A stretch of 64,000 nucleotides of DNA from Microlunatus kandeliicorticis (GTDB lineage Bacteria; Actinomycetota; Actinomycetes; Propionibacteriales; Propionibacteriaceae). The position numbers and the translations under genes were made by a program. Position 1 is the stretch's first letter. Each line of letters begins with the position of its first letter. A model generated the notes under the pieces. The model saw only the letters and a list, made by a program, of their open reading frames with translations. It made no database searches and was not told the origin of the DNA. Positions 1-64,000 of this stretch are shown piece by piece. The DNA lies in the NCBI RefSeq assembly GCF_014137855.1, contig NZ_JACGWT010000004.1:124001-188000 (forward strand), given 5' to 3'.

Positions 1-85
1 GCACGGTCAACCCCCGGTGCCAACCGAGCACCGGCAACCGGTCGAGCCGGGCGGCCGGGGTGTTCTCGAGCACGGTCTGCGGCAC
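1..85 (-). CDS. 5' fragment of a probable MFS transporter
   Basis: Only the first 28 codons lie in the window; the gene runs off the left edge. It begins with GTG at 85 (complement), preceded by a good Shine-Dalgarno GGAGGT at 91-96 with a 5-nt spacer. The peptide begins VPQTVLENTPAARLDRLP and continues with GWHRGLTV. A short cytoplasmic N-terminus containing RLDRLP and then a His-Arg before a hydrophobic stretch is typical of the sugar-transporter type of major facilitator. That resemblance rests on a few residues only, so the family call is an inference, while the reading frame and ribosome site are seen directly. Confidence 0.45.
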   Translation of the reverse strand, partial: MPQTVLENTPAARLDRLPVLGWHRGLTV

Positions 86-190
86 GGTGCACCTCCGGGG
101 CGACGACGGATCGGATAGCCGAACGATCCATCTCTATCACCGTCGGCTCGATCACGGTGGGCGCCCACCGGAGGCCGTCCCGGGCCGGGC

Positions 191-529
191 TCAGTCCGGC
201 CGGTCGGCGAGGGCGTCGGCCGCGCGGACGCCCTCCGCGACCCAGGCGGCCAGGGCGGCCTCGGTCGCGACCCCGGCGGGCGCGACCCGCAGCCAGCCGC
301 GCATCGGGCGGCCGCGCATGATCATCGGCGCGGCGTGCGGGCGGGCGGCGAGCGCGTCGGTGTCCGCGGCGGCACAGCGGACCATCAGCCCGCCGTCCGA
401 CCCGGCGGCCACCGCCATCCGGCCGTCGAGCAGGAACGCCAGCCCGCCGAACATCGCCTTCTCGGTGAGGTCGCCGCGGTCGTCGAGCAGCGCCCGGAGC
501 CGGCCGGCCAGCGCGCGGTCGTAGGCCAT
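191..529 (-). CDS. TfoX/Sxy N-terminal domain protein
   Basis: A 112-residue protein with the whole TfoX-N fold: EKAMFGGLAFLLDGRM around residues 23-38, then a MIMRGRPMRGWL stretch and a helical C-terminus. In gamma-proteobacteria the full-length protein activates competence with CRP. Stand-alone N-terminal domains like this one are common in actinobacteria and have no assigned role, so a competence function should not be assumed. The start is the ATG at 529, with a TAGGCT box (535-540) only 5 nt upstream, suggesting a leaderless message. It lies alone between the divergent GH2 gene and the transporter fragment. Confidence 0.8.
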   Translation of the reverse strand: MAYDRALAGRLRALLDDRGDLTEKAMFGGLAFLLDGRMAVAAGSDGGLMVRCAAADTDALAARPHAAPMIMRGRPMRGWLRVAPAGVATEAALAAWVAEGVRAADALADRPD

Positions 530-534
530 GCCGC

Positions 535-540
535 AGCCTA
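535..540 (-). promoter_or_regulatory. TANNNT -10 box of the TfoX-domain gene
   Basis: TAGGCT on the minus strand, 5 nt before the ATG. Spacing fits a -10 element whose transcript starts at the initiation codon. No convincing -35 was seen. Confidence 0.4.
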
Positions 541-757
541 GGACGGCGGGCGGGCCGGCCGCAGCCCGTCGGGACGAGGGGAGTGTGAGGGGGCGGGGGA
601 GCAGCGGGGAGCGGGCCGTGTGAGCATGAACGCCGGTCGGTCCGCCCCGGTGCACCGCTGCGCGCCGCTTCGGTAGCGTCCTCCCCCGGACATGCACCCG
701 TCGGCGCTGCCCCGCGTCCCGCCCGCACACGACCCACTCACCGAGGAGACACCCGGC

Positions 758-2575
758 ATGGCCCCGTCCACGCAGCCGCGACCCGAGCACCCGCGCCCGC
801 AGTTCGTCCGCACCGACTGGCTCAACCTCAACGGCACCTGGCAGTTCGAGACCGACCGCGGCGACAGCGGGCTCGAACGCGGTCTCCGGACCCGCGAGCT
901 GGCCGGCGAGATCACCGTGCCGTTCTGCCCCGAGAGCGAGCTGTCCGGGGTCGCCGACGTCGACTTCCACGAGGCCGTCTGGTACCGCCGGACCATCGAG
1001 GTCCCGGCCGACTGGGCGGGCCGACGGGTGCTGCTGCACTTCGCCGCCGTGGACCACGACGCGACCGTCTGGGTCAACGACGTCGAGGTCGTGCGGCACC
1101 GCGGCGGGTTCACCGGCTTCGAGGCGGACATCACCGACCAGCTCGACGGCGACCACCGCGCGGTGGTGGTCGTCCGCGCCCGGGACAGCCGGCACGGGAT
1201 CCAGGCCCGGGGCAAGCAGTCGCGCGAGTACGCCAACCACGACTGCGACTACACCCGCACCACGGGCATCTGGCAGACCGTCTGGCTCGAGGCGGTGCCG
1301 CAGACCCGGCTGCTGGCCGGGGCCGTCCGGCCGAACGTCGCCGCGGGGGAGATCGTCGTCGAGCTGCCGGTGACCGGCAACCGCTCCGGCTGGACGGCCT
1401 CGGCGACCCTCGCCGACGCGCAGGGGGAGATCGTCACCGGCGCCGTCCGGGTCGACCTCGACCGGACGCCGACGGTCACCCTGGCCGTTCCCGAGGACCG
1501 TCGCCGGCTGTGGGCCCCGGGTGACCCGCACCTGTACGACCTCACGCTGCGGCTGCACGACGCCGACGGCGCGGTGGTCGACGAGGTGGCCAGCTACACC
1601 GCGCTGCGCTCGGTGGCCGTCGACGGGCAGGCGGTGACGATCAACGGCGAGCGGGTCTTCCAGCGGCTGGTGCTCGACCAGGGCTACTGGCCGACCGGGA
1701 TCATGACCGCGCCGAGCGACGACGAGCTGCGCGCCGACATCGAGCGGTCGCTGGCCGCCGGCTTCAACGGCGCCCGGTTGCACCAGAAGGTGTTCGAGGA
1801 GCGCTTCCTCTACCACGCCGACCGGCTCGGCTACCTGGTCTGGGGCGAGTTCGGCGACTGGGGCGCCAACGTCGGCGGCGACCCGACCCGCAACCAGCAC
1901 CCGACCGCCGCGTTCGTCAACCAGTGGATCGAAGCGGTCCGGCGCGACCGCAACCACCCGGCGATCGTCGGCTGGTGCCCGCTCAACGAGACCCACCAGG
2001 TGATCGACGACCACTACACCCAGCTCGACGACGTCACCCGGGCGATGTTCTGGGCGACCAAAGCCTCCGACCCGACCCGGCCGGTGCTCGACGCGTCCGG
2101 CTACGCGCACCGGGTGCTCGAGACCGACGTCTGGGACAGCCACGACTACGAGCAGGACCCGGCCCGGTTCGCGGCGAACCAGGCCGGTCTGGCCGAGGGG
2201 CGGCCCTTCGCCAACCGGAGCGACCGCGGGGAGTTCTCGCTGCCGTACGTCGGTCAGCCCTACTTCGTCAGCGAGTTCGGGGGCATCTGGTGGAACCCGG
2301 ACGCGCTGGCCAAGGAGGGCACCGACCACCGCGACTCGTGGGGCTACGGGCAGCGGGTGGCCGACGAGGAGGAGTTCTACCGCCGGTTCGCCGGGCTGGT
2401 GGACGCCCTGCTCGACGACCCGCGGATGTTCGGCTACTGCTACACCCAGCTGACCGACGTCTTCCAGGAGGAGAACGGGATCTACCGGTTCGACCGCAGC
2501 CTCAAGCTCGACCTCGACCGGATCCGGGCGGCGCAGCAGCGCCAGGCCGCCTACGAGCGGCGCGCCGCCTCCTGA
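758..2575 (+). CDS. Glycoside hydrolase family 2 (beta-galactosidase/glucuronidase type)
   Basis: A 605-residue cytoplasmic GH2 enzyme: N-terminal sugar-binding jelly roll (about 20-190, including LNLNGTWQFE), an Ig-like middle domain (about 195-290) and a C-terminal TIM barrel. The predicted acid/base is E411 in LNETH and the nucleophile E506 in VSEFGG, both in expected positions. It should hydrolyse beta-galactosides, beta-glucuronides or related glycosides with retention; the exact sugar cannot be read. No signal peptide is seen. I chose the ATG at 758 because it has GAGGAG 8-9 nt upstream (742-747); an in-frame ATG at 692 would add 22 unconserved residues and has no ribosome site. Confidence 0.9.
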   Translation: MAPSTQPRPEHPRPQFVRTDWLNLNGTWQFETDRGDSGLERGLRTRELAGEITVPFCPESELSGVADVDFHEAVWYRRTIEVPADWAGRRVLLHFAAVDHDATVWVNDVEVVRHRGGFTGFEADITDQLDGDHRAVVVVRARDSRHGIQARGKQSREYANHDCDYTRTTGIWQTVWLEAVPQTRLLAGAVRPNVAAGEIVVELPVTGNRSGWTASATLADAQGEIVTGAVRVDLDRTPTVTLAVPEDRRRLWAPGDPHLYDLTLRLHDADGAVVDEVASYTALRSVAVDGQAVTINGERVFQRLVLDQGYWPTGIMTAPSDDELRADIERSLAAGFNGARLHQKVFEERFLYHADRLGYLVWGEFGDWGANVGGDPTRNQHPTAAFVNQWIEAVRRDRNHPAIVGWCPLNETHQVIDDHYTQLDDVTRAMFWATKASDPTRPVLDASGYAHRVLETDVWDSHDYEQDPARFAANQAGLAEGRPFANRSDRGEFSLPYVGQPYFVSEFGGIWWNPDALAKEGTDHRDSWGYGQRVADEEEFYRRFAGLVDALLDDPRMFGYCYTQLTDVFQEENGIYRFDRSLKLDLDRIRAAQQRQAAYERRAAS

Positions 2576-2605
2576 CCGGCGGAGCGCCGTGCGGACCTGC
2601 TGTCC

Positions 2606-3748
2606 TCAGAGCCGGGTGAGCAGGCTCCGCGCGGCGTGGCCGGCCAGGTCGCGGTCCGAGCTGAGCACGAAGTCGAACTCACGGTCGGCCTCCGGCAGCG
2701 CGGGGTCCTGGTCCGGCCGTTCGCGGGCCGAGAGCAGGCTGGCGTGGCTGGGCCCGAGCACCACCAGCACCCACTCCCGGGTGAGCGGGTCGCGGGCCGG
2801 CAGGTCGACCGACCGGACGCCCGGCAGCGGCGCACCCTCCAGGCCGCGGGCCGCCATCACCACCAGCGCCGCCGTCCCGGTCAGCCGGCGGTAGCGCTCG
2901 ACCGTCGGACCGGTGATGTGCCGGGTGCGCTGGAAGGCGGCGAGCACGACCGTCGAGGGTCCGCTGTGCTCGGCCTCGGCCTCGAGGTGCCGGCTCAGCG
3001 CGGTGAGGAACGGCTTGCGGCTGCGCCGCGGCGTGTAGCGCTGCGCGGCGAGCTCGTGGATGCCGGTCCCGGGGCTCGGCCGCGGCGGGGCCAGGAACAG
3101 TTCGAAGGTCAGCCCGGCCGGGACCGTGTGCTCGGTCACCCGTTCCCAGGGGGCGCCGAGCACCAGCGAGGCGCCGAGCGCCGAGGCGTCGGTGTGCCGG
3201 TCGGGCGGGCAGTCGACCAGCACCGCTCCCTGGTTGGTCTGGCTGAGCCGCGAGGTCGCCCGGACGGTCTCGACGGCGAGCGCGTCCACCCCGTCGACGT
3301 CGACGCCGTCGGCCAGCAGCACCAGTGCCGGTTCGAAGATCGACACGGCGGCCACGCTCGCCGGGTCGGCCGCCACGCCGGAGAGCCCGAGCTCCCAGCC
3401 GCGGCTCCGGGCGGCCTCCACCCGGCGGGTGGTGGCCGACGGGTGGTCGAGCAGGCCGTCCGCACCGACGAGGGCGATCCGCGGGCGGTCGTCGACCGGG
3501 CGGGGCAGCCGGGGCACATCACCGAGCGCGCAGCGGACCACCAGCGGCAGGGCGTCGAGCCCGGCGGCGGCCAGCACGGTGGTCAGCCGGCGCAGCCGGT
3601 CCGGCGTGACCGGCCCGCCCGCGCCGTCCTCGACGTGCAGCGCGACGGTCCGGTCACCGTCGAGGTCGAGCACCGGTCGGAGGCCCACCCCGGTGCCGCG
3701 CAGCGGCAGCCCGGACGACCGCGCGTCCAGCGAGGGGTGGGTCGACAC
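2606..3748 (-). CDS. DICT sensory-domain protein with degenerate EAL-like N-terminus
   Basis: A 380-residue soluble protein. Residues ~15-215 follow the EAL phosphodiesterase layout: LRPVLDLD at the front, GWELGLSGV where EAL proteins have the metal-binding Asp stretch, and ALGASLVLGAP near the end. The catalytic EAL/ExLxR and DDFG residues are absent, so it should be inactive on cyclic di-GMP. Residues ~240-380 match a DICT domain (YTPRRSRKPFLTALSRHLE; later EWVLVVLGPSHASLLSAR), a domain first described beside diguanylate cyclases and two-component proteins. It may be a signal or light/stress sensor; the ligand is unknown. GTG start, with TACTCT 6 nt upstream. Confidence 0.7.
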   Translation of the reverse strand: MSTHPSLDARSSGLPLRGTGVGLRPVLDLDGDRTVALHVEDGAGGPVTPDRLRRLTTVLAAAGLDALPLVVRCALGDVPRLPRPVDDRPRIALVGADGLLDHPSATTRRVEAARSRGWELGLSGVAADPASVAAVSIFEPALVLLADGVDVDGVDALAVETVRATSRLSQTNQGAVLVDCPPDRHTDASALGASLVLGAPWERVTEHTVPAGLTFELFLAPPRPSPGTGIHELAAQRYTPRRSRKPFLTALSRHLEAEAEHSGPSTVVLAAFQRTRHITGPTVERYRRLTGTAALVVMAARGLEGAPLPGVRSVDLPARDPLTREWVLVVLGPSHASLLSARERPDQDPALPEADREFDFVLSSDRDLAGHAARSLLTRL

Positions 3749-3754
3749 GGGCTC

Positions 3755-3760
3755 AGAGTA
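3755..3760 (-). promoter_or_regulatory. TANNNT -10 box of the DICT gene
   Basis: TACTCT on the minus strand, separated by 6 nt from the GTG start; leaderless-type spacing. Confidence 0.4.
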
Positions 3761-3857
3761 GGGCGCGACCGGGCGCGGGGGAAGATCATCGGCGGCCGAG
3801 CGGCGTCCCGCCCGGGCGACCCGAGCAAGATCACCATCGCCGGCGACCGGTGCTGAT

Positions 3858-3887
3858 GATCACCACGGCTGACCGCGGCGGGTGATC
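3858..3887 (-). terminator. Possible hairpin terminator after the dehydratase gene
   Basis: GATCACC (3858-3864) pairs with GGTGATC (3881-3887), 7 bp with a 16-nt loop, beginning about 13 nt after the stop codon of the minus-strand dehydratase. No T-tract follows, as is common at high GC. Weak evidence. Confidence 0.3.
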
Positions 3888-3899
3888 GCCACGGCGTGA

Positions 3900-5642
3900 T
3901 CAGTGCGACTCGCGGACCACCGCCGACCCGCTCGACCCGACCAGGAAGTCCAGGTCGGCACCGCGGTCGGCCTGCTGGACGTGCTCGACGTAGAGCTGTT
4001 CCCAGCCGCGGGTCGGCCGGGCGTACGCCGCGACGCTCGCCGCCGCCGGCGACCGGGCCGCGAGCTCGGTGGCCGGTAGGTCCACGTCCAGCCGCCGACC
4101 GGGTACGTCGAGGACGACCGGGTCTCCGGTCCGCACCAGGGCCAGCGGGCCGCCGGCCGCCGCCTCCGGGGTGACGTGCAGCACCACCGTCCCGTAGGCG
4201 GTACCGCTCATCCGGCCGTCGCAGACCCGCACCATGTCCCGGACGCCGGTGGCCAGCAGCTTCCGCGGGAGCGGCAGGTTCGCGACCTCGGGCATCCCCG
4301 GGTAGCCGCGCGGGCCGCAGCCGCGGAGCACCAGCACCGAGTCGGCGTCGACCTCGAGGTCGGGGTCGTCGATCCGGGCGTGGGCGTCCTCGATGCTGTC
4401 GAAGACCACCGCGCGGCCGCGGTGCTGGAGCAGGGACGGCGAGGCGGCGGCGGGCTTGATCACCGCGCCCGTCGGGCACAGGTTGCCGTGCAGCACGGCG
4501 ATCCCGCCCTCGGCCACCAGCGGGTCGGTGCGCGGCCTGATCACCTCGGGGTCGAAGATCGCGGCCCGGGCGGCGTCGAGCTCGTCGACCAGGGTGCGGC
4601 CGGTCACGGTCAGGGCCGCCGGGTCGAGCAGGTCGCAAATCTCGGTGAGGACGGCGGCCAGCCCACCGGCCCGGTGCAGGTCCTCCATCAGGAACCGGCC
4701 GGCCGGTTGCAGGTCGACCAGGCAGGGCACCCGCGACCCGAGGGCGTCGAAGTCCTCGAGCCGGAGGTCGACGCCGAGCCGGCCGGCGACGGCCAGCAGG
4801 TGGACGACGGCGTTGGTCGACCCGCCGAGCGCGGCCAGGGCGACGATCGCGTTGGCGAACGAGGCCCGGGTCAGCACGCCGCTCGGCCGACGGTCGGCGG
4901 CCACCAGCTCGACGGCCAGCCGGCCGGTGGCGTGGGCGCCCACGAGCAGCCGGCTGTCCGGGGCCGGCGTCCCGGCCAGCCCGGGCAGCACCATCCCCAG
5001 CGCCTCGGCGAGCAGCCCCATGGTCGAGGCGGTGCCCATGGTGTTGCAGTGTCCGCGGCTGCGGATCATCGCCGACTCCGACCGGGTGAACTCGGCCGCG
5101 GTCAGGGTGCCGGCCCGCACCTCCTCGCTGAGCCGCCAGACGTCGGTCCCGCACCCCAGCGGGCGGCCGCGGAAGGTGCCGGTGAGCATCGGCCCGCCCG
5201 GGACCACCACCGCCGGCAGGTCGACCGAGGCGGCGGCCATCAGCAGCGCCGGGATCGTCTTGTCGCAGCCGCCGAGCAGCACCACGCCGTCGATCGGGTT
5301 GGCCCGCAGCATCTCCTCGATCGACATCGCGGCCAGGTTGCGCCAGAGCATGGCGGTCGGCCGGACGTTGGTCTCCCCGAGGCTCATCACCGGCAGGTGC
5401 AGCGGCACCCCGCCCGCCGCGATCACCCCGTCGGCCACCGACCGCGACACCTCAGTGAGGTGGGCGTTGCACGGGGTCAGGTCCGAGGCCGTGTCGGCGA
5501 TGGCGATCTGCGGCCGCCCGAAGGCGTCCCCGGGCACCCCGCGGCGCATCCAGGCCCGGTGGATGTAGCCGTTGCGGTCGTCCGGGCCGTACCACTGGCT
5601 GCTGCGCAGCGGCTGTGAGGCAGCCGGGTTGGCGTCGGTCAT
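3900..5642 (-). CDS. IlvD/Edd family dehydratase, probably sugar-acid (aldonate) dehydratase
   Basis: A 580-residue member of the IlvD/Edd family, Fe-S enzymes that remove water from 2,3-dihydroxy acids. The start SSQWYGPDDRNGYIHRAWM is characteristic of the sugar-acid branch (L-arabinonate, xylonate, galactonate dehydratases) rather than biosynthetic IlvD. Cluster-ligand regions are present: CNAHL near residue 60, GGCDKTIPA near 125 and GHCNTMGTAS near 197. It should convert an aldonic acid to a 2-keto-3-deoxy acid; the exact sugar cannot be decided. No aldolase or sugar dehydrogenase adjoins it, so pathway context is missing. ATG start at 5642. Confidence 0.85.
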   Translation of the reverse strand: MTDANPAASQPLRSSQWYGPDDRNGYIHRAWMRRGVPGDAFGRPQIAIADTASDLTPCNAHLTEVSRSVADGVIAAGGVPLHLPVMSLGETNVRPTAMLWRNLAAMSIEEMLRANPIDGVVLLGGCDKTIPALLMAAASVDLPAVVVPGGPMLTGTFRGRPLGCGTDVWRLSEEVRAGTLTAAEFTRSESAMIRSRGHCNTMGTASTMGLLAEALGMVLPGLAGTPAPDSRLLVGAHATGRLAVELVAADRRPSGVLTRASFANAIVALAALGGSTNAVVHLLAVAGRLGVDLRLEDFDALGSRVPCLVDLQPAGRFLMEDLHRAGGLAAVLTEICDLLDPAALTVTGRTLVDELDAARAAIFDPEVIRPRTDPLVAEGGIAVLHGNLCPTGAVIKPAAASPSLLQHRGRAVVFDSIEDAHARIDDPDLEVDADSVLVLRGCGPRGYPGMPEVANLPLPRKLLATGVRDMVRVCDGRMSGTAYGTVVLHVTPEAAAGGPLALVRTGDPVVLDVPGRRLDVDLPATELAARSPAAASVAAYARPTRGWEQLYVEHVQQADRGADLDFLVGSSGSAVVRESH

Positions 5643-5730
5643 GCCCCGTTCCTAGCGGATCGGGCCGCTCCGCGCGCGATCAGGGGTCGTGTCGTGGCGG
5701 GATCGCATCGTCCGGCTTTGGATCGGCGTC

Positions 5731-5736
5731 GATACT
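5731..5736 (+). promoter_or_regulatory. Near-consensus -10 box of the BLUF gene
   Basis: GATACT lies 6 nt before the GTG at 5743. It is one base from TANNNT and supports the shorter, leaderless start. Confidence 0.3.
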
Positions 5737-5742
5737 GGCCGG

Positions 5743-6168
5743 GTGCCGTACGACCTCACGTACGTCAGCCGGGCGACGACGCCCCTGACGCCCGCCCAGC
5801 TGGCCGACCTGCTCCGGGTCTGCCGGGCCCACAACGAGGAACTCGGGGTGACCGGGGCGCTGCTCTACGAGGGCGGGCACATCATGCAGGTGCTCGAGGG
5901 CGACCAGCCGACCGTCGAGGCACTCTACGAGGTGATCGCCCAGGATCCCCGGCATCGCGAGGTCGCGGTGGTCGCCGCCGGCCCGGTCAGCCGCCGCCAG
6001 TTCGCCGACTGGTCGATGGGCTTCCGCGACCTGAGCACCGACCGGAGCGAGTTCGCCCAGGACGCCCGCGCGTTCTTCGCCAGCCGGACGCTGCTGGGGG
6101 AGCGGCGCCCGTCCGCCGCCCAGCGGCTGGTGCTGGCGCTCCGGCACTCGCTGGTCGCCTTCCCCTGA
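5743..6168 (+). CDS. BLUF-domain blue-light sensor protein
   Basis: A 141-residue single-domain BLUF protein, which binds FAD and senses blue light. All signature residues are present with the spacing of AppA: Y7 (DLTYVSR), N31 (RAHNEELG), Q49 (GHIMQVLEG) and W90 (FADWSMGF). The C-terminus (~95-141) is a short helical cap with no output enzyme, so it must signal through a partner or an unlinked protein. I chose GTG 5743 because BLUF domains begin just before the flavin Tyr; a GTG at 5689 would add 18 unrelated residues. Nearest possible partners are the downstream membrane genes and, less directly, the DICT protein 2 kb away. Confidence 0.9.
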   Translation: MPYDLTYVSRATTPLTPAQLADLLRVCRAHNEELGVTGALLYEGGHIMQVLEGDQPTVEALYEVIAQDPRHREVAVVAAGPVSRRQFADWSMGFRDLSTDRSEFAQDARAFFASRTLLGERRPSAAQRLVLALRHSLVAFP

Positions 6169-6231
6169 GCCGGCGACGCCGTGCTGGCCGCGGTCGTTGA
6201 CAGCCCCGGCACGCCCGCCGAGCATGAGTCG

Positions 6232-6681
6232 GTGACCACCCGTCCGATCCGCCGCTCGGGCGTGGCCTGGCGGGTCGCGGTCTCGGTGGTCGTGGTGGTG
6301 CTGCTGGTCAACGGCACCCTCCGGATGACCGACGCGGCGTGGCCGTTCGGTCCGATGTCGCAGTACGCGTTCGCCCCGGCCCCCGACTCCGAGGTGGCGA
6401 TCACCCGGGTCGAGGGCCGGCTGGCCGACGGGCGCCGGATTGACCTCGAGCTCAACCCGTGGTCGTCGGGCATCCGGCGGGCCGATGTCGAGGCGCAGAT
6501 CCCGCAGATCGAGGCCCGGCCCGAGCTGCTCCGCGCCGTCCAGCAGGGCTGGGCCCGCCGGCACCCGACCGAGCCACCGCTGACCGAGCTCTGGCTGTGC
6601 CAGGAGTGGCACCGGCTGTCCGACCGGACCTGGCAGCCGGTCCGCACGGTCACGCTGGCCAGCTGGAAGGTCGACCGCTGA
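6232..6681 (+). CDS. Small single-pass membrane protein upstream of HTTM gene
   Basis: A 149-residue protein with a basic N-terminus, one transmembrane segment (about residues 11-28, AVSVVVVVLLVNGTLRM) and an extracytoplasmic domain of ~115 residues containing WPFGPMSQYAFAP. No named family was recognised. It overlaps the next gene by one base (TGATG), so the two are surely co-translated, and the pair may form one complex. GTG 6232 was chosen because it places a short basic segment before the membrane helix; an in-frame GTG at 6181 is possible. Confidence 0.65.
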   Translation: MTTRPIRRSGVAWRVAVSVVVVVLLVNGTLRMTDAAWPFGPMSQYAFAPAPDSEVAITRVEGRLADGRRIDLELNPWSSGIRRADVEAQIPQIEARPELLRAVQQGWARRHPTEPPLTELWLCQEWHRLSDRTWQPVRTVTLASWKVDR

Positions 6682-7598
6682 TGGGCGCGGTGACCCGCTG
6701 GTTCGCGCCCGAGCTGCCCGAGGCCCGGATCGCGGTGCTGCGCAGCGTGATCGCGATCTTCGTGCTGCTCGACGTCCACCTGATGGTCACCGACCCGCCG
6801 TCGCTCAGCCTGCACCCCGACCTCTACCGGCCGCTCACCGTGGCCGGCTGGCTGCACCTGCCGGCGCCGAGCCCGGCCCTGGCCTGGGCCCTGTACGCGG
6901 TGATCTGGGTCAGCGCCCTGCTGGGGATCGCCAACCGGCTGCCGCGGCTGGCCGGCTGGACGCTGGCCGCCGCGTTCACCTGGTGGCTGACCATCGGCTT
7001 CAGCTACGGCAAGGTCGACCATGATCATCTGGCACTGGTGGTCGCGGTCTGGCTGCTGCCCACCGTCGGACCGGCGGCCGGGCGGTGGCGGAGCAGCACC
7101 ACCTCGGTGGCCGCGGGCTGGGTGCTGCGGTGCATCCAGATCGCGGTGGTCAGCACCTACGTGCTGTCCGCGCTGAACAAGATCAGGAACGGCGACTGGA
7201 GCTACCGCACCTGGCCGGAGAGCGCGATCCTGACCTGGGCGATCGTCCGCCGGCCGCACCAGCTGGGGCTGTGGCTGCTGCCGCACCCCGAGCTGCTGCG
7301 CGGCATGCAGTGGTTGTCGATCATCGCCGAGACCTGCTCGCCGGTGATCTTGTGGCTGCGGGGGAGAGCGCTGCTCGCCGCGGCGGTGTTCTGGCTCGGT
7401 TTCCACGCCTTCACCTTCGCCCTGCTCGGCATCCACTTCCTGCCCACCGTGGTGTGCTGGCTGGCCTTCGCGCCGCTCGAGCGGCTGGCGCCGTGGTGGC
7501 GGGGCCGTCGGCTCCGGCGTCGCGCCCTACGGCGCGGCACCGCGGAGCCGAACCCGGTCGAGGTGCCGGTCGGCGGAGCCGCGAGGATGGGGCCGTGA
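6681..7598 (+). CDS. HTTM-like multi-pass membrane protein
   Basis: A 305-residue integral membrane protein with about six hydrophobic segments and the motif GFSYGKVDHDHLALVV near residue 110. The general layout is that of HTTM (vitamin-K-dependent-carboxylase-like) membrane proteins seen in actinobacteria. Bacterial members have no known reaction in most cases. The C-terminus is Arg-rich and cytoplasmic. The ATG overlaps the upstream stop by one base, and its own stop overlaps the following SDR start by 4 bp (GTGA), giving a three-gene translationally coupled operon 6232-8338. Confidence 0.6.
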   Translation: MGAVTRWFAPELPEARIAVLRSVIAIFVLLDVHLMVTDPPSLSLHPDLYRPLTVAGWLHLPAPSPALAWALYAVIWVSALLGIANRLPRLAGWTLAAAFTWWLTIGFSYGKVDHDHLALVVAVWLLPTVGPAAGRWRSSTTSVAAGWVLRCIQIAVVSTYVLSALNKIRNGDWSYRTWPESAILTWAIVRRPHQLGLWLLPHPELLRGMQWLSIIAETCSPVILWLRGRALLAAAVFWLGFHAFTFALLGIHFLPTVVCWLAFAPLERLAPWWRGRRLRRRALRRGTAEPNPVEVPVGGAARMGP

Positions 7599-8338
7599 GC
7601 GCGACGAGGACGGCCGTGGTGACCGGAGCGAGCAGCGGGATCGGCGCGGCGACCGCGCGGGCCCTGGCCGGGGACGGCTGGACCGTGGTCTGCGCGGCCC
7701 GCCGGGTCGACCGGATCCGGGAGCTGGCTTCCGAGATCGACGGGGTGGCCGCCGAGCTCGACGTCACCGACCCGACCTCGGTGCGGGCCTTCGTGGACGA
7801 CGTGCCGCAGGAGGTCAGCCTGCTGGTCAACAACGCCGGCGGCGCGTTCGGCCAGGAGCCGGTGGCCGAGGCCGACCTCGGGCAGTGGGAGCGGATGTAC
7901 GCGACCAACGTCATCGGGGCCACCCGGGTCACCCAGGCGCTGTTGCCCAGGCTGATCGCCAACACCGGGCAGATCGTCTTCGTCACCTCGACCGCCGCCG
8001 ACGGACCCTACGAGGGCGGGGCCGGTTACTGCGGGGCCAAGGCGGCCGAGCGGATGGTCGCCGGGGCGATGCGGCTCGAGTTGGTCGACCAGCCGGTCCG
8101 GGTGCACGACGTCGCGCCGGGGATGGTCCGGACCGAGGAGTTCGCGCTGACCCGGTACGACGGCGACGCCGAACGTGCGGCGAAGGTTTACGAGGGTGTC
8201 GCCGAGCCGCTGGTCGCCGAGGACGTCGCCGAGACGATCCGCTGGATCGCCTCGCTGCCGCGGCACGTCGACATCGACCGGCTGACCGTCCGCCCGCGTG
8301 CGCAGGCCGCTCAGCACAAGGTCTCGCGGCAGGGCTGA
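7595..8338 (+). CDS. Short-chain dehydrogenase (YdfG-like)
   Basis: A 247-residue classical SDR. TGASSGIG (residues 9-16) binds NAD(P), NNAGG follows strand 4, and the catalytic Ser plus YxxxK appear in TSTAADGPYEGGAGYCGAK. The small residue count and ARRVDRI after strand 2 suggest NADPH use and the YdfG/serine-3-dehydrogenase type, oxidising a hydroxy-acid or reducing a carbonyl. The substrate is unknown. The GTG start overlaps the HTTM stop by 4 bp, so expression is coupled to the membrane pair. Confidence 0.85.
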   Translation: MSATRTAVVTGASSGIGAATARALAGDGWTVVCAARRVDRIRELASEIDGVAAELDVTDPTSVRAFVDDVPQEVSLLVNNAGGAFGQEPVAEADLGQWERMYATNVIGATRVTQALLPRLIANTGQIVFVTSTAADGPYEGGAGYCGAKAAERMVAGAMRLELVDQPVRVHDVAPGMVRTEEFALTRYDGDAERAAKVYEGVAEPLVAEDVAETIRWIASLPRHVDIDRLTVRPRAQAAQHKVSRQG

Positions 8339-8379
8339 GCGGCTCGGGGAAGGGGTTGCCCGCACCCTCTCCGCGCGCT

Positions 8380-8412
8380 ACCTGACATAATGTCGCTTAT
8401 CGGACAACCACG
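8380..8412. promoter_or_regulatory. AT-rich partial-palindrome motif between convergent genes
   Basis: The sequence around 8385-8406 contains ATAA-N6-TTAT and GACAT-A-ATGTC inverted halves in an otherwise GC-rich region. It resembles a regulator-binding site or promoter, yet both flanking genes end here. Function unknown. Confidence 0.25.
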
Positions 8413-8440
8413 GGAGCGCGTGTCAGGGAAGTGACCGCGT

Positions 8441-9280
8441 CTACCCGGCCGGATCCCCGACACCGCTCCGAGCACCCAGGACGTCGACCAGACGCTGCAG
8501 GTCCGCGGGGCTCGCCAGGCTCGCCCCGGTGGCCAGCAACGACAGCAGCCGGACCGGCCGGCCCGACGTCACGGCCGCCTCGAGCTTGTGGTGACCGTCG
8601 AGCAGGAAATGCACCAGACCCCAGTGCGCCTCGTAGTCGGCGCTGCCCGCGGTGGCCGGCTGGCAGACGTCGAGCACCGAGACGGCCACCGCCGTCGGCA
8701 CCGACGAGCCACCCGGCGGTCCGGTCAACCGTGCGACGAGCTCGTCGACCCGGGCCCGGGTGTTCCAGAACGGCGGCACCATCGGCACCACGAATTCGAA
8801 CAGGCGAGCGGTGGGCGAGAGGCGGGTCGGCGGACCGGCCCGGTAGTACGGCGTCGCCGGGTACTCGGGCAGTCCCCAGAACGGGGACAGTCCCCAGGTG
8901 GCCACCTGCTCCTCGCTGAAGTAGTCCCCCGGCCGTCCCGGGGCCACCAGCGCCGGCGACAGCTCGAACAGGAGTGGCCGGTAGACGTCAGCGGCCAGCA
9001 CCGCCGTGAACCGGTCGACCACCTCCGGGTCGATCCGGTCCAGCCCGGTCGTCAGCCGGTCGGCCAACGCCGACAACGACACCGTCGACCTGGCTCCCTC
9101 CAGCCGACGGAACAACAGCGCGCAGGTGCCGCACCAGAACGACAGCTCGAAGGCCGGGTCCTCCTCCAGCCAGAGCAGTCGGCGACCGACCCCGCCGCCC
9201 GGGAGCGGTTCCGCCCCGAACCGGACTGCCGCCGTGTCCTGTTCGGGGACGGTGACCGGGTCGCCGGCCTCGATCAGCAC
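8441..9280 (-). CDS. Hypothetical protein with CxxC and DGHHK motifs
   Basis: A 279-residue soluble protein of no family I recognise. Visible features are FWCGTCALLFRRL near residue 48 (possible metal or redox CxxC), a Trp/Pro/Tyr-rich middle (WGLSPFWGLPEYPATPYYRAG) and HFLLDGHHKLEAA near residue 228. The last resembles the DGHHR/K segment of ParB/sulfiredoxin-like nucleotide-binding proteins, but the rest of that fold is not evident. GTG start with GAGGA close upstream. It ends convergent to the SDR and lies just downstream of the UvrA-like gene on the same strand (66-nt gap). Confidence 0.6.
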   Translation of the reverse strand: MLIEAGDPVTVPEQDTAAVRFGAEPLPGGGVGRRLLWLEEDPAFELSFWCGTCALLFRRLEGARSTVSLSALADRLTTGLDRIDPEVVDRFTAVLAADVYRPLLFELSPALVAPGRPGDYFSEEQVATWGLSPFWGLPEYPATPYYRAGPPTRLSPTARLFEFVVPMVPPFWNTRARVDELVARLTGPPGGSSVPTAVAVSVLDVCQPATAGSADYEAHWGLVHFLLDGHHKLEAAVTSGRPVRLLSLLATGASLASPADLQRLVDVLGARSGVGDPAG

Positions 9281-9346
9281 GGGTCCTCGACCCGCCCCGG
9301 TGTCGGCCGGCGGCTCCCCCGGCCCCCTTCCCCCGGCTCCACGTCC

Positions 9347-11746
<2,400 letters not shown>

Positions 11747-11752
11747 CCGCCG

Positions 11753-11758
11753 ACCGTA
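11753..11758 (-). promoter_or_regulatory. TANNNT -10 box of the UvrA-like gene
   Basis: TACGGT on the minus strand, 6 nt from the GTG start; leaderless spacing. Confidence 0.4.
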
Positions 11759-11827
11759 GCCGACCCGGGGCGCCGGCCCAACCCCTCCGACCTGCGGGAG
11801 CCGCGCGGCGTCGGGCAGGCTGGCGCG

Positions 11828-12349
11828 GTGCCCCGCCTCCGGCTGCTCGACCCCGACGACGTGCCCGCGCTGACCCGCCTGCTGGTGGCCAACCGCGACT
11901 TCCTGGCGCCCTGGGAGCCGCGGCGGGCCGCCGGCTGGTTCACCGAGGACGGCCAGCGCACCGTGGCCCGGCAGGCGCTCGAGCGGTACGCGTCCGGCGT
12001 CGGCGTGCCGTTCGTGGTGCTCGACGACGACGGCTCGGTGGTCGGCCGGCTCAACCTGGTGGCGATCGAGCACGGCGTGTTCCGCTCCGCCCGGCTCGGC
12101 TACTGGGTGGCGCAGGCGGCCAACGGGCGCGGCCTCGCCACCGCGGCGGTCGGCGAGGCGCTGGCGCACGCGTTCGGTCCGCTCGCGCTGCACCGGGTCG
12201 AGGCGGGCACGCTGGCGCACAACCACGCCTCGCAGCGGGTGCTGGCCCGCAACGGGTTCGTCCGGATCGGCCGTGCCCCGCAGTACCTGCTGATCGACGG
12301 CCGCTGGCAGGACCACCTGCTCTTCCAGGCGCTCTCCCCCGCCGGCTGA
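11828..12349 (+). CDS. GNAT N-acetyltransferase, RimJ/RimL type
   Basis: A 173-residue acetyltransferase. The fold is complete: an N-terminal RLRLLDPDDVPALTRLL strand-helix, FLAPWEP typical of the RimJ/RimL branch, the acetyl-CoA loop region LGYWVAQAANGRGLATAAV, and N-x-x-S-x-R-V-L near residue 135. This branch acetylates protein N-termini or small amines; the acceptor is unknown. GTG start with CAGGCT 6 nt before it, a near match to the leaderless box. It converges with the SDR at 12375 with a 25-nt gap. Confidence 0.85.
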   Translation: MPRLRLLDPDDVPALTRLLVANRDFLAPWEPRRAAGWFTEDGQRTVARQALERYASGVGVPFVVLDDDGSVVGRLNLVAIEHGVFRSARLGYWVAQAANGRGLATAAVGEALAHAFGPLALHRVEAGTLAHNHASQRVLARNGFVRIGRAPQYLLIDGRWQDHLLFQALSPAG

Positions 12350-12374
12350 GCACCCGGGAGCGGGGCGCCTGGGG

Positions 12375-13139
12375 CTACTGGGCGGTCCAGCCGCCGTCGA
12401 TGGTGTAGCTGGCGCCGGTGATCATCGCGGCCCGCTCCCCCACCAGGTAGCCGACCAGCCCGGCCACCTCCTCGGGCTCGGTCAGCCGCTTCACCGCGCT
12501 GTGGGTGAGCATGATCGACTCGAGCACCTCGTCCTCGCCGATGCCGTGGGTCCGGGCCTGGTCGGCCACCTGCCGCTCGACCAGCGGGGTCCGGACGTAG
12601 CCGGGGTTGACGCAGTTGGAGGTCACGCCGTGCGGGCCGCCCTCGAGCGCGGTGACCTTGGACAGCCCCTCGAGGCCGTGCTTGGCGGCGACGTAGGCCG
12701 CCTTGTAGGCCGAGGCGCGCAGCCCGTGGGCCGAGGACACGTTCACCACCCGCCCCCAGCCGCGGGCGTACATGTGCGGCAGCGCGGCCCGGATGAGCAG
12801 GAACGGCGCCTCGAGCATGATCGCCACGATGGTCCGGAACCGTGCCGGCTCGAACTCCTCGATCGGGCTGACGTGCTGGATGCCCGCGTTGTTGACGAGC
12901 ACGTCGACGTCGAGCCGGAGCGTGCCGAGGGCGTCGAGATCGCTCAGGTCCACCACCCACGGCGTGGCCCCCACCTCGGCGGCCAGCGCGGCCAGCCGGT
13001 CGCCGTCGCGGTCGGCCAGGGTCAGCCGAGCACCACGCCCGGCCAGCTCGCGGGCCACCGCCGCCCCGATGCCGCTGGCCGCCCCGGTCACCAGCGCGTG
13101 CCGCCCGCTCAGGTCCGTGTCGAGGTCCGTGTCGCTCAC
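12375..13139 (-). CDS. 3-hydroxybutyrate dehydrogenase (SDR)
   Basis: A 254-residue SDR very close in pattern to D-3-hydroxybutyrate dehydrogenase: TGAASGIG, NNAGIQHVSPIEEF, the catalytic SSAHGLRASAYKAAYVAAKHG and the substrate-lid segment GYVRTPLVERQVADQA. It oxidises 3-hydroxybutyrate to acetoacetate with NAD+, allowing use of ketone bodies or polyhydroxybutyrate breakdown products. Length matches the family (about 255). GTG start at 13139. It stands alone on the minus strand, divergent from a small membrane protein. Confidence 0.85.
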   Translation of the reverse strand: MSDTDLDTDLSGRHALVTGAASGIGAAVARELAGRGARLTLADRDGDRLAALAAEVGATPWVVDLSDLDALGTLRLDVDVLVNNAGIQHVSPIEEFEPARFRTIVAIMLEAPFLLIRAALPHMYARGWGRVVNVSSAHGLRASAYKAAYVAAKHGLEGLSKVTALEGGPHGVTSNCVNPGYVRTPLVERQVADQARTHGIGEDEVLESIMLTHSAVKRLTEPEEVAGLVGYLVGERAAMITGASYTIDGGWTAQ

Positions 13140-13229
13140 CGACCCATCCTGACAGGCGGCTTGGGCGCCGGTCGGCGTGCGAGCTGCGCGTCGGCCGAAC
13201 TCCGGAGCCCGCCGTGCAAGACTCGTCGG

Positions 13230-13628
13230 GTGAGCGCAGCTTCTCCCGCGACGACCCGGCGGCGCAGCCCGCAGCTGATCGCCCTGCAGACGGTGGCCAC
13301 GATCTTCCTGGCCTTCGCCATCGGCCAGGCCGGCTGGGCCGCGGCCTTCCTGACCGGCGGCAAGGGCTTCAAGCACGTCCACGAGATCGGCGGGATGGCG
13401 ATGGCCGTCGTCGCCGTGGTGATGCTGGTGGTGGCCGTGGTCTACGTCCGCTCCGGCGGACCGCGCTGGTCGGTGGTGGCCGCCGTGCTGCTGGTGGTCG
13501 GCGTGCTGCTCCAGATCACCCTGGGCGAGCTCAAGGTGGCCGCGGTGCACATCTTCTTCGGCGTGCTCTACATCGCCGGCGCCACCGTCTACATCTCCTA
13601 CCTGTTCCGCCCCGGCTACACCCGCTAG
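13230..13628 (+). CDS. Small four-helix membrane protein, unknown function
   Basis: A 132-residue integral membrane protein with four predicted helices and the segment GGKGFKHVHEIGGMAM between helices 1 and 2, two His residues that could bind heme or metal. Similar small actinobacterial membrane proteins exist without known role. GTG start; AAGACT lies 6 nt upstream. Its stop overlaps the convergent DUF1206 gene by 4 bp. Confidence 0.65.
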   Translation: MSAASPATTRRRSPQLIALQTVATIFLAFAIGQAGWAAAFLTGGKGFKHVHEIGGMAMAVVAVVMLVVAVVYVRSGGPRWSVVAAVLLVVGVLLQITLGELKVAAVHIFFGVLYIAGATVYISYLFRPGYTR

Positions 13629-14515
13629 TCGCGGCGCGGGTGCCGCGCCCAGACGAAGCAGTAGAGCCCGAAGCAGGCGATCCCGACCGCGATCACCGTC
13701 AGCAGCACGTCGCCGAACGGTGAGCGCCGGACGACCGACAGCGCCTGGTCCATCCCGCCGGCCTTGCGGGCGTCGTGGGTCACCGCGGCCCAGGCGAACA
13801 GCCCGCCGACCGCCGCCAGCGCGAGGCCCTTGGTGACGTGGCCGACCTGCCCGAGCCGGACGAGGGCCGGTCGGACGCCGCCGCTCAGGTCGTCGGTGAA
13901 CTTGCGGCGGACGCCCTTGACGATCAGCGCCACCCCGACGGCGACGACCGCGGCCGCGACCACCAGCACCAGCACCTGACCCGCCGGCAGCCCGAGCAGC
14001 CGACCGGTCCAGGTGCGTTCCTCGTCGGACGAGCCGCGGGCGCCGGCGGCGACCTTGGCCGCGCTGACCGCCAGCGCCAGGTAGACGACCGCCCGCCCGG
14101 CCGAGGCCAGCCGCCGCCGGTTCCGCCGCCCGAGCGGCTTGCCGTCCTCGAGCTCGTCGTAGCCGGACAGCGCCTGGGTCAGCTGCCACAGGGCCAGTGG
14201 CACCATCCCGACCACGATCACCAGCAGGATCGGCAGCCCCACCGGCGTCCGGGCGACCTCCCGGAGCGCGCCCTGGCTCGAGGCCTGGCCGCCCCCGCCG
14301 GTCCAGGCGACCTGGACGGCGATCGCCGCGATCAGCAGGTGGACGACCCCGAAACTGACCAGGCCGATCGCCACCAGCACCCGGTACCACCGCTTCTGCT
14401 GCAGGTGCTCGGCCCGTTCGCCGGCCTCCTCGGCGCGGTCCTCCAGCCGGTCGGCCGGACCGTCGTCCGCCGCCGCGTCCGCATCCGCCACGCCCCCCGC
14501 TCCCCCGTCGGCCAC
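13625..14515 (-). CDS. DUF1206 membrane protein
   Basis: A 296-residue membrane protein with three similar two-helix repeats, each with a Gly-x-V/L-x-x-G-x-x-H/K-type start (GLVSFGVVHLL, ASAGRAVVYLAL, GQVGHVTKGLAL). This is the DUF1206 triple repeat. The N-terminus (~1-42) is acidic and charged. Function is unknown; members are widespread in actinobacteria and cyanobacteria. GTG start with TAGAAC 6 nt before it. The 3' end overlaps the opposite gene by 4 bp. Confidence 0.85.
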   Translation of the reverse strand: MADGGAGGVADADAAADDGPADRLEDRAEEAGERAEHLQQKRWYRVLVAIGLVSFGVVHLLIAAIAVQVAWTGGGGQASSQGALREVARTPVGLPILLVIVVGMVPLALWQLTQALSGYDELEDGKPLGRRNRRRLASAGRAVVYLALAVSAAKVAAGARGSSDEERTWTGRLLGLPAGQVLVLVVAAAVVAVGVALIVKGVRRKFTDDLSGGVRPALVRLGQVGHVTKGLALAAVGGLFAWAAVTHDARKAGGMDQALSVVRRSPFGDVLLTVIAVGIACFGLYCFVWARHPRRD

Positions 14516-14601
14516 GGGGTCGTTCTACCAGTCCGGAGCCGGACGCGTGCCACCTCCCGACGATCGGGTTGACCGGTTCGACGGGCGAGCCCCCGGGCGG
14601 G

Positions 14602-16284
14602 TCAGGCCACAGGCTGGGCCGGCAGCACGTGGTCCTTGACGCTGTCGGTGCTCAGGCAGAGCGAGCAGACCACCGCGTCGTGGGTCAGGCAGGCGGTGAC
14701 GTCGGGCCGCTCGAAGGACTGCCGACAGACGTGGCAGGTGAGCTCGACGTCCGAGGGGTTGCCGTCGGCGTCGTCCATCGGCAGGTCGAGGCCGTCGTCG
14801 GTGCGTCGCAGGTACCAGCGGCCCCGGGTGGCCAGGGCGATCACCGGCGGCAGCACGGCGGCCAGCCCGATGGCCACCAACGGGCTGAACGGCTGCAGGG
14901 TGGCGCCGAAGCCGCCGAAGAAGACCACGATCGACAGCCCGGCCGAGATGATCAGGGAGCCGAACCCGACCGGGTTGAACCCGTACAGCATCCCGCGGCG
15001 GAACTCGGGCCGCTTCGGTGACAGCTTGAGCAGGTACTTGTTGATCGCGATGTCGGAGGCGACCGCCACCACCCACGACATGCCGCAGTTGGCGTAGAAG
15101 CCGAGGATGGTGTTGAGGAAGTCGAACATGTTCGCCTCCATCAGCACCAGGGCGACCAGCAGGTTGAACGCCAGGAAGACGATCCGGCCCGGGTAGCGCT
15201 TGCTGATCCGGGTGAAGCTGTTGGTCCAGGCCAGCGACCCGGAGTAGGCGTTGGTGACGTTGATCTTGACCTGGCTGATCACCACCAGCGCGACGGCCAG
15301 CGCCAGGGCCACCGGCGCAGGCAGCAGGTCCCGGTAGATCTCCAGGAACTGGTGCACCGGCTGGTTCGCCACCGTCGCCCCGTCGGCGACGTTGGCGATG
15401 ATGTAGACGGCCAGGAACAGACCGATCACCTGCTTGATCGCCCCGAACACCACCCAGCCGGGTCCGGCGATGATCACTGCACGCCACCAGCGTCGGCGGT
15501 TCTCCGCCGTCCGCGCCGGCATGAACCGCAGATAGTCGATCTGCTCGGCGATCTGGGCGATCAGCGACAGGCAGACCCCGGCGGCCAGCATCACCGAACC
15601 GAGGTCGGCACGGCCCTGCCCGTTCTCGCCCTGGTAGGCGAAGAAGGTGGCCACGGAGTCGGGGTGGCTGACCAGCAGGTAGACGAACGGGATGACCATC
15701 AGCACCAGCCAGAGCGGCGTGGTCCACAGCTGCAGCTTGCTCAGCACCTTCATCCCGTAGATCACCAGCGGGAAGATCACCAGGGTCGACACGGCGTACC
15801 CGGCCCAGAGCGGGACGCCCAGGCCCAGGAAGAGCCCCTGGGCCATGATCGACCCCTCGAGCGCGAAGAAGATGAAGGTGAAGGTGGCGAAGATGATGTT
15901 GCTGACCACCGAGCCGTAGTAGCCGAAGCCGCTGCCCCGGGTGATCAGGTCGAGGTCCAGGTTGTAGCGGGCGGCGTAGTAGGCCAGCGGGAAGCCGGTG
16001 GCGAAGATCACCACCGCGAAGACGGCGATCCCCCAGAGTGCGTTGGTGGTCCCGTAGGAGATGCCGATGTTCGCCCCGATGGCGAAGTCGGCCAGGTAGG
16101 CGATCCCGCCGAGCGCCGAGACGGCCACCACCCCGGTGCCCCAGCGCCGGAAGTGCCGCGGGGCGAAGCGGAGGGTGTAGTCCTCGAGCGTCTCCTTCGC
16201 CGCGGTGGTCCGGAGACCCTCGTCGCCGCCCGGCACCGGGCCGACGTCGGCGTCCCGGATCGCTTCGGTGGTGTCCTGGCTCAT
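14602..16284 (-). CDS. NCS1-family permease with C-terminal cysteine-rich tail
   Basis: A 560-residue transporter with about twelve membrane segments. RHFRRWGTGVVAVSALGGIAYLAD and AIGANIGISYGTTNALWGI match the purine/cytosine permease (NCS1) family, which imports nucleobases, hydantoins or thiamine precursors with Na+ or H+. Unusually, the last ~45 residues form a soluble cytoplasmic tail with CHVCRQSF, a middle Cys-x-x-His and CSLCLS, which resembles a small zinc ribbon. Substrate unknown. ATG 16284 was chosen because GGGAGGCG lies 4-6 nt upstream; the frame is open to 16335 but without a ribosome site. Confidence 0.85.
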   Translation of the reverse strand: MSQDTTEAIRDADVGPVPGGDEGLRTTAAKETLEDYTLRFAPRHFRRWGTGVVAVSALGGIAYLADFAIGANIGISYGTTNALWGIAVFAVVIFATGFPLAYYAARYNLDLDLITRGSGFGYYGSVVSNIIFATFTFIFFALEGSIMAQGLFLGLGVPLWAGYAVSTLVIFPLVIYGMKVLSKLQLWTTPLWLVLMVIPFVYLLVSHPDSVATFFAYQGENGQGRADLGSVMLAAGVCLSLIAQIAEQIDYLRFMPARTAENRRRWWRAVIIAGPGWVVFGAIKQVIGLFLAVYIIANVADGATVANQPVHQFLEIYRDLLPAPVALALAVALVVISQVKINVTNAYSGSLAWTNSFTRISKRYPGRIVFLAFNLLVALVLMEANMFDFLNTILGFYANCGMSWVVAVASDIAINKYLLKLSPKRPEFRRGMLYGFNPVGFGSLIISAGLSIVVFFGGFGATLQPFSPLVAIGLAAVLPPVIALATRGRWYLRRTDDGLDLPMDDADGNPSDVELTCHVCRQSFERPDVTACLTHDAVVCSLCLSTDSVKDHVLPAQPVA

Positions 16285-16426
16285 GATCGCCTCCCGCGCT
16301 CGGCGCGACGCCGGAGGGCACCGGTGCGGGAGCACCGGGAGGACGCCGCGGCCTCAGCGTGTCGCGATCACGACCGGCCTGGGTTTCGGCCCGGTATCAA
16401 GCCTGTTGCGGTCGCCGAACCGAGGC

Positions 16427-17011
16427 TCACCCGTCGGCGGCGGCGCGGGCCTGCGCCTTGACCGCCTTCTTGGTCTCGCGGACCTTCTGCAGCGAGGTCT
16501 GGTCGACCACGTCGGCGACCGAGCGGAACACCCCGCTCTCGCCGAAGTCGCCGGCCGCCTCGCGCCAGCCCTCCGGCGTCACGCCGTAGCGCTTGCCGAG
16601 CAGGGCGACCATGATCGCGGCCTTGGCCGGGCCGAAGCCGGGCAGGTCGGAGATCAGCTTCTTCAGCTCGGCCCCGGTGCCGGCGGAACCCCACAGCCGC
16701 GACGCGTCGCCGTCCCAGTCGTCGACCAACGCCCGGCAGACCTCGTGGACCCGCTTGCCCATCGACCCCGGGAACCGGTGCACCGCCGGTCGCTCGCTGC
16801 AGACGGCGACGAAGTCGTCGACCGGCATCGCGGCGATGGCGCCGACGTCGAACCGCCCGCCCATCCGGTCCGCGATCACCCGCGGGCCGCTGAACGCCTT
16901 CTCCATCGGCACCTGCTGGTCGAGCACCATCCCGATCAGCAGCGCGTTCGGGTCGGACGAGAGCAGGTCGTCGACCCGCTCGTCCCCGGTCAGGTGCACG
17001 GTCGGCGTCAT
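16427..17011 (-). CDS. HhH-GPD type base-excision repair protein
   Basis: A 194-residue protein of the actinobacterial HhH-GPD family: LIGMVLDQQVPMEKAFSGP near residue 24, a helix-hairpin-helix DLPGFGPAKAAIMVALLGKRYG around residues 121-142, and a lysine-rich end. It lacks a 4Fe-4S cluster. Predicted to bind and excise damaged bases like AlkA/MutY relatives; the lesion is not known. ATG 17011 was preferred to an in-frame GTG-type start at 17170 because the extra 53 residues are Arg/Pro-rich and unlike the family. It is divergent from the GH1 gene. Confidence 0.8.
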   Translation of the reverse strand: MTPTVHLTGDERVDDLLSSDPNALLIGMVLDQQVPMEKAFSGPRVIADRMGGRFDVGAIAAMPVDDFVAVCSERPAVHRFPGSMGKRVHEVCRALVDDWDGDASRLWGSAGTGAELKKLISDLPGFGPAKAAIMVALLGKRYGVTPEGWREAAGDFGESGVFRSVADVVDQTSLQKVRETKKAVKAQARAAADG

Positions 17012-17268
17012 GGCGGCATTCTCGCCGGGGTCGCCCGACGGGCGCCAGACCGGTCGGACTCGGTGCCGGTCGATCCGGGACGCGGTTCGCCGGTGGGCCG
17101 GTCTGGCAGGATGAGCGCCGCGTCGGGGACGCCGGGGGGACGCGCGACGCGACGATGAGAGCGCGACCACCGGGGCTGTCGGCGTGCGCCGGCCGAACGG
17201 ACGGAGGGCGCAGCCACGGGTCGACGCCGACCACCGGTGTCACCCCCGACCAGCGAAGGGTGACCCGC

Positions 17269-18702
17269 GTGTCCACACCGGCCCGGACGTCCACCGCCCG
17301 TGCGTTCCCCGCCGACCTCACCTTCGGGGTCGCCACCGCCGCCTTCCAGATCGAGGGCGCCTCGCACACCGACGGTCGCACCGACTCGATCTGGGACGCG
17401 TTCTGCCGGGTACCGGGCGCGGTGATCAACGGCGACGACGGCTCGGTGGCCTGCGACCACTACCACCGCTACGCCGAGGACGTGGCGCTGATGGCCGAGC
17501 TCGGCGTCCAGTCCTACCGGTTCTCGACGTCGTGGGCGCGGATCCGGCCCGACGGCGGCCCGGTCAACCAGCGCGGGCTCGACTTCTACCGGCGGCTCGT
17601 CGACGAGCTGCTCGCGCACGGCATCCGGCCCTGGCTGACCCTCTACCACTGGGACCTGCCGCAGGCGATCGAGGAACAGGGCGGCTGGGCGGCCCGGGAC
17701 ACCGCCGAACGGTTCCGCGACTACGCGCTCGACGTCAACGCCGCGCTCGGCGACCGGGTCGACGTCTGGACCACCCTGAACGAGCCGTGGTGCGCGGCGT
17801 TCCTCGGCTACCTGGCCGGCGCCCACGCCCCCGGACGACAGGAGACCGACGCAGCACTCGCCGCCGGCCACCACCTGATGCTCGGCCACGGGCTCGCCGT
17901 CCAGGCGCTCCGCGAGCAGCGCGCCGACCTCACCCTCGGCTGCACCCTCAACTTCACCGTCGCCGAGCCGCTCGACCCCGGCTCGGAGGACGACCGGGAC
18001 GCCGCCCGACGGATCGACGGCCAGATGAACCGCTTCTTCCTCGACCCGATCGTCCGCGGCGCCTACCCCGAGGACGTCCTCGCCGACCTCGACGGGCTGG
18101 GGCTCGAGCGGGTGGTCCGGGACGGCGATCTGGCGGTCATCTCGACCCCGATCGACGCGCTCGGCGTGAACTACTACCACGGCGAGTCGGTCAGCACCCG
18201 TCCGCCGGCCGAGCCGTTCGGTGGGGAGGCACCCACCGACCGGCAGACCCGGTCCCCGTTCCCGGCCGCCGAGGTCTTCAGCCATTCGCAGGGTCTGCCG
18301 ACCACGGCGATGGGCTGGGAGATCCAGCCCGACGGGCTCGCGGCCTTGCTCACCCGGCTGCACACCGACTACACCGGACCCGCCGGGATCGCCCTGTGGG
18401 TGACCGAGAACGGCGCCGCGATGGACGACCGGGTCGGGCCCGACGGGCAGGTCGAGGACGGCGACCGCGAGGCGTTCCTGCTCGCCCACCTCGACGCCGT
18501 CGCCGGGGTGATCGAGGCCGGCGTGCCGGTGCACGGCTACTTCTACTGGTCGCTGCTGGACAACTTCGAGTGGGCCTGGGGCTACGCCAAGCGGTTCGGG
18601 CTGGTGCGGGTCGACTACGACACCCAGCGCCGGACCCCCAAGCGCAGCGCCCGCCGCTACGCCGAGGTGATCGCCACCCGTCGGCTGCCCGACGGGCGTT
18701 AG
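17269..18702 (+). CDS. Glycoside hydrolase family 1 beta-glucosidase
   Basis: A 477-residue GH1 enzyme, the usual family length. FPADLTFGVATAAFQIEGA opens the barrel; E172 in TLNEPW is the acid/base and E380 in VTENGA the nucleophile. YFYWSLLDNFEWAWGYAKRFGLV is the family's aglycone/glycone site strand. It should cleave cellobiose and other beta-glucosides in the cytoplasm. GTG 17269 was chosen: GAAGGG ends 8 nt upstream and the conserved fold starts 12 residues in. The LacI gene starts 11 nt after its stop, so the two probably form an autoregulated unit. Confidence 0.92.
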   Translation: MSTPARTSTARAFPADLTFGVATAAFQIEGASHTDGRTDSIWDAFCRVPGAVINGDDGSVACDHYHRYAEDVALMAELGVQSYRFSTSWARIRPDGGPVNQRGLDFYRRLVDELLAHGIRPWLTLYHWDLPQAIEEQGGWAARDTAERFRDYALDVNAALGDRVDVWTTLNEPWCAAFLGYLAGAHAPGRQETDAALAAGHHLMLGHGLAVQALREQRADLTLGCTLNFTVAEPLDPGSEDDRDAARRIDGQMNRFFLDPIVRGAYPEDVLADLDGLGLERVVRDGDLAVISTPIDALGVNYYHGESVSTRPPAEPFGGEAPTDRQTRSPFPAAEVFSHSQGLPTTAMGWEIQPDGLAALLTRLHTDYTGPAGIALWVTENGAAMDDRVGPDGQVEDGDREAFLLAHLDAVAGVIEAGVPVHGYFYWSLLDNFEWAWGYAKRFGLVRVDYDTQRRTPKRSARRYAEVIATRRLPDGR

Positions 18703-18705
18703 CCT
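18700..18705 (+). promoter_or_regulatory. TANNNT -10 box of the LacI gene
   Basis: TAGCCT, sharing the TAG stop codon of the beta-glucosidase gene, lies 7 nt before the LacI ATG. It could give the regulator its own leaderless transcript. Confidence 0.35.
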
Positions 18706-18712
18706 CAGCCGC

Positions 18713-19768
18713 ATGGAGGGCTCCGCGCACGTCGGCGGCCGTCGGGGACCCGGGACGAACGGTCGCCCGGGGGCGCCGACGCTGGAGATGGTCGCCGAGG
18801 CCGCCGGCGTCAGCCGGGCCACCGTGTCCCGGGTGGTCAACGGCTCCCCCAAGGTCCGCCCCGACGTGGCCCGACAGGTGCGCGACGCGATCCGCGCGCT
18901 CAACTACGTGCCCAACCGGGCCGCCCGGTCGCTGGCCGGCCGGCACACCTATGCCCTGGCCCTGATCGTCCCCGAGGACACCAGCCGGTTCTTCGGCGAC
19001 CCGTACTTCGCGGCGATCACCCGGGGCATCACCCGGCGTCTCGACGACAGCGACTACATCCTCAACCTGCTGGTGGCCTCGGCCGACCCGGACCACAAGA
19101 CCCTGCGCTATCTGCAGGGCGGCAACGTCGACGGGGCGTTCGTGGTCTCGCACCACAGCGGCGACACGCACCTGGCGGGGGTCGCCGACTCGGTGCCGCT
19201 GGTGCTCGGCGGCCGGCCGTACCTCGACGCGCTGCGCGACTGCTACTACGTCGACGTCGACAACGTCGCGGGCGCCGGGGTGGCGACCCGGCACCTGATC
19301 GACCGTGGCCGACGCCGGATCGGCACGGTGACCGGCCCGGCCGACATGCCGGCCGCCGCGGACCGGCTGACCGGCTGGCGCGACGCGATGGCTGCGGCCG
19401 GCCTCGATGACCGCGCGCGGGTGGCGGGCGACTTCACCCTCCCCGGCGGGGCGCGGGCCGCCCGGATGCTGCTCGACCGGCACCCCGAGCTCGACGCGAT
19501 CTTCGTGGCCAACGACCTGATGGCCGCGGGCGTGCTCAGCGCCGTGCTCGACCGCGGTCTGCGGGTGCCCGACGACCTCGCCCTGGTCGGCTATGACGAC
19601 AGCCCGGCGGCCATCGCGGGCGAGGTCGCGCTGACCACCGTGCGGCAACCGTCGGAACGGATGGGCGCGACGATGGCCGACTACCTGCTCGGGCTGCTCG
19701 CCGACGAGCCGCCCGCCGACCGGGCCTGCATCCTGCAGACCGAGCTCGTCGTCCGGGACTCGAGCTGA
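18713..19768 (+). CDS. LacI-family transcriptional regulator
   Basis: A 351-residue repressor: helix-turn-helix TLEMVAEAAGVSRATVSRVVNG at about 23-44, hinge helix YVPNRAARSLAGR, and a periplasmic-binding-protein-like sugar domain ending LTTVRQPSERMGATMADYLL. The first 22 residues are an extra Gly/Arg-rich tail. Lying 11 nt after the beta-glucosidase gene, it most likely represses that gene and is relieved by a glucoside or its product, as in the BglR/CelR types. I could not identify a convincing CGCTCC-type palindrome upstream of 17269. Confidence 0.9.
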   Translation: MEGSAHVGGRRGPGTNGRPGAPTLEMVAEAAGVSRATVSRVVNGSPKVRPDVARQVRDAIRALNYVPNRAARSLAGRHTYALALIVPEDTSRFFGDPYFAAITRGITRRLDDSDYILNLLVASADPDHKTLRYLQGGNVDGAFVVSHHSGDTHLAGVADSVPLVLGGRPYLDALRDCYYVDVDNVAGAGVATRHLIDRGRRRIGTVTGPADMPAAADRLTGWRDAMAAAGLDDRARVAGDFTLPGGARAARMLLDRHPELDAIFVANDLMAAGVLSAVLDRGLRVPDDLALVGYDDSPAAIAGEVALTTVRQPSERMGATMADYLLGLLADEPPADRACILQTELVVRDSS

Positions 19769-19774
19769 CGCCCG

Positions 19775-19916
19775 AGCGGCGCTCCGACGAGCTCAGCGCG
19801 CGTCCCGGGCAATCCACGACGCTTCGACAGGCTCAGCGTGCGTTCACACCGGGAGCTCTGACGGGCTCAGCGCGTTCCGCGTGCGCTGAGCCTGTCGAAG
19901 GGCGGAGCCCGGTGGA
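19775..19916. repeat. CTTCGACAGGCTCAG repeat cluster
   Basis: Four full or partial copies of a short repeat between the convergent LacI and lpdA genes: CTCCGACGAGCTCAGCG (19780s), CTTCGACAGGCTCAGCG (19822-19838), CTCTGACGGGCTCAGCG (19855s) and, in inverted orientation, GCTGAGCCTGTCGAAG (19885-19900). Opposed copies can fold into a hairpin. No other function is visible in this gap. Confidence 0.75.
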
Positions 19917-21308
19917 TCAGAAGTTGATCATGTGGCCGCCGACGCCGTGGGCGGCCTCCTTCAGTGCCTCGGACAAAGTCGGGTGGGCGTGGATGTTGCG
20001 GGCCACCTCGTGGGCGGTGAGGTCCCACTGCTGGGCCAGGGTCAGCTCGGGCAGCAGCTCGGTGACGTCCGGGCCGATCATGTGGGCGCCGAGGATCTCG
20101 CCGTACTTGGCGTCCGCGACGATCTTGACGAAGCCGGTCGCGTCGCCCAGGCCGTGCGCCTTGCCGTTCGCGGTGAACGGGAACTTGGCCGTGGTGACGT
20201 CGTAGCCGGCGTCCTTGGCCTGCGCCTCGGTCATCCCGAACGAGCCGATCTGCGGCTGGCAGTAGGTCGCCCGCGGCACCATCCGGTAGTCGATCGCCAT
20301 CGTCTCGGCGCCGGCGATCGTCTCGGCGGCGACCAGCCCCATCGCCTCGGCGTTGTGGGCCAGCATCAGCTTCGCGGTGACGTCGCCGATCGCGTAGATG
20401 TTCGGCACCGAGGTGCGCATGTAGTCGTCGATCTCGATCGCGCCGCGCTCGGTCAGCTTCACCCCGGTGGCCTCCAGGCCGTAGCCCTCGACGCGCGGGC
20501 CGAAGCCGATCGCCTCCATCACCTTGTCGGCCTCGAGCACCTGAGAGTCGCCACCCTGGGCCGGGGAGACGGTGACCTTGACCGTGTCGCCGCTGTCGTC
20601 GATCGACTCGACCTTGGTGGAGGTCATCACCGTGATGCCGAGCTTCTTGTAGGCCTTGGCCAGCTCGGCGCTGATCTCCGGCTCCTCGAGCGGGACCAGC
20701 CGGTCGAGGAACTCCACGATGGTCACGTCGACGCCGTAGTTGGCCATCACGTAGCCGAACTCGACACCGATCGCGCCGGCGCCGGCGATGATGATCGACC
20801 CCGGGAGCTGATCGGTCATGATCTGCTCCTCGTAGGTGACCACCTTGTCGCTCAGCCTGGTGCCGGGCAGCAGCTTGGTGGTCGCGCCCACCGCGATGAT
20901 GCAGTGGTCGAAGGTGACCTCACCCTCGTCCTTGCCCTTGATCTGGAGCGTGTGCGCGTCGGTGAACGTGCCCCAGCCGTTGATCTCGGTGATCTTGTTC
21001 TTCTTCATCAGGAAGTGGACGCCCTTGACCATCCGGTCGGCGACCCCGCGGCTCCGCTTCCAGGCCGCGCCGAAGTCGAAGGTGACGTCGCCGTTGATGC
21101 CGTAGGTCTTCGCGTCGTGGGTGAAGATGTGGCTGAGCTCCGCGTTGCGCAGCAGCGCCTTCGACGGGATGCAGCCGACGTTGAGGCAGACCCCGCCCCA
21201 GTACTTCTCCTCGACGATGGCCGTCTTCAGCCCCAGCTGAGCGGCTCGGATCGCGGCCACGTACCCGCCGGGTCCGGCCCCGAGCACCACGACATCAAAA
21301 TGCGTCAT
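19917..21308 (-). CDS. lpdA: Dihydrolipoyl dehydrogenase
   Basis: A 463-residue FAD flavoprotein disulfide reductase, the E3 subunit that reoxidises dihydrolipoamide of pyruvate and 2-oxoglutarate dehydrogenase complexes. FAD site [13 protein letters not shown] at 7-19; redox disulfide in [13 protein letters not shown] near residue 40; NAD site [19 protein letters not shown]; and the C-terminal active-site HAHPTLSE with the His-Glu dyad. No E1 or E2 genes adjoin it, which is normal in actinobacteria. ATG start with TACAGT 6 nt upstream, so the message is probably leaderless. Confidence 0.95.
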
Positions 21309-21314
21309 GGGGCA

Positions 21315-21320
21315 ACTGTA
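21315..21320 (-). promoter_or_regulatory. TANNNT -10 box of lpdA
   Basis: TACAGT on the minus strand, 6 nt before the ATG. Confidence 0.45.
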
Positions 21321-21456
21321 GTGAGCACGGCCGCCGATCCGTCCGCGCGGCCGACGCGCGGCGGCCGCCCGTTGTGACGCTGCTCACCAGCCGCATACCG
21401 ATGGGGCTGATGGTGTCGCTGTGGCGCCTGAGGTCGATCGGGCGGGCTGCGACACG

Positions 21457-21494
21457 CGGATCGATGCCGGAATATCTCGGATCTGAGTTATCGT
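21457..21494 (+). promoter_or_regulatory. Promoter region of the HTH-MurA gene with CGGATC direct repeats
   Basis: TATCGT (21489-21494) is a TANNNT -10 box 7 nt before the GTG. Two CGGATC hexamers, at 21457-21462 and 21478-21483, are 21 bp apart, two DNA turns. They could be sites for the protein's own XRE domain; this is inference. Confidence 0.35.
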
Positions 21495-21501
21495 CGTCGC
21501 C

Positions 21502-23028
21502 GTGACCGAAACCAGTCTCGACCACATCGGCGGCCTGATCCGTGATGCGCGCAAGCACCGTGGGCTGACGCAGATCCAACTTGCCACCCGGCTCGGGACC
21601 AGTCAAAGCGCGGTCCACCGGATCGAGGCCGGCAACCAGAACATCAGCGTCGACATGGTCAACCGGATCGCCCGGGCGCTCGACAGCCCCATCCTGTCCG
21701 TCGGCGGCGCCGGCCCGACCCACCTGCGGGTGCAGGGTGGGGCCAAGCTCAGCGGGTCGATCCCGGTCCGGTCGAGCAAGAACGCCGCGGTCGCGCTGCT
21801 CTGCGCCAGCTTGCTCAACCAGGGCACCACCGTGCTCCGCGGGATCGCCCGGATCGAGGAGGTCAACCGGATCCTCGAGGTGCTCACCTCGATCGGCGTC
21901 CGGGCCACCTGGTCCGAGGACCGCGCCGACCTCACGATCACCCGGCCGGCCGAGCTCGACCTCGCCGCGATGGACGTCGAGGCGGCCCGCCGCACCCGCA
22001 GCGTGATCATGTTCCTCGGGCCGCTGCTGCACGCCTACGCCGACTTCCGGCTCCCCTACGCCGGCGGCTGCGACCTCGGTGCGCGCACCATCGAGCCGCA
22101 CCTGCAGGTGCTGCGCCGGTTCGGGCTGTCGGTGCTGGCCACCGACGGCTACTACCACTGCACGGTCGACGCCGACGTCGAGCCGACCCGGCCGATCACC
22201 CTCACCGAGCGCGGCGACACCGTCACCGAGAACGCCCTGCTCGCCGCGGCGATGACGCCGGGCACCACGGTGCTCCGCAACGCCAGCCCCAACTACATGG
22301 TGCAGGACCTGTGCGCCTTCCTGATGGCGCTGGGCGTGCAGATCGAGGGCGTCGGCACCACCACGCTCAAGGTGCACGGGGTCGAGGAGATCCGCGCCGA
22401 CGTCACCTACGCCCCGAGCGAGGACCCGATCGAGGCGATGAGCCTGATCACCGCGGCCATCGTCACCGAGTCGGAGCTGACCATCCAGCGGGCACCGATC
22501 GAGTTCCTCGAGATCGAGCTGTCGATCCTCGAGGAGATGGGTCTCGACTTCGACCTCAGCGACGAGTACACCGCCGAGAACGGGCTGACCCGGCTGGTCG
22601 ACCTGACGGTGCGGCCGTCGGTGCTGCGGGCCCCGATCGACAAGATCCACCCGATGCCGTTCCCCGGGCTCAACATCGACAACCTGCCGTTCTTCGCGGT
22701 GATCGCGGCGACCGCCGAGGGCAAGACGATCATCCACGACTGGGTCTACGAGAACCGGGCGATCTACCTCACCGAGCTCAACCGGCTCGGTGCCCGGGTG
22801 CAGCTGCTCGACCCGCACCGGGTGATCGTCGAGGGCCCGACCCGCTGGCGCGGCCAGCACGTGGTCTGTCCGCCGGCGCTGCGGCCGGCGGTCTGCATCC
22901 TGCTCGGGATGCTCGCCGCCCGCGGCGAGTCGGTGCTCCGCGACGTCTACGTGATCAACCGCGGCTACGAGGACCTGGCCAACCGGCTCAACGCGGTCGG
23001 CGCCAACATCGAGGTGTTCCGGGACTGA
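21502..23028 (+). CDS. XRE helix-turn-helix fused to MurA-type enolpyruvyl transferase
   Basis: A 508-residue protein with two parts. Residues ~8-66 form an XRE/Cro DNA-binding domain (LIRDARKHRGLTQIQLATRLG, then SQSAVHRIEAGNQNIS). Residues ~75-508 are a complete EPSP-synthase-fold enzyme of the MurA type: SKNAAVALLCASLL, the active-site loop GGCDLGART with C190 in the place of the E. coli MurA Cys115, and FPGLNIDNLPFF. MurA adds enolpyruvate to UDP-GlcNAc, the first committed peptidoglycan step. The conserved Cys suggests catalysis remains possible. The fusion may act as an autoregulator sensing UDP-GlcNAc. It is probably additional to a canonical murA elsewhere; that cannot be seen here. 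Confidence 0.85.
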   Translation: MTETSLDHIGGLIRDARKHRGLTQIQLATRLGTSQSAVHRIEAGNQNISVDMVNRIARALDSPILSVGGAGPTHLRVQGGAKLSGSIPVRSSKNAAVALLCASLLNQGTTVLRGIARIEEVNRILEVLTSIGVRATWSEDRADLTITRPAELDLAAMDVEAARRTRSVIMFLGPLLHAYADFRLPYAGGCDLGARTIEPHLQVLRRFGLSVLATDGYYHCTVDADVEPTRPITLTERGDTVTENALLAAAMTPGTTVLRNASPNYMVQDLCAFLMALGVQIEGVGTTTLKVHGVEEIRADVTYAPSEDPIEAMSLITAAIVTESELTIQRAPIEFLEIELSILEEMGLDFDLSDEYTAENGLTRLVDLTVRPSVLRAPIDKIHPMPFPGLNIDNLPFFAVIAATAEGKTIIHDWVYENRAIYLTELNRLGARVQLLDPHRVIVEGPTRWRGQHVVCPPALRPAVCILLGMLAARGESVLRDVYVINRGYEDLANRLNAVGANIEVFRD

Positions 23029-23057
23029 ACCCGGCCCACCACCCACGGACCACGGCA

Positions 23058-23099
23058 ACGGGGGTGATCGGCACCGAGGACGGTGCCGATCACCCCCGT
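23058..23099. terminator. Perfect 18-bp hairpin, bidirectional terminator
   Basis: Arms 23058-23075 and 23082-23099 are exact reverse complements around the 6-nt loop GAGGAC. It lies 29 nt after the HTH-MurA stop and 21 nt after the stop of the convergent pdxY gene, so it should end both transcripts. Confidence 0.8.
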
Positions 23100-23119
23100 C
23101 GTGCGTCCGCGTCCGCGGT

Positions 23120-23974
23120 TCAGCCCAGCGCGGTCACCTCGAAGGTCCGCGTCGGCGCGACGAGCTGGTCCTGGGCCGCGACCAGCTGGAGCTCGCGGGC
23201 GTCGGCGGCCCAGGTGGCGTCGAGCACGCCGTAGACGATCGCCGCCGTCCGGGCCAGCGCCTCGGCCAGGCCGACGCCGTCGAGCAGCGCGGCCAGGAAC
23301 ATCGCCGCGGTGAGGTCGCCCGTCCCGTTGAAGGTCCGCGGCAGCAGCGGGGTGCGGACCGCCCAGGCGCCGGTGTCGTCGACGGCCACCATCTCCACCT
23401 GGTCCGCGGGCGTCTGCTCGTGCCGGACGCTGGTCACCAACACGGTCCGCGGACCGCGACGCCGCAGCTCCGCGGCCGCGGCGAGGACGTCGGCCAGCGT
23501 GGTCACCGGGTGGTCGGTCAGGTACTCCAGCTCGAACTGGTTGGGCGTCACCACCTGCGCGGCGGGCAGCACCCGGTCCTTGATCAACGGAGCCAGCTCG
23601 GGCCGGACGTAGACGCCGCGGTCGTCGTCGCCGATCACCGGGTCGCAGCAGTAGATCGCGGCCGGGTTGCGCCGCTTGACCAGGTCGACCGCGGCCAGGA
23701 TCGCCGCGCTCACCTCGGGCGCGCCCTGGTAGCCGCTGAGCACCGCGTCGCAGCGGCCGAGCACGCCGCGCTCGTCGATTCCGGTGACCACGTCGAGGAC
23801 GTCGTCGGCGCCGAGCATCGGCCCTCGCCAGGCGCCATAGCCGGTGTGGTTGGAGAAGTGCACGGTGATCACCGGCCAGACCTCGACGCCCCGTCGCATC
23901 AGCGGGAACGTCGCCGCACTGTTCCCGACGTGCCCGTAGGCCACCGAGGACTGGATCGACAGGATGCTGGTCAC
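23120..23974 (-). CDS. pdxY: Pyridoxal kinase (PdxY type)
   Basis: A 284-residue ribokinase-family enzyme that phosphorylates pyridoxal to pyridoxal 5'-phosphate (salvage). Strong signs are the start ILSIQSSVAYGHVGNSAA, VHFSNHTGYG (substrate site), YCCDPVIGD, VTPNQFELEYL and the anion-hole/catalytic segment FNGTGDLTAA with its Asp. Length equals the family. GTG start at 23974, with GAGAAT six bases before it, a near match to the leaderless -10 box. It is divergent from the serine-hydrolase gene, with 69 nt between. Confidence 0.9.
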   Translation of the reverse strand: MTSILSIQSSVAYGHVGNSAATFPLMRRGVEVWPVITVHFSNHTGYGAWRGPMLGADDVLDVVTGIDERGVLGRCDAVLSGYQGAPEVSAAILAAVDLVKRRNPAAIYCCDPVIGDDDRGVYVRPELAPLIKDRVLPAAQVVTPNQFELEYLTDHPVTTLADVLAAAAELRRRGPRTVLVTSVRHEQTPADQVEMVAVDDTGAWAVRTPLLPRTFNGTGDLTAAMFLAALLDGVGLAEALARTAAIVYGVLDATWAADARELQLVAAQDQLVAPTRTFEVTALG

Positions 23975-24043
23975 CGCGCCATTCTCTCGTCGCGGGGTGG
24001 TCTCGCGTCGCGGTCCGGTGGCCGCGGCTGCGAAGCTGGGCGC

Positions 24044-24940
24044 GTGTCCGAAGAACCCCGGCTGCGCGACGAGGTCGCCCGACTGATCGACGAGCACTGC
24101 GGCGGTCGGGCGGTCGACGTCTCGGTCGAGGTGCGGACCCCGGACGGACCGGTGCTCGAGCGCGAACCGCTCCGCCCGCACTACGCCGCGAGCACCATGA
24201 AGCTGCCGGTGCTGGTCGCCGCCTACCGGCAGCGCGACCGCGGGCAGCTCGACCTGGACGCCGAGATGCGCGTCCACAACGACTTCGCCTCGCTCGGCTC
24301 CGGGCGGTTCGCGCTCGACCCGGCCGACGACTCCGACCCGCAGGTCTGGGACCGGCTCGGCGGCACCGCGCCGCTCGGCTGGCTCTGCCGGCGGATGGTC
24401 GTCCGGTCCTCCAACCTCGCCACCGACCTGGTGCTCGAGCAGGTCGGCTTCGACCCGGTGGCCGAGGCGATCACGGCCTGCCGCGCGGACGGGGTGCAGG
24501 TCGGCCGGACGATCGGCGACTTCGGTGCTCAGGGCGACGGGCACTCCAACCGGGTGACCGCGGCCGGGCTCGCCGCGACGCTGTGGTCGCTCGAGCGCGG
24601 GACCGCGGCCGCCCCGGACACCTGCGCCGAGCTGCTGGACGTGCTGGCCGCCAACGAGGTCGACACCGACGTCCGCCCGGGTCTCCCGCCCGGCACCTGG
24701 GTCGCCCACAAGAACGGCTGGGTCAGCGACGCGGTCCACGACGCCGCGCTGGTCCGCCCGGACGACGCCCCTCCGTTCACGCTGGTGGTGCTGACCAGCG
24801 GGGCCTGGGCCGACCTGCCCACCGGAGCCGACCCCGACGCCCCCGAGCACCAGCCCGCGATCGAGGCCGGCAACAAGCGTGGCCACGCCCTGATCCGCAC
24901 CCTCGCCGCCGCCACCTGGCGTCGTCGCCACCAGCTCTGA
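24044..24940 (+). CDS. Class A beta-lactamase-related serine hydrolase
   Basis: A 298-residue serine hydrolase with class A beta-lactamase layout: S50-x-x-K53 in AASTMKLPVL, an SDN-like RSSNLATDLVL near residue 126, and K-N-G in place of KTG in AHKNGWVSDAVHDAALV. The omega-loop glutamate motif is not evident and no signal peptide is visible, so true beta-lactam resistance is doubtful. It could be a cytoplasmic D-Ala-D-Ala-type or ester/amide hydrolase. GTG start at 24044; GAAGCT lies 6 nt upstream. Confidence 0.8.
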   Translation: MSEEPRLRDEVARLIDEHCGGRAVDVSVEVRTPDGPVLEREPLRPHYAASTMKLPVLVAAYRQRDRGQLDLDAEMRVHNDFASLGSGRFALDPADDSDPQVWDRLGGTAPLGWLCRRMVVRSSNLATDLVLEQVGFDPVAEAITACRADGVQVGRTIGDFGAQGDGHSNRVTAAGLAATLWSLERGTAAAPDTCAELLDVLAANEVDTDVRPGLPPGTWVAHKNGWVSDAVHDAALVRPDDAPPFTLVVLTSGAWADLPTGADPDAPEHQPAIEAGNKRGHALIRTLAAATWRRRHQL

Positions 24941-24959
24941 GGTGGCATCACGGGCGCCC

Positions 24960-25226
24960 CGAGCTTGTCAAAGGGCGTCCTGTGGTCCGCGGCGCTTCGA
25001 CGGGCTCAGCGCGCGGACGGGCGCTTCGACAGGCTCAGCGCGGTGGGCGCTTCGACAGGCTCAGCGCGGTGGGCGCTTCGACAGGCTCAGCGTGCGTGGG
25101 CGCTTCGAGGGGCGTGCGTGGGCGCTTCGACAGGCTCAGCGTGCGGACGGCGCTTCGATGGGCTCAGCGTGCGGACGGCGCTTCGACGGGCTCAGCGTCC
25201 GGCAGGCGCTTCGACGGGCTCAGCGT
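24960..25226. repeat. Tandem array of CTTCGACAGGCTCAG repeats; otherwise empty 348-nt gap
   Basis: The gap 24941-25288 is filled by about nine copies of a CTTCGA(C/T)(A/G)GGCTCAGCG unit in the same orientation, near 24994, 25023, 25049, 25075, 25103 (truncated), 25124, 25152, 25178 and 25208, after one inverted, degenerate copy at 24961. Spacing is mostly 25-30 bp. Linkers repeat GCGGTGGG and GTGCGGACGG. The array reads through as RFDRLS peptides but this is not a gene. It is the largest cluster of the family in the window. Confidence 0.8.
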
Positions 25227-25275
25227 GCGTCGGCGGGGTCGTCCGCGACCCCGGGCCGGGAGTTGCCCGGGCTCC

Positions 25276-25281
25276 TAGCAT
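25276..25281 (+). promoter_or_regulatory. TANNNT -10 box of the PGPGW gene
   Basis: TAGCAT ends 7 nt before the ATG at 25289 and favours that ATG over the one at 25280. Confidence 0.4.
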
Positions 25282-25288
25282 GGGTGCC

Positions 25289-25963
25289 ATGCCCGCGCCG
25301 GCCGAGGACAGCCCGCCGCCGGGCGGGGGTGCGTCCACCCGGGCCCCGGCGACCCACGGCCGACGGCACCCGCCGCACCAGTCGGCCCCGGGTCACCGGA
25401 ACGGCCGCGCCGACCACGCGCCGCAGGGCGTCCCCCACCTGACCGCCGCCGAGGCCGCCACCGCGTTCTCCGCCGACGTTCTGACCGAACCGCTGCCGCC
25501 GGACGCCAGCCCGCGCGAACGCCGCCGGTTCCACCGCCGCCGCGAGAACGAGCACCTGCTCCGCGAACGCCAGCGCCACGACCGCTGGCACTGGCGGCGC
25601 AAGGTCCGCGCCGACCCGCGGATGCGGGTGGTCTACCGCTTCCTGATCGGCATGGCCGGTCTGCTGCTGATCGTGGCCGGGCTGGTCACCGGTCCGCTGC
25701 CCGGCCCCGGAGGCATCCCGCTGGTGCTGCTCGGTCTGGCCGTCTGGGCCAGCGAGTTCATCTGGGCGCACCGGCTGATGCAGCGGTTCAAGGCCGCCGT
25801 GCACTGGTTCGGCCGGCTCAGCCGTCGCCGCAAGGTGGCGATCATCGGCGGCATCGTGCTGGTCGTCCTCGGCGCCGGGTGGGGCGCCCTGGTCGTGGCC
25901 GGGGTGCCCGGCTGGGTGCCCGAACCCGTGAACGGCTGGCTCCGGGCGCTGCCCGCGGTCTGA
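25289..25963 (+). CDS. PGPGW-type transmembrane protein (TIGR02611-like)
   Basis: A 224-residue protein. The first ~110 residues are hydrophilic, rich in Pro, His and Arg (RERRRFHRRRENEHLLRERQ), then two hydrophobic helices carry the family signature: VAGLVTGPLPGPGGIPLVLLGLAVWASEFIWA, followed by a third helix IIGGIVLVVLGAGWGALVV. The PGPGG/WA-E-F motif defines this uncharacterised actinobacterial family. ATG 25289 is favoured by the TAGCAT box; ATG 25280 is the alternative. It stands after the repeat array and before the phosphodiesterase gene. Confidence 0.75.
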   Translation: MPAPAEDSPPPGGGASTRAPATHGRRHPPHQSAPGHRNGRADHAPQGVPHLTAAEAATAFSADVLTEPLPPDASPRERRRFHRRRENEHLLRERQRHDRWHWRRKVRADPRMRVVYRFLIGMAGLLLIVAGLVTGPLPGPGGIPLVLLGLAVWASEFIWAHRLMQRFKAAVHWFGRLSRRRKVAIIGGIVLVVLGAGWGALVVAGVPGWVPEPVNGWLRALPAV

Positions 25964-26036
25964 CCGCCCGCGGCCGTGCGCTCGGGCGGGCCCGGCGGAT
26001 GCCGCCGCGCGTCCCCGATCCGTCGCCCCGGCTGGC

Positions 26037-26042
26037 CATAAT
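26037..26042 (+). promoter_or_regulatory. -10-like CATAAT before the phosphodiesterase gene
   Basis: CATAAT, 6 nt before the ATG at 26049, is one of few AT-rich hexamers nearby and close to the sigma-70 consensus. Confidence 0.35.
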
Positions 26043-26048
26043 GCCGCC

Positions 26049-26855
26049 ATGCGGGCCGGCGACTTCGTCTTCTTCGACGCACCCTTCCTCGCCTTCGCCC
26101 ACCGGGGCGGCGCGGCGTACGGCCCGAACGTCGGCCGCGAGAACACCCGGCACGCCTTCGACCAGGCGGTCGCGCTCGGCTATCGCTATCTGGAGACCGA
26201 CGTGCACCGGACCGCCGACGGCGTCCTCGTCGCCTTCCACGACGACCGGCTCGACCGGGTCGCCGACCGGCCGGGACTCATCGCCGACCTCACCTCCGCC
26301 GAGCTGGCCGAGGTGCGGATCGGTGACCGGGACGCGATCCCGACCTTCGCCGAGCTGCTCGAGGCCCATCCGCGAGCGCGGTTCAACGTCGACGCCAAGG
26401 CCGACGGCAGCGTCGACCTGCTGGCCCGGACCATCGCCGAGCACGAGGCCTCCGAACGGGTCTGTGTGAGCTCGTTCAGCCCGGCCCGGCTGCACCGGCT
26501 GCGACGGCTGCTTCCCGGCGTGGCGTCGGCCGCGACCAGCCGCGGGGTGTTGTGGAACCGGCTCGCGCCCGCGCTCACCCGCTTGATCAACACCCCCGCG
26601 CCGGCCCTCCAGCTGCCCACCCACCACACCGTCGGCGGACGCCGGGTCCGCATCCTCACCCCCGGGCTGATCCGGGCGGTGCACCGGGCCGGGAAGCAGG
26701 TGCACGTCTGGACGGTCGACGACCGCGCCGAGATCGAGCGGCTCTGCGACCTCGGGGTCGACGGGATCTTCACCGACCGGCCCGACACCCTCAAGGACGT
26801 GCTGACCGCCCGCGGGTTGTGGGCCGGCGACGAGCAGGCGGGAGCCGCCCGGTGA
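26049..26855 (+). CDS. Glycerophosphodiester phosphodiesterase
   Basis: A 268-residue GDPD-family TIM barrel. AFAHRGGAAYGPNVGRENTRHAF carries the catalytic H-R and metal Glu; ETDVHRTADGVLVAFHDDRLDR supplies the second Glu/Asp pair and His; VHVWTVDD closes the barrel. It hydrolyses glycerophosphodiesters to glycerol-3-phosphate and an alcohol. No signal peptide, so it acts on internal or imported substrate. Its stop overlaps the next gene, an MFS transporter, by 4 bp (GTGA), suggesting the transporter handles a related solute. Confidence 0.9.
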   Translation: MRAGDFVFFDAPFLAFAHRGGAAYGPNVGRENTRHAFDQAVALGYRYLETDVHRTADGVLVAFHDDRLDRVADRPGLIADLTSAELAEVRIGDRDAIPTFAELLEAHPRARFNVDAKADGSVDLLARTIAEHEASERVCVSSFSPARLHRLRRLLPGVASAATSRGVLWNRLAPALTRLINTPAPALQLPTHHTVGGRRVRILTPGLIRAVHRAGKQVHVWTVDDRAEIERLCDLGVDGIFTDRPDTLKDVLTARGLWAGDEQAGAAR

Positions 26856-28201
26856 GCGCGGTCAAGATCGAACCCACGCTGCCCGAACGTCCGGGAGCCG
26901 GCGGTCCGGTCGCCCGGGTCCGTCGCCGCACCGTGGTCGCCTGGGCCTCCTGGGACTGGGGCAGCTCGGCGTTCAACGCGGTGATCACCTCGTTCGTCTT
27001 CGGCCCCTACCTCGTCCGCGGTGTGGTCGGCGAGGCGCGGCCGCTCGGTCTCAGCGGCGACACCTGGCTCGGCATCTCCAACGCCTGCGCCGGCGTCCTG
27101 ATCGCGCTGCTCGCCTCGGTGACCGGGCAGCGGGCCGACGCCGGCGGGCACCGCCGCCGCTCGCTCGCCGTCTGGACCGGGCTGGTGGTGATCGTCATGC
27201 TGGCGCTGTTCAGCGTCCGCAACGAGCCCTCGTACCTCTGGATCGGGCTGGTCCTGATGGCCACCGGGGCGATCTTCATCGAGTTCGCCGGGGTCTCCTA
27301 CAACGCGATGCTGCCGCAGGTCTCCACGCCGGCGACGCTGGGCCGGGTCTCCGGGTTCGGCTGGGCGATGGGGTACGCGGGCGGCATCTTCCTGCTGCTG
27401 ATCCTCTACGTCGGGTTCATCGCCCCGGACGTGGGCTGGTTCGGGGTCACCTCCGAGGGCGGGCTGCGGTTCCGGATGGTCGCCGTCTTCTCCGCGGTCT
27501 GGTTCGCGCTGTTCGCGCTCCCGGTGCTGTTCGCGGTGCCCGAGGTGCCGGCGGGACCGAAGACCCGGCGGGTCGGGCTGATCGCCAGCTACCGCGTGCT
27601 GTTCCGCGACGTCCGGGCGCTCTGGCGGGCCGATCGCAACTCCGTCTACTTCCTGATCGCCAGCGCGCTCTACCGCGACGGGCTGGCCGCCGTGTTCAGC
27701 TTCGGCGCCATCCTGGCGGTCAGCGTCTACGGGATGGCCCAGAGCACGGTGCTGATCTTCGGGATCGTGGCCAACCTGGTGGCCGCCGCGGGCGCGCTGG
27801 TGCTGGGCCGGGTCGAGGACGTCATCGGGCCGAAACGGGTGATCACCCTCTCGCTGGTCGGGCTGATCGTGACCGCGACGATCCTGCTGTTCGCCGAGGG
27901 CACCACGATGTTCTGGATCTTCGGGCTGATCCTCTGCCTGTGGGTCGGGCCGGCCCAGGCGAGCTCGCGGGCCTTCCTGGCCCGGATCGCCCCGCGCGGA
28001 CGGGAGGGCCAGATGTTCGGCTTGTACGCCACCACCGGCCGGGCGGTATCGTTCCTCGCTCCGGCGTTGTTCGCGCTGTTCTCCGGTCTGTTCACCGACC
28101 GGATCGGTATCGTCGGGATCGCGCTGGTCTTGCTGGGGGGCCTACTGGCGCTGCTCAAGGTCCGGTCGCCACACCGGATCCAGTCTCCGCCGCCGTCCTG
28201 A
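26852..28201 (+). CDS. MFS transporter, UMF1/Atg22-like
   Basis: A 449-residue membrane transporter with about twelve helices. WASWDWGSSAFNAVITSFVFGPYL in helix 1 and FIEFAGVSYNAMLPQVSTPATLGRVSGFGWAMGYAGG are typical of the UMF1 branch of the major facilitator superfamily, related to yeast vacuolar Atg22 amino-acid exporters. Substrate unknown. GTG start overlaps the upstream phosphodiesterase stop and has GGGAG 4-8 nt before it, so the two are one operon. Confidence 0.85.
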   Translation: MSAVKIEPTLPERPGAGGPVARVRRRTVVAWASWDWGSSAFNAVITSFVFGPYLVRGVVGEARPLGLSGDTWLGISNACAGVLIALLASVTGQRADAGGHRRRSLAVWTGLVVIVMLALFSVRNEPSYLWIGLVLMATGAIFIEFAGVSYNAMLPQVSTPATLGRVSGFGWAMGYAGGIFLLLILYVGFIAPDVGWFGVTSEGGLRFRMVAVFSAVWFALFALPVLFAVPEVPAGPKTRRVGLIASYRVLFRDVRALWRADRNSVYFLIASALYRDGLAAVFSFGAILAVSVYGMAQSTVLIFGIVANLVAAAGALVLGRVEDVIGPKRVITLSLVGLIVTATILLFAEGTTMFWIFGLILCLWVGPAQASSRAFLARIAPRGREGQMFGLYATTGRAVSFLAPALFALFSGLFTDRIGIVGIALVLLGGLLALLKVRSPHRIQSPPPS

Positions 28202-28222
28202 GGCTCCAGGCTGGTCGTCGGC

Positions 28223-28248
28223 GGAACATTTCGGGGGCATCAGGAGTT
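28223..28248 (+). promoter_or_regulatory. SigR/SigH-type promoter of rbpA
   Basis: GGAAC (28223-28227), exactly 18 nt, then GTT (28246-28248) matches the consensus GGAAY-N18/19-GTT of the disulfide-stress sigma factors SigR (Streptomyces) and SigH (mycobacteria). It lies about 35 nt before the rbpA ATG. rbpA is a known SigR target in Streptomyces coelicolor, which strengthens the call. Confidence 0.75.
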
Positions 28249-28284
28249 GGACCCTGTAGTCGACACGTGGGAAGGGTGTACGCC

Positions 28285-28662
28285 ATGGCAGATCGTTCGC
28301 TCAAGGGAACGGGGCTGGGCGCCAAGAGCTTCGAGGACGAGGCCGGAGTCGAGTTCGCCGCTCGTCGTGAGATCCGTTACAACTGCCCGAAGGGGCACAC
28401 GTTCACGCTGACCTTCGCCGAGGAAGCCGAGATCCCCTCGCTGTGGGAGTGCCCGCGGTGCGGAGCGGAGACGCTCCGCTCGGACACCGAGCGCCCGCAG
28501 GCCAAGGAGGAGAAGCCGGTCCGCACGCACTGGGACATGCTGCGTGAGCGCCGGTCGATCGCCGAGCTCGAGGAACTGCTCGCCGAGCGGCTGGACCTGT
28601 TGCGCTCCGGCGCGATGGGGCCGAACTACCGCTCCAGCGGAGGCTCGAAGAAGAGCGCCTGA
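28285..28662 (+). CDS. rbpA: RNA polymerase-binding protein RbpA
   Basis: A 125-residue actinobacteria-specific transcription factor that binds RNA polymerase and the principal sigma factor and stabilises open complexes. The RbpA core carries Cys34, His38, Cys56 and Cys59, a zinc site like that of S. coelicolor RbpA and missing in mycobacterial ones. The C-terminal sigma-interaction helix region is HWDMLRERRSIAELEELLAERLDLLR, and MGPNYRSSG precedes a basic tail. GAAGGG lies 8 nt before the ATG. It is monocistronic, between a SigR-type promoter and a hairpin terminator. Confidence 0.96.
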   Translation: MADRSLKGTGLGAKSFEDEAGVEFAARREIRYNCPKGHTFTLTFAEEAEIPSLWECPRCGAETLRSDTERPQAKEEKPVRTHWDMLRERRSIAELEELLAERLDLLRSGAMGPNYRSSGGSKKSA

Positions 28663-28706
28663 CCGCGCGCCGGTCGCCCTGGAGGTGACCGGCGCTCCGC
28701 ACGACG

Positions 28707-28741
28707 AAGCCCCACCGGGCTGTGGCACCGGTGGGGCTTTT
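28707..28741. terminator. Hairpin terminator between rbpA and fxsA
   Basis: AAGCCCCACCGG (28707-28718) pairs with CCGGTGGGGCTT (28728-28739), 12 bp with a 9-nt loop, followed by TT. It lies 44 nt after the rbpA stop and just outside the stop of the convergent fxsA gene, so it probably serves both strands. Confidence 0.85.
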
Positions 28742-28747
28742 CGCGTG

Positions 28748-29317
28748 TCAGGGTCGGCCGGCGTCGCCGAGCTCGCCCCGGATGACCAGCGGGTCCTCCC
28801 GGCGCGGGTCGCCGGACCCCGGCTCGACCACCTCACCCTCGATCACCACGTGGTCGGCACCGTCGCGTCGTCCGGCGAATCCCGGCGGCACCATCAGACC
28901 GGACTCGAACCGGGCCAGCCGCCGCGCCAGCACCAGGCCCAGCGCCCAGCGGGCCAGCGGCCGGGTGAACGGGATCAGGCAGATCAGCCCGAACACGTCG
29001 GTGACGAAGCCGGGGACGATCAGCAGCAGGCCGCCGACCAGCACCAGCGCGGCGTCGGTGAGCTCACGGGTCGGCATCCGGCCCTCGGCGACCGAGACGT
29101 TGAGCGCGCGCCAGGCGGCCCGGCCCTCGCGCTTGGTCAGCCAGGCCCCGAACACCGCCTCGACCACCAGGATCAGCAGCGTCCACCCGACGCCGATCGC
29201 CTGCCCGACCTGGATCAGCAGCCAGATCTCGACGAACGGGAGCGCCACCAGCACGGCGACGAGGAGCAGGAAGCCGATCCCGCCGCGCGGTCTCACCGAG
29301 GTGTTCACGTCTCCCAT
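28748..29317 (-). CDS. fxsA: FxsA family membrane protein
   Basis: A 189-residue cytoplasmic-membrane protein of the FxsA family (E. coli FxsA relieves F-plasmid PifA exclusion of phage T7). LVALPFVEIWLLIQVGQAIGVGWTLLIL and GALLVLVGGLLLIVPGFVTDVFGLICLIP-like segments (residues 20-110) are the family core; the C-terminal ~50 residues are acidic and soluble. The chromosomal role in actinobacteria is unknown. The ATG at 29317 was preferred to an in-frame TTG at 29344. Confidence 0.85.
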   Translation of the reverse strand: MGDVNTSVRPRGGIGFLLLVAVLVALPFVEIWLLIQVGQAIGVGWTLLILVVEAVFGAWLTKREGRAAWRALNVSVAEGRMPTRELTDAALVLVGGLLLIVPGFVTDVFGLICLIPFTRPLARWALGLVLARRLARFESGLMVPPGFAGRRDGADHVVIEGEVVEPGSGDPRREDPLVIRGELGDAGRP

Positions 29318-29431
29318 GGTCCCGCAGCCCGGGCGGTCGCCCAAGGAACGCCGGCTGGCCGCAGCCCTGATCGTTCCCTGGTTTCCCGGCCCGCGCCGAC
29401 GGGCCGGGCGTGGAACGGAAGCGGATCTTGG

Positions 29432-30217
29432 TCAGGACCCGGCGACCTGCTTGCGCGACCGGCCGAGCAGCCCGCGCAGCTGCTGGCCGCGGTACTCGAT
29501 GCCCCACAGCGTGGTCCGCAGCAGCGCCTCGACGACGATCCGCTGGCTCATCTTGGAGTTGCCGTACTCGCGCTCGACGAAGGTGATCGGCACCTCGACC
29601 ACACTGAAGCCGGCCTTGAGCGCCCGCCACAGCAGGTCGACCTGGAAGCAGTAGCCCGCCGAGGCGACGTCGTCGAGCCCGAGCCCGAGCAGCGTCCGCC
29701 GCCGGAACGCCCGGTAGCCGCCGGTCGCGTCGCGGGTGTGGATGCCCAGCGCCAGTCGCGTCCACAGGCTGCCGCCGCGCGACAGCGCCTCGCGCGACTT
29801 CGGCCAGTTGACCACCGCGCCGCCGCGGACCCAGCGCGAGCCGAGCACCAGGTCGGCACCCGGTCCGCCGTCGGCGCCGCTGAGCGCGTCGAGCATCCGC
29901 GGCAGCTGCTCGGGCTGGTGCGATCCGTCCGCGTCCATCTCGACCAGCACGTCGTAGCCGCGCTCGAGTCCCCAGTCGAAACCGGCCAGGTAGGCGGCAC
30001 CGAGGCCCTGTTTGCCACGCCGGTGCATCACGTGCAGGTGGTCGTCCTCGGCGGCCAGCTTGTCGGCGAGCTCGCCGGTGCCGTCCGGCGAGTTGTCGTC
30101 GGCGATCAGCACGTCGGCCTGCGGCACGGCGGTCCGCACCCGCCCGGTGATCCGCTCGACGTTCTCGACCTCGTTGTAGGTCGGGATGATCACCAGGATC
30201 CGGCCCAGCTCGGTCAC
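29432..30217 (-). CDS. ppm: Polyprenol monophosphomannose synthase
   Basis: A 261-residue GT2 enzyme of the dolichol-phosphate-mannose-synthase type that transfers mannose from GDP-mannose to polyprenyl phosphate at the inner face of the membrane. IIPTYNEVENVERI starts the GT-A fold; IADDNSPDGT and VEMDADGSHQPEQLPRML hold the metal-binding acidic residues; VLGSRWVRGG and FVEREYGNSKMS are typical. No membrane anchor is present. Its GTG overlaps the stop of lnt by 4 bp. In mycobacteria the two are fused in Ppm1; here they are separate but coupled. Product feeds protein and glycolipid mannosylation. Confidence 0.92.
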   Translation of the reverse strand: MTELGRILVIIPTYNEVENVERITGRVRTAVPQADVLIADDNSPDGTGELADKLAAEDDHLHVMHRRGKQGLGAAYLAGFDWGLERGYDVLVEMDADGSHQPEQLPRMLDALSGADGGPGADLVLGSRWVRGGAVVNWPKSREALSRGGSLWTRLALGIHTRDATGGYRAFRRRTLLGLGLDDVASAGYCFQVDLLWRALKAGFSVVEVPITFVEREYGNSKMSQRIVVEALLRTTLWGIEYRGQQLRGLLGRSRKQVAGS

Positions 30218-32049
30218 GCGCCCTGCCTCTCCGTGGCCGGCTGCGCGTCCGGCCGCTGCGATGTCGGACCATCCTGGCCCGTCCGGTGGTCCGTGGCCAG
30301 CCGACCGGCCGTGCGGCGGCGGACCAGCACCGCGGCGCCGGCGCCGACCAGCGCGGCGAGCAGCCCGACCAGCGCGAGCCCGTCGTCGATCCAGCTCCCC
30401 CAGCGCACCGCGGGGGTGATCGCCGACCGCAGCGGCATCGTCACCACCCGGTCGGCGTGGGTGAACTGCTGGGAGCGCCAGACCACCGTGCCGTCCCGGT
30501 CGATGAAGCCCGACACGCTGTTGGTGGTGGCCACCGCGATCTCGCGCCGGGTCTCCATCGCCCGGGTCCGGGTGATCGCGAACTGTTGCTCGATCTGCCC
30601 GGTGCCGCCGTAGGTGGCGTTGTTGCTCTGCACCATCAGCACCTGCGCGCCGGCGGTGATCGCCTGGTGCACGGTGGCGTCGTAGGCGAGCTCGAAGCAG
30701 ATCACGTCCCCGACGGCCAACGGACGGGTGCCGCCGTCGGCGGTGGGCACGGTCACCCGCATCACCCCGGGCCGGGTGCCCGGGACCGACTGGGCGCCGA
30801 CCAGCTTGAGCATCGGGATCAGCGGCAGCAGCTGGTCGCGGAACGGGATCCACTCGCCGAACGGCACCAGGTTGCGCTTGTCGTAGCGGCCGGTGATGGT
30901 GCCGCCGGGCTGCCAGAACAGCGCCGACGTCTGCCGTTCGTCCGGCCCGGGGCCGTCCATCACCGCGCCGACCATGATCGGGACGCCCGCGATCCGGGCG
31001 GCCGCGTCGACCACCAGCCGGGTCTGCGCGTCCTCGGTGGGGTCGATGTCGGTGGAGTTCTCCGGCCAGAGGATGAAGTCGGGACGCGGCATCCGGCCGA
31101 GCCGGACGTCCGTGGCCAGGTCGACGGTCTGGCTGAGGTGGTTGAGGGTCACCGTCCGCGCCCGGCCCATGGCCTCGATCCCGCGGCCGGGCACGTTGCC
31201 CTGCACGATGCCGACGTTGACGCTGCCCTGGGTGCCGGCGGCCGGCTCGGGCTCCCAGCCCCGCAGCGGCACCCCGACGCCGACCACGACCGCGGCGACC
31301 AGCACGGCCGCGCCGAGCGCGCCGAGGGTTCCCCGGCCCGTCCGTCGGCTCGGCTGGCGGCGTCCCCAGGGCAGCCAGCGGAGCAGGACCCAGGCCAGCA
31401 GCTGCCCGAGCAGGGCGGTCAGGAAGCTCACCCCGGCCACCCCGACGAACGGCAGGTAGCCGGCCAGCGGGGTGTCGACCACCGGGTAGGCGATCCGCGT
31501 CCACCCGAAGCCGCCGAACGGGAACCGCGCGTAACCGAACTCCACCAGCACCCAGGCGGCCGCGGCCCCGACCGGCCACAGCGAGAAGCGGGTGACCGCC
31601 CGCAGCCGGCTGACCAGGGTCAGAGCCAGCCCGAGCAGGGCGAAGAACAGCGCCTCGAAGGCGATCAGGGCGACCGCGACCGGCACCCCGAGGACGTGGA
31701 TCCAGCCGATGGCCAGCACCAGCATGACCAGACCGAACAGGTAGCCCAGACCGAACGCGCGACGCGGCCGCGCACCGGCCACCGCGAGGGTGAGGCCGGC
31801 GACCCCCGGGAACAGCAGCGGCCACAGCCCGTAGGGCTCCCAGCTCAGTCCGACCGCGAGACCCGAGGCCAGCGTCAGCAGCAGCCGGAGCCAGCCCCGT
31901 CGGCGGGGTTCGGTCCAGCGCTCGTTCCGCAGCCGACGGCGCTCCCGGCGGCGTCCGCGGCGGCTCCCGCGTCCGATCGGCGCGGGCGGCTCCGCCCGGT
32001 CGCCCTCCGGCGCCACGGTCTGCGCGGAGGTCGGAGCGGTGGTGGACAC
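30214..32049 (-). CDS. lnt: Apolipoprotein N-acyltransferase
   Basis: A 611-residue membrane enzyme that adds the third acyl chain to lipoproteins. A basic N-terminus (~1-55) leads into about seven helices, then the periplasmic nitrilase domain with the catalytic triad E330 (LWPENST), K391 (YDKRNLVPFGEW) and C451 (DVICFELAY), and a last helix before a polar tail. GTG start with TAGGCT (32056-32061) 6 nt upstream, sharing the TAG stop of the upstream AsnC gene. Order AsnC-lnt-ppm suggests one operon, the last two coupled through a 4-bp overlap. Confidence 0.93.
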   Translation of the reverse strand: MSTTAPTSAQTVAPEGDRAEPPAPIGRGSRRGRRRERRRLRNERWTEPRRRGWLRLLLTLASGLAVGLSWEPYGLWPLLFPGVAGLTLAVAGARPRRAFGLGYLFGLVMLVLAIGWIHVLGVPVAVALIAFEALFFALLGLALTLVSRLRAVTRFSLWPVGAAAAWVLVEFGYARFPFGGFGWTRIAYPVVDTPLAGYLPFVGVAGVSFLTALLGQLLAWVLLRWLPWGRRQPSRRTGRGTLGALGAAVLVAAVVVGVGVPLRGWEPEPAAGTQGSVNVGIVQGNVPGRGIEAMGRARTVTLNHLSQTVDLATDVRLGRMPRPDFILWPENSTDIDPTEDAQTRLVVDAAARIAGVPIMVGAVMDGPGPDERQTSALFWQPGGTITGRYDKRNLVPFGEWIPFRDQLLPLIPMLKLVGAQSVPGTRPGVMRVTVPTADGGTRPLAVGDVICFELAYDATVHQAITAGAQVLMVQSNNATYGGTGQIEQQFAITRTRAMETRREIAVATTNSVSGFIDRDGTVVWRSQQFTHADRVVTMPLRSAITPAVRWGSWIDDGLALVGLLAALVGAGAAVLVRRRTAGRLATDHRTGQDGPTSQRPDAQPATERQGA

Positions 32050-32055
32050 CGCGCG

Positions 32056-32061
32056 AGCCTA
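32056..32061 (-). promoter_or_regulatory. TANNNT -10 box of lnt
   Basis: TAGGCT on the minus strand, 6 nt before the lnt GTG and overlapping the stop codon of the AsnC gene; may allow separate leaderless transcription of lnt-ppm. Confidence 0.35.
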
Positions 32062-32562
32062 CCCAGCGACGTCCGGTTCGGCCTCCGTCGCACGGCCGTT
32101 GCTCAGCCGCGCGCTGTGCGGCTCGGGCAGCATCGAGCGCTCCTCGTAGGGGATCGAGAGCACCACGGTGGTGTTGGTCGAGACCTTGCCTGCGGCGCGG
32201 ATCTCGGCTAGCAGGTGCTCGAGCTCGACGGTGTTGCCGGCCTGCACCTTGAGCAGGTAGCTGGTCTCACCAGCCACCGAGTAGCAACTGACGATCTGCG
32301 GGATGTGCGAGACCAGCTCGGGCGTGTCGTCGGGCTGGTCGGCGGCGAAGGGCTGGATCTGGACGAAGGCGGTCAGCATGGCGCCGATCGAGGCCGGGTC
32401 GATCACCGCGCGGTAGCCCTTGATCACGCCGCGCTGCTCGAGCCGGCGGACCCGCTGCTGGGCCGCGGAGGTGGAAAGCCCGGTCTCGCGGCCGATGTCG
32501 GTGTAGGACATCCGGCCGTCGTGGGCCAGCAGCGCAAGGATCTGCCGGTCGAGGGACTCCAT
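32059..32562 (-). CDS. Lrp/AsnC family transcriptional regulator
   Basis: A 167-residue feast/famine regulator. DRQILALLAHDGRMSYTDIGRETGLSTSAAQQRVRRLEQRGVI is a canonical AsnC winged HTH (residues 4-50, in parts), followed by the ligand-binding RAM domain with CYSVAGETSYLLKV (about 95-108) and TTVVLSIPYEER. It probably responds to an amino acid. The ATG at 32562 is only 25 nt from the divergent exonuclease start. The target is unknown; lnt directly downstream is on the same strand. Confidence 0.88.
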   Translation of the reverse strand: MESLDRQILALLAHDGRMSYTDIGRETGLSTSAAQQRVRRLEQRGVIKGYRAVIDPASIGAMLTAFVQIQPFAADQPDDTPELVSHIPQIVSCYSVAGETSYLLKVQAGNTVELEHLLAEIRAAGKVSTNTTVVLSIPYEERSMLPEPHSARLSNGRATEAEPDVAG

Positions 32563-32587
32563 CCCGCAATCGTGCCAGGATCGGCCC

Positions 32588-33553
32588 GTGTCGAACGGAC
32601 GATTGATGCTTCTGGACACCGCGTCGCTCTACTTTCGCGCCTTCTTCGGCGTACCCGACACGATGCGGGCGCCGGACGGCACGCCGGTCAACGCCGTGCG
32701 CGGTCTGCTCGACTTCATCGCCCGGCTGGTCGGTGAGTACCACCCGACGCACCTGGTCTGCTGCTGGGACAACGACTGGCGACCCGCCTGGCGGGTGGAC
32801 CTGGTGCCGCAGTACAAGGCGCACCGGGTCGCCGAGCCGGGTGGCAGCGGGATCAGCGAGATGTCGACCTCGGCCGACACCACCACCGAGGACGCGCCCG
32901 ACGCGCTCGCCGTCCAGGTGCCGCTGATCGTCGAGGTGCTCGACGCCCTGGGCATCGCGGTGGTCGGCGCCGACGGCTACGAGGCCGACGACGTGATCGG
33001 CACGCTCGCCGAACGGACGTCGGCGACGATGCCGGTCGACGTGGTGACCGGCGACCGCGACCTGTTCCAGCTGGTCGACGACGACCGCGGGATCCGGGTG
33101 CTCTACATCGCCCGCGGGGTGGGCAAGCACGAGCGGGTCGACGCCGCGTGGGTGCGGCAGCGCTTCGGGGTGGACCCGGCCCGCTACGTCGACTACGCCG
33201 TGCTCAAGGGCGACCCGTCCGACGGGCTGCCCGGGGTGGCCGGGGTCGGCGAGAAGACGGCGGCCGGTCTGGTCGACCGGCACGGCGACCTCGAGGGGAT
33301 CCTCGCGGCCGCGAGCCGGCCGGACTCCCCCATCAGCGGCTCGGTCCGGGCCAAGCTCGGTGCGGCCATCGACTACCTGGCGGTGGCGCCGACGGTGGTC
33401 GCGGTGGCCCGGGACATCGACCTCTCGGTGGGCACCGACGACCTGCGGCTGCCCACCGCGCCGGCCCATCCGCGGGTCTTCGCGGGGCTGACCGAGCGGC
33501 TCGGGCTGGGCAGCAGCGCCGAACGGGTGCTGGCCGCGCTCGCCGGTCGCTGA
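32588..33553 (+). CDS. 5'-3' exonuclease / flap nuclease (PolA N-domain type)
   Basis: A 321-residue FEN-like nuclease homologous to the N-terminal domain of DNA polymerase I. Metal-binding acidic clusters are visible in LLDTASLYFRAFFG, YEADDVIGTLA and VVTGDRDLFQLV; the helix-hairpin-helix is LPGVAGVGEKTAAGLV. It should remove RNA primers or 5' flaps, as a stand-alone paralogue common in actinobacteria. GTG 32588; CAGGAT lies 6 nt before it. Divergent from the AsnC regulator. Confidence 0.9.
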   Translation: MSNGRLMLLDTASLYFRAFFGVPDTMRAPDGTPVNAVRGLLDFIARLVGEYHPTHLVCCWDNDWRPAWRVDLVPQYKAHRVAEPGGSGISEMSTSADTTTEDAPDALAVQVPLIVEVLDALGIAVVGADGYEADDVIGTLAERTSATMPVDVVTGDRDLFQLVDDDRGIRVLYIARGVGKHERVDAAWVRQRFGVDPARYVDYAVLKGDPSDGLPGVAGVGEKTAAGLVDRHGDLEGILAAASRPDSPISGSVRAKLGAAIDYLAVAPTVVAVARDIDLSVGTDDLRLPTAPAHPRVFAGLTERLGLGSSAERVLAALAGR

Positions 33554-33928
33554 CCGTCTCCTGAGCCTCTCTAGGGCCTGAGCCCGTCCGAAGCGCGCAC
33601 AGACGGACCGGCCGCGACGACCCTGGGGATGAGGTCGACGCGGCCGGTCCGGTCGGAGCGTTGCTCTGGTCCTGCGGAGCTGTGTGGGGGGTTGTGGGTG
33701 ACGCGGGACGTCCGGGTGATCGCGGCGGTGTCGGGGGCCACCGCGGCGATCGGCGGGCGTCGTGAGTTCTCGGGTGTTGCGGGTGTCGGGTCCGGTCTCG
33801 GCGTCGGGGGCCACCTGCTCCGTTCCTGACACCCAGAACACTACGGATCGCCGGCGGGGCGTTCTCGGCGTTGGCTGCAGAACTGATCGGCATTCCGTGC
33901 ACACCTGCGCGAGCCCCGGGAACGCCGG
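33554..33928. other. 375-nt non-coding gap between convergent genes
   Basis: It holds the hairpin at 33604-33651. The remaining ~275 nt are G-rich on the plus strand and include two GTCGGGGGCCACC motifs (near 33733 and 33808) about 75 bp apart. No ORF with a ribosome site, tRNA or known RNA fold was seen. A small RNA cannot be excluded. Confidence 0.5.
33604..33651. terminator. Long hairpin with CGGACCGGCCGCG arms
   Basis: CGGACCGGCCGCG (33604-33616) pairs with its complement at 33639-33651, 13 bp; after one A-A mismatch the inner CGACC/GGTCG adds 5 bp around a 10-nt loop. It lies 50 nt after the exonuclease stop. No T-tract. Confidence 0.65.
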
Positions 33929-35527
33929 TCAGGAAGGGGACGCGGGGCCCCGCTCGAGCACGGCGCGGACCGCGTCCAGGAAGGGTCGGTCGTCGCGCGG
34001 CCGGTCGCCGAGGTAGTGCCGGGTCAGGGCGGCCCGGGCGGCGCGCAACGGGTCGTCGGTCTCGGACGCGTCCGGTCGCAGCGCGGCCAGCCACGGCGGC
34101 GGGCGGCCGACCGCGTCCCCCGAGCCGCCCGCACCACCGAGGGCGGTCGGGTCGACCGAGTAGGCCGCCGCGGTGCTCGGGTAGCGCTCGGCCAGGGTCG
34201 CCGCGTCCACCCCGGCGGGCAGCACCACCGCGTACGGCTTCCGGGTCGCGAAGAAGTCGACCAGCATGCTGCCGACGTCGGTGATCATCGCGTCGGCGGC
34301 GTCGAAGCACTCCGCGGTGGTCCACGACCGGGTCGCGACGGCGGACGCGTGGCCGCGGCCGGCGTCGGCGGCCAGCACCGCGTCGACCTCGGCGATCAGC
34401 CGGCGGTCGCCGCCCTGCCAGCTGAACGGGTGCGGCCGGAAGACCACCGCGGCCCCCGCCGCGACGAGCAGCCGGGCCAGCGCCGGGCAGGCGGCCAGCG
34501 AGCCGAGCCGGGTCCGCGCGTTGTAGCCGCGCCAGGTGGGGGCCAGCAGCACCCGCCAGCCCCGGCCCGGAGGCCGCTCCCCCGCCCCGGCCAGCCCGGC
34601 CAGCTGCGGGCGCCCGACCTCGACGAACCGGTCGGGCGGGATCGACACCCGGGCCGCGGGGTACCGGTCGCGCGCGGCCGGTCCGGCGACGAACACCCGG
34701 TCGAACATCGCGTGCATCGGGTGCGCGGACAGCTCCTTGTCGGAGTCGCCGTGACCGAGGTAGACGTGGGTGAGCGCCCGGTAGTTGACGAACTGGACGT
34801 TCTCGCTGACCCCGTTGACGTAGAACGCGGCTCGCAGGCTCGGCACCGCCGCACGGTCACCGGCGAGGGCGGCGATCGCGTCGAGGTCGACCACCGCGGG
34901 CGCACAGACCACCGGTGCGGCGGTCGTCGTCCGGGCCCACTCGACGGCGGCCGGGTCGCGGACCATAACCACGTAGCGGCGGCCGAGCTTCTCCAGCTGG
35001 GGCAGCCACATCCGCAGCTGGTAGGAGGCGTCGTTGCGCCGGGCGGTGTAGACGACGAACTCCGGCGCGTAGGCCGTGAGCGCCCAGGTCAGCGCCGCCC
35101 GGCGGGCCGGCACGGCGCGGCGGGCCCGCAGATCGGTGAGCACCAGCAGCAGGCCGCCGAGCGCCGCCAGCACCGCCACCGCCACCGCCACCGGACCGAG
35201 GCCGAGCAGCAGGGTCACCGCGACCAGCAGCACGGCCAGCCAGCCGAGCACCCGCGCCGTAAGCGTCCCGATCCCGGGCCGTCCCGCGGCGAACCCCGGG
35301 AGCTGCACCGCGTTTGGCCGACGGGTCGGACGGAGCCGCCCGTGCACCGCGCTGGTCAGCACGATCATCATCGCGGCCGGCGCGCCGACGATCACCGCGG
35401 CGGCCCCCGGACCCGCGGGCTCGGCCGTGCCGAGCCGCGCCGCCAGCACCACCGCGAGCGCGGCCGTCAGCGCCGCGAGCAGCTCGGGCAGCAGGCCGCG
35501 CGCGACGGCGAGGGCCGCGCCCCTCAC
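33929..35527 (-). CDS. Membrane-anchored TagF-like polyol-phosphate transferase (single unit)
   Basis: A 532-residue protein: about four membrane helices (residues ~5-135), then a CDP-glycerol/CDP-ribitol phosphotransferase (TagF/TarL) domain. Domain marks are PEFVVYTARRNDASYQLRMWLPQLEKLGRR, HVYLGHGDSDKELS near residue 257 (the first catalytic His), VVFRPHPFS (second His) and SDAMI-like ADAMITDVGSMLVDF. It is a close paralogue of both halves of the upstream 1284-residue protein and overlaps it by 4 bp (GTGA), so it is a third copy in the same operon. Probably adds polyol-phosphate units to a lipid-linked wall polymer. Substrate, glycerol or ribitol, is not decidable. Confidence 0.85.
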   Translation of the reverse strand: MRGAALAVARGLLPELLAALTAALAVVLAARLGTAEPAGPGAAAVIVGAPAAMMIVLTSAVHGRLRPTRRPNAVQLPGFAAGRPGIGTLTARVLGWLAVLLVAVTLLLGLGPVAVAVAVLAALGGLLLVLTDLRARRAVPARRAALTWALTAYAPEFVVYTARRNDASYQLRMWLPQLEKLGRRYVVMVRDPAAVEWARTTTAAPVVCAPAVVDLDAIAALAGDRAAVPSLRAAFYVNGVSENVQFVNYRALTHVYLGHGDSDKELSAHPMHAMFDRVFVAGPAARDRYPAARVSIPPDRFVEVGRPQLAGLAGAGERPPGRGWRVLLAPTWRGYNARTRLGSLAACPALARLLVAAGAAVVFRPHPFSWQGGDRRLIAEVDAVLAADAGRGHASAVATRSWTTAECFDAADAMITDVGSMLVDFFATRKPYAVVLPAGVDAATLAERYPSTAAAYSVDPTALGGAGGSGDAVGRPPPWLAALRPDASETDDPLRAARAALTRHYLGDRPRDDRPFLDAVRAVLERGPASPS

Positions 35528-38500
35528 TGCTGACCTCCCTCGTCGGCCGCGCGGGACCGGTCGTGCGCGACCGTCCCCGCCGGCGACCGCGCGATCACCG
35601 ACCGGGCCGCGTCGAGGAACACCTCGGCGTAGGCCGGGCCGGTGCCGAGGTCGCCCAGGTAGTAGCTCCGCATCGCCTCCCGGTCGGCGGCCCGCGGGTC
35701 CGTCCCGACCGGGTGGTCGAGCAGCTCGTCGAGCACCGCCTCGAGGTCGGCCAGGTGCTCGTCGATCACCGCCCCGGCCGCCGCGGCCGGGGCCTCGGTG
35801 AGCAGCTGCTCGCGGGTGCGGCCCACCGCCACCACGGCGTACGGCTTGCCCGACTGCAGGTAGTCCGAGATCACCGCCGAGACGTCGGTGATCATCGCGT
35901 CGGACAGGTTGAAGCAGTCCTCGACCGACAGCGCGGTCTCGGCGTCGGAGCCGAACCGGTGCGGACGTCCGGTGGCGGCCCGGTCGGCGGTCAGCTGCTG
36001 CTCGATCGCGGTGATCATGGCCCGCGGCTCGTCGTAGCGCCGGTTGAACGGGTGCGGGCGGAAGACCACGGTCGCGCCGCGGGCCAGCAGCGCCTCGACG
36101 ATCCGCGCCCCCTGCGGCAGCGAGTAGAGCCGACTGTCGGCGTACGGGCCCTGCCAGGTCGGCGCGTACAGCACGACCGGCGGGCCGTCGTGCGGACGGC
36201 CGGGCTCGATCGCCGCGACCTGCGGTCGCCCGGTGATCACGAACTTCTCGGCCGGGATCCGGACGCCGTGCCGGGCGTACCGGTCGACCCCAGCCTGCCC
36301 GGCAGCGAAGATCAGGTCGTAGATCGCGTGCACCGGGTTGTAGCAGGCGGGCTTCTCGGAGTCACCGTGGTTGAGCCAGACGTGGGTGAGCTCGCGGCGC
36401 TCGACCAGGTGGGTGTTGCGGACCGCGTTGTTGACGTAGAACGCCGTGGTCAGCGACGGGACCATGATCGTCTCGACGCTGCCGAACGTCTCGCGCAGCA
36501 GCACCGGCACCTCCGGCGCGCCGGGTCCGCGGGCCGCGAGCATCCGGCCGAGCTCGTCGAGCACCGGTGCGGTCCGGCAGACGATCAGGTAGGGCTCTCC
36601 GATCCGGTCGAACCACGGCAGCCACATGCCGAGCTGGTAGCCGACGCCGACGCCGGAGCCGAAGTAGACGCAGAACCGCGGGCCCCGGTCGGCCAGCACG
36701 GCCGGCAACGCGGCCTCGGCGGCCACCGCCCGGCGGGCCCGTCGGGTGGCCGCCAGCGCCAGCAGGGCCGCGGCCACCGCCGCCGCCGCGGCCGGCAGCA
36801 GCACCACCGGGGTGAGCGCGGCCGGCATCACCGCGACCAGCAGTCCGGCCACCGCGAGCGCGGCCAGACCGACCAGGGGCGTGGTCAGCTGCCGGCGGCG
36901 GTCGATCTCGGGCACCCGGAGCTCGGGCAGCCCGAGCGCGCGGACGCCGGGCGCCCCGAGCAGAGCCACCGCCCCGGTCTCCACGGTCACGGCGGGCAGC
37001 AGCAGGACCAGCAGCAGTCCGGCGGTCACCACCGCCGCCGGGGCCCCGCTGCCGATCAGCGCGGCGGCGACCGTCAGGGCCAGCGCGGCCCGCGGCGCGT
37101 CGAGGACGGTCAGCCGGTCGGTCGGGCGGTCCGGGCCCCCCTCGGTCCGGTCGGCGAGCGCGGCGGCGAGCGGCGGCAGCAGACCGGAGGCGGTCAGGGC
37201 CACGGTCAGCACGGCGGCCACCACCGACACGGTCCAAGCGGCACCGGCCGCACCGCCGGTGCCGCCGGCGCCGTCGGCTGGACCGGCCAGCAGCCCGGCG
37301 AGCAGCCCGGCCACGAGCGCGGTGATCCCGGTCAGCAGCCCGGCCATGGTGCGGGCCAGCACCACCAGGTGACGCCGGACGGTGTCGCGGCCGAGCCGGA
37401 TCGACCCGTCGTCGGATTCGGCCACCTCCTGGCTGCGGTCACCGGGGGTGTCGAGCACGGCCAGCACCGCGTCGACGAAGGTCTGGGCGTACCGCGGGCC
37501 CGGCGCAGGCGCGCCGTCGGGTCCGGTGGCCGCCTCCCCCAGGTAGTCGGTCCGCAGCGCGGTCCGGGCCGGGGCCAGCGGGTCGGGGCCGAGCATCGCG
37601 CCGAGGGCCGCGCCCAGCTGTTCCAGACCGGCGTCCACCCGGTAGGCGGCGCGGGCGATCGGGTAGGCCGCCACGAACGGGTCGACCGGCTGCTGCGGGT
37701 CAGCGCCGGGGTCGACCCCGGGCGGCCCGCCGTGGTGATCGGGGGCGACCTCGGTCAGCGTCCGCGGGGCGATCATCGCGAACGGCTTGCCCGAGAACAG
37801 GTAGTCCGACACCACGCTCGAGACGTCGGAGACCATCGCGTCGGAGACGTTCATGCAGTCGAGCGCGGTCCGCTCGGTCTCGGCCGCTGCCCCCCACAGG
37901 TGGGCGCGGCCGGTGCGGTCGGCGTCGGCGGCCAGCAGCCGGTGGATCCGGGCGACGGTCGCGGCGTCCTCGGCGAAGTCGTAGCTGAACGGGTGCGGCC
38001 GGAAGACCACCGTCGCGCCGCGGGCCAGCAGCGCCTCGACGACCGCCTCACCCCGGTCGAGCGAGGACAGCGCCGTCTCGCTGACGTGCCCGCGCCAGGT
38101 CGGCGCGTAGAGCACCACCGGGACCAGCAGCCCGGCGTCCTCCGGTCCGGGGGCCGGACGGCGCGGCGGCTCCACCGCCTCGACCTGCGGTCGGCCCACC
38201 ACCCGTAACTTGTCCGGGTCGATCCGGACCCCGTGCTCGGCGTAGCGCCGGATCGCCGCCGGCCCGGCGGCGAAGACCAGGTCGAACATCGCGTGCGTCG
38301 GGTTGTACGACGGGGGCTTGTCGGAGTCACCGTGGCCAAGGTAGACGTGCCGCAGGTGCCGATAGCGGGTCAGCGCCCCGTTCCCGGAGGACGCGTTGAC
38401 GTAGAACGCCGCCCGCAGCGACGGGACCAGGGCGGCCTCGAGGTCGGCGGTGGTCCGGCAGCACACCACCGGGACGCCTTCGAGGGCCGGCAGCGCGGCC

Positions 38501-39378
38501 AGCGCCTCGGCCGGGAGGGCGTCGCGGGTGATGACCGCGAACCGCCGACCGGTGCGGCGCAGATAGGGCAGCCACATCGTCACCTGGTAGGAGGCGTCGT
38601 CGGGCCGGGCGGTGAACACCACGAACTCAGGCGCCCAGGCGGCCAGCGCCGCCGGCGTCCGGCGGAGCGCGACCGCACCGGCCCGGCGGCGGGCGCGGGC
38701 CTGCAGCACCACCAGCACCGCCGGGGACTCGGCCACCACCGCGAGCACCAGCCAGCTCCAGCCCGGAGCGCTCGCGAGGGCCAGCAGGGCCCCCAGCACG
38801 GTCGCGGTGGCCGAGGCGAGCCCGACGAACGGCACCAGCCTGCTGGCCGGCGGCGGTCCGTCGACCCCCGGCAGTCCATGGACGAACGGGACCGGCAGCC
38901 GCAGCAGCCGCAGCACGAACGACTCCGCGGCGATCGCCGCGGTCAGCACCAGCGCGGCCAGACCGGCCCAGGCCAGGATGCTGATGGCGTCGGTCGGGGC
39001 GTCGGTCGGGGCGGTGCCGGCGTCCACCGCCCAGCCGCAGAGCACCACCAGCACGGTGGCGCTGCGCAGCAGCGTGCCCCGGGCCAGCGGCGACACCCCG
39101 AGCGGGTCGGTGCCCGATCCGCGGCGGACCTCGGCCCGCCAGCGCAGCACCAGGGTGACCAGCACGACGACGGCGACGGCGGTCAGCACCACCAGCGCCG
39201 CGCGGCCCGGGAGCCCCGCGGCCGCGGTGCCGCGACCGGACCGTGCCGCACCGAGCACCAGCGCCGCGACCAGCGCGAGCAGCGCCGCCACCAGCAGGTC
39301 GAGACCGAGGTCGCGGACGGCCGCCGGACGTGCGGCCGCCGACCCCGGGAGACGGGCGGGCTCGGCACGACTGGGCAC
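35524..39378 (-). CDS. Giant tandem-duplicated membrane TagF-like transferase
   Basis: A 1284-residue protein built from two copies of the membrane-plus-transferase unit. Helices occupy ~20-240 and ~640-860; transferase domains follow at ~250-620 and ~870-1270. Each has the PxFVVF/CVYF-start, HGDSDK/HGDSEK (near residues 347 and 1003), VVFRPHPF (near 461 and 1108) and SDAM(V/I)(S/T)DVS-x-V-x-SDYL-x-SGKP(F/Y)A. Both sets of catalytic His are intact, so both halves may be active. Classical TagF has one soluble domain with WHGTP; here HGDSD/EK replaces it. GTG start, TAGGGT 6 nt upstream. The gene is co-transcribed with the 532-residue paralogue. Confidence 0.85.
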   Translation of the reverse strand: MPSRAEPARLPGSAAARPAAVRDLGLDLLVAALLALVAALVLGAARSGRGTAAAGLPGRAALVVLTAVAVVVLVTLVLRWRAEVRRGSGTDPLGVSPLARGTLLRSATVLVVLCGWAVDAGTAPTDAPTDAISILAWAGLAALVLTAAIAAESFVLRLLRLPVPFVHGLPGVDGPPPASRLVPFVGLASATATVLGALLALASAPGWSWLVLAVVAESPAVLVVLQARARRRAGAVALRRTPAALAAWAPEFVVFTARPDDASYQVTMWLPYLRRTGRRFAVITRDALPAEALAALPALEGVPVVCCRTTADLEAALVPSLRAAFYVNASSGNGALTRYRHLRHVYLGHGDSDKPPSYNPTHAMFDLVFAAGPAAIRRYAEHGVRIDPDKLRVVGRPQVEAVEPPRRPAPGPEDAGLLVPVVLYAPTWRGHVSETALSSLDRGEAVVEALLARGATVVFRPHPFSYDFAEDAATVARIHRLLAADADRTGRAHLWGAAAETERTALDCMNVSDAMVSDVSSVVSDYLFSGKPFAMIAPRTLTEVAPDHHGGPPGVDPGADPQQPVDPFVAAYPIARAAYRVDAGLEQLGAALGAMLGPDPLAPARTALRTDYLGEAATGPDGAPAPGPRYAQTFVDAVLAVLDTPGDRSQEVAESDDGSIRLGRDTVRRHLVVLARTMAGLLTGITALVAGLLAGLLAGPADGAGGTGGAAGAAWTVSVVAAVLTVALTASGLLPPLAAALADRTEGGPDRPTDRLTVLDAPRAALALTVAAALIGSGAPAAVVTAGLLLVLLLPAVTVETGAVALLGAPGVRALGLPELRVPEIDRRRQLTTPLVGLAALAVAGLLVAVMPAALTPVVLLPAAAAAVAAALLALAATRRARRAVAAEAALPAVLADRGPRFCVYFGSGVGVGYQLGMWLPWFDRIGEPYLIVCRTAPVLDELGRMLAARGPGAPEVPVLLRETFGSVETIMVPSLTTAFYVNNAVRNTHLVERRELTHVWLNHGDSEKPACYNPVHAIYDLIFAAGQAGVDRYARHGVRIPAEKFVITGRPQVAAIEPGRPHDGPPVVLYAPTWQGPYADSRLYSLPQGARIVEALLARGATVVFRPHPFNRRYDEPRAMITAIEQQLTADRAATGRPHRFGSDAETALSVEDCFNLSDAMITDVSAVISDYLQSGKPYAVVAVGRTREQLLTEAPAAAAGAVIDEHLADLEAVLDELLDHPVGTDPRAADREAMRSYYLGDLGTGPAYAEVFLDAARSVIARSPAGTVAHDRSRAADEGGQQ

Positions 39379-39384
39379 GGCGTG

Positions 39385-39390
39385 ACCCTA
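39385..39390 (-). promoter_or_regulatory. TANNNT -10 box of the tandem TagF-like gene
   Basis: TAGGGT on the minus strand, 6 nt before the GTG; it suggests the tandem-TagF operon has its own leaderless promoter, separate from the GT-C gene. Confidence 0.4.
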
Positions 39391-39418
39391 ACGGCCGGCC
39401 CGCGGGCGGGCGGTGATC

Positions 39419-39465
39419 CGGACCGGCCGCGTCACCCCGCGGGAGGATCTGCGCCGGCCGGTCCG
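39419..39465 (-). terminator. Hairpin after the GT-C gene
   Basis: CGGACCGGCCG (39419-39429) pairs with CGGCCGGTCCG (39455-39465), 11 bp with a 25-nt loop, starting 4 nt after the minus-strand GT-C stop. Same arm sequence as the hairpins at 33604 and 53811. Confidence 0.6.
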
Positions 39466-39469
39466 TCGC

Positions 39470-41050
39470 TCAGCGCGGCGACCGCACGACGTAGCGCCCG
39501 GACCGGACCACCACCGGCCAGTCCTCGATCACCTGCCAGCGGGCCGTGGAGAGGTCGCCGCCGCGGCGGAGCCGACTGACCACCGTGACCTCCCCGCTGC
39601 GCAGGTAGCCGAGGACGGCGTCGGCGAAGCGCTGGTTGTCGACCCGCGGGACGTCGCCGCCCGGGTCGAGGTCGTAGGCGTACCCGGTGACGTCGACGAC
39701 CGTCCGACAGCCGCGGTCGAGGTTGCGGCTGAACACGTCGGCCCGGATCAACAGTCCCGGGGTGTCCGCGGTGACGCAGCCGCGGGCCGACCGGAGCGCG
39801 TCCACCACCCGGGTGTCCGGACCGGGTGCGGCGTTCGTCCGCAGCGTGACCCCGGTCCAGCCCACCGCGCCGACCAGGACCAGCGCGAACACCGCGGTCG
39901 CCGCCCGGGCGACCGACCGGCGCCTCCGGCCCGTTCCCGGTCGCGGCCGGAGCACGCCGAGCGCCGCGCCCAGGCTCACGGCCAGCGGCACCCCGAGCAC
40001 CCCGGCGTAGTGCGGGTAGAAGGACGGGGCGGCGACCAGCAGCACCCCGAAGACGGCCGCGAGCACGGGAGCGACGCGATAGCGCGGGTCGCGCGCCGCC
40101 AGCACCAGCACCACCAGCGCGACCAGACCGGCCCCGCCGACCAGCCACCCGGCGGACGGCCCGTCGACCAGCCGGGCCGGCATCCCGAGCGAGACCCCGA
40201 GCCGTTCGAACGGTTGGCCGCGGTCGGCCGGGCGGCCCAGCTGGTCGCTGACCACCATCCGCCACATCGCGGCCGGCGCGGCCAGCAGGAACGGCAGGCC
40301 GCAGGCCGCCCCGCCGACGGCCGCCCCGAGCAGGCACCACGCGCCCGCGTGGCGTCCGGCGCCGGGATCGGCCCCGGCGCCGCGGGCCGCCCGGGCCCGG
40401 AGGACCAGCGAGCCGACCAGCACCAGCACGAAGAGGACGCCCCAGATCTTCACGGCGGTGCAGATCCCCAGACAGACCCCGGCGAGCAGCGCGGTGGCGG
40501 GTCCGGGCAGGCCCGCCCGGCGGTCGGCGGGACGGCCCACCCCGGCCAGCAGGAGGGCGGCGACCACGAAGACGTTGGCCAGTCCCTCGAGCATCGTCGT
40601 CCACTCCGAGACGACGGACGGCCAGTAGACGGCGTAGAAGGCGCCGCCGGCCAGGGCCGCCGGCGTGCCGGCGCGCCGGAGCAGCAGGCAGACCCCCGCG
40701 GCGATCAGGGCGCCGAGCAGCATCCAGGTCAGCCGGGCCCAGACGAACGCCTCGCGGTCGCCGACCGCCTGGGCGAGCCACCCGAACGGGCTGAGCGCGA
40801 GCACGATCCCCGGCGGCTGCAGGAACAGCAGGTCGCGGTAGGGCAGCCGACCCTGGACCAGGGCCAGCGCGGCACCGAAGTGGACGCCGTCGTCGTAGGC
40901 GTAGACGCCGGTCAGCCCGCCGGGGCCGCGGAGCACCGGGACGAGCCGCACCAGGAACGCCAGCACCCCGACGGCCACAGCCGACGCGGCCAGCGCGAGC
41001 CGGCGGGCGGGCGGGGCAGCGGGGCTCACGTCCGGCCGGGTGCTGTCCAC
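39470..41050 (-). CDS. GT-C membrane glycosyltransferase (GT39/GT87-like)
   Basis: A 526-residue polytopic protein with about eleven helices, a first extracytoplasmic loop with YAYDDGVHFGAALALVQGRLPYRDLLFLQPPG (the acidic pair typical of lipid-phosphosugar-dependent GT-C enzymes), and a C-terminal soluble domain of ~120 residues outside (DTRVVDALRSARGCVTADTPG). It probably transfers a sugar from polyprenyl phosphate to an extracytoplasmic acceptor. Position between the two TagF groups suggests decoration of the same wall polymer; the Ppm product mannosyl-phosphoprenol is one possible donor. GTG start with TAGGGT 6 nt upstream. Confidence 0.8.
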   Translation of the reverse strand: MDSTRPDVSPAAPPARRLALAASAVAVGVLAFLVRLVPVLRGPGGLTGVYAYDDGVHFGAALALVQGRLPYRDLLFLQPPGIVLALSPFGWLAQAVGDREAFVWARLTWMLLGALIAAGVCLLLRRAGTPAALAGGAFYAVYWPSVVSEWTTMLEGLANVFVVAALLLAGVGRPADRRAGLPGPATALLAGVCLGICTAVKIWGVLFVLVLVGSLVLRARAARGAGADPGAGRHAGAWCLLGAAVGGAACGLPFLLAAPAAMWRMVVSDQLGRPADRGQPFERLGVSLGMPARLVDGPSAGWLVGGAGLVALVVLVLAARDPRYRVAPVLAAVFGVLLVAAPSFYPHYAGVLGVPLAVSLGAALGVLRPRPGTGRRRRSVARAATAVFALVLVGAVGWTGVTLRTNAAPGPDTRVVDALRSARGCVTADTPGLLIRADVFSRNLDRGCRTVVDVTGYAYDLDPGGDVPRVDNQRFADAVLGYLRSGEVTVVSRLRRGGDLSTARWQVIEDWPVVVRSGRYVVRSPR

Positions 41051-41056
41051 CGCGGA

Positions 41057-41062
41057 ACCCTA
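41057..41062 (-). promoter_or_regulatory. TANNNT -10 box of the GT-C gene
   Basis: TAGGGT on the minus strand, 6 nt before the GTG at 41050. Confidence 0.4.
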
Positions 41063-41140
41063 AGCGGAGGACGCGGCCGAGTCCCAGGACCGTTCCACCG
41101 CCGGGGCTCAGCGAGCGTCCGAGGGCCGGGCCTGGCCACC

Positions 41141-41186
41141 GGCGGAGCCGGGACGAACGATGAGGCGGAGCCGGGACGAACCATGA
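41141..41186. repeat. 23-bp tandem duplication in a divergent promoter region
   Basis: Two adjacent 23-bp copies (41141-41163, 41164-41186), GGCGGAGCCGGGACGAAC then GATGA or CATGA, differ at one base. They lie between the divergent GT-C and GT2-TagF genes and could be a doubled regulator site. Confidence 0.65.
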
Positions 41187-41238
41187 GAGGAAGGCCAGCC
41201 CGGCTCGGCAGGCGCCGACCCGACCGCGCTCCCGTGGA

Positions 41239-41244
41239 TATGCT
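41239..41244 (+). promoter_or_regulatory. Candidate -10 of the first GT2-TagF gene
   Basis: TATGCT fits TANNNT and stands in a locally AT-richer stretch, ~75 nt before the TTG start, giving a leader of ~68 nt. No clear -35. Confidence 0.25.
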
Positions 41245-41318
41245 CGAACGGCTTTCCGGCGCTGCAGCGCCGACCTCCCCGGACCCGGGGCGACCGGATC
41301 GAGACGAAGGGACGGCGG

Positions 41319-44300
41319 TTGACCGACTCCGAGCCGACCACTCCGGCACCAGGCAGCGCGGCGCCGACCCCGACCCGGACGCCCACACCGGCACCGGCTC
41401 CGGGGCGGGAACCGAGCGGCCGAGGCGGGGCCGGCCGCGCCCGACCGGCCGCCGGTCTCGCCCGGCAGCCGGTGGTCCGCTCCGTGCTCGCCCGGGTCCG
41501 CCGGATCAGCCGGCACCCGCGGGCCCGCACGCTGGCCGGGCTGGTCGACCGCGGGCTGGTCCGGGTGGCCGGCCGCCCGGTGCTGCTGCCCGCTCCCAAG
41601 GTCAGCGTGATCGTCCCCATCTATAACGTCGAGGCCTACCTCGACGAGTGCCTGCACAGCATCCGCGCCCAGACCGAGACCGACCTGGAGATCGTGGTCG
41701 TCGACGACGGCTCCCCCGACGGCTCGCTGGCCATCGCCCAGCGGCACGCGCGGCAGGACCCGCGCGTGGTGATCGTCCGCCAGGCCAACGCCGGTCTCGG
41801 CGCGGCCCGCAACACCGGCGTCCGCCGGGCCCGCGGACGGTTCCTGACCTTCGTCGACTCCGACGACCTACTGCCGCCGCAGGCGCTGCGCCAGCTGCTC
41901 GGCCGGGCCCGCGGCCAGCAGCTGGTGGTGGGTGCCCTGCTCCGTTTCGACGAGAGGTCGCGCTGGACCCCGCGCTGGGTGCACGTGCTGCACGCCCGTG
42001 AGCTCCGGGGCATCACCATCGCCGACCACCCGGCCCTGGTCCGCAACAACTACTCGGTCGGCAAGCTGTTCCGGCGCAGCTGGTGGCTCGAGCAGGACCG
42101 CTGGTTCCGCGAGGGCGTCGCCTACGAAGACCAGCCGCTGATCACCGAGCTGTACGGGCTGGCCGACGCGCTCGCCGTCGTCCCCGAGGTGGTCTACGAG
42201 TACCGCCGCCGCGAGGACGGCAGCTCGATCAGTCAGCAGACCGCCACCCTGGCCGACCTCGAGGCCCGGGTGGACGCCTGGCACGCCAGCTGGCAGTCGC
42301 TGCGCCGCTCGGTCCCGGAGGTGGTCTTCCACGCCTGGCTGGTGACGCTGTTCGACGTCCACTTCCACTGGTACCTGGAGAGCCCGAGCATCGTCGACCC
42401 GGCGTACTGGTCGCGGCTGCGCGAGGCGGTGGTCGAGCTCAGCGACGACGCCGGGCCGGGCGTCTGGCGCGAGACCATGCCGCACCGCCGGGTGCTGATC
42501 GAGTTCGCCCGGCGCGACCGGCCGGACCTGATCCAGGCCTGGGGCGAGCAGGCCGGGAACAAGCTCTGGATGTTCCCCAGCCGCGTGGTCGAGGACGGGG
42601 TGCTGCTCGACCTGCCGTTCCGGGGCGACCCGGGGCTCGGGCTGCCCGACTCGCTCTTCACGCTGCACCGCAGCCAGCTCCGGCTGACCCAGAGCCTGCA
42701 CCAGCTCTCCTGGTCGGCGCCCGACGGCGCCCCGTCCCGCGGGACGGCGGGCCCCGACCCGGCGGCGGAGGCGGTGCTCCGGCTGCGCGGCTGGGCCGGG
42801 ATCCGTTACGTCGACACCACCGAGCACCCGGTGGCGGTCGAGGTCGCGCTGGTGCACCGGCGCACCGGCGCCGAGCTGCGGGTCGCCGACGACCCGTCGC
42901 GCCCGGGCCACGAACGCCCGGTGCAGCCGCCGCCCAACGACGACCGCAGCGCCGGCTACCTGGGGGCGGGCTACGACGTCGAGCTGCCGGTCGGCCGCTG
43001 GCTCTCGGGCCTCGACGTGAAGGACCGGGACGCCTTCGACCTCGTGCTCACCGTGCGCGCGGCCGGCTTCGAGGTGACCGAGCCGGTCAGCGAGGTCAGC
43101 AAGCGGGCCGGCGCCGCGGCGCTCGTCGCCGGGCCGGCGCCCCGCGGCGTGCTGAGCGCCGAGCTGGTCGAGCACGTCGCCCTCACCCTCGGCTACGAGC
43201 GGCTGCCGGTCGAGATCGACGACGTGGACGTCACCGGCCGGACCGTGTCCGGGCGCGTCCGCAGCCTCGGCAAGCTCGGACCCGACGACCTCGAGGCGGT
43301 GCTGGCCACCCCGACCGGGCCGGCGGCGATCGGCGTCGGCCCGGTCCGCGCCGCGCTCGACGCCGGGGAAGACGGGTCCCGGTTCACCCTGACCCTGCCC
43401 GAGGCGCCCACCCCGGCCGGCCTGACCGGCTGGCGGATCCGGGTGCTCGACCGCAAGGGACGCCGGCTGCACGCCCGCCACCTCGCCCCGGAGACCACCG
43501 AGACGACGGCCGTCGGCGTCCGCGGGACGCTGGCCGCCGCCCCCACCCGGTGGGGTCGGTTCGGGCTGGTCGAGCGCGTCCCCGGGCTGGTGCTCGAGGC
43601 CGTCGGGACGGCCGGCGCGGAGTCCTTCCCGGTCCGGCTCGGTCTCGACGCCGGGGCCGACCTCGCTGGTCCCGACGCGCTCGACGACGTAGTCGCCTTC
43701 CTGGCCAACAGCAAGGGTCGCGGCGCCGCCGTCCCGCTGGTCCGCGACGCCCGGGGATGGACCGCCGAGGTCCCCCTGCACCGCCGGAGCTGGCGGTTCG
43801 GTGACCTCGCGCTGCCGTCGAGCACCTACCAGCTGGCGGCCGAGCACGCCGATGGCACCCGCGTCCCGGTCCGGGTCGACCCCGGCCTGCGGACCGGGAT
43901 GCCGCTGCCGGTCCGCTCCGCCGAGCCCGGCGCCGAGGAGCCCGACGTCGAGGCGGCGCTCACCCCGGAGGCGACGGTCCCGCTCCCGCGGGTGCGGATC
44001 ACCCAGGCACCGCGGGGCGCACCCGAGGTGAAGATCGAGCGTCCGCTGGCGCCGGCGGAGTCGACCAACCACGCCCAGCGCCGGCTGCTCGAACGCTACG
44101 GACCGGGCCGGGCGACGCAGCCACTGCGCCGGGCCGTGCTGTTCCACTCCTACTTCGGCGAGCAGGCGGTCTGCAACGGCGTCGGGGTGCACCGCGAGCT
44201 GCTCCGCCGCGGCGCCGACCTGGACATCTTCTGGGGCGTCCGCGACGGGTCGGTCGCCGTGCCCGAGGGCGGCATCCCGGTGGTCTGGGGCAGCACCGCC

Positions 44301-45227
44301 TGGTACGAGCTGATCACCACCGCCCGCTACTACCTCGACAACATGTTCCAGCCGCTGTGGCACCACAAGACCCCGGGCCAGGTGCTGATGCAGACCTTCC
44401 ACGGCTACCCGTTCAAGACCATGGGCCTGCCGCTGTGGCGCCAGACCGGGCTGTCGCAGGAACGGATCGACTCCTACGCCCGACGCGCCGCCGAGTGGGA
44501 CTACCTGGTCTCCCCCGCCGGCTACGCGACGCCTCTGCTCCAGCGCGACTTCGGCTACGACGGCGAGGTGCTCGAGGTCGGCTACCCGCGCAACGACGTC
44601 CTCAACTCCGCCGACGCCGGACCGCTGCGCACCGCCGTCCGCTCCTCGCTCGGGCTCGAACCCGGGCAGCGCGCCGTGCTCTACGCACCGACCTTCCGGG
44701 ACTACCTGTCCACCGACGGCCACACCGCGGCCCTGGTCGACTTCCTCGACCTCGACCGGCTGACCGCCGCGCTGCCCGACGTGGTGGTGCTCGTCCGCGG
44801 GCACGCGTTCAACGCCCGGGTGGCGGCCCGGGTCGGCGACCGCGAGCGCGTCGTCGACGTCACCGACTACCCCGAGGTGGCCGACCTGTACCTGGCCGCC
44901 GACGCGGTGATCGCCGACTACTCCTCACTCCGGTTCGACTTCGGGGTCACCGGCAAGCCGATGATCTTCCACGTCCCCGACCTCGACCTGTACGAGGAGA
45001 CCCGCGGCTGGCTGTTCGACTTCGCCGGCAGCGCACCCGGTCCGCTGGTCCGGACCACCGACGAGGTGGTCGAGGCGCTGGCCGACCTGCCGCGGGTGGT
45101 CGAGGAGCACGCCCCGGCCTACGCCGACTTCCGGTCCCGGTTCCTCGAGCTCGAGGACGGGCACGCCTCGGCCCGGCTCGTCGACGCGGTGTTCGTCCCG
45201 CGCGGCGACGCCCCAGCCGCCGACTGA
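41319..45227 (+). CDS. Bifunctional GT2 glycosyltransferase / TagF-type polyol-phosphate polymerase (copy 1)
   Basis: A 1302-residue soluble, probably membrane-associated enzyme. Residues 1-90 are a Pro/Thr- and Arg-rich leader. Residues ~93-330 are a GT2 glycosyltransferase (VSVIVPIYNVEAYLDECL, VVVDDGSPDGS, FVDSDDLL). Residues ~450-930 are poorly defined beta-rich linker domains. Residues ~950-1290 form a TagF/TarL domain: FHSYFGEQAVCNGVGVHREL, QTFHGYPFK near 1025, EVGYPRNDVL, LVRGHAFNARV near 1158 and DYSSLRFDFGVTGKP. It probably builds a glycosylated poly(polyol phosphate). TTG start at 41319 with a GAAGGGACGG ribosome site. Highly similar in layout to the next gene. Confidence 0.88.
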   Translation: MTDSEPTTPAPGSAAPTPTRTPTPAPAPGREPSGRGGAGRARPAAGLARQPVVRSVLARVRRISRHPRARTLAGLVDRGLVRVAGRPVLLPAPKVSVIVPIYNVEAYLDECLHSIRAQTETDLEIVVVDDGSPDGSLAIAQRHARQDPRVVIVRQANAGLGAARNTGVRRARGRFLTFVDSDDLLPPQALRQLLGRARGQQLVVGALLRFDERSRWTPRWVHVLHARELRGITIADHPALVRNNYSVGKLFRRSWWLEQDRWFREGVAYEDQPLITELYGLADALAVVPEVVYEYRRREDGSSISQQTATLADLEARVDAWHASWQSLRRSVPEVVFHAWLVTLFDVHFHWYLESPSIVDPAYWSRLREAVVELSDDAGPGVWRETMPHRRVLIEFARRDRPDLIQAWGEQAGNKLWMFPSRVVEDGVLLDLPFRGDPGLGLPDSLFTLHRSQLRLTQSLHQLSWSAPDGAPSRGTAGPDPAAEAVLRLRGWAGIRYVDTTEHPVAVEVALVHRRTGAELRVADDPSRPGHERPVQPPPNDDRSAGYLGAGYDVELPVGRWLSGLDVKDRDAFDLVLTVRAAGFEVTEPVSEVSKRAGAAALVAGPAPRGVLSAELVEHVALTLGYERLPVEIDDVDVTGRTVSGRVRSLGKLGPDDLEAVLATPTGPAAIGVGPVRAALDAGEDGSRFTLTLPEAPTPAGLTGWRIRVLDRKGRRLHARHLAPETTETTAVGVRGTLAAAPTRWGRFGLVERVPGLVLEAVGTAGAESFPVRLGLDAGADLAGPDALDDVVAFLANSKGRGAAVPLVRDARGWTAEVPLHRRSWRFGDLALPSSTYQLAAEHADGTRVPVRVDPGLRTGMPLPVRSAEPGAEEPDVEAALTPEATVPLPRVRITQAPRGAPEVKIERPLAPAESTNHAQRRLLERYGPGRATQPLRRAVLFHSYFGEQAVCNGVGVHRELLRRGADLDIFWGVRDGSVAVPEGGIPVVWGSTAWYELITTARYYLDNMFQPLWHHKTPGQVLMQTFHGYPFKTMGLPLWRQTGLSQERIDSYARRAAEWDYLVSPAGYATPLLQRDFGYDGEVLEVGYPRNDVLNSADAGPLRTAVRSSLGLEPGQRAVLYAPTFRDYLSTDGHTAALVDFLDLDRLTAALPDVVVLVRGHAFNARVAARVGDRERVVDVTDYPEVADLYLAADAVIADYSSLRFDFGVTGKPMIFHVPDLDLYEETRGWLFDFAGSAPGPLVRTTDEVVEALADLPRVVEEHAPAYADFRSRFLELEDGHASARLVDAVFVPRGDAPAAD

Positions 45228-45268
45228 GCGGGCGACTGAGCGGCCGACTGAGCCGCCGACTGAGCCGG
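45221..45268 (+). repeat. Four 12-bp tandem repeats spanning the stop codon
   Basis: CGACTGAGCGG(G/C) and CGACTGAGCCG(C/G) occur four times head to tail from 45221. The TGA of the first is the GT2-TagF stop; because the unit is 12 bp, every copy places another in-frame TGA. Confidence 0.7.
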
Positions 45269-45303
45269 CGGCCGGGCACCCGGTCCTCGGCGGACCGCTG
45301 CGT

Positions 45304-45309
45304 TAGGGT
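45304..45309 (+). promoter_or_regulatory. TANNNT -10 box of the leader ORF
   Basis: TAGGGT, 7 nt before the GTG at 45317; supports transcription starting at the leader ORF. Confidence 0.4.
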
Positions 45310-45316
45310 CGGGGCC

Positions 45317-45394
45317 GTGTTCCGCCCGATGGCCGCCGTACCCGTCCTGCCGGGGCGCCCCTCCGTCAGACCCGCCCGGACGGCGACGGCGTGA
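45317..45394 (+). CDS. Probable 25-codon leader ORF coupled to the second GT2-TagF gene
   Basis: A short ORF, beginning GTG-TTC-CGC (VFRPMAAVPVLPGRP) and ending ARTATA. Its TGA overlaps the GTG of the following 1299-residue gene by four bases (GTGA). The TAGGGT box 7 nt upstream implies that the mRNA begins at this GTG, and the large gene has no good ribosome site of its own, so it would be translated by coupling. It may have no product role beyond that. Seen directly: frame, overlap and box; expression is inferred. Confidence 0.45.
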   Translation: MFRPMAAVPVLPGRPSVRPARTATA

Positions 45395-48300
45395 CCTCGC
45401 TGGTCCGCACGCTCGTCGACCGGGCCCGCGAGTTCTCCGAGACCGGGGTCAACCGGCTGCCGCCGCGGGCGCAGTACGTGGTCCGCCGGGCCGGCCGGGC
45501 CGGGCTACCGCTGGCCCGCCGGGCCTTCGAGTCCCGGTTCGTCCAGCCGCTGGTCAGCATCGTCGTACCGGTCTACAACGTCGAGGCGTTCCTGCCCGAG
45601 TGCCTCGACAGCCTCGTCGGCCAGACCTACCGCCGGCTGCAGATCATCTGCGTCGACGACGGCTCACCGGACGACTCGATCGACGTGCTCCGCGCCTACG
45701 CGGGCCGGGACCCGCGGATCGAGATCATCCGGCAGGCGAACGCCGGGCTCGGCGCGGCCCGCAACGTCGGTGCGGCCAAGGCGCGCGGACGCTTCCTGAT
45801 GTTCGTCGACTCCGACGACGTGCTCGAGCTCGACGCGATCGCCAGCTACATGCGGGCGCTGCGCCGCAGCGGCTCGGACTTCGCGGTGTCGTCGTACCGG
45901 CGGATGAACGCCGGCGGCACCTGGGGCGCGGCGCCCTGGATCCGGGCTGCGCACCGCCGCACCAAGTACGCGACGACCCTGGCCGAGTCGCCGGACATCC
46001 TGGTCAACGCGGTCGCCTGGTCCAAGTGCTACCGCCGCGACTTCTGGAACCGTCACCACTTCCGCTTCCCGGAGGGCGTGCTCTACGAGGACCAGGCGGT
46101 CTCGGCCCGGGCCTACGCGCTGGCCGACCACTTCGACCTGCTGGCCAAGGTGACGGTCAACTGGCGGATCCGGCACGACGGATCCTCGATCACCCAGCAG
46201 CGGGTCGCGATCGACGACCTGCGGGCCCGGCTCGACGCCGCCTTCAACTCGCTCGCCGAGCTGACCCGGGCCGGAGCCACCCTCGGCCACGACGTCCGGC
46301 TGGCCCAGCTGCTCGGCAACGACTTCCCGCTGTCGATCAAGTCGGCCCAGCACGCCGACGACGAGTTCTGGGCGGTGCTGACCGACGGGTTGCGCCGACT
46401 GGTCGCGCAGGCCAACCCGCAGGTCTGGGCGCAGGTCCCGGCCCAGCACCGGCTGGCCATCCGGCTGGTCACCGAGGGCGAGCGCGAGGCGGCGATCGAC
46501 TTCGTCGGGCTCGGCCACGACAACCCGAAGAACGTCCCCACCCTGGTCCGCGACGGCCGCGCGTTCGTCCAGTTCGACGCCCGCGAGGCGCTCGGTCTGG
46601 CCTGGGACGACCCGCTGCTCGAGCTCACCGAGACCCAGCTCGGGCAGATCACCGGCATCACCGGGGTGCGGTGGCTGGAGGACGGCCGGCTCGAGGTGCG
46701 CGGTTGGTCCTACGTCGACAACGTCAGCGCCGCCGCACCCGACCCGCTCGACCCGGCCGACCAGCCGGGCGACGGTGCCGCACCCACCGTCACCCAGACG
46801 GCGGTGCTGGTGCCGGTCGGGCCCACCCACAAGGAACTGGGCCGCCCGTCGGTCGAGCTCCCGGCCGACGTGACGCCGGACCCGGCGGTCACCGTCGCCA
46901 CCCGGCACCGCTACGCGGACTACGAGAACTGCTGCTTCACCCTGACCGTGGACGTCGCGGCCCTGCCGGGGTCGACCGCCGGGGTCGGCGAGGCGGCGCG
47001 GACCGCGGTGGACCGCTGGCGCCTCGACCTGCGCACCGAGCTGGCCGGTTTCGTCCGCGAGGGGACGCTGCGTGGTCTGCAGACCCCCGGCGGGAGCCGG
47101 CTGCTCCCGGGGACCTTCCTGCCGGACGGTCGCCGCGCCGAGCTGAGCTTCACCAACCGCAACGGGCTGGAGGTCCGGGTCGAGCCGACGCTGGCCACGC
47201 TGGTGTCCGCCGTGCTGACCGACCGCCGGCTCGAGCTGGCGGTGCGCGGCGCCGACGGGTTCGTCCCGCGTGAGGTTGAGCTGGGCCGGTCGGCCCGCGA
47301 GGCGCCGGCCGTCCGGGTGCCGGTCCGGCTCGAGGACGGTGCCGCCCGGGTCACGGTCACGGTGCCCGACCCCGAGGCGCCCGGGCGCGCTGACCGGCGG
47401 GCGGCCGGACCGGTCGACCCGGGTGAGACCGCGGACGCCGCGGTCGAGGTCCCCGAGGTCCGGCGGGCCGGCCCGGTGCTCTGGACGGTGTGGGTGGTCG
47501 GGCTGGACGGGCGCCGCACCGCACTCGCCGTCCCCGACCCGACGGTGCTTCCCGACCTCGGTGCGTCCGGCACCCGGCTCCGGCTGGGCGTCGACCGCGA
47601 CCTGGTGGTGGTCGACGAGCCCCGCACGGTGCTGGTCGAGGAGCTCGCGGTGGTCGTCCCGGCGCCGGTCGGGACGCCCGGAGAGGTCGAGGGGGCCGGC
47701 GCGCCGGGCACCACCGTGGTCCGGCTGTCCGGGGTGGTCACCGGCGGCGCGGGCGCGGTCGAGCTGCGGCTCGCCGCTCCGTACGCGGCGACGACGGCCG
47801 TGGTCCGGCCCGGACCGGGTGGCCGCTTCGAGGCCGAGCTGCCGCTGGCCGCCGATCCGTGGCTGACCGGCGTCCGCCCGCTCCCGGTCGGCGACTACCG
47901 GCTCGCGGCACGGGCCGTCGACCCGGCGCCCGAGTCGTCGCCAATTCGGGCGGCCGGGGTGAGCCCGGCCGATCCCGACGACGCCGACTCGGCCTACGTG
48001 GTCGAGCTGGCCTCGACCGCCCAGTCCCGGCTGCCGGTCGACGTCACCGGACCGGACGTCCAGGGGCGGCTCCAGGCCGCGGCGCCGCTCGGCCTGCGGC
48101 TCCGGCTGGTGCTGCCGCAGACCGTCGACGAGGCGGGTGCGCGGCCGCAGCAGCGGCTGCAGAACCGGTTGGCGGCACGGCTCCCCAGCCCCGAGTTCGA
48201 GCGCGGGGCGGTGCTGTTCCGGTCGTACTTCGGGGAGACCTGCAGCTGCAACCCGCTGGCCGTGCACCGCGAGCTGCGCCGTCGCGGCACCGGCCACACC

Positions 48301-49290
48301 CTCTACTGGGCGGTCAAGGACCGGTCGGTCGCCGTCCCCGAGGGCGGCATCCCGGTGATCCACGAGAGCGCCGAGTGGTACCGGCTGCTGCACGACGCCG
48401 AGTTCTACATGGACAACATGCACCAGGCGATCTACCACCGGAAGCCCGCGCACCAGGTGCAGATCCAGACCTTCCACGGCTACCCGTTCAAGCAGATGGG
48501 GCAGTCGCACTGGGCCTGGCAGCACCGCGACGTCGCGCACATCCGCTCCTACCTCGAGCGGGCCGCCGACTGGGACTACCTGGTCTCCCCCGCCACCTAC
48601 GGCACCGAGCCGCTGGTCCGCGAGTTCGGCTTCCCGAACGAGGCGCTCGAGATCGGTTACCCGCGCAACGACGTGCTGCAGAGCCCGGAGGCCGGCGCGA
48701 TCCGCGACGACGTCCGGCGTCGGCTCGGGATCCGGCCCGACCAGCAGGTGGTGCTCTACGGCCCGACCTTCCGCGACCACCTGGCGCAGAACGACGTCCG
48801 GGCGCCGATGGTCGACTTCCTCGACACCCGGCGGCTGGCCGCCGAGCTCGGACCCGACTGGGTGATCCTGGTCCGCGGGCACGCCTTCAACGCCCGGGTG
48901 GCCAGTCGGGTCGGGTCGCGCGGCACGGTGCTCGACGTGACCGACTACCCCGACATCAACGACCTCTGCCTGGCCTCGGACTGCGCGATCCTCGACTACT
49001 CCTCGCTACGGTTCGACTACAGCCTGACCGGCAAGCCGATGCTGTTCATGGTGCCGGACCTGAAGCTGTGGACCGAGAGCGCGCGGGGCAGCCTGTTCGA
49101 CTACGCGCCGACCGCGCCCGGACCGATGCTGGTCAGCACGGCCGAGGTGGCCGCCGCGCTGGCCGACCTGGACGGCGTCCGGAGCGAGTACGCCGACGCC
49201 TACGCGCGGTTCCGTACGACCTACACCGACCTCGACGACGGCCACGCCGCCGAACGGCTGGTCGACCGGGTCTTCCTCCGGGACCGCTGA
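45391..49290 (+). CDS. Bifunctional GT2 glycosyltransferase / TagF-type polyol-phosphate polymerase (copy 2)
   Basis: A 1299-residue paralogue of the preceding gene. GT2 domain at ~50-290 (LVSIVVPVYNVEAFLPECL, CVDDGSPDDS, FVDSDDVLELD), beta-rich linkers at ~410-900, and TagF/TarL domain at ~930-1295: FRSYFGETCSCNPLAVHREL, QTFHGYPFK near 1026, IGYPRNDVL, LVRGHAFNARV near 1160, and DYSSLRFDYSLTGKP. It lacks the long Pro-rich leader of copy 1. Two such enzymes in series may add alternating or sequential units (sugar plus polyol phosphate). GTG start, coupled to the leader ORF. Confidence 0.88.
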   Translation: MTSLVRTLVDRAREFSETGVNRLPPRAQYVVRRAGRAGLPLARRAFESRFVQPLVSIVVPVYNVEAFLPECLDSLVGQTYRRLQIICVDDGSPDDSIDVLRAYAGRDPRIEIIRQANAGLGAARNVGAAKARGRFLMFVDSDDVLELDAIASYMRALRRSGSDFAVSSYRRMNAGGTWGAAPWIRAAHRRTKYATTLAESPDILVNAVAWSKCYRRDFWNRHHFRFPEGVLYEDQAVSARAYALADHFDLLAKVTVNWRIRHDGSSITQQRVAIDDLRARLDAAFNSLAELTRAGATLGHDVRLAQLLGNDFPLSIKSAQHADDEFWAVLTDGLRRLVAQANPQVWAQVPAQHRLAIRLVTEGEREAAIDFVGLGHDNPKNVPTLVRDGRAFVQFDAREALGLAWDDPLLELTETQLGQITGITGVRWLEDGRLEVRGWSYVDNVSAAAPDPLDPADQPGDGAAPTVTQTAVLVPVGPTHKELGRPSVELPADVTPDPAVTVATRHRYADYENCCFTLTVDVAALPGSTAGVGEAARTAVDRWRLDLRTELAGFVREGTLRGLQTPGGSRLLPGTFLPDGRRAELSFTNRNGLEVRVEPTLATLVSAVLTDRRLELAVRGADGFVPREVELGRSAREAPAVRVPVRLEDGAARVTVTVPDPEAPGRADRRAAGPVDPGETADAAVEVPEVRRAGPVLWTVWVVGLDGRRTALAVPDPTVLPDLGASGTRLRLGVDRDLVVVDEPRTVLVEELAVVVPAPVGTPGEVEGAGAPGTTVVRLSGVVTGGAGAVELRLAAPYAATTAVVRPGPGGRFEAELPLAADPWLTGVRPLPVGDYRLAARAVDPAPESSPIRAAGVSPADPDDADSAYVVELASTAQSRLPVDVTGPDVQGRLQAAAPLGLRLRLVLPQTVDEAGARPQQRLQNRLAARLPSPEFERGAVLFRSYFGETCSCNPLAVHRELRRRGTGHTLYWAVKDRSVAVPEGGIPVIHESAEWYRLLHDAEFYMDNMHQAIYHRKPAHQVQIQTFHGYPFKQMGQSHWAWQHRDVAHIRSYLERAADWDYLVSPATYGTEPLVREFGFPNEALEIGYPRNDVLQSPEAGAIRDDVRRRLGIRPDQQVVLYGPTFRDHLAQNDVRAPMVDFLDTRRLAAELGPDWVILVRGHAFNARVASRVGSRGTVLDVTDYPDINDLCLASDCAILDYSSLRFDYSLTGKPMLFMVPDLKLWTESARGSLFDYAPTAPGPMLVSTAEVAAALADLDGVRSEYADAYARFRTTYTDLDDGHAAERLVDRVFLRDR

Positions 49291-49299
49291 GCCCGCGAG

Positions 49300-49580
49300 G
49301 AACGTGCGCTGAGCTTGTCGAAGCGCTCCTGGGTAACAACGTGCGCTGAGCTCGCCGAAGCGCGCGCTCCTGCCCTTCGACAGGCTCAGGGCGCGGTGGG
49401 TGTGGTGCACTCAGGGCACCCTGGTGCGGAACGTGCGCTGAGCTTGTCGAAGCGCGCTCCTGGGTAACAACGTGCGCTGAGCTTGTCGAAGCGCGTGCTC
49501 CTGCCCTTCGACAGGCTCAGGGTGCGGTGTGTCCGTGCGCTGAGCTCGTCGAAGCGCCCTCGCCCTTCGACTCAGGGCAC
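49300..49580. repeat. CTTCGACAGGCTCAG repeat cluster with an internal ~100-bp duplication
   Basis: The gap 49291-49586 between convergent TagF genes holds about eight copies in both orientations (GCTGAGCTTGTCGAAGCG and CCTTCGACAGGCTCAGGG). A block of ~100 bp starting GAACGTGCGCTGAGCTTG at 49300 recurs from 49429 with a few changes, each including CTCCTGGGTAACAACGTG. Opposed copies can form hairpins. No gene is present. Confidence 0.8.
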
Positions 49581-49586
49581 CAAGGA

Positions 49587-52190
49587 TCAGTCGGCGAGCA
49601 GCAGGTCGACGGCCCGGGCGGAGGCGCCGCCGTCGTCCCAGGGGTTGAAGTCGGCCACCCACCGGGCGTAGGCCTCGGCGTGCTCGGGCGGGACGCCACC
49701 GGCGGCCCGGCGGATCTCCTCGACCACCGCGTCGGTGCTGGTCACCAGCGGACCGGGTGCGCGGTCGGCCAGATCGAAGTAGACCCCGCGGTCGCGTCCG
49801 GCGTAGGCCTCGAGGTCGGGGACGAAGAAGACCATCGGCCGGCGGGTCACGCTGTAGTCGAACATCACCGAGGAGTAGTCGGTGACCAGCACGTCGGCCA
49901 ACCGCAGCAGGTCCGACAGCTCGGGATAGGTCGTCACGTCGACCACCCGGTCGGCCCGCACGTCGCGCCCGGCGGCCACCGTGTTCGCGTGTCCGCGGAC
50001 CAGCACCCGGTGCCCGCCGCCCAGACCGCGGACCAGCCAGTCGAGGTCGAGACCCGTGATGGCGTCGTCGCCGGTCTCGCGCCAGGTGGGCATGAACAGC
50101 ACCACCGGCTCCGCCGGCGCGAGCCCGAGCCGCGACCGGAGCTCGCGGTCCTCGTCCTTGGTGAGCGGCCGGGTCAGCGCGTCGTTGCGGGGATAGCCGA
50201 TCTCGGCGACGGTCCCCTCGTAGAGGTAGGCCCGGCGGAACACCTCGGTGCTGTGCGGGTTCTGCGAGATCAACCAGCTCCACTGCGCGGTCTGGTCGGC
50301 CAGCGCCCGCCGGCGCTGGTCCGTGTCCGCGAACCCGATCCGGTCGGTGCCGAGCCGCTTGAGCGGGGTGCCGTGCCAGGTCTGCAGCACCCGTTGGCCG
50401 TCGCGGCGGAGGAACTGCCCGTCGGGGAACGCGTTGGTCACGAACCACCGAGCGCGGCTGCGGAGCTCGTAGAACTCGCGACTGCGGTCGAGCACCGGCA
50501 CCGCCCCGTCGGGGACGGGCACCGAGTGTTCGGCCACCACCCAGTACTCGGTCAGGTCGGGCCGGCGACGGACCAGCTCGTGCCGGATCGCCGCCGGGTT
50601 GTCGCCCACCGAGCGGCCGTCGAAGCTGGCGAACAGCACCGCGTCGAGCAGCAGCCGGCTCTCGGTCCGGCTGGCTCTGCTCAGCTCGATCGCCCGGAAC
50701 CGGCCGGCCTCGCCGACGGGTCGGGTCGGGCTGATCCGGAACGCCAGGGCGTCCTGCGCCGTCCGCTCGGCGCGGACCCGGACCGACGGGCCGACCATCC
50801 AGTCGCCCAGCCGGCCGGCCAGCCGACGCGACAACCGGACGCCCTCCGGCTCTCGGCCGTGGTGGCTGACCTCCAGCTCCCAGCGCCCCGTCCCGGGCGG
50901 CAGCACCGGCCCGCCGAAACCGCTCGCGGCGCGCAGGGTGAAGGCCACGGTGAGCGCGCCGGCCGGACGGTCGCCCGGGGCGTCCTCGACGTCGACCCGC
51001 TCGGCGGTGATGGTCTGCCGCGGGCCGACCAGGCGGAACGCGTCCGCAGTCGGCACCGTCTTCCCGAGACCGCTCACCCGGACCAGCAACCGCTCGGCTG
51101 CTGCGTCCGCACCGTCGAGCCGGACGTCGGTGACCAGCGCGGCGCCCGTGCCGCGCTCGATCCGCAGCACCGCGTCGTCGCCGGTGTCGAGGCGGGTGGT
51201 CCCGGCGCCGGTGGTGGTCAGCAGCTCGGCGTTCCCGTCCGGCGACGCCCAACGGGCCACCCGGTGCCGGCCCAGCGCGTCGACCAGCTCGAGACGCCAG
51301 CGACTCGGCTCCGGCACCAGCCGGGCCGGGTCGACCAGCACCCGACCCCGGCGGTACCCCAGCCGGACGTGGTCGGCCCGGCCGTGTGGCTCGTCCTCGC
51401 GGACCGCCAGCGCGCGGACGGGCCGGAACCCGCCTGCGGTCTGGACGTGCACCACCACCGGTCCGTCGTCGGTGATCCGGTCGACCAGCACCGCCGGCCG
51501 TTCCACCCGCACCACGAAGCCCTCGCGTCCACCGGTCCGGACACTGACCACCCGGTCGCCGTGCCGCACCGGACTCACCAGTCCGGTCGAGGCGTACCGG
51601 TCCGCCCGGCCGAACGGCTCGGTCCGCTCCGGCTGCGGGCCCGAGCCCGCGGCGTCCGCGTCGGCGCGGGCGAGCAGCCCCACCTCGATCCGCCACTGGT
51701 GATCGGCCTCGGGGTCCGCGTCGGCCAGCGCGGCCGGGTCGACGACCGCGGTGAACGCCGTGCCCGACCGGTCCCGGTTGCGGTCGTCGTCGCTGGTGTT
51801 GACGTCCTCACGGGGGACCCGGGTGAGCGGGATCGGCACCGGCGCGGTCCCCTTCGGGCCGACCGCGACCAGCGCGGTCCCCGGCGGGTCGTCGGCACCG
51901 AGCCGGAACGCCCAGCCCTCGAGAGCCAGCCGGCCGTCGGGTCGGAGGACCAGAGAGTGCAGCCGGCTGGTCAGGGCCCGCCGGCCGGCCGGCGCCGGCG
52001 GGCGCCGGACCGCCGGCGGAGCGTGCGAGCCGCGGCGCAGCCCGGCGCGGCGCGCGAGCGCGCGGGCCACTCGGCGGGCCGGGGCCGGGGCGCGCGTCCA
52101 GCCGCGCCGGGCCAGACCCACGGCCCGGCGGGTCAGCGCCCCGACCGGGTCCGCTGCGGTCGCACGACCCGACTTCCTCACCTCCGTCAC
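49587..52190 (-). CDS. TagF/TarL-type polyol-phosphate transferase with beta-rich N-terminus
   Basis: An 867-residue protein. Residues ~1-75 are basic (a likely membrane-surface anchor), ~80-480 are beta-rich segments similar in style to the linkers of the two GT2-TagF proteins, and ~500-860 form a TagF/TarL domain of classical type: LQTWHGTPLKRLG near residue 603, IGYPRNDAL, VLVRGHANT near 730 and VTDYSSVMFDYSVTRRPM. Lacking a GT2 domain, it probably primes or extends a poly(glycerol- or ribitol-phosphate) chain. It is divergent from the cytidylyltransferase gene (99 nt between starts). GTG start, TAACCT 7 nt upstream. Confidence 0.88.
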   Translation of the reverse strand: MTEVRKSGRATAADPVGALTRRAVGLARRGWTRAPAPARRVARALARRAGLRRGSHAPPAVRRPPAPAGRRALTSRLHSLVLRPDGRLALEGWAFRLGADDPPGTALVAVGPKGTAPVPIPLTRVPREDVNTSDDDRNRDRSGTAFTAVVDPAALADADPEADHQWRIEVGLLARADADAAGSGPQPERTEPFGRADRYASTGLVSPVRHGDRVVSVRTGGREGFVVRVERPAVLVDRITDDGPVVVHVQTAGGFRPVRALAVREDEPHGRADHVRLGYRRGRVLVDPARLVPEPSRWRLELVDALGRHRVARWASPDGNAELLTTTGAGTTRLDTGDDAVLRIERGTGAALVTDVRLDGADAAAERLLVRVSGLGKTVPTADAFRLVGPRQTITAERVDVEDAPGDRPAGALTVAFTLRAASGFGGPVLPPGTGRWELEVSHHGREPEGVRLSRRLAGRLGDWMVGPSVRVRAERTAQDALAFRISPTRPVGEAGRFRAIELSRASRTESRLLLDAVLFASFDGRSVGDNPAAIRHELVRRRPDLTEYWVVAEHSVPVPDGAVPVLDRSREFYELRSRARWFVTNAFPDGQFLRRDGQRVLQTWHGTPLKRLGTDRIGFADTDQRRRALADQTAQWSWLISQNPHSTEVFRRAYLYEGTVAEIGYPRNDALTRPLTKDEDRELRSRLGLAPAEPVVLFMPTWRETGDDAITGLDLDWLVRGLGGGHRVLVRGHANTVAAGRDVRADRVVDVTTYPELSDLLRLADVLVTDYSSVMFDYSVTRRPMVFFVPDLEAYAGRDRGVYFDLADRAPGPLVTSTDAVVEEIRRAAGGVPPEHAEAYARWVADFNPWDDGGASARAVDLLLAD

Positions 52191-52197
52191 CCGCGTG

Positions 52198-52203
52198 AGG
52201 TTA
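52198..52203 (-). promoter_or_regulatory. TANNNT -10 box of the 867-residue TagF gene
   Basis: TAACCT on the minus strand, 7 nt before the GTG at 52190. Confidence 0.4.
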
Positions 52204-52277
52204 ATGGGTGACCGGGCCCACGGTCAGGACGACCACGCGGGCCGCGCGGCGCCGCAGCCCGGGCCGGGCGCCGACGC

Positions 52278-52283
52278 TAGGCT
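52278..52283 (+). promoter_or_regulatory. TANNNT -10 box of the cytidylyltransferase-SDR gene
   Basis: TAGGCT, 6 nt before the ATG at 52290; the two divergent -10 boxes are ~75 bp apart. Confidence 0.4.
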
Positions 52284-52289
52284 CGCCGG

Positions 52290-53774
52290 ATGAGCAGTTC
52301 GCAGGACACCGACCCGACCACGCCCCGGCTGCGCAACGTCGCGGTGGTGCTGGCCGGTGGCACCGGCACCCGGGTCGGGCTGGACATCCCCAAGCAGCTG
52401 ATCAAGATCGCCGGCAAGCCGATCATCGAGCACACCCTGGCCGCGCTGCACGCCTCGGCGCTGATCGACGAGATCGTGATCATGATGACGCCGGGTCACC
52501 TCGACCCGGTCCGGTCGATCGTGCGCACCGGGGGCTTCACCAAGGTGAGCCGGATCCTCGAGGGGGCCGGCACCCGCAACGACACCACCGCGGCGGCGCT
52601 GGCCGCGATCGCCGAGGGGCTCGGTCCCGACGAGGACTGCAACGTGGTGCTCCACGACGCGGTCCGGCCGCTGGTCTCGCAGACGATCATCGCCGCGAAC
52701 GTCGAGGCGCTGCAGAGCTACGCCGCCGTCGACACCGCGATCCCCTCGGCCGACACCGTCATCCAGGTCGACCAGCCGGCCGGGAGCGCTCCGGGGGACG
52801 GCGCGATCGACGCCCGGTTGACCGACGTGCTGGCCCGGCCGCTGCTGCGCCGCGGACAGACCCCGCAGTCGTTCCGGCTCTCGGTGATCCGGGCCGCCTA
52901 CGCCAAGGCCGCCCAGGACCCCTCGTTCACCGCCACCGACGACTGCACCGTGGTGCTGCGCTATCTGCCCGAGGTCCCGATCGCGGTGGTCGCCGGACAC
53001 GAGCGCAACATGAAGGTCACCGAGCCGATCGACGTCTACATCGCCGACAAGCTCTTCCAGCTCACCTCCGCCGACCAGCCGGACACGCTGACCGACGCCC
53101 AGTACGCCGAGGCGCTCGCGGGACGGACGATGGTCGTCTTCGGTGGCTCGTACGGGATCGGCGGCGACATCGCCGCCCTGGCCCGGAGCCACGGCGCCGC
53201 CGTGTTCACCTTCTCGCGCTCGGCCACCGACACCCACGTGGAGAAGCGGGCCGACGTCGCCGCGGCCGCCCGCAGCGTGCTCGACCAGACCGGCCGGGTC
53301 GACTTCGTGGTCAACACCGCCGGGGTGCTGCCGATCAGCGCGCTGGCCGAGACCAGCGAGGAGACGATCTACAACGCCACGGAGATCAACTATCTCGGCC
53401 CGATCTTCATCGGCCAGGAGTTCTTCCCGCACCTCGCGGCCACCGGCGGCTCGCTGCTCTACTTCACCTCCTCCTCCTACACCCGCGGACGGTCCGGCTA
53501 CTCGCTCTACTCCTCGGCCAAGGCGGCGGTGGTCAACCTGACCCAGGCGCTGGCCGACGAGTGGGCGGGCAGCGGGGTGCGGGTCAACTGCGTCAACCCC
53601 GAGCGGACCGCCACCCCGATGCGGGTGCGCGCCTTCGGCGACGAGCCGGCGGGCACGCTGCTGAGCTCGACCGAGGTGGCCCGCCGCTCGCTCGACGTGC
53701 TGCTCTCGGCCCAGACCGGGCACGTGATCGACATCCGACGCGACTCCGGCCCGGCCGCGCTCACCGGGGGGTGA
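52290..53774 (+). CDS. Bifunctional CDP-ribitol synthase (cytidylyltransferase + SDR, Bcs1/Acs1 type)
   Basis: A 494-residue fusion. Residues ~15-245 are an IspD/TarI-type cytidylyltransferase (VVLAGGTGTRVGLDIPKQLIKI, HDAVRPLVS, RGQTPQSF, TDDCTVV). Residues ~265-490 are an SDR with GGSYGIGG in the nucleotide loop and YSLYSSAKAA as YxxxK. The same order is found in Haemophilus Acs1/Bcs1, which reduces ribulose-5-phosphate to ribitol-5-phosphate and activates it with CTP. It would therefore supply CDP-ribitol to the neighbouring TagF/TarL-like polymerases. ATG start with TAGGCT 6 nt upstream. Confidence 0.87.
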   Translation: MSSSQDTDPTTPRLRNVAVVLAGGTGTRVGLDIPKQLIKIAGKPIIEHTLAALHASALIDEIVIMMTPGHLDPVRSIVRTGGFTKVSRILEGAGTRNDTTAAALAAIAEGLGPDEDCNVVLHDAVRPLVSQTIIAANVEALQSYAAVDTAIPSADTVIQVDQPAGSAPGDGAIDARLTDVLARPLLRRGQTPQSFRLSVIRAAYAKAAQDPSFTATDDCTVVLRYLPEVPIAVVAGHERNMKVTEPIDVYIADKLFQLTSADQPDTLTDAQYAEALAGRTMVVFGGSYGIGGDIAALARSHGAAVFTFSRSATDTHVEKRADVAAAARSVLDQTGRVDFVVNTAGVLPISALAETSEETIYNATEINYLGPIFIGQEFFPHLAATGGSLLYFTSSSYTRGRSGYSLYSSAKAAVVNLTQALADEWAGSGVRVNCVNPERTATPMRVRAFGDEPAGTLLSSTEVARRSLDVLLSAQTGHVIDIRRDSGPAALTGG

Positions 53775-53810
53775 GGCGACCGGGCCGGATCCACATCCAT
53801 CCGTCTCGGG

Positions 53811-53832
53811 CGGCCGGTCCGCGGACCGGCCG
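53811..53832. terminator. Perfect 22-bp GC palindrome between convergent genes
   Basis: CGGCCGGTCCG followed directly by CGGACCGGCCG. It lies 36 nt after the cytidylyltransferase-SDR stop and 11 nt after that of the convergent nuclease gene; probable bidirectional terminator. Confidence 0.55.
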
Positions 53833-53843
53833 TGATCGTTCGG

Positions 53844-55253
53844 TCAGTACACCAGGTCGCTGACCACCAGGTTGTGGTCGGAGGCGCGCCGGGTGTCGGT
53901 GACCTTGACGACGTTGTTCCAGGTCGCCGACCCGGTGAACCCGCGGAACATGATCTTGTCCAGCCGGGTGCCGAAGTTGTTGACCCCGGGCTTCACCGTG
54001 GTGGCGAAGTCGTTGAAGGTCGCGTACTGGCCGCGGACGACCTTGCTGGCCGCGTAGCTGTCGGTGTAGCCGGCCGAGACCAGGGCGTCGTGCGAGGCGT
54101 CGCCGGCCCGGTCGTTCTGCCAGGCGTTGTAGTCGCCCGCGATGATCACCGGCAGGTGCTGGGTGTTGAGGCCGTTGATCACGCTCTGCACCTTGGCGAT
54201 CTGGGCGCCGCGGAGCGCGTTGAGCGAGCGCTGGTTGGCCGCCGAGCCGGTGTGCCGGTCGTCCAGGTGCACCGAGACGAACCAGAACTGCTTGCCGGTG
54301 GTCTTGTCCTGGAACTTGGCGTAGCCGGCGAAGCGGGTCATCGTCGAGGGGTCGTTGGACCGGATCGGCAGCCGGATGCTGCAGGAGCTGTTCCAGCCGT
54401 GCCGCGGCTGGGTGTCGGGGCAGTTGCTGAGCAGCCGGATCCGGGTGCTGTCGTAGAGGATCCGCTCCCCCTGGGTGTTGACCTTGGCGTCGGGCGACAC
54501 GTACGGGGTGGTCCGGACCAACCGGTACTTGCCGGCGCCGGTCCGCTTCAGCTGGCTGACCAGGCTCTGGGTCTGCCGCTGGGTGCCGTTGAGCGAGCCG
54601 CTCTTGCCGTCGGCGCGGCCGACGTTGAGCTCCTGCAGCGCGTAGACCTCGGCGTTGTAGTAGCGGAGCTGCTTGGCGACGTCGACCACCCGCGAGGGCC
54701 AGGCGCGGCCGGCGCCGGTGGCGGTGCGGACGTTGAAGGTGCCGATCCGGACGGTCTCGCCGCGGTAGCTCGGGGCCTGGGGGATGCCGGCCTGCAGGTA
54801 GGCCCAGTTGCGGGCCTGGGTTCCGGTGCGGGTGTTGTTGAGCGCGGAGAGCCGGAAGTAGACCTGGTTCCCGCTGCCGAACGGCGCGCCGGCGGCGGCT
54901 AGCTGCGAGGCGGAGAAGGTGAACGAGCGGGCGTTCTTGTCGATCAGGAAGACGTGGCTGTGCCGGCCGGTGTAGGGCATCTGGCTGTTGGTCTTGCTGA
55001 ACGGGTTGAGCCCGGTCTCGAGCCGGTAGCCGGTGGTGTTCTTGCCGCTCTGCGACCAGCGGACGGTGAAGGTGCCCGGCGAGCTCGAGACGATCGAGAC
55101 GTTGGTGATCTTGTCCGGCCAGGCGACGGCCTGCGCCGGGGCCGCGCCGATCAGGCCGGCGGCGACGGTACCGAGGAGAGCGGTGCCACCGACCAGGGCG
55201 AGAGCGGGACGACGGGGGAAAACGGGACGACGAACGGAGCGGAGGGTCGACAC
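53844..55253 (-). CDS. Secreted endonuclease/exonuclease/phosphatase-family protein
   Basis: A 469-residue exported protein. Signal peptide: basic MSTLRSVRRPVFPRRP, hydrophobic core, cleavage probably after APAQA near residue 43. A fibronectin-III-like domain (~45-140) is followed by the metal-dependent EEP fold: IGTFNVRT, ALQELN, VHLDDRH, IIAGDYNAWQND and the terminal RRASDHNLVVSDLVY with the catalytic Asp-His. It may be an extracellular nuclease or phosphodiesterase. GTG 55253 was chosen for its AGGAG ribosome site 9 nt upstream and because it starts the signal peptide; the frame stays open further upstream. Confidence 0.85.
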   Translation of the reverse strand: MSTLRSVRRPVFPRRPALALVGGTALLGTVAAGLIGAAPAQAVAWPDKITNVSIVSSSPGTFTVRWSQSGKNTTGYRLETGLNPFSKTNSQMPYTGRHSHVFLIDKNARSFTFSASQLAAAGAPFGSGNQVYFRLSALNNTRTGTQARNWAYLQAGIPQAPSYRGETVRIGTFNVRTATGAGRAWPSRVVDVAKQLRYYNAEVYALQELNVGRADGKSGSLNGTQRQTQSLVSQLKRTGAGKYRLVRTTPYVSPDAKVNTQGERILYDSTRIRLLSNCPDTQPRHGWNSSCSIRLPIRSNDPSTMTRFAGYAKFQDKTTGKQFWFVSVHLDDRHTGSAANQRSLNALRGAQIAKVQSVINGLNTQHLPVIIAGDYNAWQNDRAGDASHDALVSAGYTDSYAASKVVRGQYATFNDFATTVKPGVNNFGTRLDKIMFRGFTGSATWNNVVKVTDTRRASDHNLVVSDLVY

Positions 55254-55357
55254 GGAAGGGACTCCTGAAGTGGAAGGCTGTTGGGTGGCGCGCTCCCTCG
55301 ACGCGCCTTGCGGACACTTCCCCGGTGATTCCAACCCCGGAATCGATCCCCAGAAAC

Positions 55358-55417
55358 AAAAAAGATCTTCCAGAACAGGGGCCCCCACTGCTACCCACGG
55401 CCCCCGCCGGAAAATCT
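55358..55417 (-). terminator. Intrinsic terminator with T-tract after the P-loop ATPase gene
   Basis: On the minus strand, AGATTTTCC (55417-55409) pairs with GGAAGATCT (55371-55363) with one G-T pair, enclosing a second stem GGGGCC/GGCCCC, and ends in a run of T (55363-55358). It starts 50 nt after the ATPase stop. One of the few sites in this GC-rich window with a real T-tract. Confidence 0.8.
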
Positions 55418-55466
55418 GGTGCTGAAGGTACCCAGGCGTTCCCAGCCGGGGCAACCCGGGTGTCCG

Positions 55467-56081
55467 TCAGGTGAGACGGTCCCGGCGAGCAGCCTCCGCG
55501 ACGGCGTCCCGGACGACGGCCAGCACCGCGGCATAGGTGCCGTCCACGTCGCCCTCGACGCTCGGCACGCGGTGCGCGGCCGGGCGGTCGGCCAGCATCG
55601 CCACCAGCCGGTCGTACATCGCGTCGAGCTCGTCCAGTCCACCGGCGGCGTCGAGCGCGGCCGCCGCCTCGACGTGGTCACGGGTCTCCGCCCGAGCGGT
55701 CCGATCGACGAACCGGCGACGTGCCGCCTCGCGGGTGTCGAGCAGCACGATCTCCACGAACGGCGCCCCGACCTCGGCGGCCAGCCGCTCGAGCCGGACC
55801 AGGAAGTCGGGCCGGGCCAGCAGCTGCGGCACGACCACGTCGTGCCCGGCGCGGAGGTGCGTCCGCGCAGCGACCAGCGCCAGCTCGCGGGCGGCCAGCC
55901 CGGCCTCGGTCGGGTGCCGGCGCCAGTCGCCGAGCATCGCCCGCACCCGGTCGATGTCGAGAGCCAGGGTCAGCGGGTGGTCGGCCGCGTACCGGGTGGC
56001 CAGCGTGGACTTGCCGCACCCGGGTGGCCCGTTGAGCAGCACCAGCACCGGGTGGGCGCGGGGGGCGTCGGCGGGCGGCAC
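55467..56081 (-). CDS. P-loop kinase-like ATPase
   Basis: A 204-residue AAA/kinase-like protein. Walker A LLNGPPGCGKSTLATRYAADHP at residues 15-36, then LALDIDRVRAMLGDW as in small-molecule and tRNA-modifying P-loop kinases, and a lid with LLDTREAARRRFVDRT. It most likely phosphorylates a small molecule; the substrate is unknown. GTG start, TAGGGT (56088-56093) 6 nt upstream. Confidence 0.75.
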   Translation of the reverse strand: MPPADAPRAHPVLVLLNGPPGCGKSTLATRYAADHPLTLALDIDRVRAMLGDWRRHPTEAGLAARELALVAARTHLRAGHDVVVPQLLARPDFLVRLERLAAEVGAPFVEIVLLDTREAARRRFVDRTARAETRDHVEAAAALDAAGGLDELDAMYDRLVAMLADRPAAHRVPSVEGDVDGTYAAVLAVVRDAVAEAARRDRLT

Positions 56082-56087
56082 CCGGTC

Positions 56088-56093
56088 ACCCTA
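56088..56093 (-). promoter_or_regulatory. TANNNT -10 box of the P-loop ATPase gene
   Basis: TAGGGT on the minus strand, 6 nt before the GTG. Confidence 0.4.
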
Positions 56094-56114
56094 GGCGCGC
56101 CGGACGCCCGGGGG

Positions 56115-56564
56115 TCAGCGTCCCCAGATGTCGGTGAACACCGGGACGAACGGCAGGTGCCGCAGCGCGATGCCGGCCTGGTCCGGGGTCAGCCCGCCCT
56201 TGGCGCAGTTGCACCGCTCGCAGGCGGCCACCACGTTGAGCCAGTCGGTGCTGCCGCCCTGACAGCGCGGGATGACGTGGTCGACGGTGGTGGCCGGCTT
56301 CTCGCAGTAGGCGCAGCGGTGGCGGTCGCGCCGCATCACCCCCTGCTTGGAGTACGGCACCCGGCCCTTCCGCTCCCAGCGCCACCGGGCGTAGACGTAG
56401 TGCAGCAGCATCACCGCGCGCGGTCGCGGGTAGGGCCCGTACATCTCGCCGGGCACCGACTCGTGGACCTGGGCGACCTGCCGGTAGAGCATCTTGATGG
56501 CGTGCTTGAGGGTGACGGTGCCGAGCAGCTCACCGTCGAGGTTGTAGATGATGACCTGGCTCAT
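56115..56564 (-). CDS. HNH endonuclease
   Basis: A 149-residue HNH nuclease. RDRHRCAYCEKPATTVDHVIPRCQGGSTDWLNVVAACERCNCAKG (residues ~81-125) contains two CxxC zinc pairs, the catalytic D-H and the Asn of the ββα-metal fold. The N-terminal ~75 residues (IIYNLDGELLGTVTLKHAIKMLY) are typical of a chromosomal actinobacterial HNH family without a known role, not of restriction or phage packaging enzymes. ATG 56564 has the window's strongest ribosome site, GGAGGAGGTG. Confidence 0.88.
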   Translation of the reverse strand: MSQVIIYNLDGELLGTVTLKHAIKMLYRQVAQVHESVPGEMYGPYPRPRAVMLLHYVYARWRWERKGRVPYSKQGVMRRDRHRCAYCEKPATTVDHVIPRCQGGSTDWLNVVAACERCNCAKGGLTPDQAGIALRHLPFVPVFTDIWGR

Positions 56565-56794
56565 CGGGCACCTCCTCCCGCCGCGCGCCCGGGATCGCAC
56601 CGGTCGGCTGGTCCCATTCAACCGCCCCGGCCAAGCGTTGCGGGGCAGATCAGGTGCGTGGCGTGGGTCACACCGCGTCGCCGGGTCCGAGGGTAGGTGG
56701 CCCACGCTGACGCCGTCCACCGGGATCCGCCGCCGTGCGGCCGAGCCCGGCCCCGACCTCCCGGCCCGCGACCGGGCACTCAGGTCGCGTTGTC

Positions 56795-56800
56795 TAGCGT
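56795..56800 (+). promoter_or_regulatory. TANNNT -10 box of the SGNH hydrolase gene
   Basis: TAGCGT, 6 nt before the GTG at 56807. Confidence 0.4.
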
Positions 56801-56806
56801 GGCCGG

Positions 56807-57409
56807 GTGACGATCTCAGGCACCGTGGTGTTCACCGGCGACAGCATCACCGACGCGGGCCGGAGCGCCGATCCGAGCGGACTCGGCGAGGGCTACGTCG
56901 CGTTGCTCGCCGCCGACCCGGCCCTGGCCGGGGCCACGGTGGTCAACACCGGGATCGGCGGCAACCGGCTCCCGGACCTGCTGGCCCGGCTCGACCGCGA
57001 CGTCGCCGCGCACCGGCCGGAGCTGGTCTCGGTGATGATCGGGATCAACGACACCTGGCGGCGCTACGACTCCGACGACCCGACGACGACCGCCGACTTC
57101 CACGACGGGTACGCCCGGCTGCTCGAGCAGCTCGACCTGATCACCGCGCGGGTGGTGCTGATGGAGCCGTTCCTGCTGCCGGTGACCGCCGACCAGGCCA
57201 CCTGGCGCGAGGACCTCGACCCCAAGATCGCGGTGGTCCGCGACCTGGCCGCCGACCACGGCGCGCTGCTGATCCGCACCGACGAGCTGCTCAACGCCCG
57301 CGCCCACGAGGAGGGCACGGCCACGCTGGCCGCCGACGGCGTCCACCCGACGCCGCGCGGGCACCGGGCGCTGGCCGAGATCTGGCGGTCGGCGGTCGCC
57401 GACCTCTGA
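56807..57409 (+). CDS. SGNH/GDSL-family hydrolase
   Basis: A 200-residue esterase-fold protein. Block I FTGDSITDAG (Ser12 as nucleophile), block II GIGGNRLPDLL, block III MIGINDTWRR and block V DGVHPTPRGH with the catalytic Asp and His are all intact. No signal peptide. It should deacylate a sugar or lipid ester in the cytoplasm; relatives act on acetylated oligosaccharides. GTG start; leaderless-type box upstream. Confidence 0.9.
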   Translation: MTISGTVVFTGDSITDAGRSADPSGLGEGYVALLAADPALAGATVVNTGIGGNRLPDLLARLDRDVAAHRPELVSVMIGINDTWRRYDSDDPTTTADFHDGYARLLEQLDLITARVVLMEPFLLPVTADQATWREDLDPKIAVVRDLAADHGALLIRTDELLNARAHEEGTATLAADGVHPTPRGHRALAEIWRSAVADL

Positions 57410-57453
57410 GCCGCTGCCGCGAGCGGAGCCCGTGCCGCGCGCCTGGGCTCCGG

Positions 57454-58749
57454 TCAGCCGCGGGCGAGCCGGGCCGAGACGGCCTGGTCGACGGCGGCGA
57501 CGAAGGCGGCCAGCTCGGCGTCCGTGGTGATGAACGGCGGGCTGAGCTGCAGCGTGTTGCCGCGCAGCGGCCGGCTGACGAACCCGAGCTCGATCAGGTC
57601 GTCGGCCACGTCGGTGGCCGCGATCTCGTCGACCAGCGCCACCCCGCCGAGGAAACCGGCCACCCGCACCTCGGCGACCCCGGGCTGGCGCGCGGCCAGC
57701 GCGTCCAGCTCGGTGCGCAGCCGGCCCTCGAGCTCGGCGACCCGCGGCACCAGCCGCTCGGCCTCGAGCAGGTCGAGGTGGGCCAGCGCGACGGCGCACG
57801 CCGTCGCGTGCCCGGCGTAGGTGGCCCCGTGCCGGAACACCGGGGTGTCCGGGCTGTCGCGGTAGAACGCCTCCCAGACCCGCGGGGCGACCAGCACCCC
57901 GCCGAGCGGCGCGTACCCCGAGGTCACGCCCTTGGCGAAGGTGATCAGGTCGGGGTCCAGGCCGTAGCGCTGCGCGGCGAACATCTGCCCGGTGCGCCCG
58001 AACCCGGTGATCACCTCGTCGAGCACGAAGAGGATGTCGTGCTGGCGACAGAGCTCCTGCAGCTCGGTCAGGTAGCCGTCGTGGGGCGGGTTGACCCCGC
58101 CCGTCCCCTGGATCGGCTCGGTGACGATCGCGGCGATCCGCTCGGCGCCGTGCTCGGCGATCACCTTGGCCACCTGGTCGGCGTCGTGCAGCGGCACCCG
58201 TGCGGTCTCCGGCACCAGCGAGTCGGTGCCGTACCCCTCGCGGTTCATGTCGAGCCCCGCGATGCTGGTGCCGTAGGCGTGCAGCCCGTGGTAGGAGAAC
58301 TCGCGGCTGAGGATGATCGTCTTGTCCGGTCGGCCGGCCAGCTGCCAGTGCCGGCGGGCCAGCTTGCAGGCCACGTCGATGGCGTCCGAGCCGCCCGAGT
58401 TCAAGATCACCTTCGGCCGGGCGATCGGGGCGATCGCCGCCAGCCGCTCCCCCAGTGCCAGAGCCTGGTCGTTCACGAACCGGGCGAAGATGTGGTAGGT
58501 CTCGAGCGTCAGCATCTGCCGGCGGGCGGCCTCGGCCAGCACCGGGTGCGCGTGCCCGACGTTGGCGTGCCAGAGCCCGGCGGTGCCGTCGAACAGCCGG
58601 CGTCCGTCCGTGGTCATCACGTAGCTGCCCTCGCCGCGTGCGATCACCACCTGGCGGCCGAGCACGGTGGGCAGGTGGGCCTGGGCCGGCCACAACGCGG
58701 GACCGTCCAACAGCGGTGCCGCTGCGGCGACCGGCTCGGTGAGCGTCAT
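57454..58749 (-). CDS. Class III PLP aminotransferase (omega-transaminase)
   Basis: A 431-residue fold-type I aminotransferase. YVMTTDGRRLFDGTAGLWHANVGH opens the family; NSGGSDAIDVACKLAR binds the cofactor phosphate; FVLDEVITGFGRTGQMFA has the PLP-ring Asp; K273 in TFAKGVTSGYAPLGG forms the Schiff base. The pattern is that of beta-alanine/putrescine:pyruvate transaminases; amino donor unknown. ATG 58749 has AAGGAG 8 nt upstream. It is divergent from the TusA-like gene. Confidence 0.9.
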   Translation of the reverse strand: MTLTEPVAAAAPLLDGPALWPAQAHLPTVLGRQVVIARGEGSYVMTTDGRRLFDGTAGLWHANVGHAHPVLAEAARRQMLTLETYHIFARFVNDQALALGERLAAIAPIARPKVILNSGGSDAIDVACKLARRHWQLAGRPDKTIILSREFSYHGLHAYGTSIAGLDMNREGYGTDSLVPETARVPLHDADQVAKVIAEHGAERIAAIVTEPIQGTGGVNPPHDGYLTELQELCRQHDILFVLDEVITGFGRTGQMFAAQRYGLDPDLITFAKGVTSGYAPLGGVLVAPRVWEAFYRDSPDTPVFRHGATYAGHATACAVALAHLDLLEAERLVPRVAELEGRLRTELDALAARQPGVAEVRVAGFLGGVALVDEIAATDVADDLIELGFVSRPLRGNTLQLSPPFITTDAELAAFVAAVDQAVSARLARG

Positions 58750-58812
58750 GATGGGAACTCCTTCGCAGCCGTGCGACCTGTCCGCACTCACCGTAGGGGA
58801 CGCCGACCACCG

Positions 58813-59265
58813 ATGCCTGAGCCCGTCGACCGGCGTACCGCCGCACCCCGGTCCGGCGGCGGTGCCGGCCGGGACGGGGAGCCTGGGCGGCTCGAGTCGC
58901 TCGGCGCCGACGGCTGGTTGCTCCGCGGCGGCGACCTCGGCTGCGCCCGGCTGCTGATCCTGCTGGCCCGCGCGGTGGCCGACCTGCCGGACGGCACCCG
59001 GGTGGTGCTCGAGACCACCGACCCGGTCGCCCCGATCGACCTGCCCGCCTGGTGCCGGCTGACCGGTCACCGCTACCTCGGCCGGGTGCCGCCGTCGGAC
59101 GTCCCGGATGAGGGCCCGCGCGCCGATCAACCGAGCGCCCCGCGCGCCGATCAACCGAGCGCCCCGCGCGCCGATCAACCGAGCGCCCCGCGCTACGCCG
59201 TCGAGACCAGCGCGAGCGCCCGCGGGACCGACCCGCGCGCGCCCTGGCGCCCGCTGGCTCCCTGA
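58813..59265 (+). CDS. TusA-like sulfur-carrier family protein with repetitive tail
   Basis: A 150-residue protein. Residues ~26-97 follow the TusA/SirA two-layer fold: LESLGADGWLLRGGDLGCARLLILLARAVADLP, VVLETTDPVAPIDLPAWCRLTGHRYLG. TusA relays sulfur as a persulfide on the Cys of a CPxP motif; here Cys44 is kept but followed by Ala-Arg. The C-terminus contains three exact copies of RADQPSAP from a 24-bp tandem repeat. Role uncertain: a sulfur carrier or a family member with another function. ATG with AGGGGA ~14 nt upstream. Confidence 0.65.
   Translation: MPEPVDRRTAAPRSGGGAGRDGEPGRLESLGADGWLLRGGDLGCARLLILLARAVADLPDGTRVVLETTDPVAPIDLPAWCRLTGHRYLGRVPPSDVPDEGPRADQPSAPRADQPSAPRADQPSAPRYAVETSASARGTDPRAPWRPLAP
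59117..59188 (+). repeat. 24-bp tandem repeat, three exact copies, inside the TusA-like gene
   Basis: Copies at 59117-59140, 59141-59164 and 59165-59188 keep the frame and encode RADQPSAP three times in a disordered tail. Likely to vary in copy number. Confidence 0.9.
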
Positions 59266-59592
59266 CCCCGGCCCGCTCCCCCGTCTCTGCGGACGCAGGG
59301 TGCGACCCGGCTCGGGGCGGTCGGGGGTCCCGCCGACCGGGCGCCGACCGGCATGGGCCAGGATGGAGGCACAGCCCGCCGAGCCCGTCGCGGACACCTG
59401 AAGACCGACCGAGCGTTCCTGCTCGGTCCGGGTCCGGGCCGCGGACACCACGGCGCCGGAGCTCCCACCACCCGACCCCGTCGCGCCGACCCGGCTGCGA
59501 CGTCCCCGGGCGCACCGGCCACCCCGGCGCCCCGCTCCCGGTCGTGGTGGCGGTGCTCCCGCCCGTCCGCCGGACGGACCGGAGAGGACACC
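59266..59592. other. 327-nt gap before the alcohol dehydrogenase gene
   Basis: No gene with a start signal was seen. The main structure is a hairpin, GACCGAGC (59407-59414) with GCTCGGTC (59421-59428), 8 bp and a 6-nt loop. The dehydrogenase promoter is presumably here but no box could be assigned. Confidence 0.5.
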
Positions 59593-60780
59593 GTGAAAGC
59601 ACTCACCTGGCAGGGCAAGGAGAAGGTCAGCGTCGAGGAGGTCCCCGACCCGACCATCCAGGAGCCCACCGACGCGATCATCCGCGTCACCTCGACCGCC
59701 ATCTGCGGCTCGGACCTGCACCTCTACTCGGTGCTGGGGCCGTTCCTCGACAAGGGCGACGTCCTCGGCCACGAGACGATGGGCGTGGTCGAGGCCGTGG
59801 GCAGCGAGGCCGGCCGGCTCAAGGTCGGCGACCGCGTCGTCGTCCCGTTCAACATCTCCTGCGGGCACTGCTGGATGTGCAGCCGCGGGCTCTTCGCGCA
59901 GTGCGAGACCACCCAGGTCCGCGAGCAGGGCAGCGGCGCCGCGCTCTTCGGCTACACCGAGCTCTACGGCTCGGTCCCCGGCGGTCAGGCCGAGTACCTG
60001 CGGGTGCCGCAGGCCCAGTTCGGGCCGATCGTGGTGCCCGAGGACGTCCCCGACGAGCGCGTCCTCTACCTGTCCGACATCCTGCCGACCGCCTGGCAGG
60101 GCGTCGCCTGGGCGGGGCTCGACCCGGCCGGCGGCGACACCGTCGCGGTGCTCGGTCTCGGTCCGGTCGGCCAGTTCGCCACCCGGATCGCGCGGCACCA
60201 GGGCCACCGGGTGATCGGCGTCGACCTCGTCCCCGAGCGCCTGGCGCTGGCCCAGCAGCACGGGATCGAGACCCTCGACCTCACCACCACCGACAACCCG
60301 GCCGAGGCCCTGCTCGAGCTGACCGGCGGCCGCGGACCGGACGGGATCGTCGAGGCGGTCGGGATGGAGGCGCACGGCTCCCCGCTCAAGGCGGCGGCCA
60401 TCGGCGCGGTCGGGCTGCTGCCCGACGCCGTCGCCGCCCCGCTGACCAAGGCCGCCGGGATCGACCGGACGGCCGCGCTCGACACCGCGATGCGGGCGGT
60501 CCGCCGCGGCGGCACGGTGTCGATCAGCGGGGTGTACGGCGGCCAGGCCGACCCGCTGCCGATGATGACCATGTTCGACCGCGGGCTGACCATCCGGATG
60601 GGCCAGTGCCACGTCAAGCGCTGGATCGACGACATCTGGCCGGTGCTGATGGCCGACGGCGACCCGCTCGGTGCTGAGACGCTGGCCACCCACCGGCCGC
60701 CGCTCGCCGAGGCCGCGGAGGCCTATAAGACCTTCCAGGCCAAGCAGGACGGCTGCATCAAGGTGGTCCTCAAGCCGTGA
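59593..60780 (+). CDS. Zinc-dependent alcohol dehydrogenase (formaldehyde-dehydrogenase-like)
   Basis: A 395-residue medium-chain dehydrogenase. Catalytic zinc: C38 (AICGSDLH) and H in VLGHETMGVV; structural zinc: SCGHCWMCSRGLFAQC; nucleotide fold VLGLGPVGQFATRIA with GVDLVPERL suggesting NAD. This is the branch named glutathione-independent formaldehyde dehydrogenase, often stress-linked in actinobacteria. GTG with GGAGAGGA 4-6 nt upstream. Overlaps the next SDR by 4 bp. Confidence 0.9.
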   Translation: MKALTWQGKEKVSVEEVPDPTIQEPTDAIIRVTSTAICGSDLHLYSVLGPFLDKGDVLGHETMGVVEAVGSEAGRLKVGDRVVVPFNISCGHCWMCSRGLFAQCETTQVREQGSGAALFGYTELYGSVPGGQAEYLRVPQAQFGPIVVPEDVPDERVLYLSDILPTAWQGVAWAGLDPAGGDTVAVLGLGPVGQFATRIARHQGHRVIGVDLVPERLALAQQHGIETLDLTTTDNPAEALLELTGGRGPDGIVEAVGMEAHGSPLKAAAIGAVGLLPDAVAAPLTKAAGIDRTAALDTAMRAVRRGGTVSISGVYGGQADPLPMMTMFDRGLTIRMGQCHVKRWIDDIWPVLMADGDPLGAETLATHRPPLAEAAEAYKTFQAKQDGCIKVVLKP

Positions 60781-61748
60781 GCGCCGACCGTGCCGACACA
60801 CCGCGCCCGCCGGTGGCGCTGCTGGTCGGCGGGTCGCGCGGGCTCGGTCTGGCCATGGCCCGCGACCTCGCCGGTCAGGGCTGGGCGCTCGCGCTCGCGG
60901 CCCGCGACCCGGAGCAGCTGCGGGCGGCGGCAGACGACCTGGTCGGCCGGCGTCCGTCGGTCCGGATCGAGACCTTCCCGCTCGACGTCGCCGACGCCGA
61001 GGCGGTGGCCGCGGCGGTCGCCGCGACCGAGGAGCGGCTCGGTCCGGTCGCACTGGCGATCTGCGTCGCCGGCGTGATCCAGGTCGGGCCGCTCGAGGCC
61101 CTCGGCCGCGAGCACTTCCGCGAGGCCGTCGACACCATGCTCTGGGGGCCGGTCAACACCGCCGCCGCAGTGCTGCCGGGGATGCGCGCACGCGGACACG
61201 GCCGGATCGGGGTGATCACCTCGGTCGGGGGGCTGGTGGCCGCCCCGCACCTGCTCCCCTACTCGACGGCCAAGTTCGGCGCGGTCGGGTTCGCCCGCGG
61301 GCTGCGGACCGAGCTGACCGGCACCGGCGTCACCGTGACCACGGTGGTGCCCGGGCTGATGCGGACCGGCTCGCACCGGCACGCCGAGTTCGTCGGCGCC
61401 CAGGGCGAGGAGTTCGCCTGGTTCGCCCCGGCGGCGTCGGTCCCCGGGCTGTCGATGGACGCCGGCCGGGCCGCCCGGCGGATCGTCCGCGCCGTCCGAC
61501 AGGGCCGGGCCGAGCTGTGGCTGACCCCGCTCACCCAGCTCGCCGGCCGGGTGGCCGGGCTGTCGCCGCGGCTCACCGCCGCCGTCCTCGCGCTCACCGT
61601 CCGGCTGCTCCCGGACGCCTCCGGCGGACACAGCGACACCGTCGAGGGGCACGAGGCCCGGCGCCGGATGCCGTCGCGCACCCGGGCCCTGGTCGACCGG
61701 CTGACCACGCTGGGCGACCGCGCTTCGGACCGGATGCTCCAGCGCTGA
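60777..61748 (+). CDS. Short-chain dehydrogenase with C-terminal extension
   Basis: A 323-residue SDR. VGGSRGLGLAMARDLAGQG binds the cofactor, TSVGGLVAAPHLLPYSTAKFG holds Ser and YxxxK. Residues ~240-323 are an additional hydrophobic/basic tail (LAGRVAGLSPRLTAAVLALTVRLLP), suggesting membrane association as in many lipid-acting SDRs. GTG overlaps the dehydrogenase stop by 4 bp; both likely work in one stress or detoxification pathway. Confidence 0.85.
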   Translation: MSADRADTPRPPVALLVGGSRGLGLAMARDLAGQGWALALAARDPEQLRAAADDLVGRRPSVRIETFPLDVADAEAVAAAVAATEERLGPVALAICVAGVIQVGPLEALGREHFREAVDTMLWGPVNTAAAVLPGMRARGHGRIGVITSVGGLVAAPHLLPYSTAKFGAVGFARGLRTELTGTGVTVTTVVPGLMRTGSHRHAEFVGAQGEEFAWFAPAASVPGLSMDAGRAARRIVRAVRQGRAELWLTPLTQLAGRVAGLSPRLTAAVLALTVRLLPDASGGHSDTVEGHEARRRMPSRTRALVDRLTTLGDRASDRMLQR

Positions 61749-61808
61749 CCGGGCCCACCGTCCCGGGCACGTCTCCAGAAACCCACACCCACAGGGAGAA
61801 CGACGATC

Positions 61809-62702
61809 ATGACCGACCAGTACACCTTCACCAACCCGGTCGACCAGTACCACACCGGCGGCTTCGACGAGCAGTACCAGGAGGGCGCCGGGCTGGCCCG
61901 TGAGCTCGACCCCAAGCCCGACCACGGCGAGCAGACCTACCGCGGCACCGACCGGCTGGCCGGCCGGAAGGCGCTGGTGACCGGGGCCGACTCCGGCATC
62001 GGCCGGGCGGCGGCGATCGCCTTCGCCCGCGAGGGCGCCGACGTGGTGCTGTCCTACCTGCCCAGCGAGCAGGCGGACGCCGAGGAGGTCGCCGGGCTGG
62101 TCCGCGACGCCGGCCGCAAGGCCGTCCTCGCGCCCGGGGACATCGCCGACGAGCAGACCGCCCGCGGGCTGGTCCGGACCGCGCTCGACGAGCTCGGCGG
62201 GCTGGACCTGATCGCCAACGTCGCGGGCAAGCAGCAGACCCAGGAGTCGTTGGCCGACATCACCAGCGAGCAGTTCGACGAGACCTTCAAGACCAACGTC
62301 TACGCGCTGTTCTGGATCGTCCAGGAGGCCCTCCCGCACCTGCCCGCGGGGTCGTCGATCATCAACACCTCCTCGATCCAGGCCTACAGCCCCTCGCCGA
62401 CGCTGGTCGACTACGCCACCACCAAGATGGCGATCAACACCTTCAGCAAGGCCCTGGCGCAGCAGGTCGCCCCGCAGGGCATCCGGGTCAACGTGGTCGC
62501 GCCCGGCCCGTTCTGGACGCCGTTGCAGACCGCGGGCGGTCAGCCCACCGAGGCGCTGCCCGAGTTCGGCCAGCAGACCCCGATCGGTCGCGCCGGTCAG
62601 CCCGCCGAGATCGCCCCGGCCTACGTCTACCTGGCCTCGGCCGAGTCGGGCTACGTCACCGGCGAGACGCTCAACGTCAACGGCGGCATGCCGACCCCCT
62701 GA
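61809..62702 (+). CDS. General-stress-type SDR oxidoreductase
   Basis: A 297-residue SDR with an N-terminal ~50-residue extension ([22 protein letters not shown]) typical of the YhdF/YghA group, many of which are general-stress proteins. [45 protein letters not shown] and [13 protein letters not shown] are diagnostic. Substrate unknown. ATG preceded by AGGGAGAA. Probably the last gene of the 59593-62702 operon (60-nt gap). Confidence 0.88.
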
Positions 62703-62714
62703 GCGCACTCCGCA

Positions 62715-62885
62715 CCGCCGTGCCCTGAGCCTGTCGAAGGGCCGCTCGTGCGCTTCGACGGGCTCAGCGCGCGTTCCGCACCACGGTGCCCTGAGCGCCT
62801 CCGCACCACCGTGCCCTGAGCCTGTCGAAGGGCGTCGTGCGCTTCGACAAGCTCAGCGTGCGTTGTGCGCTTCGACCGGCTCAGC
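62715..62885. repeat. CTTCGACAGGCTCAG repeat cluster
   Basis: About six copies in both orientations between the convergent SDR and glycosyltransferase genes: GCCCTGAGCCTGTCGAAGGG at ~62720 and ~62812, CTTCGACGGGCTCAGCG at ~62752, CTTCGACAAGCTCAGCG at ~62842 and CTTCGACCGGCTCAGCG at ~62872. The last overlaps and supplies the TGA stop (62881-62883, complement) of the glycosyltransferase gene. Confidence 0.8.
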
Positions 62886-63909
62886 GCGGGTGCGAGGCGA
62901 CGTCGGCGAGCAGCCGGTGCCAGTCCCCCCGGAACCGGTCGAAGCCGTAGCGGTCGAGGGCGTGCGCGCGGGCCCGCCGGCCGCAGGCCGCGGCGTGCGC
63001 GGGATCGGCCAGCAGCCGGGCGGCACCCTCGACGAGCTCGCGCGGGTCGGTCGAGCGGACCCCGGCCCCGGTGGGGACCGCCCGGGCCGCCTCCGTGGTC
63101 TCGAGCACGACCGCCGGCAGCCCGAGCAGCATGGCCTCGATCAGGGACAGCCCGAGCGAGGTCCAGCGGTTGAGGTGCAGGTAGGCGCGCCGGGTGACCA
63201 GCGCGTCCCGCAGCTCGGCGGGTGACAGGTTGCCCGCGAAGGCCAGCCGTGGGCACCGATCCCCCAGGACGTCGGGGAGCAGCTGTCCGTCGATCCCGAA
63301 CGCGTCCACCGGGTGCGCGGCGAACCAGGGCAGCAGGTCGGTGCCGGTCACCCGCCACCGCCGCACCGGTTCGTTGACCACGAAGGCCAGTCGGTCCTCG
63401 GTGCCGCGGTAGCGGAGCCCGGGATCGGGCAGGCCGTGCTCGATCACCACGGTCCGGCTCGTCCCGCAGTCCCAGAACAGCTGGTTGAACCAGGTGACGT
63501 GGACGATCGTCCAGCCCGCCCGGTCGGCCAGCGGGTGCCGACTGTCCGGGACGTCGGCGCGCGGCGTGTTGTGCTCGAGGAACACGGCGCCCACCGAACG
63601 GCCCAACCGGTCGCCGAACAGCTCCTCGAGCACCGCGACCTCGTCGACCCGCTGGGCGATCACCACGTCGGGCGGGTCGTCGCGGGCCTGCGCCGGGGTG
63701 AGGAACCTGACCGACTCGCCGGCGGCGACCGCCCGACGGGTGAAGCCGGGGAAGCGCCGGTCCGACGTCTGCCCGGATCCCTGCCCCGGTGTGGATCCCT
63801 GCCCTTCTGAGGATCCAGGGCCGTCCGAGCGGAGGAAGCAGACCTCGAACCCGCAGCCGAGCAGCGCGTCGGTGTAGGTGCCGTGGACGTCCCAGATCAG
63901 CGCGCGCAC
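62881..63909 (-). CDS. Family 1 glycosyltransferase
   Basis: A 342-residue GT-B enzyme. MRALIWDVHGTYTDALLGCGFEVCFL opens the N-terminal Rossmann half; the donor half has TSLGLSLIEAMLLGLPAVVLETTEA with the E-x7-E type nucleotide-sugar motif. A Gly/Ser-rich insert (~29-48) is unusual. Donor sugar and acceptor are unknown; it could serve wall polymers, but lies 9 kb from that locus. GTG start at 63909. The stop codon falls in a repeat copy. Confidence 0.8.
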   Translation of the reverse strand: MRALIWDVHGTYTDALLGCGFEVCFLRSDGPGSSEGQGSTPGQGSGQTSDRRFPGFTRRAVAAGESVRFLTPAQARDDPPDVVIAQRVDEVAVLEELFGDRLGRSVGAVFLEHNTPRADVPDSRHPLADRAGWTIVHVTWFNQLFWDCGTSRTVVIEHGLPDPGLRYRGTEDRLAFVVNEPVRRWRVTGTDLLPWFAAHPVDAFGIDGQLLPDVLGDRCPRLAFAGNLSPAELRDALVTRRAYLHLNRWTSLGLSLIEAMLLGLPAVVLETTEAARAVPTGAGVRSTDPRELVEGAARLLADPAHAAACGRRARAHALDRYGFDRFRGDWHRLLADVASHPR

Positions 63910-64000
63910 GGCAAGCGCGGTACCCTGCGTCCACCCGGCCGAAACGCCCGGCTGCAGGATTCGTCGCGGAGCAGCGCATCCGCGACGGGCAGCACCGGGG

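Follow-up and report, generated by a model that had tools for sequence, protein, structure and literature searches.

What does a locus with six TagF/TarL-like modules make, and are its modules enzymes of one kind? Teichoic acid polymerases are known chiefly from Bacillus and Staphylococcus enzymes without membrane helices, TagF and TarL among them. Analysis of a 64-kb stretch of Microlunatus kandeliicorticis DNA (the window) established that the modules belong to two families, here termed class A and class B. The locus probably makes a teichoic-acid-type wall polymer, in whose synthesis the class B proteins would act as membrane-embedded ribitol-phosphate transferases.

Composition of the locus

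Coding frames were picked from codon-position GC and family matches (Table 1). The Glyphos_transf family PF04464 has exactly six matches in the 4.30 Mb genome, all of which lie within the window. Three are full-length (277–290 bits; P0004, P0005 and P0006) and three are partial (26–39 bits; a pair in P0002 plus the P0001 module), and all six modules exceed the curated cut-off of 22.1 bits. The count of six modules in five proteins given in the original prediction therefore is correct. The GT-C enzyme proposed for the locus was recovered as P0003, which matches GT87 above the Pfam cut-off; no counterpart of this protein above 40 bits was found in 78 related class B loci. The P0002 gene overlaps the start of P0001 by 4 nt. 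The listed start codon of P0004 is TTG, and the true start may be further downstream.

Table 1. Features of the presumed wall-polymer locus, with window coordinates
Feature	Coordinates	Strand	Description
P0001	33929..35527	-	Class B, single module; PF04464 25.8 bits
P0002	35524..39378	-	Class B tandem of two (membrane bundle + TagF-like) modules, by hydropathy; PF04464 70.2 bits in two stretches
P0002 N-terminal TagF-like module	37429..38673	-	Residues 236-650
P0002 C-terminal TagF-like module	35527..36768	-	Residues 871-1284
P0003	39470..41050	-	Multi-pass GT-C-type protein, by hydropathy; GT87 28.2 bits (Pfam cut-off 25)
P0004	41319..45227	+	GT2 + long linker + class A TagF-like module; PF00535 128.1 bits, PF04464 279.8 bits
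P0005	45391..49290	+	GT2 + long linker + class A TagF-like module; PF00535 113.5 bits, PF04464 272.7 bits
P0006	49587..52190	-	N-terminal region + class A TagF-like module; PF04464 286.7 bits
P0007	52290..53774	+	IspD-like cytidylyltransferase + SDR reductase fusion; PF01128 136.8 bits, PF00106 103.8 bits

The number of modules had been viewed as exceptional. This is ruled out by 20 Microlunatus genomes, which carry two to 11 PF04464 matches (median 7), and six is an ordinary number for the genus. Of 14 genomes identified by way of class B loci, each has three to 18 matches and also contains class A.

Two families of TagF-like modules

The modules, originally taken as one set, separate into TagF/TarF-like class A (P0004–P0006) without membrane helices versus the distinct, membrane-embedded class B (P0001 and P0002). 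P0005 and P0006 matched TagF (3l7i) with E-values of 1.2e-62 and 7.9e-53, respectively, and P0004 and P0005 are fused to GT2. Class B proteins combine membrane helices with a GT-B domain, as one module in P0001 and two in P0002. Four N-terminal helices of membrane length are predicted in P0001 (residues 2-33, 40-65, 88-107 and 111-137), and are followed in the AlphaFold model (pLDDT 90.0, pTM 0.88) by a TagF-like GT-B domain. A fold search with P0001 against the PDB placed TagF (3l7l) first (E 2.7e-7), a UDP-GlcNAc 2-epimerase third (E 4.7e-7) and TarL at rank 34; the fold match by itself indicates GT-B only. A PDB sequence search with P0002 as sole query produced no match up to E 1. A plasmid search with P0001 returned one place in Nonomuraea (34.5% identity) at which no feature is annotated.

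All 63 rows of the class B alignment matched PF04464 (E up to 0.001) and no other Pfam family, and alignment of the class B and class A profiles with hhalign gave a probability of 96.6 (E 6.8e-10). This comparison pairs His259 and His366, the candidate catalytic histidines of P0001, with class A His606 and His734, which align in turn with TagF His444 and His584, residues that we presume to be catalytic from PDB mutant entries. The PDB title of the second TagF mutant reads H548A, yet the residue is 584 by chain count. The histidine pair is invariant in class B (63/63 rows, alignment A2) and class A (12/12 rows). Both residues are kept in each of the six modules, which rules out that some are dead and disposes of the concern, raised with the original prediction, that catalytic residues might have been lost. 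Class B also retains the Asp of D-Y-S-S, a TagF motif, with V or I as the next residue (63/63). A segment following the HG motif is present in class A and missing from class B, a difference that counts against a TagF-like role of class B.

In the phylogenetic tree, the N- and C-terminal modules of P0002 form separate, well-supported clades that are common to several families, and the P0001 type constitutes another. This pattern disfavors the reading that all six modules arose by recent, redundant duplication and have no distinct roles, as does retention of both histidines in every aligned row. Although the range of PF04464 match numbers within Microlunatus would suit such duplication, we regard it as very unlikely.

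Probable CDP-ribitol supply and the neighborhood of class B

The best PDB match of P0007 is ribitol-5-phosphate cytidylyltransferase 1 (6xhp, E 7e-29). The possibility that P0007 is the ordinary IspD of the genome was ruled out by a separate, stronger IspD at C3:687490 (203.5 bits). The protein scored 142.4 bits with NCBIfam NF001183 (ribitol-5-phosphate cytidylyltransferase; cut-off 166) and 148.2 bits with TIGR00453 (IspD; cut-off 181.3), and because these values fall under the cut-offs it is graded as CDP-ribitol-synthase-like and not as a proven member. P0007 is nevertheless a cytidylyltransferase-reductase fusion apart from the genome's own IspD, as in Bcs1/TarIJ-type proteins. The predicted CDP-ribitol supply fusion thus agrees with its domain make-up (IspD-like + SDR) and, together with modules that retain both histidines, gives the locus the appearance of the polyol-phosphate wall-polymer locus that had been proposed.

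Gene neighborhoods were compared in 78 class B loci, of which 47 are from Micromonospora. The IspD-SDR fusion is within the flanks of 60 of the 78 and directly adjoins class B in 50. By genus, it accompanies class B in Micromonospora (41/47), Arthrobacter (5/7), Brevibacterium (5/5), Mumia (3/3), Verrucosispora (2/2), Rarobacter, Sanguibacter, Microlunatus (1/5) and Propionibacteriaceae MAG loci (1/4). Genes for both TagG-like and TagH-like proteins occur in 48 of the 78 loci, and the exact order TagG-TagH-fusion-class B in 38, among them 36 from Micromonospora. A second sample of 19 more divergent class B stretches from other genomes was mixed, with the fusion in seven and an unfused IspD/SDR pair in two. 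Neither was found in ten stretches (L170, L171, L172, L174, L175, L176, L179, L180, L181 and L185), six of which represent a divergent class B clade; in L181 the fusion lies ~27 kb from class B. As evidence of a shared function of class B and the fusion, the linkage is guilt by association, with Micromonospora making up most of the first sample.

These data bear on whether class B proteins instead are GT-B enzymes that use another donor, such as a nucleotide sugar, and merely are housed in teichoic acid loci. The weak PF04464 scores of class B, the failure of the fold search to separate TagF from other GT-B enzymes, and the ten second-sample stretches without a CDP-polyol synthase nearby would fit a different donor. 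However, the invariant TagF histidines and Asp, the exclusive matches to PF04464 and the 50 loci in which the fusion adjoins class B directly argue against it, and the idea appears improbable.

A rather less remote alternative, albeit still an unlikely one, is that class A proteins are the real polymerases, making a sugar/polyol-phosphate heteropolymer in the manner of Bcs3-type capsule polymerases, and that class B merely primes or decorates. The class A modules, all full-length, closely resemble TagF, and GT2 is fused to two of them. In Haemophilus, a heteropolymer is produced by a TagF-like domain in combination with a domain for sugar transfer (PMC10299916). However, class A flanks only 9 of the 78 class B loci compared to 60 for the fusion. 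Moreover, Microlunatus genomes G067 and G071 have no PF04464 match above 41 bits, although both assemblies are split into >400 contigs, and G067, whose PF04464 matches are only weak and of class B type, still possesses the fusion (78% identity). Transfer of ribitol phosphate by class B is retained as the preferred reading.

Distribution and candidates for the remaining pathway genes

Class B was detected in at least 21 of 296 genomes of the phylum, M. kandeliicorticis included, a lower bound because at most four candidates were scored per genome. Members in other genera exclude a restriction of class B to Microlunatus. Evidence against a functional link is that class B is far from the fusion in Microlunatus G057 and G064, that the two are on different contigs in G060, and that the fusion is absent from G005, G023, G029 and G045 despite PF04464 matches. 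In favor of the link, the fusion also is absent from all five family members picked for having no PF04464 match.

The original prediction also noted that TagGH, TagO and TagD are missing. Within the window this holds: Pfam identified none among the seven locus proteins, nor was any recognized by eye, from protein starts, among the other window genes or in the called genes 20 kb to each side. The absence is not telling, however, as unproven candidates occur elsewhere. A genome search for TagO, TagA, TagD, TagGH and LCP proteins yielded, as candidates only, three PF00953 proteins that may be of MraY or TagO type alike, a PF03808 protein at C1:315538 inside a cluster that by eye is exopolysaccharide-like, a TagD-like protein at C2:279319 (124.7 bits, below the cut-off of 165.4), a TagG/TagH-like pair at C2:265.4-267.3 kb, and one LCP protein at C2:553426.

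Comparison with known systems

The modules share PF04464, the GT-B fold and both histidines with TagF (3l7i-3l7m) and S. aureus TarL (8va1). Class B differs in the membrane helices before each module, the shortened HG segment and the tandem form, and the class A modules in being fused, two to GT2 and the third to an N-terminal region. Neither an assayed class B enzyme nor any membrane teichoic acid polymerase was found in the literature searched, and articles on Microlunatus and teichoic acid were, judged by titles, not on this topic.

The polymer had been predicted to be possibly heteropolymeric and of an undescribed kind, a prediction that the analysis did not bear out. The nearest described walls, those of S. 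griseus and S. antibioticus, contain teichoic acids of ribitol phosphate to which other glycans are linked (PMC13274773). In all four Streptomyces-like stretches compared, the gene order is L21-L27-Obg-fusion-class B, which is matched by S. griseus SGR_4953, SGR_4954, SGR_4956 ('TarIJ') and SGR_4957 ('TagF') as named in that article. SGR_4957, beside SGR_4956, is likened to class B by gene order alone and is known as 'TagF' by name only (PMC13274773). Its Streptomyces-like class B counterparts have a single module and form a clade distinct from that of the window proteins. Because the Streptomyces-like class B genes sit in this separate clade (branches 100/98 to 100/100), the wall chemistry of S. 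griseus offers only a remote parallel.

The Haemophilus proteins (PMC10299916) were compared by description. P0007 resembles the CDP-ribitol synthase Bcs1 in joining cytidylyltransferase and reductase in one chain, and P0004 and P0005 resemble Bcs3 in joining a TagF-like domain to a sugar transferase. Bcs3 differs in transferring ribose from PRPP, in having a phosphatase domain and in serving Gram-negative capsule export.

Proposed pathway and implications

From the computed domains, conserved residues, predicted P0001 fold, gene linkage and tree, we infer the following substrates, polymer, topology and division of labor. P0007 would reduce a pentulose 5-phosphate and activate the product with CTP to give a CDP-polyol, most likely CDP-ribitol. 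The helices of P0001 and P0002 may position a cytoplasmic GT-B domain at the membrane surface, and this domain would transfer polyol phosphate there from the CDP-polyol to a lipid-linked acceptor or growing chain via the two conserved histidines. The P0002-N, P0002-C and P0001 sites, which are kept as distinct types, probably perform successive jobs. P0004 and P0005 (GT2 + TagF-like) and P0006 may add sugar and further polyol-phosphate units, and export, lipid start and wall ligation presumably are performed by genes elsewhere in the genome. A more speculative extension, possible but put forward only tentatively, is that P0002 and P0001 form a conserved membrane unit with three active sites and a step per module (first polyol phosphate, transition, chain extension) that replaces the separate TarB, TarF and TarL of Firmicutes, and that class B is what many Actinomycetota chiefly use to polymerize ribitol phosphate.

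If the proposal is correct, integral-membrane enzymes, in part with two active sites per chain, would build ribitol-phosphate-type wall polymers across a wide range of Actinomycetota (Micromonospora, Brevibacterium, Arthrobacter, Mumia, Microlunatus and Streptomyces-like genomes). Class B then would offer a testable enzyme for the polymer that carries other glycans in S. griseus, and a marker with which wall chemistry may be read off genomes.

Module Content and Division of the Locus

Profile searching of the 4.30-Mb M. kandeliicorticis genome with PF04464 produced six matches, every one inside the window (bases 124001–188000 of contig 4) and within a group of seven genes delineated by codon-position GC and family hits. 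Three matches were strong and full-length (P0004, P0005, and P0006) and three were weak and partial: one in P0001 and two in P0002, whose genes overlap by four bases. Thus, the original prediction of six modules in five proteins was correct, as were the coordinates. The suggestion that the modules are unusually numerous did not hold, as 20 Microlunatus genomes possess 2–11 PF04464 matches (median 7). Fourteen genomes found by way of class B loci (see below) had 3–18; the 18 matches in Mumia xiangluensis (the genome of L032) include sets that score identically on two contigs (C1 and C8), which reflect either assembly-internal repeats or true duplications.

The six modules comprise two families rather than a single one. 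The strong modules (class A) share 38–55% pairwise identity and the weak modules (class B) share 37–43%, whereas matches between the classes in the window were short and marginal only. TagF aligns with class A along the length of the latter. A single-sequence search of the PDB with P0002 gave no match, and the class B profile elicited only marginal PDB matches headed by TarL (8va1; E 0.0038). PF04464 was the sole Pfam family matched by class B, in all 63 rows of its alignment, and profile-profile comparison of the two classes returned a probability of 96.6 (E 6.8e-10). Two histidines, aligned with His444 and His584 of TagF, do not vary across the 63 class B rows or the 12 class A rows, and the check for lost catalytic residues located both in each of the six window modules. 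Class B is present in all 20 Microlunatus genomes and was matched in at least 21 of 296 genomes drawn from the phylum, the window genome included.

Architecture and History of Class B

The fold of P0001 modeled with the class B alignment (mean pLDDT 90.0; pTM 0.88) has an N-terminus of four long helices of membrane length, followed by an extra helix (residues 139–153) and a two-domain region identified as GT-B by fold searching. Foldseek ranked TagF (3l7l) first (E 2.7e-7). As UDP-GlcNAc 2-epimerase ranked third and TarL 34th, the fold alone shows GT-B only. Hydropathy analysis placed membrane stretches at the P0001 N-terminus and ahead of each P0002 module, and none in P0004–P0007.

A midpoint-rooted tree was constructed from 90 class B modules, in which P0001 was flagged for unusual letter composition. 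Nineteen N-terminal tandem modules formed one group (100/99), with one unlabeled row within, and 19 C-terminal modules formed another (100/100). Each group spans Propionibacteriaceae, Micrococcaceae, Brevibacteriaceae, Nocardioidaceae, Rarobacteraceae, and Sanguibacteraceae. P0001 clustered with single-module proteins of Propionibacteriaceae and Arthrobacter (9 rows, 100/99), and the tandem of genome G023 has a separate origin. This makes the three module types old, and they have retained their catalytic residues. Four consecutive class B modules, apparently in two adjacent tandem proteins, were observed in two genomes (Table).

Gene Neighborhood of Class B

Flanks of up to 10 kb per side were inspected at 78 class B loci drawn from the best 80 of 167 confirmed stretches; contig ends cut several loci, some loci derive from one genome, and gene calling labeled the class B gene itself in 75. 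An IspD-SDR fusion resembling P0007 was present in 60 of the 78 and immediately adjoined class B in 50. TagG-like and TagH-like genes occurred together in 48, and a class A gene in nine. Micromonospora contributed 47 loci, of which 41 have the fusion and 36 the order TagG-TagH-fusion-class B. A polysaccharide pyruvyl transferase-like protein recurs at 24 of the 78 loci, and none was seen among the seven window locus proteins. Microlunatus endophyticus has a rearranged gene set similar to that of the window, consisting of IspD-SDR, class A, GT2-class A, class B tandem, and class B single genes and then an apolipoprotein N-acyltransferase-like gene (likeness by eye) that parallels one in the window.

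In a second sample of 20 stretches retrieved by position from other genomes, 19 contained class B. The fusion was found in seven (L166–L169, L173, L178, and L183), an unfused IspD/SDR pair in two (L177 and L184), and neither in ten. Six of the ten (L170, L171, L172, L174, L176, and L180) sit in a divergent class B clade; L185 comes from a genome with two class B copies, the other of which has the fusion, in L181 the fusion lies about 27 kb away in L182, and L175 and L179 complete the set. The link to a CDP-polyol synthase therefore holds for part of class B, which includes the part holding the window proteins. The divergent clade (17 rows, 100/100), to which Brevibacterium rows also belong, showed no CDP-polyol synthase nearby among the stretches fetched and perhaps is a branch with another job. 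Its member L171 lies in a compact cluster of TagD-like, class B, two class A, and TagG/TagH-like genes without IspD-SDR, possibly a glycerol-phosphate version.

Searches with P0007 recovered the fusion in 7 of 16 genomes, at 78–80% identity in six Microlunatus and 52% in G050. It was absent from all five genomes picked for lacking PF04464 matches, and from G005, G023, G029, and G045 despite such matches. In G057 and G064 the fusion is far from class B, and in G060 the two are on different contigs. Class A seems to be missing from two genomes that gave only weak PF04464 matches: Microlunatus G067 (up to 37.6 bits; assembly of 480 contigs), which has the fusion, and G023, in which some 8 kb separate class B from an SDR/IspD pair.

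Class B matches also occurred in nine genomes (7–10 Mb) of one Streptomyces-like genus among the 296 drawn. The order L21-L27-Obg-fusion-class B, with the first three names assigned by eye, was conserved in all four stretches fetched. For S. griseus, one study (PMC13274773) names SGR_4953 (L21) and SGR_4954 (L27) as anchors and SGR_4956 (TarIJ) and SGR_4957 (TagF) as wall teichoic acid proteins; NMR of the wall of this species shows 1,5-linked ribitol phosphate. By gene order, class B is the putative counterpart of TagF SGR_4957. In the tree, the Streptomyces-like genes form a clade separate from the window proteins.

Features of the window and compared genomes
Feature	Source	Coordinates	Remark
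Seven-gene locus	Window	33929–53774	P0001–P0007
Apolipoprotein N-acyltransferase-like parallel	Window	30214–32049	
Tandem array	Window	24990–25235	About nine 28-bp units, consensus CGGCGCTTCGACAGGCTCAGCGTGCGGT
FDRLSA translated pattern	L130, same genome	4835–5809	Similar to array
ABC pair	C2, same genome	265.4–267.3 kb	Candidate exporter
TagD-like	C2, same genome	279319	Candidate
Similar gene set	L018, M. endophyticus	1136–17706	
Compact cluster	L171, G169 C1	692001–712000	
Four class B modules	G018 C1	221128–227678	
Four class B modules	G061 C1	2237837–2244411	
Pyruvyl transferase-like	L032	13859–15109	PF04230 tested, here only
Pyruvyl transferase-like	L025	12954–14363	
Pyruvyl transferase-like	L024	14763–16118	
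Pyruvyl transferase-like	L177	10753–12261	

Pathway and Proposed Mechanism

The original prediction had noted that the export transporter, TagO, and TagD are missing from the window. Genome searching provided candidates only, with a putative role in the locus polymer: an ABC pair whose ATPase scored 214 bits with the teichoic acid exporter model versus 209 with the galactan model, both below cut-off; a TagD-like protein (124.7 bits; cut-off 165.4); three PF00953 proteins, one adjoining apparent ATP synthase genes; one WecG/TagA-family protein within an exopolysaccharide-like cluster; and one LCP protein. Separately, as the FDRLSA pattern also occurs elsewhere in the genome, the 28-bp repeat of the window may be a dispersed family.

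P0007 would supply CDP-ribitol by a route of the type described for Haemophilus Bcs1 (PMC10299916); the identity of the polyol is putative because P0007 scored below the NCBIfam ribitol cut-off. Class B would act at the membrane face as a polyol-phosphate transferase, and class A with GT2 would contribute sugar as well as polyol phosphate. The TarF model gave class A a higher score than the TarL model did, which allows the guess of a glycerol-phosphate role. Overall, the locus is real, coherent, and of a known kind, and its novelty is a membrane-embedded, partly tandem transferase family.
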